Source: Heterotrichella gracilis (taxonomy: Eukaryota > Sar > Xanthophyceae > Tribonematales > Xanthonemataceae). From it: 45,163 nucleotides of DNA. The stretch spans positions 1 to 45,163 of the forward strand of contig JAULBX010026630.1 in the NCBI GenBank assembly GCA_032358255.1, given 5' to 3'. A program made the translations under genes and the position numbers. Under the pieces are notes generated by a model. That model was not told the DNA's origin and made no database searches. It worked only from the letters and a program-made list of their open reading frames with translations. Within the stretch, counting starts at the first letter, position 1, and the number at the start of each line of letters is the position of its first letter. Positions 1-45,163 of the stretch are shown here, in pieces.

Positions 1-151
1 GCGTGGCGCCGCATATGCAAGACCGACTGCTAATCTGGCTGTATTGCTGGAATGCATGTAACTAACTAACTAACAAAACAATACATTGCAATAGAAATTG
101 GATATTAATAAGAATAAAACAATGCTGAATGTCTTGCTCCTGCGCTTGCAG

Positions 152-354
152 GGAAGGTGATGTGGGTGGACGAGGCGCGCAACGTGGCTGTGTACGGTGC
201 GGGCACCACGCCCCAGCAGATCCTGTGTGGCGAGGTGCCTGTGCCTGACCAGTGCCTGGCCCTGCACGCACAGCTCAACTACTACATCATGGGGGAAGCT
301 GCAAGCAAGTTCAGTGAGGAGGTCAGGCAGAACCAGCGCATGCAGGACATCTGA
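152..354 (+). CDS. Terminal exon of an unrecognised protein (5' part outside window)
   Basis: A plausible acceptor (TTGCAG, ending at 151) opens a frame of 66 codons to a TGA at 352-354, entered in phase 1. The residues begin KVMWVDEARN and end QRMQDI. The frame is GC-rich in third positions, like the recognised exons elsewhere, and includes YYIMGE. I do not recognise a family and see no membrane segment or signal. The rest of the gene lies left of the window. Alternative: an internal exon whose donor I did not choose. The 3' end is repeated in decayed form just downstream. Confidence 0.4.
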
Positions 355-417
355 TTTGATCAGAGGTTGGTTCAAGTTGGTCAGAGGTTGATCCAAGTCG
401 ATCATTGTCAAATTCAG

Positions 418-641
418 TGCGGAGGCAGAGGCAGCGCATGCAGGACATCTGATCAGCAGCTGTGAGGCTCGCCATGGACTTGCGATCGCCATCAACATCG
501 TTTGATGGTCATGGGATCACCATCAGCATCGTTTGATCATCGTGGGATCACCATCCGCGGTGCGTGACTGTCATGGGGGAGGCTGGCAGGAAGTCCAGCA
601 GGGAGGTCAGGTAGGACCAACGCATGCAGGAAATCTGCTAT
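418..641 (+). repeat. Partial copies of the preceding exon's 3' end
   Basis: Two decayed copies of the end of the 152-354 exon follow it. The copy at about 418-452 repeats the GCATGCAGGACATCTGA block. The copy at about 573-641 repeats the longer GGGGGAGGCTG...CATGCAGGAAATCTG stretch with mismatches. Between them is a second local repeat around CATCAACATCGTTTGATGG (about 490-560). The copies are not open in the source frame and are unlikely to be exons. Confidence 0.6.
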
Positions 642-2328
642 GATGGGTGTGAGGAACAGCAACACGAGGGCTGATGATTGGACCTGAGATGTACACATAT
701 ATCCATCACGCAACACACGCCCTCTATGTATTTTAAATTCTCATCTAAATTTGCCTATAGACGGTGGCTCGAGTGTGTCAAAATTGGTTTCAAATTGTCT
801 ATGATGCCGCAACGTGTTCAATCTAAAGGGCGAGGTTTCAAAAGCCCAAACCTGTGACGGCCATACAATTATTGCAGTACCATTACCCTTGTTACATCTA
901 GATTACTATCAACATGTTTGAAGTACTGTCATTGCAAGGCAAGTGCATTCAAATGGTTTTGACGGTTACCCTGGATACTGACTTTACGCCATGTGGCGGC
1001 CATAATGATTCACTGCAGCTGGGCAGCCAGTTTCCTGCGCTCCACATGACATCGATATCTGATGATTCGGTTCACTGTGTGCCGCAGTTCCACTTTGCAT
1101 GGGCACTGCTATAGGATCATTGTATATTGCATGGACTGGGACTGGTGTGGCCAGGGGCCGTGTAAATGAGTTCATAAAACAATGTACATGTGACGTGAAA
1201 GGCAGCTGGAGTTGCTACAACCTGGGCCTGACAGACTGCAGTGATTTACACTGGGGGACTGTGCGTAGTTGCTATGCCGCCTTACTTGCGCCTTTGGCGT
1301 CTGTTTTCTTTTCTTACAAGACGTTTTTTAACGTATAACCCTTATGACAATTATTAATTTGAATTCAATTCAATTGACGCTGCGATTACCACGGCGCTCC
1401 ACATGTGCGCCGTGGATGCATCAAGTATTCCAGCAAAATCGAGCAAAACGTGAAGCAATTACTACAAATTTCACATTGATGAAATGTCTGGCCATTTGCG
1501 TTGATGCAGCATGCTCCTAGCTTGACACTCCCGGGGGCCTGAGCCAGTCTTACCCCCCCGTCACTGGAGGCTGGCACCCATCATTGATCGTGCAACAGCT
1601 CCATGTCGCGTCCCAACAAGGCGCCACCAGTGCGCAAAAACCATGCCAGCCAGTGTCTCAGGGTGAAAAATGTTGACATGCTCGGTGCCGTTCATGCTAC
1701 AAGGCTACTTAGTAAAGCACCTGGCGAGAACTATGCGTTCACAGCAAAACCCCATGCAAGCGCAACAATTTGCAGGTCAAATTCTTTGCAACAAATGTAA
1801 AACAAACGAAAACAGCACAATGCCAAAGCTTTCCGGGCCAATTGAAGCGCACCCTTACTGCAGACATCCTTTGAAAAGGCTGCAGTGGCCTGAACTGACA
1901 AGAGCTCTCAACCTCTTTAAGGCAGGAGCAAGATCATCGATGACGTGCTACAGGTTAGAAAGAAAGGGAATCACCCTCAGGTCGCAGTCCCATGCGGAAC
2001 AACCATTAGTCCATGATTCGTGACAATGTCACAGGCTGGCTACTAATGCATTTCCCTCCTATGCACATAAACTCCCTAATCCTCCCCTGCTGCTGCCCTG
2101 CTCCCCTTGCCCCCACGTGGATGCCCCACCACCATGTGCCCAGCATTCTGCACCACCCCGTGGGAAGCTGTTATCTTTGCTGCCTGCACGAGATAATGGC
2201 GCGATCAGGTGCCCACCTATGTTACACACGCGTCCGTCTCGGCCCAAACCGCCCCCAAAACATCCAATCCAGACGACGCCAAACCCCAAATCCCCACACC
2301 CATCCAGTCCCCAGCGGCCCCAACCTGG
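642..2328. other. No gene recognised
   Basis: Several short open frames overlap on both strands here, but none has splice partners, family motifs or consistent codon use. About 1240-1330 resembles 18459-18545 (shared TATGCCGCCTTA and CGCCTTTGGC), so part of this stretch belongs to a dispersed repeat. The 3' UTR of the unknown gene on the left presumably lies at the beginning, and that of the chalcone-isomerase-fold gene at the end. Confidence 0.4.
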
Positions 2329-4401
2329 TCACAGAAACATCGGCCTCCTACACAGCGCCCCCTGCTCCTCCGCAGCGCTATCCTGCTCCCCATGCCCCGC
2401 CAGGATCCCTGCCACTGTATGCCCCGCCATGGTCCTCGCGCTCTTGCTCACCGGCCGCTCCCCAAGGTACAGGTCAAACAGCGCGGCGCACATGGCTGGG
2501 GATTGGACCGATCCCAGCGGGAAGCTGTCTATCCGTGCGGTCAGCACGCTGTGGCGGTCCTTTGTGAAGGTGAGCAGGGTGCCCTTCTTCACCGCGCCGC
2601 CCACCTTGACTTGCGCGGGCAGGCGGGCCTGGTCAAACATGGCCAGCACCTGTGGAGGTTCAGCGGGGAAGCGGACATCAGCTTGCGTTTTCTACATAAA
2701 AACAGAAAAATGGCCAGCACCTGTGGGCGTTTCACAGGGGGGAGCGCACGATGGCTTGTGCTTTCTAGAGGAAAAGGTGGAAAGATAACATGTGAAAATG
2801 GAAAACTACAGGCGGCAAAGCGCTGCACTCCTGCCAAGGTACATGCTGCTGTGAATGGAAAACTGCAATGCTTTTTAATGGGGGGATTTAGAATTAATGG
2901 TCTCCCATTTCAATTTGCATTTGCAATTTTGTTGGCGCTAAGCAATGTAGCCTGTAGTATATGTAAAAATGTCAATTTGCATGATATTACTCGTGGGGTA
3001 TATGATGGGCGGTACCAGTCAGGGGTGGACAGTAAACATACCCAAACGCCGTAGCCTGCACTTTAGGACACGCGCTTCATCCTCCTTGGGTTCTGCATTT
3101 AGGGTTTAGGGCTTGGCCTCACCTTGTCCAGTGCCTCGTCCTTAGGCGACGCGCCCACCAGCTGCAGCCTGTACTTGAGTATGCGCTCATACCCCTAGGG
3201 TTCCGCATCTGGGGTTTAGGGTTTGGCCTCACCTTGTCCAGTGCTTCGTCCTTGAGCAACGCCCCACCCGCTGCAGAATGTACTTGAGTATGCCCTTGCG
3301 ACCCCTTGAAATAAAACCCTAGGGTTGAGGTTTAGGGTTTGGCCTCACCTTGTCCAGTGCCTCGTCCTTTGGGGACGCCCCCACCCGCTGCAGCCTGTAC
3401 TTGAGAATACGCTCATACTCCTTTGACAGAAGCTTGATGGGCAAATTGCGCGAGGCGTGCACCACCAGCGACATCTCGATGTCCTCGCTGCTGCGCAGCT
3501 TCTCGCAAAACTGGTGCTGCTTGGCCCCCGTCAAGGGTGCGTCCAGCTGGGTTTTGAAGGTCTCACTGAGCCGGGAGGCCTTGGCCTGCGACATAGGAGA
3601 GGGTTGGGGTTTTGTACAACCAGGGTTGAGGGTTTTAGTGATATGGCCTCTACACTGGCATAGTGGTTAGGTGCATTCAGCAGCACTGCCGCAGCAAGCA
3701 GCGTTTTGCACAACCCACAATTGCCGACAGGGCTGGTGCCATGGCTGGGTATGAACACTATCAGTGATAGTGTTATCCCATAAGACCAGCACGTTGCAGC
3801 TTGTAGAGACCACCCATACCTGCTGTGCGTCCAAATAGAGCGCAAAGTCATAGATCTTCAGTTTTAGGACAGTCCCTCCCATGCCCCAATGCTTGTCCCC
3901 AAACGATGCCAATGCCTGCAACAGCAGCAATGGAACGGTTTTCCACCCACAGAAGTAGGAATATGCACTGCAATTGCTGGAAAAAGTGCCAGTTCCCTGG
4001 GTGGACTTGAAGGATAGGTGTGGAGTACCTGGTGAGTACCTGCAAACGGTTATTGCTGAGCACCTCACCTGGCAGTTCTCCCTCATACACAGCTTGTGTG
4101 GGAACGGTTTCGGCAAGTTTGCCAGCGTTTGGTACGTGTGTGCCCTGCACAAAAACAAGGGGAGATGTTGACTCACAGAACCAAGCTCCTGGCTAGGACA
4201 CCCACCTTGTACCAACACTGCTATTCCGTACCCGAAGAAAGCGCTGGCAGGAGCTGCAGCAAATAACGTGTCCACGTTTGCTGTTTTTCTTCTCCGCAGG
4301 GCTGCTCTCCACGGCCTGCAAACGGCACCCCACGCCTTGGAGAGACTAGTGCCCACCGCTCTGAAGGGTAGAAAAAATCTGCGCCTCCTCGCCACTTGCA
4401 T
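2329..4401 (-). CDS. Chalcone isomerase-fold protein (CHI-like / fatty-acid-binding type), plastid-targeted
   Basis: Five-exon model: 4401-4177, 4144-4064, 3915-3820, 3585-3349, 2649-2329, all phase 0, giving about 319 residues. Exon 1 begins MQVARRRRFF and is rich in Arg, Ala and Ser without acidic residues for about 50 positions, as in a chloroplast transit peptide. The CHI fold shows as KIYDFALYLD in exon 3, SRNLPIKLLS and YERILKYRL in exon 4, and the C-terminal SPAMCAALFDLYLGERPVS, close to the family's ALxRxLFDxYLG block. Family members of the FAP class bind fatty acids in plastids, while true chalcone isomerases make flavonoids. The FAP class is more likely in an alga, by inference. The acceptor of exon 3 could be 3891 instead of 3915 (same phase). 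Exons 3 to 5 are secure; exon 1 is the least certain. Partial exon-edge copies lie inside introns 4 (two copies) and just upstream of exon 5. Confidence 0.72.
2700..2737 (-). repeat. Copy of the 5' edge of CHI-like exon 5
   Basis: The block ATGGCCAGCACCTGTGG at the acceptor of exon 5 (about 2637-2668) occurs again at about 2707-2735 within the preceding intron. The copy carries the splice acceptor region and the first few codons only, then diverges. Confidence 0.55.
3112..3302 (-). repeat. Two copies of the 3' edge of CHI-like exon 4
   Basis: The last 75 or so bases of exon 4, with the donor GTGAGGCC and the following TTTAGGGTTT-like tract, recur at about 3112-3195 and 3222-3302, giving three junctions in a row with the real one at 3338-3425. 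Shared blocks include CCTTGTCCAGTGC and CTGTACTTGAG. Small substitutions and indels break the copies as coding sequence. Each copy is bounded by a telomere-like GGGTTTAGGG motif. Confidence 0.8.
3754..3774. repeat. 21-bp perfect palindrome with single-base centre
   Basis: Ten bases AACACTATCA are followed by G and then the exact reverse complement TGATAGTGTT. It lies in the intron between exons 3 and 4 of the CHI-like gene. It contains the core CTATCAGTGATAG also found in tet operators, which I take as chance in a nuclear intron. Confidence 0.9.
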
Positions 4402-5629
4402 AGTGGCTGGATGTGACTTGCAAAAGTGGAGGGAGGGTCTGCAGTCAGACCACAACTGCACAAATATTGCTTCCTATTCTTCCCGATGTTGCTCTTGCCA
4501 AGTGACGCATTTGGCCATGCTGGGCGGGGCAAATGGTGGACCAAGGGCACAGAGGTTGTGGCCACTGGCTGCTGCTGTTACTGGCCGTTACAGGTTCAAA
4601 AAGACGTAGTCGTCATGGCACTAACAACTTGTGTGTGGTCGCCTGCTCAAGTTATTATGTTTTATTCCGGAACAATTGTGGGGTTTTGCTTTGTAACACT
4701 CTCCCCTTGGCCAAGGCATGGGACATGTGCACACACTCATGCCATTGTGGCACTGCCACATTCGTCCTCAGTCCTGTAGCCAAAAAGGACTGCAAAAAAT
4801 TTCTGACCGTTGACAAGCTTACCTTTTTTTGTGTCCCCGTCAGCTGATAGGCACGTGAATGTGAATGTGGCGTGGCGTGCGTGCGTGAGTGGGCAATCGC
4901 TGGCATTACGCTAGCCATCTGGTAGGCTGGACCTCACCCACAACCCAGGAATTTATAGTTATACCCCTATTAACCCTTTTCTAACACAAATGACTTTACA
5001 CGATACGTTCATTTTGGTGTGTGCTGCTACTTGGCAGCGCTGCCAATAAAACCCAGCTTGGGGCCCGCACTCCCCGTAAGAACAGCGGAGGGATGTGTCA
5101 CTACATGCATGAAAGGCTTGATGCACATACAGCTAGAGGAGGCTGTGCTGCAACCACAGCAGTGCTCAGGCACCACGACAGTGCACTAGCGCTTTACGAA
5201 AATACAGCGGGAAAAAAGGTTTGCACAGAAAGAGGTTGCTGCGGCAGCGCAACCTCCACCAAAATCTTCTCAGCAGTGGCAGGCGGTTCAACAGTGATGG
5301 TGCAAGTGGGCGCCCGGTACATCTCGCATTGTGCGGCTGCGAAGGTTCGGTGTGCGGAGGGTTCACACTGAGGCACCTGGTGTGAGCAATGCAGGGGCCA
5401 GCATAGCGCCAACCCTACTGTCCCAGGGATGCCTCATCGGCAACCATGCTGTTCAAAAAGCTGGCTTGTTGTCAACTATGGCAGTCCAACGTCTCGCCCA
5501 CTTCCAACTCCAGTGGTCCAACAATGGGTGGCGCACACCCAACCCAGGTGCTCCCAGGTGGGTTTCTATGCCAGCGGGGCTGTCTCAGTGGGCTGGCTCG
5601 TTGCTCCACCTGGCGTTCCACAGGCTGGC
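4402..5629. other. Between CHI-like gene start and YCF54 stop; no gene recognised
   Basis: This stretch should hold the promoter and 5' UTR of the CHI-like gene and the 3' UTR of YCF54, both on the minus strand. Open frames on either strand lack family motifs. A minus-strand frame from about 4565 overlaps CHI-like exon 1 in another frame and is not supported. Confidence 0.4.
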
Positions 5630-6636
5630 TCATTGCCTCACAAATGGCTTGTACCAGCCTGGCGCGTATGGGGAGTAGGGGGCGGTCCATTTGCCGGTGC
5701 CCAGGGGCTCGGCAAACTCGGGGACTGGCGCCAGGGACTTGGTGGCCTCGTCGATCGAGATTTGTCCCAGCTCCAGCTTCAGCACGCGGTCCAGGCGGAG
5801 CTTCATGAACCTGAGCCACGCACACAGTCAAAATGAGGGGTGGTGTATGGTAGTTGTGGGGTGGCGGTATGTGTGCCTGGGTTGTGTGTTGATATTGGAG
5901 CAATGGACTTGAATGCAGGGGAGAAGAGAGCCTGTGATAGCAGAGAGCCACAAGCTACGTGTAAATCTGGGTACAGCTTGATAATTATGGGAGGACAGGT
6001 AGGTGCAGCAACGGTGCAACTGTTCTTCCAGAACACAGCAGAGGGTTCATCCCCACACCCCAGCAACCCCAGTTGTAACGCACGTTGTCCAGAGCCTGTC
6101 GGAGGAGACCAGCGCCACGCAGGGCCTGCGGACCATCTTGGCCTCCTTGGGGAACTTCTCGTCCAACCAGGCGGGTTCCGACACCAGGAAGAAGTCGATC
6201 TCCTGCCCTGTCTCCTGGAAGTGCCTGGCCCTCTCGCGCAGCTGCTCAGCAAACGACTCGTTTTGCACGTCGTTGATCATGAACTCGGCGTTGGCAACCA
6301 AGGCGTACCACTGCGCCTGTAAAAACGTTTTCACAGCGAGTTAGCAAATTGGTGGTTAGCAGACAGGTTCATTTGGGCAAGCACCTCTGCTCCCAAGTAC
6401 CACACCTGCCCAGATGAAGCCCCCGAAGACTGCGCGTCTTCAACAGCAGCGGCCTGGAGTGGCACACTGCGTTTGGCCGTCAGTGCGGTGTGCACGAAGG
6501 GCCTTGTGTTTGGGCACTTGAGGGACACCTTTGGTGAGCTGCTGTGGGCCTGTGCTGGGGAAGCACGTTGCCTTTGCGAGGAGCACCCATTGTGCACTTG
6601 GACGCTGCTGGTCTTGGCGTGCAGTGTGGTCGCCAT
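5630..6636 (-). CDS. YCF54: YCF54, subunit/assembly factor of Mg-protoporphyrin IX monomethyl ester cyclase
   Basis: Three exons, 6636-6406, 6316-6084 and 5810-5630, join in phases 0 and 2 to a 213-residue protein. YCF54 (LCAA in plants) is required for the oxygen-dependent cyclase that forms the fifth ring of chlorophyll, at plastid membranes. Exon 1 (MATTLHAKTSS..., rich in Ser, Thr, Ala and Lys, acid-poor for about 60 residues) is a transit peptide. The conserved body follows: WYALVANAEF, LRERARHFQETGQEIDFFLV, SEPAWL, VALVSSD and FMKLRLDRVL, colinear with the family as I remember it in cyanobacteria. The C-terminus extends about 45 residues past that core and ends KPFVRQ, as expected for a eukaryotic form. 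The donor AC|GTGCGT of exon 2 is not ideal but restores the frame exactly. It is transcribed away from CCB4. Confidence 0.88.
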
Positions 6637-7258
6637 TTTGCGCCCTGCTTTGCAAACCCACTTGCACGGTTATCAGTCAAGGACTAAGGCATACACTGAT
6701 AGAACGCTGCTATGCAATCAGCGGCCTCAAGGAAGCTTTCGTCGTTGTAAACATGCCTTTGAAGGGCGTCTGCACTTCTCCTTTTGGATAGGGTAGATGG
6801 CAATTGAGTGCATATTGGATAAGGGGAAGTCGCATGGAAAGGAAGACTGGGGAGGTATTTTGGCGCCATATTTGTTGATGGCAGCACAAAGCCACACAAA
6901 TAGTGCGCCATACAAGCTCTCGTCGTGAGACAAAGCAACCTCGCAAATCATTCCCTCCTATCAGATACGGGGCCACCCTTACCCTTTCAAATTTAGGCTC
7001 CTTTCGTTCCCGGTTGCGTCCATAAATATATGCATGCATGCAAAACCGATGCACTGTGCTACATAGCTGACGGGCCACCTAGCTGTTGAAGCGAGTAACC
7101 ACCTGGGGATTTATTATAACTCCCGAACCGAAAGCCTTAGGGGGTGCTAGCTGTGCCTGTGCCCTCCACACACTGTGCCCCACAAGCCCCACACACATGG
7201 CGCAATAGCTGGCAACTCGCTTCTACACTAAACATTCTTTAGGCAGAATTTGTGGACC
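6637..7258. promoter_or_regulatory. Divergent intergenic region between YCF54 and CCB4
   Basis: About 620 bp separate the two start codons, so both promoters must lie here unless 5' introns exist. The sequence is less GC-rich than the flanking exons. I see no convincing TATA box or recognisable element. The minus-strand open frames here have no family features. Confidence 0.5.
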
Positions 7259-9547
7259 ATGCTGCGTAGTTTACACACCCCCTGCCAGGCTTGCCTCCTG
7301 GCATGCCGCCCACACCGCCAATGCTGCACCCCCGCCAGAGCATGGCGCCACCGGGGGTTTGTTCCGAGGGATGCACCCCGGATAGCCCGCCCCGCACGGG
7401 TTGGCCTGGTGCTCCATGCCAGCGGCGCAGAGGGAGCTCCCGCCAAGACACAGGCAGGGCACTGCACTCATTTCTCCTTTTGCCCAAACTATCGGTGCAC
7501 CCGCACCTTGCTGCAGCACTTCCTTTGCTTTGATCAATCACTAGACTGAGTACAAAGTGCATCCACTACATCCAGTGCGCACCTGGCTTGTTGCATGGTG
7601 CAGCTGCAATATGGTGTGTGGACTACCCCCCCCCTGGCACCCACCCCTTCCCATCCCCTCCACCACCGCCACCCCTTGTGTACCTGCAGGTCCAACGGGA
7701 CGAGGAGTTTGATGTGGTGGTCAGGCTGTCGGGGGTGCTGCGGTCCCTACCCCTGGTGGCAGGAGGGGCGGGGATAGTGGGGGTGCTGGTCAACAGGCTG
7801 GTGTCGGGGGTAAGCAATAAAAGGCGTGCATGTGCAAAATGGCGTCCGTTAATATACAGCACCCGCCCCTGCCGTGAATTGGTGGATGCATCCTGCATTG
7901 GGCACTTGAGAATGTGACTGCCCCTGCCCCTGGTTGATGCACCTACTTCAGGGTGCCCACCCTAAACCCTAAACCATGTCTTGATGGTTGGAGAGCAGGG
8001 ACAGTGGGGGTGCTGGTCAACACGCTAGTGTCAAGGGTGAGCACAGCAGATGCACACTTTGGCAGCAGTACATGCCAACAGCGCACCATGGGCAGAACGA
8101 GATGCATGTAGTGACACCTCCATGCAGCAGTGCCCACCATCTAGCAACCCCCAACTCGCCCCAAACACCCACCCATGCCATGTGTTTCTCCCCCTTGACA
8201 CTGAACAGTCGCTTCTGACATGTGACCAAAATACAACGCCCGTAAATGTAAGCCCAATTCCTCTGTCCCAGATCGCCCCAGTGGTCGATGCCAGCTCATC
8301 GCAATCGCGCGCTGACGTGGCGGTGATAGTCATGTCAGCCGTGCTGCTGCTGACTGGGCTGTCGTGGCTGTCGCTCACCCCCCGACAACCCGAAGCGGTG
8401 GTGCTACAAGGGGAGCAGGTTAATTTCATGATAGAGGGGATGTCGGGGGAGGCGGCCAAGGAGTTGATGTGGTGGGTGGCGGGGGAGGAGGGGGCTTTGG
8501 GTAGTGCTGCATCAAACATGTTTGAGACCGTGCGCATAATTGTGTTACCAAAACTGTGCACAACTGACTCAATTTCTTCCGAATTTAATTTTCGCTTTTC
8601 AATTATATGTAGTTCTTGCTCTATAATTGTTCTGGATCAATTATCATTTCATGGCTCCGATTAGTGATGAAACTCGTGAATGAAACCCTAAACCCCAACC
8701 CACACTGCAGGGCGTGGGATGCCATCAGCGGCGCCAGCCGGTGCTCCAGCCTGGTGGTCATGTACCGGGGGAAGTGCATCATGCAGCAGGGGGTGGCGCC
8801 CACCGGTGCAGCCCCGGGAGGGGCTACTCCTGGGCCCATTTGCGAGAGGGCGATGAAGTCAGGCACAGGCAACTACTTGGCCAATCTCATCCTGTTCCCA
8901 GGTGGGGCTTCAGGGTTTAAATTTAGGGTTTAGGGTCAGGTCAATGAAACCAGGGACCTGCAGGCAACTACCTGCCCACCCTAAACCCTAAACTCTCCTG
9001 CCTTGCAAGCTGCTTTGCCATTTCACGCTTTAACCCCACAGTCCAAACTGATAAACCCTCATTATAACATGCTGTCCCGCAGGCCGCTTTGAGTTCCTTC
9101 GCTACCTCCCCGAGAACACGCAGGCTGTGGTGGTGCAGCCCGTAGGCAGCCAGGGGGTGCTGGTGGCGGGCAGCGACACACAGAGGGGGTTCGGGCGCAT
9201 AGACCAGGTGGGTGTGGGGGAGTGGGAGGGGGGGAGCTTTGGTTAGGTTGCGGGGTAGGAAGATGGGAATGTGCCTCCTCTTTGCTTAGCAATTTGGGAA
9301 CTCCCTCTCTCTGTAATGTTGAATGCTAAACGAAAGTAGGTTTGGCTTCTTGTTTTCTTGGGATTGTGTCAATGCAGAAATTGAAAAAGATGGATTTGTG
9401 TCAATGCGGAAAATCAAACAGGACTCTCCCTTGCTGCAGGCCTGGATCGCCACCATTGCTGACAAGCTGGAGGTCACCCTAGAGGGTTTCGCCCCCCGAG
9501 CGCAAGGGTTTGGGGCAAAGGGGGGGCAGCGGGCGGGCGGCGGGTAA
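7259..9547 (+). CDS. CCB4: CCB4-like protein, cofactor assembly of cytochrome b6f (heme ci)
   Basis: Six exons: 7259-7453, 7690-7809, 8272-8471, 8711-8901, 9083-9207, 9440-9547, giving about 312 residues with all phases consistent. CCB2 and CCB4 form a thylakoid complex that helps attach heme ci covalently to cytochrome b6. Exon 1 (MLRSLHTPCQ..., Arg/Ala/Cys-rich) is a transit peptide. Exon 2 has GIVGVLVNRLVSG, probably a membrane segment. Exon 3 has a second hydrophobic segment, VMSAVLLLTGLSWLSLTPR, typical of the family. Splicing of exons 3 and 4 creates ELMWAWDAI, then SSLVVMYRGKC and, after exon 5, FEFLRYLPENTQAVVVQPVG. The end of exon 1 appears to use a GC donor (CAG|GCAGGG). I prefer CCB4 to its relative CCB2 because of the WAW and VVxYxGxC blocks, from memory of the family. 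Confidence 0.75.
7985..8042 (+). repeat. Copy of the 3' edge of CCB4 exon 2
   Basis: The last 50 bases of exon 2 (about 7758-7815, containing GTGGGGGTGCTGGTCAACA) recur here with a decayed donor (GGGTGAGC). A telomere-like tract, ACCCTAAACCCTAAACC, lies immediately upstream at about 7960-7976. The copy lies within intron 2. Confidence 0.75.
8945..8995 (+). repeat. Fragmentary copy of CCB4 exon 4 with telomere-like tract
   Basis: CAGGCAACTAC from the end of exon 4 (about 8869) recurs at about 8959, followed by CCACCCTAAACCCTAAAC. The copied stretch is short, so this is weaker than the other cases. It follows the same pattern: exon edge, then a CCCTAAA motif inside the intron. Confidence 0.4.
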
Positions 9548-10641
9548 TCTCTGAATGTAATCCCAGTTTGGTTTTTGAGGTCAGCCTTCAAATTTGCAAG
9601 GGTCGGGGCAAAGAAGGGACTGCTGAGTGGCGGCTGGATATGGCTCAAATGTTAGTCCACATTGGCTCAACAGCTTGACATCTCGCTCCTTGGCGCCATG
9701 CGCATTTCGAGTGCATTGAATCGTTTGAGAATAGCAATCATATGAACAGCTGCGGTCCCTGGTAAAGTATTGGCTGCCCAGTATGATGCAATGGATGTGG
9801 GGTTCATGCAGCGTGCAGCCAGCTATCTCACAATGTTTGTCCAGCAAACAATGATCACCAGTTAATAATTTATTGTAAAATGGGCTGCCAATGCAATGCC
9901 TTTCAATGCGCGGACTCGGTCGTCTTGGATGCATCTGATAATCACACAGACTGTGCGGCAGTGCAGATTTGCTTTGCCCTAGTCTTTCTTACGTATTTTT
10001 GGCTGCTTGGGGCACTACACAATGGCATCGCATAGCGCATAGCGCATAGCGCTACACCTTTCGAACTCAGAGTCTTTTGTAATCCACAAAGTGTGCGCGG
10101 ACGTCAATACCCAGCCGTACTCAATGTTACAGTACAAAATACCTCTATATGAAGTGTTCAAATGCACATGAATACACTGGGTACACAGCAGTACACTGCC
10201 ACTTGTACACTGCCCTACACACCTGTCCAATCACGGCGGCTCTACCCGATGGCTGTTCAAAGTCTTAAACCTAGCTACACATTTCTACACACCCTGCACC
10301 CCTGCTACACACAATCACAGTGGGGCATACTGCATCAGTGCTGGGCATCACGCAACAAATGAAGTTTACAGATCTGTGCCACACAAAAGCTTTTGCAAGG
10401 GGCAAAAAATCAGCATGCATATTTAAAACGCACTGTCACAGCTTTAGGTGAACACTCATCAAGCTGACCAGGAAAGGAACATAAACGTACATGCACACAC
10501 ATGGTACATGCACCTAATATGTAGCCTAATAAAGGGGGGGGGTTGATAACACCAGCGCTGCGCATGCGCATCGTAGACACCCTAGGCGCACAGCTGCTAG
10601 CTGTAATCCGATTGGGCCAAAAGGCTAGGGCCTCTAGCCTA

Positions 10642-10697
10642 GATTTGCAAGAGCTGATATGATATGATCCACGCAGTAGTACTGCTCTTGCAAATCT
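10642..10697. repeat. 14-bp perfect inverted repeat
   Basis: AGATTTGCAAGAGC at 10642-10655 is matched by its exact reverse complement at 10684-10697, with a 28-base loop that contains the tandem TGATATGATATGAT. A third related copy, GATCTTGCAAGAGC, follows at about 10724-10737. Could be a hairpin-forming RNA or a small transposon remnant. Confidence 0.7.
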
Positions 10698-10818
10698 AAT
10701 GTAGCTATTGAAGGCGCCATCTAGATCTTGCAAGAGCTTTGACAATGCGAAGTCCCTATCAGCTACTGTACCTTGCCGACATTTGCCCTAAAAAGGGATG
10801 CAGTACAGTTGATGGTGC

Positions 10819-10857
10819 CAGGAGGACTTTAATATATCACGATATTAAAGTTCTCCT
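10819..10857. mobile_element. Minimal hairpin element flanked by 9-bp direct repeats (MITE-like)
   Basis: CAGGAGGACTTTAATAT and ATATTAAAGTTCTCCTG form a stem with 16 of 17 pairs around a short ATCACG-type loop. The direct repeat TGATGGTGC occurs on each side (10810-10818 and 10858-10866). Nine-base duplications next to terminal inverted repeats are typical of Mutator-type insertions. At about 39 bp it could only be a non-autonomous remnant, or a hairpin RNA whose flanks happen to repeat. Confidence 0.5.
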
Positions 10858-11118
10858 GATGGTGCACACGGGCTATGGTAACTTACTGACAGATAGATTT
10901 GGCGCAATGACCTGCCGTCTAACTATGATACGCCAGCAGATAAAGAATATTGTGGGTAGGGGCTACCTCTCCAATGCTGCACACAGGTAAGGGCTCCATC
11001 GATGCACTTGACTCTACAAGATTCCTGTCCCCATGCCTCTACGCGCATTCCCTTGTAGGGAAACAATACTTTGTCTTCTTCTCAGCACCCCTTACCAACA
11101 AGGCCTTGCGACGACCAT

Positions 11119-12829
11119 TCAAATTTCCCTTGGCGAGCCTATGCGTTCGCACATGCTCCTCAGCAAGGGATTGGAGGGTGGGATGCCCCCCACCAGCATC
11201 CCCAGCATGGGATTGACACCATGCATGATCCCCACCAGTGCGATGCCAGCCACGCCGCCAGCCACGCCACCCACGTGCGCCCTGCACACCCGCGTTCATT
11301 ACTGTAAGTGAGCAGTAGATCCATTGCACAACAAGCACTGAAAAAAAAGAGGGCGCTAAGTGCTGTTGCAATGAAACTAATTACTATCGTGACGAATGGC
11401 ACAAGTTTGGCATGAAGCTTGTGGAGGAACCACACAAACAGCAGCAAAGATGCCAGCAGCGTCTGGGTTAATACATGTACATTCCACTGAATGCAAGCCA
11501 CTTCTAACCATTAGAAGGTGCAAGTGCCACATTCCTCACCAGGCGCTGAGCCAGTGCATGCAATCCATCTAGGTGTGAGGGCGCCACTGCCCTTGAGCTT
11601 ACCAGTTGCCCACGCCAGGCAGAGTCATGCGGATGACTTGTAGCTGAAAAGCTAGCTCCATAAAGTTAGCAGCTGACTCCCAGAACAGCAATTCCACAGC
11701 CTTGGAGTGCTTCAACGACTCATTGCCATCCACCTCCTGATAGTACTTTGTCGATTCCTGCCACGCCTTGACAAACCCGTATGCAGCCCACACCCCGCAA
11801 ATGCCACCGGACGCCCTGAGGGCCGGCAGAGGTGATGGATCGAGGTACACACTGACCAAGGAGGCGGCAACCACTGAGATGCTGTAGATTGCAAGGAAGC
11901 GCCCTGCGCCTATTGCTCCCTCCAGGTCCCTCCCAAATATGTACAGAGACGAAGTGTTTGCCTGTAGGGCAAAGGTTGCAATAGGGATCAGGGATACAAT
12001 GTTGGCATGCCATTGGCCATTTCTTGTGACAAGAAGGGTTGTTGTGTAAAGCAGATAGACATGATGCTGTATGCTGCATGCAGTCGATGAAAAAATACAA
12101 TAACAGTGTAGTAGCATCAGCTGGTGCATGCAGCTATAATGCTTACAGTGTACAGGCACTATAGAGGCCATACTATTAGGCTACACGCCATTGGCTTGCA
12201 AGCGGTTGGGGACTACATTTGAGCACTTCCCTATCATAGTGGGCGATTGATCGATAGCCATCTGTTAAACAAGGCGCACTAGCAGGTGCTGATTAGGGTT
12301 TTGGTATGTAGGGTTCATACTGAGGTTTTGAAAACAAGGTACGCACGTGCTTGTGGGTATGTACCAGCAGGTGGAAAGGGCCGGAGTGGAGGAGCGAGTA
12401 CGTGACAGCCCTCCACCACTCCCCTTGCAGGAACCATGCGCCTATCCTATATTAGCAAGGGATATATACATATGAAAGAGCTCCTTGTCCTGTACAGCAA
12501 CACAGCAAGGTCATATATCAAAGGCCAGCACAGACGTGGTGTGTATTTAAACCTTAGGTTTGGAGTACTAACACACATTACTGACACAGACCCAAAATGG
12601 CATGACAGCATAAACCCAACTTACCCACCAGCCACCACTGCTGCAGCAAGGGTCTCGCATGAGACTCAAACTGGTGAGTCCAGGAGACCAGGTTGCTCAC
12701 CACTTCGCCCACCGCGGCTGGCCCCCCTTGCTCCATCAGGTTGAGCTGGAGGTGCAGAAAGGGCGATCAGGAAACGAAGAAAATGGAAACGTTGACACCC
12801 ATGAGGATCCAGGTGACTGTTAGGGGGTA
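11119..12829 (-). CDS. Rhomboid-family intramembrane serine protease (N-terminal exon not found)
   Basis: Five exons, 12829-12776, 12745-12625, 12423-12365, 11961-11603 and 11281-11119, join without frame breaks to about 251 residues ending in TGA. Order of signatures: a hydrophobic first segment (TWILMGVNVSIFF), GEWWRAVTYSLLHSGPFHLL (the family's L1-loop EWWR and H-x-FHLL helix), YIFGRDLEGAIGAGRFLAIY, the serine motif as RASGG (commonly GASG, with the catalytic Ser kept) and NWAHVGG with the catalytic His. The Trp of NWAH is split by the last intron, which supports the model. Rhomboids cut transmembrane proteins inside the membrane. The organelle-type plant rhomboid-like proteins are my best guess at subfamily. 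The donor TTC|GTTTCC of the first listed exon is weak. The start codon and any targeting peptide remain unlocated upstream of 12830. Confidence 0.8.
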
Positions 12830-13769
12830 CTGCTGGCTGCTGGGGCTCTTGGCAGGAGACCTGTTGCACACCGTTTTGTTAGTATGGGTGGGTACCCAGT
12901 TGAATGAGTGTGCTCCAAAGGGTTATACCTTGAGTTTTTGGTGCTAGCAGCACGTCTCGTGGTTCTGGTAGTTTTCTGATGGCGCATTGTGGGTTGGGTT
13001 GTCGTCTTGATCACTCCCAGTGCCTTGAAGTTCAACCCACAACGTGCTCCTGGACCCAGTGGGCCTGCAGTGGCCCCAAGTGCTGTGTGAATCGACCTAC
13101 CCAGCTGGTTGGTAGCCAGGCGTGACGGTCCAGCACGCGTGTGTGAAAGTGCAGCGAAGCGTACAGGCTGCTGGCACCGTACTGACATGGTACCATAACC
13201 TGGCATGCCAATGCCATTGTTGCCCATTGCGTGAAAGGCGACCCTTGGCAGCACGCCAGGCAGAGGAGGCACTGTAAAATGTCACAAGACTTTGTGGGCA
13301 CACTTGGTGTAGCAGGTGGTTGCCCCTCTTGCCTTATAAGCCGCCCGGTTGTCGATTTCTGTTTATATTTTCTCAGCATCTGATTGACATCGAATCCCCA
13401 TGGGCTAAGTTCAGGACTGGCTAGCCCCAACTCAATCATTGACGGGGCCCGTCGTCGGCATCGGAGGCAGGCACCCAAAACAGCCCAAGTCCATTAGACT
13501 GTCAGCCTGAAACACGGTGTCGCTCAGCGATGTGGAATGCAATGGCATGGTAAAGGGCATTGGGATAGCATGCTCATCAATGGAACTTCAAGTTTGCCAA
13601 CAGTTACTGTCACAGCATTGTTGCAAGAGGCTGAGCAATGCCATCTTATTGTGATATCATGCCTGCCCATCAAGCCTCTCCATTCTAAATTAGCGGGATT
13701 GTGCAATCTTATTGATAATGAGTATGCGCCCCGGGTGGCGCCTCCCAGCGGTCCAATGACGCTGCAAAT
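12830..13769. other. No confident gene; possible N-terminal exon(s) of the rhomboid gene
   Basis: A minus-strand open frame at about 13478-13032 begins MIELGLASPELSPWGF and could supply an upstream exon, but I found no splice path that joins it in phase to 12829. No other supported feature. Confidence 0.25.
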
Positions 13770-14462
13770 CTTACACACTGTTGGGAGAACGACAAAGAAA
13801 GGGAACGTGCAACGTAGAGGTGGGGGCGACAACTGCAGTTGCTTAACTGTCAGGTGTAACAAAGTGGATGTTGTCCTGTTAACATTAAGAAGTGCCACCT
13901 CAGACCGTCCTCTCGGGGTCTAATAGCTGCTGTGGTGGCAGTGTGGATGGTGCTCAGGGGGTGGTGACACACCCCCATGCCCCACCCCAAATCCGCTGGG
14001 AACCCCTACCCCCCTCCCAGCTGGTGTGTGTGGCAGGCGCCTGCGCTCCCCACCACCCCGTGCTTCAGTTGCTAATACAAAAACTTTGACGCCTTCTCAC
14101 CACTGCTGGAGCATGCCGTCAAGCACAGCTTGCGTAATAGGCGACAGTGGCCCCAACAACCCCGCCCGCACCCGCTTCCGCCGCTGTATGCTACTGTTGG
14201 TCACCAAGCGCAACCCACCCCACCCCCGCTGCTTCGATAATCGTCGTTCACAACGCACTCCGGCACAGCCCCACCGCCAACCGCGCCCGCGGCGGCCGCT
14301 GCTGCCGCCTGCCCCGCCGCCATCGTCCCGCGTTCCGCACTGCAACCGCTGCTGCGGTAGGCACCGCCACCTTGCAAACGGCATTGGCGGCAGCCAGCGC
14401 CTGGGGGGCGCTGTAGTACCATCCCCAGGCCGAGAGCGGGCCGCGGAGGCTGACCGCCCGCG

Positions 14463-14490
14463 GCCGCCGCTGCTGCTGCTGCTGCTGCTG
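14463..14490. repeat. CTG/CAG trinucleotide tract
   Basis: Eight or nine CTG units sit in the duplicated exon-27-like segment. The intact gene has interrupted GCC/GCT codons at the matching place, so the repeat expanded after the duplication. Confidence 0.8.
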
Positions 14491-15064
14491 CTGCCGCCGC
14501 CATTTGGCGCTTGCCGTTGCCTGTGCGAGCAAAGAGGGAGGCGCAACATTTGAAATATAAAATACAAACAAAAATGTAAATCAAATAGAAGATTATAGGT
14601 AAATCTGCTGCATTCGTTTTCAAGCTTGAACAGCCATTTTCACTATGTGGCTGAAACTAGCAGTTCACCCTCATGTCCATTGTGTTTCCTGCCTGCGTGT
14701 GCAGGGCATGAATCAGCAACATATTTTCCGACGTTTGTATAACATGCACGTCCCGTACCTGTGCATGTAGGACTGCTGCCTGCGCCTGCGCCTGTGCGTG
14801 CATGGTGTGCAGCTGGGCGTGAGGGGGGATACCAGGCCCAATGGGTAGGCGGGGGCGTGGGGGGCCGGTGGGCGCAGACCAATAAGGGGGCTGCACACAG
14901 GGGGGGTGTAGTGAGGCGCAAGAGAGGAGGGTGTAGTAAGGCGCAGGGGGGCATGGCGGGGGCCTGCAAGGGAGCTGGCTTGCATTTTAAACACCTTTTT
15001 TGGGTTGGGGGTGCAGAAGGGTGATGTTGCTGTGCTACAGCGTATGGAGGGGGAAAGTAGATGT

Positions 15065-15130
15065 GCGAGTGGGGTGGGGGGTCTGTGTGTGAGTGGGTCT
15101 GTGTGTGGGTGGGTCTGTGTGTGGGTGTCT
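15065..15130. repeat. GTGTGTGGGTGGGTCT minisatellite
   Basis: Three imperfect units of about 20 bases, GTGGGTCTGTGTGTGGGTG and variants, lie in the intron between the exon-25-like and exon-26-like segments of the duplicate. Confidence 0.7.
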
Positions 15131-16128
15131 ATTTTGTGAGTGGGTGGCTGCCGCGTACCCTGTTCCACGTGCGACAGCTGTGTTGCTGGCGGCAGAGTTG
15201 ATGGCGGTAGATCCCTTGGCCAGTCGCTGCAGCTCCTGCACACTCGCCATGGCCCCCCCCGTGCCAGGCGCTCGAGTTCCTGTGGGGGCCCACAACCATC
15301 AGGCATGATAGGGCAACTGGATATCACTCATGTGTGTGGGGTGGGACACAACATTGAGTTGGGAGCAAACATGGAAATGACGTCGGGCAAGGCGCTCAAG
15401 CTTTGGTTGTGGGGGGCCACACTGTCGTGTGGGAGGAGGGGGGCTCAGCGGCGCGGAAGGGGCAACAGCCATGTGCTCTGGGGTTCACACCATGGGGTGC
15501 ACCCCCAACCATCTCGTGTCACATCCTGGGAGGTTAGTCCCATGCTTTCTGCACACCAGTTGCCCAAAGAAACCCTAACCCCCGAGCCGAAAAAACCCTG
15601 ACCCTGGACCCTACCTTGAGCTCTGCTCTGAACACCTGCCCCGCGCAACCAAGTATGGCCCAGACCCCACCCAGCAATCCTCCACCCTGGACAATAAACC
15701 CTAGACCCTACCTTGAGGTCAGCTCTGCCGGGCACTCCAGCATGCCCTGCCGCTGTGACGCCGCCACCTGGCTCAGCCGCGCAACCTGGTGCAAACTGTT
15801 GGTGCCACTGCAATACCAGCTACCTCCACGAGTTGCAGACCCTGCTGTATGGTCCGCGCAAAAGACCCTGCCTGCTGCACCGTCTCCAGAGATGGCTGGT
15901 AAAGCTGCTGAAATGATCTGCCTAACTACCGTCAAACATAACTACAACTGCCGATATCATGTATGTCGCACAGTGCTGGCTGGCTGTGTTGCTGCAAGCT
16001 TGAGAAGAGAGACTCCTGCACACCCCTCCCTCCAAGGCCATGCTTGAGGAGAAGGCTACAACTCATCCAACTCCTCAGTAAGTGCCCTGCCTTATTGCCA
16101 AGAGGCCTTTCAGAAGCGCCAGATTCAC

Positions 16129-16248
16129 CTTGGCCACTTTCTTCAGATCCTGTATTTCCTTTGACAACTCCGCCTCTCGTTTGTAGTGGTCCTGCACCCT
16201 CTTCGACAAATTGGAGGCTGCTGATTGCCTGGTGTTGTTTTCTGCCAT
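16129..16248 (-). CDS. Short coiled-coil exon upstream of the duplicated PICKLE tail
   Basis: An ATG at 16248 opens 40 codons (MAENNTRQSAA, then a charged heptad-like stretch RVQDHYKREAELSKEI) to a good donor, AAG|GTGAAT. The frame is also open upstream for 14 more codons through an in-frame ACCCTAAAACCC. It ends in phase 0, as does the acceptor of the exon-24-like segment at about 15779, so a chimeric transcript is possible. A second candidate exon, minus strand, ends at 16489 with A|GTAAGT and encodes MESYPRGDESFVPG, but its phase does not join this one. No family recognised. Confidence 0.35.
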
Positions 16249-16489
16249 CTTGTGCACCAAGGGTTTTAGGGTATCTGGTTGTTGCTGATCCCTGCAGAAA
16301 GCCGACAGACGCTCAGCAAGGATGTAATGACCAAGGGCAGGGTTTGAAGACCTTCATAAAAGTACAAAAAGAGTCCATGCACCCTTACGTGGAGTCCTGT
16401 GGTGTAGTTGACACCTTGGAGCAGCAGTTTTCGCCAGCTCCCTCGCCATCACGCTGCCTTTTGGCAGGTCTGAAGTGCTCTGACTTACT

Positions 16490-18579
16490 GCCAGGGACGA
16501 ATGACTCGTCGCCACGCGGATACGACTCCATCTGCTTCGTGGGCGGCTTGCCAGCGGTCGGTGACGTTGCCCGAGGATGTGGAGGAGGATCGTACAAGGA
16601 CCCACTGTGGAGAAGGAATGTAAAAGGGACCCACTGTGGTGAAACCCTTGGTATCAAACAGGAACAAATACGAGGTAGTGCTACCAGCTGTTTTTGCCCA
16701 AACGTGTGCTATACGCAAGCTTCAAACCAGTCTACCACCAGTCTACCACGAACGCAAAACGGCTTGAAGCTGACGCGCTGAACCATTTCAGGTCGCCACT
16801 GGCAACCTTCGTTGTGAGAAACAAGAGCAGCGGGCGGGCGGCGGGTAAACGGGGCCAGTACATACCCGGGTATGGCATATATGCTTGCAGCTTATCCCCA
16901 ACTTTCAAGCCCTACGGGAGTTGTGCTTGTGCACCTGAAAATGTCCGTCGCTTTCCCGCGCTTTTCTCCAAAGGAAGGATTTCTCTTTTAAGGGTTTCTC
17001 TTTTACAATGTGGCTCAAGTTTGAGCTGGCCGACACCTAGGAAAGGAAGGGATAGCGTTTAACGGGTTCCTTTGTCTTTATATAGGTGTGTAAGGGTGTT
17101 AGAGCCCTTGGCCCCTGTAGTACACCCCCACTATAGTGGTTTTCAAGCGGATCCAAGCGGATTCAAGGGGATTCAGGGGGATCCAGAGCCTTTCCGGCCA
17201 GGGTTAAGCTTCCTAAGAGCTTACCTGCTCAAAACCGGGCTCTCCGCATATGTTGGGCTTCGAAAACACAAAATCTATGCGCCATGGTTCAATTTACGAC
17301 CCATGGGACATCGATGCATGCGTACCCAAAACAGGCCAACTCTCAACAACGACCGGCTACGCGTCACACGAACCGAAACTAAGGGTATGACAACCCTTTC
17401 GCGAGCCAGGGCGCACCAGTAACTACTCGTATGTCACGTTCGAGCCCCTTCGCCACTTTTTCTCTCAAACGTCCGCCTGAGTCAGAGAACCCGCTTTAAC
17501 TAGGGTTTCCCATTCGCGCGACCCAGTTGTACTGCCGTATCGAAACGTGGAGCCGCTGCGATCCGACAAGCTTGCTAGTTTGGCAAACGTTTCAAAACGC
17601 TCCAAACGTTGACGAACGTTCAAAACAGCCCCTGCTACTCCTCACCCCGCCCCACACACCCCTCCACGCCCATGGTATGCGATGCCAAATTTGATAGGCT
17701 GGAACACGTGCACACAGACGGTTCACATCAAATGCATGTTTCAAAGCTTGCACAAACCTTCCAACGCTGATACATCGGCGGAACGAAAGAGCCTTTAGAG
17801 CCGTAAGCTAGTTTGTCGTAAGCTAGTTTGCCACCGCACAGATCTACTCAACTGACTGTCGACGAGGTACGAAGATGTGGGGGGGGCCCGGCTACGCCTC
17901 ACCCCCCCCCCCACACCCCTCCCCGCCCATCTGTCGTGAAACGTGCCAACTTTCAAACTGCGGTAACAGAAGACGAAATACAAACTCCGCAGTTGAAGCT
18001 ACACAGCTACTTGCCAAGCACCGCTGGCACCGCTGTGCACACCACTTCTGACCCCAAACTGGGCGGGGCTTCCCCACCTAGCATTGCTACCTAGCCTCCC
18101 CTATCTGGTCACAACGCTTATCAAACCTCTAAGGAAGTTGGGGAGGGCGACGTTAGGAGCCATACGTGTACGGAGATGCATGCATGCATTGTCAGCCCAG
18201 GTTATGTAAGGGTTTTGCCCCCCGGCGCAAGGGTTTGGGACAGAGAAGGGGCAGCTGCACTAGGTGGGGGTGGCTGAGCGGTGGACATCACCAGTCCACG
18301 TTGTCTCAATAGGAATTATACTAACTTTTCTTAGGAGCGCCTTGCAATTAGCGTTGTAATAGCGTCGTAATAGTGGAGGCCAACAGCTTGGACCAATACA
18401 TTGGACTGTGGCCGCTGAGTGGATTGGGCGTCGACAAATATTGCATCGAGTGCAGTATTTGGTGGGGGCTATGCGCAATGCCTATGCCGCCTTATGCACG
18501 CCTTTGGCTTTTGGTTTCTTTTTTTTCCTTTTCTTATTGACAGCCTGCGGTCAGACTGCCACTCTTACATAATACCCCA
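16490..18579. other. Gene-poor stretch with repeat fragments
   Basis: No supported gene. Observed: an AGCGGGCGGGCGGCGGGTAA match to the end of CCB4 (about 16828-16847); a second CCB4-end-like stretch, GCGCAAGGGTTTGGG, at about 18224-18238; tandem CGTAAGCTAGTTTG at about 17800-17830; and two copies of a CCTCACCCC...ACACCCCTCC block at about 17639-17680 and 17897-17935. Short open frames on both strands have no family features. Confidence 0.45.
18215..18312 (+). repeat. Dispersed copy of the CCB4 3'-terminal exon and flank
   Basis: CCCCCCGGCGCAAGGGTTTGGG matches CCB4 near 9499-9520 closely, and the following GGCAGCTGC...CTGAGCGGTGGACATCA...CCACGTTG resembles 9599-9675. The source lies about 8.7 kb away on the same strand. 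It is not open as a CCB4 exon. Confidence 0.5.
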
Positions 18580-18727
18580 TGTTTAGAAAATTTCACGAAG
18601 AAGAAAGGAATTGTGCAAGTTGAGGTGAACGTAGAGGTTGGGGCCACAACTGCAGTAGACTGACTGTCAGGTGTAATCAAATGAAGGCAGAACTTGGCCA
18701 GTTGGGAACTCCAACTCAGACCCAAAT

Positions 18728-18752
18728 CCTAAACCCTAAACCCTAAACCCTA
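18728..18752 (+). repeat. Interstitial telomere-like tract (CCCTAAA)n
   Basis: Three and a half consecutive CCCTAAA units, the plant-type telomere repeat, lie in the 3' flank of the PICKLE-type gene. The corresponding position in the older duplicate (about 13895) lacks it, so it was gained or lost after duplication. Confidence 0.9.
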
Positions 18753-19083
18753 TGACAGCTCCTCACAGGGCCTAACAGCTGCTGTGGTGCCACTGGCACT
18801 TTGGATGCCTCAGGGGCCGGTGACACTGCCATGCCGTCCAAAACACCCTGGCACCCCAATCCCCGCTGGTGTGCGTGGCAGGCGCCTGCAGTGTCCACCA
18901 CCCCCGTGTCCCAGTTGCTAATAAAACGCACTCCAGCGCCTTCTCACTGGCGCCCAAGCATGCCGCAAACCGCTGCACAGGGTGCGCAACAGTTGTTCCA
19001 ACAACCCCTCCCGCACCCGCTTCCTTCACTGTGGCATGTGCTACTGTCAGTCACCAATCGCGACGGACCCCGCCCCCGCTGCT

Positions 19084-33424
<14,341 letters not shown>

Positions 33425-34698
33425 ACTTGCTGTTGCGAGGTCCCCCCGTTCAAATCGTCATCCGTTTCAACCCTCAGAAGCAAGGTGTGCGGTTGTTCAA
33501 CGCAGCGTTGACTTTCAAGCAGGGAAAACAGCTCATGGGTAGGAACATCCTTCTCTCTTTCTCGCCCTTGGGCGAAGGCGGGTGGTGGTGTGGTGGGGCA
33601 AATGGTGGCTTCGGTCATGCAATTCTGACCGGGGAATTACAACCCTAAACGAAACCCTCCTCCGTGCCAAAAATAAAAAACCGAGGAAATATAGAGATTA
33701 ATGCCGGTTTAATTTGGTGTTGCTCCCCTTGCAGCCAATCAGCAGTGGCGCAGGCGTGTGGCAGGCGCAGGCCCTAATGCGGACATGGCACGCGCATTTA
33801 ATGCCCCATGAGTGCTGAGTCAGCAGTAATATCCATGACGCCCCCTTGTGTGTTTTCATCATATCCAACAAAACCCCCTTGGTCAAGGGTTTTCGCAACA
33901 TGCTATCAATTAAAAAATTAAAATTCAATTGCGCATGCAGATGTGAAAATAAAATAAAAATAACAAGTATGGAGATCACCATGGGTACGCATGTGCGTCG
34001 CAATGATGATGGCCCGCGCGGTAATTATGTAATTTATAACCAAGCCTGTAAACGGGGTAGCGCGTGATGCACACAAGCAACCATTACCAAAATCGCCAGT
34101 TGCCAGCACAACATGGTCAACTGCAGGCAGCATGCCAACACAACCCAGTGGCTGCCACACCCGTCAAGTGCAGCATGGTAGGGCAAACTGCCTTGCTGCT
34201 GTTGCATTACTATATATCTCCATACCACAAGTGTGATCACGAAGGCTGCTATTGGGCATGCTGGATGGAGGGAAAAGGTATGGTAATCGCAATTACAACA
34301 GGTGGGTGCATGGAAGAGGGCAGGGTGTGCACATGATGATCCAAATTGCACAAAATCCACTGCCAGATTCCCACATATGCATGCCCCACGCATGACAAAC
34401 AGCGGATCACCTGCAACAATACACAATTCTGCAAAGACACCAGCCAAGAACACCACGCCCCTAAACAAAACCTCGCCCTCTGAAACCATGCGTTTGCGCC
34501 CAAGCCGTGCGCCCTCTTCCAGAAGCACCATATGCACTCTTCCCATGACCTTTGCTGCACCTCATGCTTCTTTATTCCTCACAGCTCCCCAGCCGCAGGC
34601 AAAAAATACCACACCCAAAACACCACGGCCAAAATGACCAAACTGGCGCCCCACATGCGTCAATGCCCCTGCTGCAGATGACCCCCAAAACCCACACA
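33425..34698. promoter_or_regulatory. Region upstream of the PICKLE-like gene
   Basis: About 1.27 kb between the start of the PICKLE-like gene and the stop of the dehydrogenase, both minus strand. It must hold the PICKLE promoter and the dehydrogenase 3' UTR. Open frames on both strands show no family features. No promoter motif could be recognised with confidence. Confidence 0.4.
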
Positions 34699-37539
34699 TC
34701 AAATGCCCTCTTCTGATGCCGTCAGCTGCACCTGGTGCTTGCTCACCTCCCACAGCGCCGCCGCCAGGTCAGCGTTCTGCGCCATGGCTGAGGCCTGGCG
34801 CTCCCGCATGTCATGGAGGTATAATACGTGCTTGCCCTCAAGATCTGGCGAGGTGGCTGCGTATAACACCGTGGAGGCGCCCTGCGCAGAGCGAATGCGG
34901 AGGATTGTGGGCGGCGCACGATGCTTGCATACATGGATTTCATTAGGCATCGGTCAAACATTGCTGTTGCATGTCATTTGGGTTTTGTGGTTGTTACGGG
35001 TTTAGGGCTGGCGCTCCTGCATGTCATGAAGGTATAATACGTGTTTTCCCTCCAGCCCTGGCAAGGTGATTGCATGCAGTACCGTGGATGGATTACCGTG
35101 GTGGCGCCCTGTGTGTGGGCAGGAGTGATCCGTGTGACATGACAACATCTGGTGGCCTGATGCGGTCGACAGGCTATCATGCTGACATGTCAGCAGCTTG
35201 CAGATGTCAGCAGCTTGCAGATGATAGCAGCTTGCACTTTGCACCACAGTGCAGCACTCCCACCATGTTAGCAGCTTGCACATGATGGCCTGCCCCACCT
35301 GACATGGCTGTGTACACCCATACAGCATACCGCAGCTGGTGGCCACTACATGTGTGGAAGCTAATGACCTGATGAGAACAAGTGCCCTTGGATACTACAA
35401 GGGGGGAAACGGTACTGTGCATATTCAGACATTGCTGCACACTAGCCCACCTGTGCGGGCGTCTGGCACATGGCCCCCGCCAGCGGGCTGATGATGGCCC
35501 GCCACGGCTGCGGCAGGCCATTGAAGATGCCTGTGGCAACCCTGCCTGGCGACACACAGTAGGCGGTGATGGCGCGGGGGGACGCGTCCAGCCTGCGCTG
35601 CAGCTGTGCGGTGAACAGCAGGTTGCACAGCTTGGAGCGGGCGTAGCGCGTGTACCTGGGGAAAAGGGGCGGGCGTGTGTGGCAAGGGGTAAGTATAATA
35701 ATAAATATCTCGATACACAGGTATCATTAGGCCAAAAGTTAAATTTGTGTCCTCTGTCAGTGTGACCGTTGTTCATTATCCTTCCCGTGGTGCCCACGCA
35801 AGGCAGCACAAGGTACACATTAATATGCAGGGGGGGGAAGCCCCCAAAGAAAATGCAGGAAAACATGCCGGACACAGCCACCCCAAAATGATAATGAATT
35901 CAAAAATATGAACCCAGCCACTCACCAGTTGGCTTGCACGCTGTTGGTGACTTCAGTAGCCGACAGCTGCAGCGCATCCGATCGAAAGTGCGCCTCACTG
36001 CCCACGTTCACTATCCTCCCCTTGGTGCCCATGCAGGGCAGCACCAGGTGGGTGAGCAGGAATGGCCCAAAGTGGTTGATGCGCAGGTGGGTCTCCACAC
36101 CTGTTGGCTCTGTTGGCAGCCCCATCACACCTGCACGATGCCAAAAGTGAGCTTTACTTGGGAGCAGTCATGGAATTCAGTGTTGTAGGGTTATAGCAAG
36201 GGGTATATAGAAAGAGAGCCACAGCCACAGCCACAGCCACAGCCACAGCCACAGCCACAGCCACAGCCACAGCCACAGCCACAGCCACTGCCACAGCCAC
36301 CACAGCCAAGTCACCCGCTCCCACCTGCATTGTTGACCAGCAGTCCCACCTCCCGCCCCCCCTTGGCCAGCCCCTGGCGCAGCCTGTGTGCAAAGCCACG
36401 CACCGACTGGTAGTCACCCAGATCCACCTGCTGGCACTCGCAGCTACCTGGCAATGGTGGGCGGCTAGTGAGTGAGCGACCTGGAAACCTTAAATCCTAA
36501 ACCCTAAACCATCCAACACGCAGCACTGGATCAGCAATCAGCCTTTATTGGTCGGTATGCCATTCCGGCACTAGACATACATGGCACATACACATACATG
36601 GTTAGGTAGCTAGCTAAATTAGGTTAGGTAGCTAGCTAAGCTAATGAGTTGGAGTCCAGGACGGTGGATGAGTACAGCAATGCAACCGGATAAGCAGCCG
36701 GCATGTCATACAGGGGGTAAGCAGTTACATCCTGCCACTGTCTGGAGCGCCTACCTGGCATGGACCGCCTGTCCAGCTCCTCTTTGGCAGCTTCACACCT
36801 GGACAGAGGAGGAGGAAGGGACCCGCTGGTCACGCTTACGACAGCCATTGGCGGGCCAGGATGGGGATGGGGAGGGTTCTGCCGGCAAGTGAGTAGGCGA
36901 ATGGCTCATCAGTAATGAGGTAAGGTTGTGGGCACCTGGTGTGTGACCGACGCGAGGGAAGCAGGGGACCTAAAACCCTAAAGCGCAGACCCCAAAGCCC
37001 TAACCGCTGACATGCCGACCCAGGAGCTTTTCATCCCAAAGGGCCGCACCTGGTCATGTCTCTGCATGCCAGTACCACGTGGCGCCCCTGGCGCACCAGC
37101 TCTGCCGCAACCTCCTTGCCTGCAAAAACCATAGTATACAAACACTGCGACGCGGCATATTGGTCAGTGGGACGGCGCGCCAGGGCGCAGTGGAAGCATG
37201 TAACTCTCGGGCGGTTTGTATGTATGCTGGGTGACCTTCATCCGTCTTTTGCTAGGCACGCACTTATATACCACAATGTATTGTGTATATGCATGCATTG
37301 CAATGCATGCATGCCTGTAAAACAAGAAGCGCGCGCACTTCTGCTGAGAGAAGAACGAAACAATTACTCTTTATATGCCCAAAATATTTATTGAGCGTGT
37401 ACTGCACACGAGCCGGCACTTGGCGACACCGTAGATGACAAAGGTGGTAGCACTGCCTAGCGAGGCGCGAGTGCAACCTACCTATTCCAGCGTTTGCCCC
37501 AGTGACAATGCACACGTTGTCGTGCGCAGCGAAGCTCAT
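34699..37539 (-). CDS. Short-chain dehydrogenase/reductase (retinol dehydrogenase / TIC32-like)
   Basis: Seven exons, 37539-37482, 37119-37050, 36798-36755, 36447-36325, 36130-35926, 35655-35451 and 34881-34699, join in consistent phases to 295 residues. The N-terminal dinucleotide motif is TGANAGIG (residues 13-20). NNAG follows, then the strand with the catalytic serine, IVNVGSEAHF, and the active-site YxxxK as YARSK, followed by LCNLLFT as in the RDH11-14 and TIC32 group. The family uses NAD(P)H to reduce or oxidise small carbonyl compounds. The substrate cannot be told from sequence. No obvious signal peptide or transmembrane anchor precedes the nucleotide fold. Residues after YARSK (VSPGRVATGIF) fit the usual PGxVxT. 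Edge copies of exon 7 and an internal exon 5 segment lie in the introns. Confidence 0.88.
35000..35112 (-). repeat. Copy of the 5' part of dehydrogenase exon 7
   Basis: About 105 bases parallel the GASTVLYAATSPDLEGKHV-coding start of exon 7 (34780-34890), including CGTATTATACCTTCATGACATG. A small insertion shifts the frame near the beginning. GTAACAACCAC and a TTTAGGG-like motif adjoin. Confidence 0.85.
35758..35830 (-). repeat. Copy of an internal part of dehydrogenase exon 5
   Basis: CTTGTGCTGCCTTGCGTGGGC and the following GGAAGGATAATGAAC repeat the VLPCMGTKGRIVN part of exon 5 (35999-36050) in the downstream intron. This case is internal rather than strictly at the splice site. Confidence 0.7.
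36217..36304 (+). repeat. (CCACAG)n hexanucleotide microsatellite
   Basis: About fourteen nearly perfect CCACAG units lie in the intron between dehydrogenase exons 4 and 5, with one CCACTG variant near the right end. On the transcribed strand it reads CTGTGG. It lies just downstream of the exon 5 acceptor side, so length variation could affect splicing. Confidence 0.95.
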
Positions 37540-38376
37540 GGCGCTAGACCTTAGCCTATGGCCACTGCACTTAGGGCGACGTCGAAGTGCTAGTGTGCGT
37601 TCACCCCAGGTCAGGCACACCTACATGCGGTGCATGCCACAGTGTTTTGTGTGTTAGGGGGCGTTGTGTGGAAGCAAGAGTATGGACAAAACTCGCAGTG
37701 GGAGAAACGCTGTTACTTGTTCTGCGTTAATAAATGATAACAGGCTTGTCTTGTAGCCTTGGCCTTTAAACAATCTGAGGTTTGGTTTACTCCTTTTATT
37801 TATTTTTTGCAGGTTGCATAACCATTGGCTTGGTAACAGCCGTGGTATGCAGTCGTGGGGGCAGACACAGTGTGCATGAAAGATGCGACCTTGTCAAGGC
37901 GTGTCGTTGTCCCACAATGGAAATCCCCAGGAGAAAAACACAAACGGCCACAAGAAAAACAACGGCTGCCACAAAAAAATATAGTACGCAATTCTTTACT
38001 GCTACATATTCTTCCACCCCATTTTTGTGTCTGTGCAACGCGGCCTGCAGCGATGCACTGGCAACAGCAGACATATGCACCACTCCTGGTGTGTAAGGCA
38101 GTCATGGTGGCCAATGGTGCCTGCATCCTGCACCCAAAACTGCACATTGCATTCATCCCCGCCGCGGTCGGTCAACTGTCTGGACTGATGTACACAGCTC
38201 TACCAACTGCTTGACGCTTGGCGTCCAGTGCCGCACCATCAGGCGCCCCGCCTGTCCAGACTGCCCAGTTTTTGCCCAATGATAATACGGCAAAGCACAC
38301 CCCCACAAAGGGTTGGCAGGCTCCTATCATGTCCATTTGCCAGAAACAGAAAGGGTTGCCATGATAACATCGACCA
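37540..38376. other. Between dehydrogenase start and NECAP stop; no gene recognised
   Basis: Minus-strand neighbours on both sides, so it should hold the dehydrogenase promoter and the NECAP 3' UTR. Open frames on both strands are short and unconvincing. Confidence 0.4.
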
Positions 38377-40282
38377 TCATCCCACAAAGTCTCCCCAGTC
38401 ACTGGCCTCCCCTTGCTTGTCGCTCGCTTCCACTTCATCCCCTTGCTGATCATCCCCGGGACCACCACCACCACCACCACCACCACCGCCACCGCCACCG
38501 CCACCACCACCGCCACCACCGCCACCACCACCACCACCACCGCCACCACCACCGCCACCGCCGCCGCCACCGCCACCGCCACCGCCGCCGCCGCCACCAC
38601 CACCGCCTGGATCACTACCCTCCGACAAGGCTTCCGAGCGGCCTTCAACCATGTGCACTCCGCTGAGCTTCTTGTGCAATTGCTTGCTGCTCCCAGCCTC
38701 TCCCTGCTCCTCAACCCTACCCGAGGCTGATTGGAACCCCGGCGAAGGGGGTAAGGGCAGCCTGGGCACACCTGATTCGTCCAGTGAGAGTGCCCCCATC
38801 AGAGGGATACCCTTGTGTAGCTTTGCTGCCCAGTTTGCGCCTGGTGAGGACTCCCCGCCAGAGTCGGCCTTGGGTATCTGCAGCAGCAACACAGGGTGTC
38901 ATCCGCTGGGGTGGGCAGATTATTCAATATTTCGAGCAAAGGTTTGGGTTTCCCAGAGCATACTCAGGGGCTGGATTGACAAAACCCTCAACCCTTCAGC
39001 AAGTGATGTCATGTGCGGGGTTTGAACAAACCGCAGATTCAACAGCATGTGTGAGACCGGCGGCGCACATGGTTCCGCTGTGCCAACCCATGACACTTTT
39101 TTGCGTGAAAGATTTCTTTTAACTAATCAATAATAAAGTCATAAATAATCATTGGTGTAATGCAGAATTGCAGAAACCATTTAACATGCATGGGTTGGTG
39201 CACGCGTACGCTGGAAAGGCTGATCTTGATGGTTTCGCCTGGCTTAAGGCTGTAGTCGTGCAGTGGCTCGGCTGGCCCCTCCCCAGCCGATGCCACCTCA
39301 GCGTCATACTTCTCCCGCATCTCCTGCGCCTCCAGCTTCCTCCGCAGGTACTGCCGGTGCTCGTCTATGGCGGCTGCAAAATCTGAGGACTGGTTCCGAT
39401 CCCTGGGATATAGGGGATGCCCTTGGTTCTCAAATCTCAAAACTGGAGGCTGTTCACAGATGCACAGCTGGGTGGCGCAAGATAATTCAAGGCATGCCAC
39501 GACAGAGCTGGGTGACGCAAGCTGTGCAGGAATGGCTGCTAGCCTATCTGTACCAGTGGAGTGCATGCCACTGACCAACATGGGATGAAGCACAAAGCTG
39601 GGGCAAGGCCCCGAGAGCGAGGTGCATAGTGGATGGTGCAAGTGTCTCAACTTGCAACCCACAATGCCCACCTGAAGCCAACTCCCAGGAAGGCGTGGCG
39701 TCCAGACTCTGGGTCCACCACCCGCAGCACATAGTACCTGGAGCTGTCAACCACTGGCTCCACTGCCTGCAGGGGGTAGACAGGGCATGGTTTCAGCGCA
39801 CTGGGGGACAGTGGGTCAGGTGGACACTGTACACCAAACTTTACGAGACCATCGCTGTGTTGTACTTACCGTTATGATGGGGAGGTCCTTGGGAACAGGG
39901 CACTCTGCAAACAGCTCCCCTGCGGTGGGTGTGCACAGTTTCGTCAGGTGAGTGGTCACATGCCAAATGGTAGGAATCTGGCCATGCAGGTTTTCAGCCC
40001 GCTTCGCACCTGTTTCTTGCTCCTCTAATCTCACCACGCAGTCATCCTGGCATGTCACGACCTTGACGGACACGACCTGCACCCAGGTTTGCAGGATCAG
40101 GCTCCCTACCAATGCATAATAAATTGGTTTCACTTCACCGTGCATAACCCACTCACCTGTAGCCATTTGTCTACATTCCATAGCTCAGCCCTGTGTCCGA
40201 TGGTATTGGAGGGAGGGACCTGGTAGACGTAGCACTCTCTGCAGGAATATGCAACGATCTCGGTGTTTTCAGGGTCATCCAT
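38377..40282 (-). CDS. NECAP-like adaptin-ear-binding endocytic protein
   Basis: Six exons, 40282-40157, 40076-40010, 39919-39870, 39766-39672, 39402-39210 and 38877-38377, give 343 residues in frame throughout. The N-terminal DUF1681 (PH-like) domain is clear: [49 protein letters not shown], and after a gap the strand [16 protein letters not shown] proteins bind AP-2 and help build clathrin coats at the plasma membrane. The last exon encodes a Ser/Gly/Pro linker, a tract of about 49 glycines, an acidic stretch and the end SDWGDFVG, whose WGDF fits the WxxF motif that binds the AP-2 alpha ear. An upstream in-frame ATG at 40306 would add eight residues. Transcribed away from the GNAT gene. Confidence 0.88.
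38461..38607 (-). repeat. Polyglycine-coding GGN tract in NECAP
   Basis: An uninterrupted run of about 49 GGT/GGC codons (CCACCG on the plus strand) stays in the NECAP reading frame between DP and PGDD. The mixed GGT and GGC usage argues against a pure slippage artefact. On the plus strand the same bases read as Thr/Ala or His/Arg frames, which I reject. Confidence 0.9.
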
Positions 40283-40605
40283 AGCGCCCACAGCTGCTGG
40301 CTGCATCTGCTGCAGCGAACTGGTAGGAATACGTACTGAGCACCGAGGTTGCAACTATGAAAGCTAAAATCCGGAACCCTATGGCACGACTTCGTGGCAT
40401 ATGAAACACAGCAACACAGAACACATGCATGCATTTGCAACCACTCAACTGCCCGCCAGGACAAAAAGATAGGGAAAACAGTACAAGAGACTTGGCTACC
40501 CCCCGTCATGGGAGTGCTACGGTAGCGCAGCAGCTGCAACCTGCTTCAGAAACGTTTCCTAGCATTTTTTTGTTGTCAATAAACCCGTCTAGTCCACATT
40601 CACCT
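40283..40605. promoter_or_regulatory. Divergent promoter region between NECAP and GNAT genes
   Basis: About 320 bp separate the two start codons. The stretch is relatively AT-rich with a TTTTTTTGTTGTC run near 40566 and a palindromic TGCATGCATATGCATGC next to the GNAT start. No TATA box that I would defend. 5' UTRs must be short or shared. Confidence 0.5.
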
Positions 40606-42494
40606 ATGCATGCATATGCATGCCGTGGCTTGAACCCGCCAAATACGGCCGCTCCTATGCCGTCCCTACACTGCCACTATAGTTTGAAACCGTTCATAAG
40701 GAGCTCAGGTCATCATAGGCGGTCCTATGCTGTTCCACCGCGTTGCATTCAGAGCCAGGCCGTCACCCATGTAGTGGTGCGACAAGCCACCAACAGTGCA
40801 GAGTACAGGGCTGCTGCGTACCTACGGGCAAGCTGCTTCTACACGTATCCTGAGGGCCGTTCTCAGTACTCAGCAAGGGTGAGAGTCTGACCCTGCACCT
40901 CCAACAGCTTCCTTTCAATGGGGGGCTGCTGGATCTCTTCCACACAGCACACACACACACACCGGCTGAACCAACACTTGCCTGTTTTGCCTAATAACCA
41001 GGACAAGTAGAATGACCCACTGTCGTTTATTCTCGTTCAGGCACACAGGCGTTTGAAAGGAGACACTGAGTGGGAGGCGATAGAAAACAAGGCTGCTGGC
41101 AGGGACGTCGCCTACAAGGTATCCCTATACCTCACCCTATACTCTGTACCCTGGATGGCTTGGCTGCCACAGTTTATCTTCATGCTGTGGAGAAAACTGT
41201 AGTATGGTTTAGGGTTTAGGGTAGTGTTGACCTCAAACCCAAACCCCGGACACAAAACCCTAAACCCTAAACAGGGCTGCTCAAACCCCTCCTCCCCACC
41301 ACCAGGACATGGTGATCACCACCTTCATCGCAACCATAGCGGATGACAAGCACTGCGACGTAGCCCAAGCAGTGCGGTCACAGGAGGACTGCTCATGCCT
41401 GCTGCCAGCCAGTGGCCGGAGCCAAGCGCAGCTGGTGGTGGGGACGCTGGATGTCAACCAGGGCTCAAGATTGCCTGCAGAGGAACTCACAGGTGAGCGC
41501 TTGTATTCACTTCTACAGTACGATGTATCAGGGTTTTGTTTCCTTTGTTTCAATTGCAGACATTAGCAGTCAGCGGAAGGCTATGCCGGTACTTGTTTTT
41601 CCCCCTTATTTTGGTCAGAATTGGGGGGTGCTGGTTGGAGCATCTGTTAAGTTGCAGCAAAGAGGCACAACTATGGAGCACTTCTGGTGCACAGCAAATA
41701 AATCAATGAGTAAAATCAAAACAAATTGCTCCATTGCCTCACAATTTGCCGTGCTCTCACAGGGCATTTGCCAGAGGGTGCCTCGTCAAGGACGGAGAGG
41801 GCGTACTTGTCCAACGTGTGTGTAGCAAAAGCAGCTCGGAGACAGGTAGAGCCATGCAGTTTCCCTTGCATGCTTTCCAGCTGGGATATCCCCAATCTTT
41901 GTGTGTGGTCAGTAAAGCTGGAGTGTTCCAAGCGCATCTCATAAGATATAAATGTATTTTTTTGCAGGGCATCGCCGCCAAGCTCATTCAGTCCGCAGCA
42001 GAATTTGCCCAACAGCAAGGTAGGATCTGCACCTGTCTCATCAGCCTGTATGGATTTGCATGTGCATCTGCAAGCACAGTAACCAACCACTGGCGACCAA
42101 TCATGTGGGTGGTGGCAATTATTGAATTCGGCGTATGATAATTGTTTCGTATTTTGGCCGTCAAGGTCCAGTTGCACGAAACGCGACCTAGCAAATCATT
42201 ACACGGCATGACAGATTGTTTCCAGGGGCAAAGCCTTTGGACAGAAAACCTCGCAAATACCCTAAAACCCTAAACATGGCCTGGTGTTTCCCAGGGGCAA
42301 AGCACTTGTACGTGCACGTGGTGGCAGACAACGCCTCAGCAAGGACCCTGTACCTGGACCGATGCAATTTTCAAATTGAGCAGGAGGAGTCTTCAGCCTT
42401 TGCACGCGCCTTGCGGCGACCGCGACGATTGCTGCTGCAGCAAACGCCTGGGGGGTTGTTGGGGCATATACAGCAGGACGCCATGGCGGTGTGA
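40606..42494 (+). CDS. GNAT-family N-acetyltransferase, plastid type
   Basis: Six exons, 40606-40878, 41041-41118, 41306-41492, 41763-41845, 41968-42019 and 42295-42494, give 290 residues with all phases consistent. The first 60 residues (MHAYACRGLNPPN..., basic, Ser/His/Pro-rich, no acids until about residue 67) look like a chloroplast transit peptide. The body has EYRAAAYLRASCFY, then LVVGTLDVN, then AYLSNVCVAKAARRQGIAAKL. The RRQGIA part is the acetyl-CoA pyrophosphate loop (R/Q-x-x-G-x-A). HLYVHVVADNASARTLYLDRCNF is the typical motif B with its Asn and Tyr. Plant plastid GNATs of this kind acetylate N-termini and lysines. Substrate is inferred only. The last exon has an Arg-rich tail ending DAMAV. 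Start chosen because the frame is open with no splice site needed. Confidence 0.87.
41208..41272 (+). repeat. Opposed interstitial telomere-like tracts
   Basis: TTTAGGGTTTAGGG at 41208-41222 is followed 32 bases later by CCCTAAACCCTAAA at about 41258-41272. The two are in inverted orientation and could pair as a hairpin. They lie in intron 2 of the GNAT gene. Confidence 0.85.
42216..42240 (+). repeat. Copy of the 5' edge of GNAT exon 6
   Basis: TTTCCAGGGGCAAAGC repeats the acceptor and first codons of exon 6 (42287-42303) about 70 bases upstream. CCCTAAAACCCTAAAC lies between copy and original at about 42258-42273. Confidence 0.8.
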
Positions 42495-43306
42495 GTTGAA
42501 ATGGTGGCGTGCGCTGCAAAATGATTTCCTAATATGCGTGTACCATCAGATGGCATTGTGCAACGCTGGAAGCTATGGGGGTCAGGGCAACGCTGGAGTT
42601 ATTGGAACTTTCTACCATGGTGTTGCCTGTATATTGAGTACTTTGCAAGGTTCCTTGGGTAGCCAGGTCCTTTAAAGCAGCACCTGTGGATAGCACTTGA
42701 ACGAACCTGTGTCCACCCTACAAGAGTGCTGTGTTGTTCCATTGGCTGCATTTATTCTGGCAATGTAGTTGGCTTGCCCGTCATGTTTGATCAGCCTAAA
42801 ATTTTGTATGTGGGTCTGTTGGCTGAGCCTCATACATAGATGTGCCACAGTGTGTTTGTGAGTGAGGGAGTGGTTGTATGAATGGGAGATAAAAGAAGTG
42901 GGTGAGTGGCACTTGTGCAAAACATTGTGAAAACTTCCGGGGACTGAAGTGGGGACTGGGGAATAATTTGCGGGGACGGGGTGTAAACAGCTCTTCTGCG
43001 CATACTATAAAGAGTCGGCGATAGCTGATGAACGCCAAAGTTTCACCCTTTTGCATATGCTATCATTGCGCTCAACTTCTTGGACGGACTCAGATTGGGT
43101 GGCATGGCCATCGCCCAAGACATGCCGTACGATTTTTCGTGATACAGGTGGTGTGTTCTCCACTCGCGTGTGAGCAAAGGAAGCCTTGCCCTTGGCATCG
43201 TTGAGCTGCGATAGCAATACTTCAGTTGCTGAAACGGCACCGGTATTGGACTACTACATACAACTCACAGGGCAGGGCCAGGGCGATATAGCAACTAGGT
43301 TGCACA
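42495..43306. other. Between GNAT and the SPEF2-like gene; no gene recognised
   Basis: Should contain the GNAT 3' UTR and the next promoter, both on the plus strand. Minus-strand open frames at about 42672-43240 have no family features. Confidence 0.4.
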
Positions 43307-45037
43307 ATGACTGCAATACTGAAGCAGTGGCTAGCTTCTCTACTGCTTGACAAGGAAGTAAAGGCACTCGAAAACGTAGGTGTTGTTGTAATCTATCTTT
43401 TGAGTCTGCAAGCTCAGTGGTTGCGAGCAACCACCCAACTGACTCTTGCCTCCTCTTGGGCAGGACGTTCGTTCTGGGTATGTGTTTGCCCTCGTCTTGG
43501 CAAGGCACGGAGTGATAGCCAACCTTGATACTTTCCAAGGCAGTGATTCACCCTCTTCCATAGTCAACAATTACAAGCAGCTGAGGGTGAGTGTACGTTT
43601 CTAGTTTGCAAGATGGCCACACCCAAGAGGCTTTGTCTTTGTCCAATGGACCAAGCACCAAGTCAGAACCAGATGCTTGCAACCAGTGCTGGAAGCTTTG
43701 CAAACAGCGAGAACCCAAGTCTACAGTGGCTTGGTTGTCCACTATAGTACTATGCTGCACCTGCAGGACCCACTGGAAGGACTTGAAATAGAGTTTTTCC
43801 AAAGCTTGAGCGGAGTGAAGCAGATGCTACTCAGCAGGGGGCGTACAGAGCTCCTACCCAGCTGGCCAGCGCTCAAAACCCTAAACTTGAAACCCCTGGG
43901 AGTGAGATTGACGCTGCCAGGCTCTCAGCCCAAGCCAAGCCAGTTGGGCAGCGCAGTGCCTATGACAGCTTCAATCGTAAGCTTTTCCAGGAGCAGCTGT
44001 CCAAGATAGCAGGCAACAACAAGAAGTTCCATGAGGATGCGCTGCTGAAGAGGTTTCATGACGAGGCTGTCAAGCAACACAGGGGTGCCGAACAGGTACT
44101 GTCATGGCAAGCCATCGTGGAAAATCATTCAGGCGGTTGTATGCTCCAGGCCATGCGCACGACTAGCTGGCTTTGGACACTGTCAAAATTGGGGGACGTA
44201 TCGCAAATATATTGCATGCCCCCTCCATACGGTGGCGACGGTGGCAGTGGTGGCGGAGTGAATTGATTTTTTATTTTTTTATTTTATTTTTGACAGGCAG
44301 AATTGGAGGACCATGCCCGCAAGATGGAGGAGGTGACGTCCAAATACCAGGTGGAGCGCAACCACGGCCTGCAGCTCCAAGTTGCGCATGCAGGGGCAGA
44401 GAAGCGCGAGTTGGCGCGGCATGAGCAGCTCCTGGCAGAAAGGGTGCGCCAGCCCAGCATCAGCTTGCATGCGCAAGTTCATACTACGCAGGGCAACAAA
44501 CCAAATATACTGATAATGCCAGCAATGTTGGCGCATGTGCTAGAGGCTACCTATGCGTACTTTAGGGGTTCACTCCCCATCATGACCTTCAGCCATGAAG
44601 GGTAGTTGCTCATTGCGGCCTGTCAGACGCAACACGCTCATGACTCCATGACATGACATCCACTGACGTGAATGCAGTCACCCTAGCTCAGCCTGAATGG
44701 ATGAACGGTGGGACTGAATCACGTTGTCCTGCAGAAAGCGCGCAGGGAGAAGCAACAGCGAGCAGAGGACCAAGGGAGACTGAACATCCTCAGGAGAGGG
44801 CAGACCAGCCGCCTGCAGCAGCAGAAGCAGTTGCTGAGCATCTTAACAGACTTTGAGGATGGTACATGTTCAACACCTGTGGCAGGCGTGACCAATGCAC
44901 CAGTGGAACCTGATTGCTCGCAGCAAATCCAGGCAGCCTGGCCTGGATTAAATGCAGAGTTAGCAAGTGAGATTGATGGGGCCATAAGCCACAAATCAGC
45001 AGCAGAAATCACTATGGAGCAACTGCTGGAGAGTTAG
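43307..45037 (+). CDS. SPEF2/CPC1-like flagellar central-pair protein (N-terminal part, probably continues past window)
   Basis: Recognised exons: 43307-43375 (MTAILKQWLASLLLDKEV), 43464-43586 (VRSGYVFALVLARHGV, FQGSDSPSSIVNNYKQL), an uncertain exon near 43675-43860 (VLEALQTARTQVYSGL), a segment ending at 44095 (SAYDSFNRKLFQEQL, FHEDALLKRFHDEAV), 44297-44443 and 44735 onwards. The first two exons resemble the calponin-homology-like CH domain at the start of SPEF2: a QWL start, the SGYxxAxVLxxH block and NNxxxL. After it come charged coiled coils as in SPEF2. In Chlamydomonas, CPC1 is a central-pair projection protein needed for flagellar beating. The in-frame stop at 45035-45037 may be bypassed by a donor at 44861 (GATG|GTACAT), since the family is usually over a thousand residues. 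I could not find a clean acceptor for the third exon. Confidence 0.5.
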
Positions 45038-45163
45038 GAGCTGGTGAGGTTCTCTTGATAGGTATAATACAAGATTACAAGATTTCTTTGACAGTCACAT
45101 TCAGGGAGCCAACCCGGGCTCGCGAGACTGTTGGGGGTGCTTGAAAAAGTCACCCCGCTTACT
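45038..45163. other. Window edge after the SPEF2-like reading frame
   Basis: Short AT-rich stretch with TATAATACAAGATTACAAGA repeats, likely intron or 3' UTR of the SPEF2-like gene. Confidence 0.3.

Follow-up and report, generated by a model that had tools for sequence, protein, structure and literature searches.

Local direct duplications sit almost only across exon-intron borders in Heterotrichella gracilis

Results

Exon-edge copies in the window

The window analysed here is a stretch of 45,163 nucleotides from Heterotrichella gracilis (contig JAULBX010026630.1). It contains a CHD gene (PICKLE), whose gene model was checked by homology, together with CHI-like, CCB4, dehydrogenase and GNAT genes, which carry the labels of an initial annotation made from the letters of the sequence; all exon and intron borders are those predicted by a self-trained gene finder. 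According to the initial annotation, the introns of these genes carry decayed copies of the edge of the neighbouring exon. These exon-edge copies are real, with a pair of at least 40 bits for 18 of the 19 named edges, once the PICKLE exon numbers are shifted by one to match the predicted exons (Table 1). The exception was the GNAT 6 edge, whose only match, of 23 columns, fell below this threshold.

Table 1. Duplicated exon edges in the window (positions counted from its first nucleotide; IA, gene label or feature of the initial annotation).
Feature	Span	Copies	Strand	Details
5'-edge copy, CHI-like gene (IA)	2635..2775	2635-2702 / 2706-2775, spacing 71	-	75% identity, 71 columns
Three copies of 3' exon edge plus donor, CHI-like exon 4	3053..3422	3053/3166/3329	-	period ~113; TRF period 110, 3.1 copies; pairs at 113, 226
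3'-edge copy, CCB4 exon 2 (IA)	7768..8043	7768-7816 / 7995-8043	+	86% identity; 42 exon + 7 intron bases
5'-edge copy, PICKLE exon 25, near CHD 3' end	20046..20204	20046-20095 / 20149-20204	-	77% identity, 40.1 bits, barely above threshold
3'-edge duplication, PICKLE exon 24	20429..20633	20429/20544, spacing 115	-	pair of at least 40 bits
3'-edge copy, PICKLE exon 20, TAAACCCTAAACCCTA at joint	22288..22511	22288/22424	-	73% identity
3'-edge copy, PICKLE exon 19	22838..22955	22838/22907, spacing 69	-	80% identity
5'-edge copy, PICKLE exon 19, telomere-like stretches within unit	23001..23223	23001/23113, spacing 112	-	76% identity
3'-edge copy, PICKLE exon 15	24858..25074	24858/25019, spacing 161	-	86% identity
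5'-edge copy, PICKLE exon 13 (SNF2-domain exon)	26177..26493	26177-26254 / 26416-26493	-	92% identity; 60 exon + 18 intron bases
5'-edge copy, PICKLE exon 12 (SNF2-domain exon)	26812..27110	26812-26913 / 27009-27110	-	90% identity; 82 exon + 20 intron bases
3' edge of PICKLE exon 11 and two downstream copies, one intron	27260..27532	27260/27364/27472	-	pairs at 104, 201; at most 95% identity
3'-edge copy, PICKLE exon 10	27847..28070	27847/27972, spacing 125	-	81% identity
5'-edge copy, PICKLE exon 7	29567..29697	29567/29667, spacing 100	-	91% identity, 32 columns; 6 matching intron bases, CTGCAG
3'-edge copy, PICKLE exon 5	30192..30345	30192/30274, spacing 82	-	74% identity
5'-edge copy, PICKLE exon 5	30413..30584	30413/30531, spacing 118	-	81% identity
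3'-edge copy array, PICKLE exon 3 (31271 array)	31247..31795		-	unit ~107, higher-order 226; TRF 226 x 2.2, 90% matches; pairs at 107, 226, 334, 455
5'-edge copy, PICKLE exon 3	31888..32312	31888-31942 / 32013-32067, then decayed copies to 32312	-	93% identity first, 74-84% later
Exon copy, dehydrogenase 7 (IA)	34791..35088	34791/35004, spacing 213	-	81% identity; match ends 6 bases before predicted junction
Second exon copy, dehydrogenase (IA), without internal junction	35771..36049	spacing 235	-	86% identity, 44 columns
Weak 5'-edge copy, GNAT gene (IA)	42217..42307		+	23-column local match, raw score 32, sub-threshold

TTTAGGG-like stretches lie within the CHI-like unit at 3053..3422, and the filler between the copies at 26177..26493 holds three TTTAGGG units. 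Two 3' segments of CHD (13.9-15.8 and 18.8-20.7 kb) align, at 72-75%, along blocks that extend across predicted introns, and on this basis fast intron turnover was rejected as the cause of lost intron homology. The motifs of both exon 25 copies are found again at 15.2-15.4 kb, in the paralogue, and the exon 24 array is collinear with a paralogous array at 15601-15727.

Distribution of the duplications

Self-blastn comparisons (at least 40 bits, spacing below 1 kb) retrieved direct pairs exclusively, 32 in the window and 100 in 200 kb of contig C2, and not one inverted pair. A census of 285 kb, in which 22 short predicted exons were reclassed as copies, yielded 96 local direct-duplication arrays, about one per 3 kb. 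In 85 of these, exon sequence is matched by a copy lying beyond the exon concerned, with 76 of them spanning a junction, and the remainder comprises seven intron-only, three exon-exon and one intergenic array; counted as pairs, two of 136 are intergenic. Spacing quartiles were 93, 127 and 196.5 bases, close to the 70-230 bases given by the initial annotation.

When arrays were moved at random along their own sequences (500 shifts), only 37.3 were expected to span a junction (sd 4.2, maximum 50) against the 76 observed, with 25.7 intergenic arrays expected against a single one and 18.7 intron-only arrays against seven. Among the 23 arrays of at least 88% identity, the junction excess (16 versus 8.1 expected) and the scarcity of intergenic arrays (0 versus 6.3) were also seen, and the deficit of intron-only arrays was absent (4 versus 4.9). 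Base composition was rejected as a cause: in windows of 55-70% GC, duplications cover 10.8-12.9% at exon edges versus 1.8-3.3% of intergenic DNA. Together, our results confirm that local duplications sit almost only across exon-intron borders, in a distribution far from random, and that the pattern extends beyond the window.

A recognisable array overlaps 79 of the 370 predicted introns, and introns with arrays have a median length of 412 bases, versus 269 for those without. It is thus fair to say that the duplications lengthen introns, and the initial proposal of an intron-building process holds in that sense; no clear case of intron birth by this route was seen.

Filler and telomeric repeats

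The copies of the best pair are separated by at least 15 bases in 62 of the 96 arrays; those remaining are compatible with plain tandem repeats. Likewise, the aligned length is below 0.75 of the spacing in 17 of 25 young pairs (at least 88% identity over at least 45 columns), five of which have a further detected copy in between and 12 none; drawn-out alignments, examined for 16 of the 17, show by eye a short partial copy in one of these 12 (C2, 192393). The median ratio of length to spacing in young edge arrays is 0.52 (n=19), with values of 0.38-0.51 under a filler model and of 0.99-1.00 under a pure tandem model. As the aligned length of most young pairs amounts to about half the spacing, simple tandem duplication without filler was rejected for them; it does fit the multi-copy arrays.

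Part of the filler is telomeric. A telomeric 7-mer occurs in the filler of 23 of the 62 arrays versus 12.0 expected (sd 3.1), about twice as often as in random intron and in a minority of arrays, so that the CCCTAAA-like motifs described initially are found at many joints and not at most of them. Telomeric 10-mers reach 12.0 per kb in filler, 4.85 in introns, 0.38 in intergenic DNA and 0.03 in exons, and telomeric patches number 130 in introns versus 11 in intergenic DNA. Within 60 nt of a predicted acceptor we found 20 intron patches in the CCCTAAA sense, all at 12-40 nt, and eight in the opposite sense, at 27-53 nt. Domains of telomerase and DNA polymerase A are present in the genome.

Decay of the copies and position of the junction

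Where one side is labelled exon and the other not, an exon and its intronic copy differ by 0.120 at the first, 0.122 at the second and 0.198 at the third codon position; the corresponding rates in pairs labelled exon on both sides by the gene finder are 0.083, 0.126 and 0.165. Identity between an exon edge and its intronic copy is 0.76-0.77 in intron parts, at positions 7-20, versus 0.85-0.86 in exon parts; it climbs back to 0.86 past 60 bases into the intron, a rise that we attribute to a few multi-copy arrays. The copies decay neutrally and are therefore not exons. That they might be real or alternative exons misnamed as copies is very unlikely, even though the gene finder labelled 22 of them as short exons and the splice dinucleotide survives in 29 of the 36 copies of a donor and in 22 of the 26 copies of an acceptor, because this intactness is about what neutral decay permits and codon positions bear no sign of constraint where one side is exon and the other is not. 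Moreover, the copies would, if included, repeat segments inside the conserved SNF2 region, and the CHD protein without them matches CHD4 with an E value of 4e-211 and no stop. Functional extra exons were accordingly rejected on the codon-position pattern and the CHD alignment.

The position of the junction within the unit is as simulations of random placement plus decay predict; a simulation with more indels also reproduced the intron-side reach, which weakens the case for an exact end of homology at the splice consensus. Some young copies do end 0-9 bases from the predicted junction. Exon reach exceeded intron reach in 15 of 16 rows, hand-picked from 25 of at least 88% identity with multi-copy arrays and some others omitted; the same comparison gave between 24 of 46 and 24 of 30 in simulations, and we hence give this sign test little weight. 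Overall, the interpretation of the initial annotation is partly supported: the distribution is not what random tandem duplication would give, but the copies are not centred exactly, and their geometry requires no junction-centred machine.

Discussion

Origin of the duplications

The reading that we favour, with a probability of roughly one half, is the repair of staggered breaks in gene bodies followed by sieving through selection. The break would consist of a nick in each strand, the two lying some 40-140 bases from each other, and would arise mainly in gene bodies; the ends would be filled in and then joined via a stretch of new DNA, giving an A-B-filler-B-C structure, and the action of telomerase at some breaks would leave telomeric filler in a minority of cases. 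Exon-internal duplications would be purged by selection, and those spanning an edge would be tolerated, being harmless because one splice site still yields the correct mRNA, so that the extra copy would turn into intron and decay neutrally. Duplications without exon sequence would be slowly lost via collapse between direct repeats, which would be neutral there; collapse at an exon edge would bring a decayed copy into the exon and be selected against. Repeated rounds would lengthen introns from both edges.

This staggered-break reading is favoured by the direct orientation of all pairs, none being inverted within 1 kb, by the filler-like ratio of length to spacing, by the telomeric filler, the third-position differences and the intron-side reach, and by the age of intron-only pairs, which are at the expected number when youngest and below it later. 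At 95% identity or more there are three intron-only pairs versus 3.5 expected (one versus 2.6 by arrays), and below it 15 versus about 79. Since the deficit is absent in the youngest pairs and present below 95%, selective loss is a live alternative. Against the staggered-break reading, the 90-95% class already has too few intron-only pairs (one versus 16.2), their fall with age is uneven (six versus 13.4 at 85-90%), and protection from collapse should leave very young edge arrays in excess, whereas only 3 of 85 (4%) reach 95% identity versus 16% in simulation, a proportion from which near-identical tandem copies may be missing in the assembly. The near absence of intergenic pairs goes beyond what collapse alone explains, and the young copies halting close to predicted junctions and the identity regained deep in the intron also speak against it.

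Alternatively, breaks might be aimed at exons and their borders, where staggered cuts would duplicate the exon edge, a possibility that we hold less probable. Spliced RNA might pair with template DNA, leaving the intron as a loop, or methylated CpGs, densest in exons, might be nicked by base-excision repair; R-loop-linked breakage, as proposed initially, might likewise be at work. Exon sequence at or near the edge is found in 85 of the 96 arrays versus 29-36 expected under uniform formation, and GC content leaves the edge excess unexplained. The observed/expected ratio of CpG is 0.62 in exons, 0.47 in introns and 0.58 in intergenic DNA, and C>T changes in copies reach 0.122 at CpG versus 0.049 elsewhere; this depletion and excess suggest methylated gene bodies, and the genome contains DNA methylase domains and a DEMETER-type RRM_DME match above its cut-off, with one stop inside. 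However, intron-only pairs are not under-represented when youngest, nor in arrays of at least 88% identity in the shift test, the position of the junction within the unit looks random, and exons are estimated, from GC and observed/expected values, to exceed introns in CpG density by a factor of only about two. More doubtful is a fuller version, in which an exon-targeted, splicing-linked break-and-repair process would build introns in this lineage, with spliced RNA or exon methylation marking break sites, breaks ending at or near the splice junction, and telomeric sealing; the CCCTAAA strand would give a branch-point-like, pyrimidine-rich stretch, and the scar would therefore be at once a working splice region.

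Chance alone, with random tandem duplication, purging of exon-only events and longer detectability of exon copies, is improbable. Many random units would cross a junction because introns are short and dense, as seen for 37 of 96 by random shifting, and exon copies do remain detectable longer. Nevertheless, simulations in which duplications formed uniformly, exon-only events were purged, copies decayed neutrally and the detection step was identical gave, per 96 arrays, about 36 edge, 30 intron-only and 30 intergenic (M1) or 29, 37 and 30 (M2), against 85, 7 and 1 observed; the mismatch kept its direction in five decay settings and varying indel rates did not repair it, in line with the initial view that random tandem duplication would not yield such a distribution. 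Least probable of all is an origin of exon pieces from mRNA or from introner elements with long target-site duplications: the copies are local, direct and exon-rich, as it would require, but many contain intron sequence. From 366 spliced-junction probes we obtained 34 matches crossing exon-exon junctions by about 10 bases per side, and none of the 30 inspected was accepted, 28 being the probe's own place and two falling on very small predicted introns or exons of doubtful status; mRNA-templated copying, including template switching of the initially suggested kind where the template is spliced mRNA, is thus unsupported. Only five similar intron pairs, four of them telomeric, were found among 340 introns, with no intron family in the sample, and introner families and the proposed reverse splicing of a mobile intron are thus unsupported too. 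Intron birth in the same event was rejected, since spacing differs from intron length except in one doubtful case, 34791/35004, the one pair within 10 bases of the far splice site (8 bases; spacing 213, intron 215), which lies beside a doubtful 12-base predicted exon. The evidence as a whole weighs against copying from mRNA, introner families, GC content and chance.

Relation to known systems

The individual steps have precedents, according to the published accounts available. In the potato RdRp gene, a tandem duplication across an intron-exon boundary is reported to have created an intron (Ma et al. 2016, PMC4974935); as here, it spans an intron end and an exon start, transmits branch site, polypyrimidine tract and acceptor, and leaves part of the old exon intronic. 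That account concerns one event creating a new intron in one gene, whereas in H. gracilis existing introns are lengthened, at the array density given above, and filler is often present, in some cases with telomeric repeats. The AGGT model (Hellsten 2011; Gao and Lynch 2009; as cited in PMC3443670 and PMC4974935) also invokes internal tandem duplication in genes, with the extra part tolerated through removal by splicing, but its introns run between duplicated AGGT sites, spacing being equal to intron length; here, for 87 of the 92 exon-copy pairs, a gap of at least 100 bases separates the far end of the copy from the opposite splice site. Patch-mediated double-strand break repair in rice is likewise described as yielding duplications, fully or partly in tandem and accompanied by insertions, which are ascribed to asymmetric nicks and end joining (Vaughn and Bennetzen 2014; for paired-nick duplications, see Schiml et al. 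2016); the available account of rice mentions neither a restriction to exon edges nor telomeric filler.

Short telomeric stretches at repaired double-strand breaks, with flanks sometimes duplicated (6 of 130 rodent and 4 of 25 primate loci), are reported by Nergadze et al. 2007 (PMC2246262), but the patches described here are concentrated in introns and tied to exon-edge duplications. The introner elements of Amoebophrya (PMC7789003) are also associated with direct repeats at exon borders; as reported there, these are of 3-5 nt, with inverted repeats and families, whereas our units measure tens to more than 100 bases and form no intron family in the sample. We found no report of such exon-edge duplication on this scale or genome-wide in the literature searched, in which subscription papers are thinly covered.

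The copies also carry a warning for gene predictors, which may call them as extra exons, as in the 22 cases above. Intron lengthening and the source of its sequence are mostly invisible because the traces decay, and here an array is recognisable in about one fifth of predicted introns. The pattern allows two questions to be put to the test in a single organism: do transcription or splicing direct DNA breaks to exons, and is junk beside exons kept because selection acts against collapse?

Duplications are concentrated at exon edges

Gene models were obtained with a hidden-Markov gene finder trained on 285 kb, comprising the window, 200 kb of a second contig (C2) and four 10-kb pieces; this sample was 27% exon, 42% intron and 31% other sequence, and the learned splice signals were near AG|GTG.GT (donor) and TGCAG|G (acceptor). 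Searching for direct pairs of at least 40 bits and at least 30 columns, with spacing up to 500, we retrieved 136 pairs that grouped into 96 arrays, with densities of 0.51 per kb in the window, 0.34 in C2 and 0.20, 0.10, 0.20 and 0 in the other pieces. Where a short predicted exon duplicated part of a longer one (22 cases), we relabelled it as intron, which favours the edge class (exon sequence paired with a copy outside that exon) over the exon-exon class; the pairs then comprised 111 edge, 18 intron-only, 5 exon-exon and 2 intergenic cases and the arrays, classed by best pair, 59 edge mostly exon, 26 edge mostly intron, 7 intron-only, 3 exon-exon and 1 intergenic. A junction lay inside the match in 76 of the 85 edge arrays, the other 9 pairing exon with non-exon sequence without one. 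Random shifting (n=500) yielded 37.3 junction-spanning arrays (sd 4.2, maximum 50) and 25.7 intergenic ones.

Some excess at edges is expected, because an edge duplication does no harm and its exon half can be recognised for longer. We simulated uniform placement with uniform ages, rejecting exon-only and multi-junction units, applying neutral decay to both intron copies and to the exon copy and third-position decay to the exon, and detecting pairs with the same blastn. From 3000 events each, the pure tandem model gave 512 rejected, 1115 found and 1373 missed, and the filler model, with unrelated sequence between the copies, 560, 954 and 1486; expected edge/intron/intergenic counts per 96 were 36/30/30 and 29/37/30, respectively. 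Over five decay settings the intron/edge ratio was 0.73-1.16 and the intergenic/edge ratio 0.77-1.02, against 0.08 and 0.01 observed for arrays (0.16 and 0.02 for pairs). The non-random distribution proposed in the initial annotation is thus upheld, in both edge excess and intergenic scarcity, against shifting and simulation alike.

Centring of the copies on splice junctions, also proposed there, was not borne out. In the simulation, the fraction of edge pairs extending 10, 20, 30 and 50 bases into the intron was 0.68-0.76, 0.58-0.67, 0.48-0.56 and 0.34-0.46 in four settings and 0.65, 0.51, 0.45 and 0.35 with the heaviest indels; the observed values (donor/acceptor), counted from one best pair per junction, were 0.70/0.77, 0.54/0.58, 0.49/0.38 and 0.38/0.31. 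The position of the unit across the junction is therefore close to that of randomly placed units after decay.

The best-supported gene of the window, one of 903 contigs of a 68.5-Mb genome, encodes a CHD3/PICKLE-type remodeller. Its joined exons (789 residues) matched CHD4 (PDB) at E 4e-211 and were about 50% identical to plant PICKLE proteins; among the matches listed, one from Trebouxia sp. A1-2 covered 75% of the query at 59% identity. No near-identical protein appeared among the best 120 of 3487 matches; the source is tentatively taken to be a green alga. In this homology-checked gene, with exons set by hand, 19 of 21 pairs included at least 26 exon bases, the remaining two lying within an array of decayed copies.

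Alignment columns pairing a labelled exon base with a base not so labelled differed at 160/1336, 163/1334 and 263/1331 sites in codon positions 1, 2 and 3, using exon labels before cleaning. Equal rates at the first two positions indicate that the copy drifts freely, the third-position excess being due to silent change in the exon itself, and from these alignments we infer that the copies are not exons. Copied splice dinucleotides were intact in 29/36 donors and 22/26 acceptors, with 5 and 3 cases, respectively, not covered; these values are close to the neutral expectation.

Features of the window and of the sampled part of C2 (c2; c2 122470-122708 is C2 222470-222708)
Location	Feature	Details
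window, about 20.4-33.0 kb	CHD3/PICKLE-type gene	minus strand
window 31.9-32.3 kb	decayed-copy array	in CHD gene
window 13908-15783 and 18760-20661	segmental duplication	CHD 3' end and flank; 72-75% identical
window 20429/20544 and 15601/15698	collinear edge arrays, one in each copy of the segmental duplication	mean column identity 82%
window 34791-35096	duplication	spacing 213; predicted intron 215; copy 8 bases from far splice site
window 36217-36300	(AGCCAC)14 hexamer array	97% matches
window 38461-38607	long ACC/GCC trinucleotide array	
window 9483-9530/18209-18255; 1254-1315/18464-18525; 13811-13859/18628-18676	dispersed short repeats, distant	77-88% identical
c2 89606-89738	two 50-base copies	33-base filler between, with CTAAACCCTAAACC
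c2 81168; c2 105908	resemble c2 89606-89738	
C2 222470-222708	intronic tandem array	99% identical; directly adjoins run of N

Telomeric patches in fillers

Telomeric (CCCTAAA/TTTAGGG-like) 10-mers occurred at 12.0 per kb in fillers, 4.85 in introns, 0.38 in intergenic sequence and 0.03 in exons. They were present in 39/79 introns holding an array versus 51/291 without, a contrast that is partly one of length, since array-holding introns are longer. In a length-matched test, 23/62 fillers held a telomeric motif versus 12.0 expected (sd 3.1, maximum 21, n=300), so that the initial observation of CCCTAAA-like motifs at many joints stands, for a minority of filler arrays. Patches lay 27, 64 and 130 bases from the junction (quartiles; 46, 95 and 160 if uniform), and the CCCTAAA sense prevailed near acceptors (20 vs 8) and was even near donors (17 and 21); CTAAAC may be branch-site-like. 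Genome-wide, interstitial exact 21-mers of the telomeric repeat (CCCTAAACCCTAAACCCTAAA) numbered 834 (428 and 406 by strand), with 0 exact sites for the reversed control in the 68.5 Mb.

Proposed formation and loss of the duplications

The A-B-filler-B-C arrangement, in which two copies of B flank a filler, the direct orientation and the local range point to staggered breaks that would be filled in and then end-joined. In young edge arrays the median ratio of aligned length to spacing was 0.52 (n=19; 16 below 0.75), as the filler model gives. A review (PMC7407515) relates such duplications in rice to asymmetric nicks in base-excision repair, and a mammalian study (PMC2246262) describes telomeric repeats at breaks, some with duplicated flanks. 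The genome has matches to telomerase, polymerase A, DNA methylase and DEMETER-type domains. CpG observed/expected ratios in the 285 kb were 0.47 in introns, 0.58 in intergenic sequence and 0.62 in exons, and C>T changes in copies affected 67/551 CpG sites vs 110/2224 elsewhere; this depletion and bias suggest CpG methylation. Only the duplication at 34791-35096 would be compatible with an intron born by duplication, and its adjoining predicted exon is a doubtful 12-mer.

The restriction to exons could come from where breaks fall or from which scars survive, and the age classes bear on the choice. In identity bins of ≥95, 90-95, 85-90, 80-85 and <80%, edge pairs numbered 4, 17, 15, 19 and 56; intron-only pairs 3, 1, 6, 4 and 4 (expected 3.5, 16.2, 13.4, 17.2 and 32.4); and intergenic pairs 0, 0, 0, 1 and 1 (expected 2.6, 14.7, 14.7, 22.3 and 42.9). 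The intron-only deficit is absent at ≥95% identity and strong below, without a smooth course, which fits loss of repeats lacking a protective exon, three pairs being few. Only 3/85 edge arrays fell in the youngest class vs 16% under constant formation, a shortfall that speaks against simple collapse, or else suggests that the process has slowed or that arrays collapsed in assembly; judging by the array beside the run of N in C2, assembly may have lost the youngest arrays. We lean towards the mix with selective loss, at a probability of about 0.5, over exon-aimed breakage, which we regard as rather unlikely.

One CHD edge array is shared by both copies of the segmental duplication and, from this collinearity, is probably the older of the two events; the process would then not be a recent one only.
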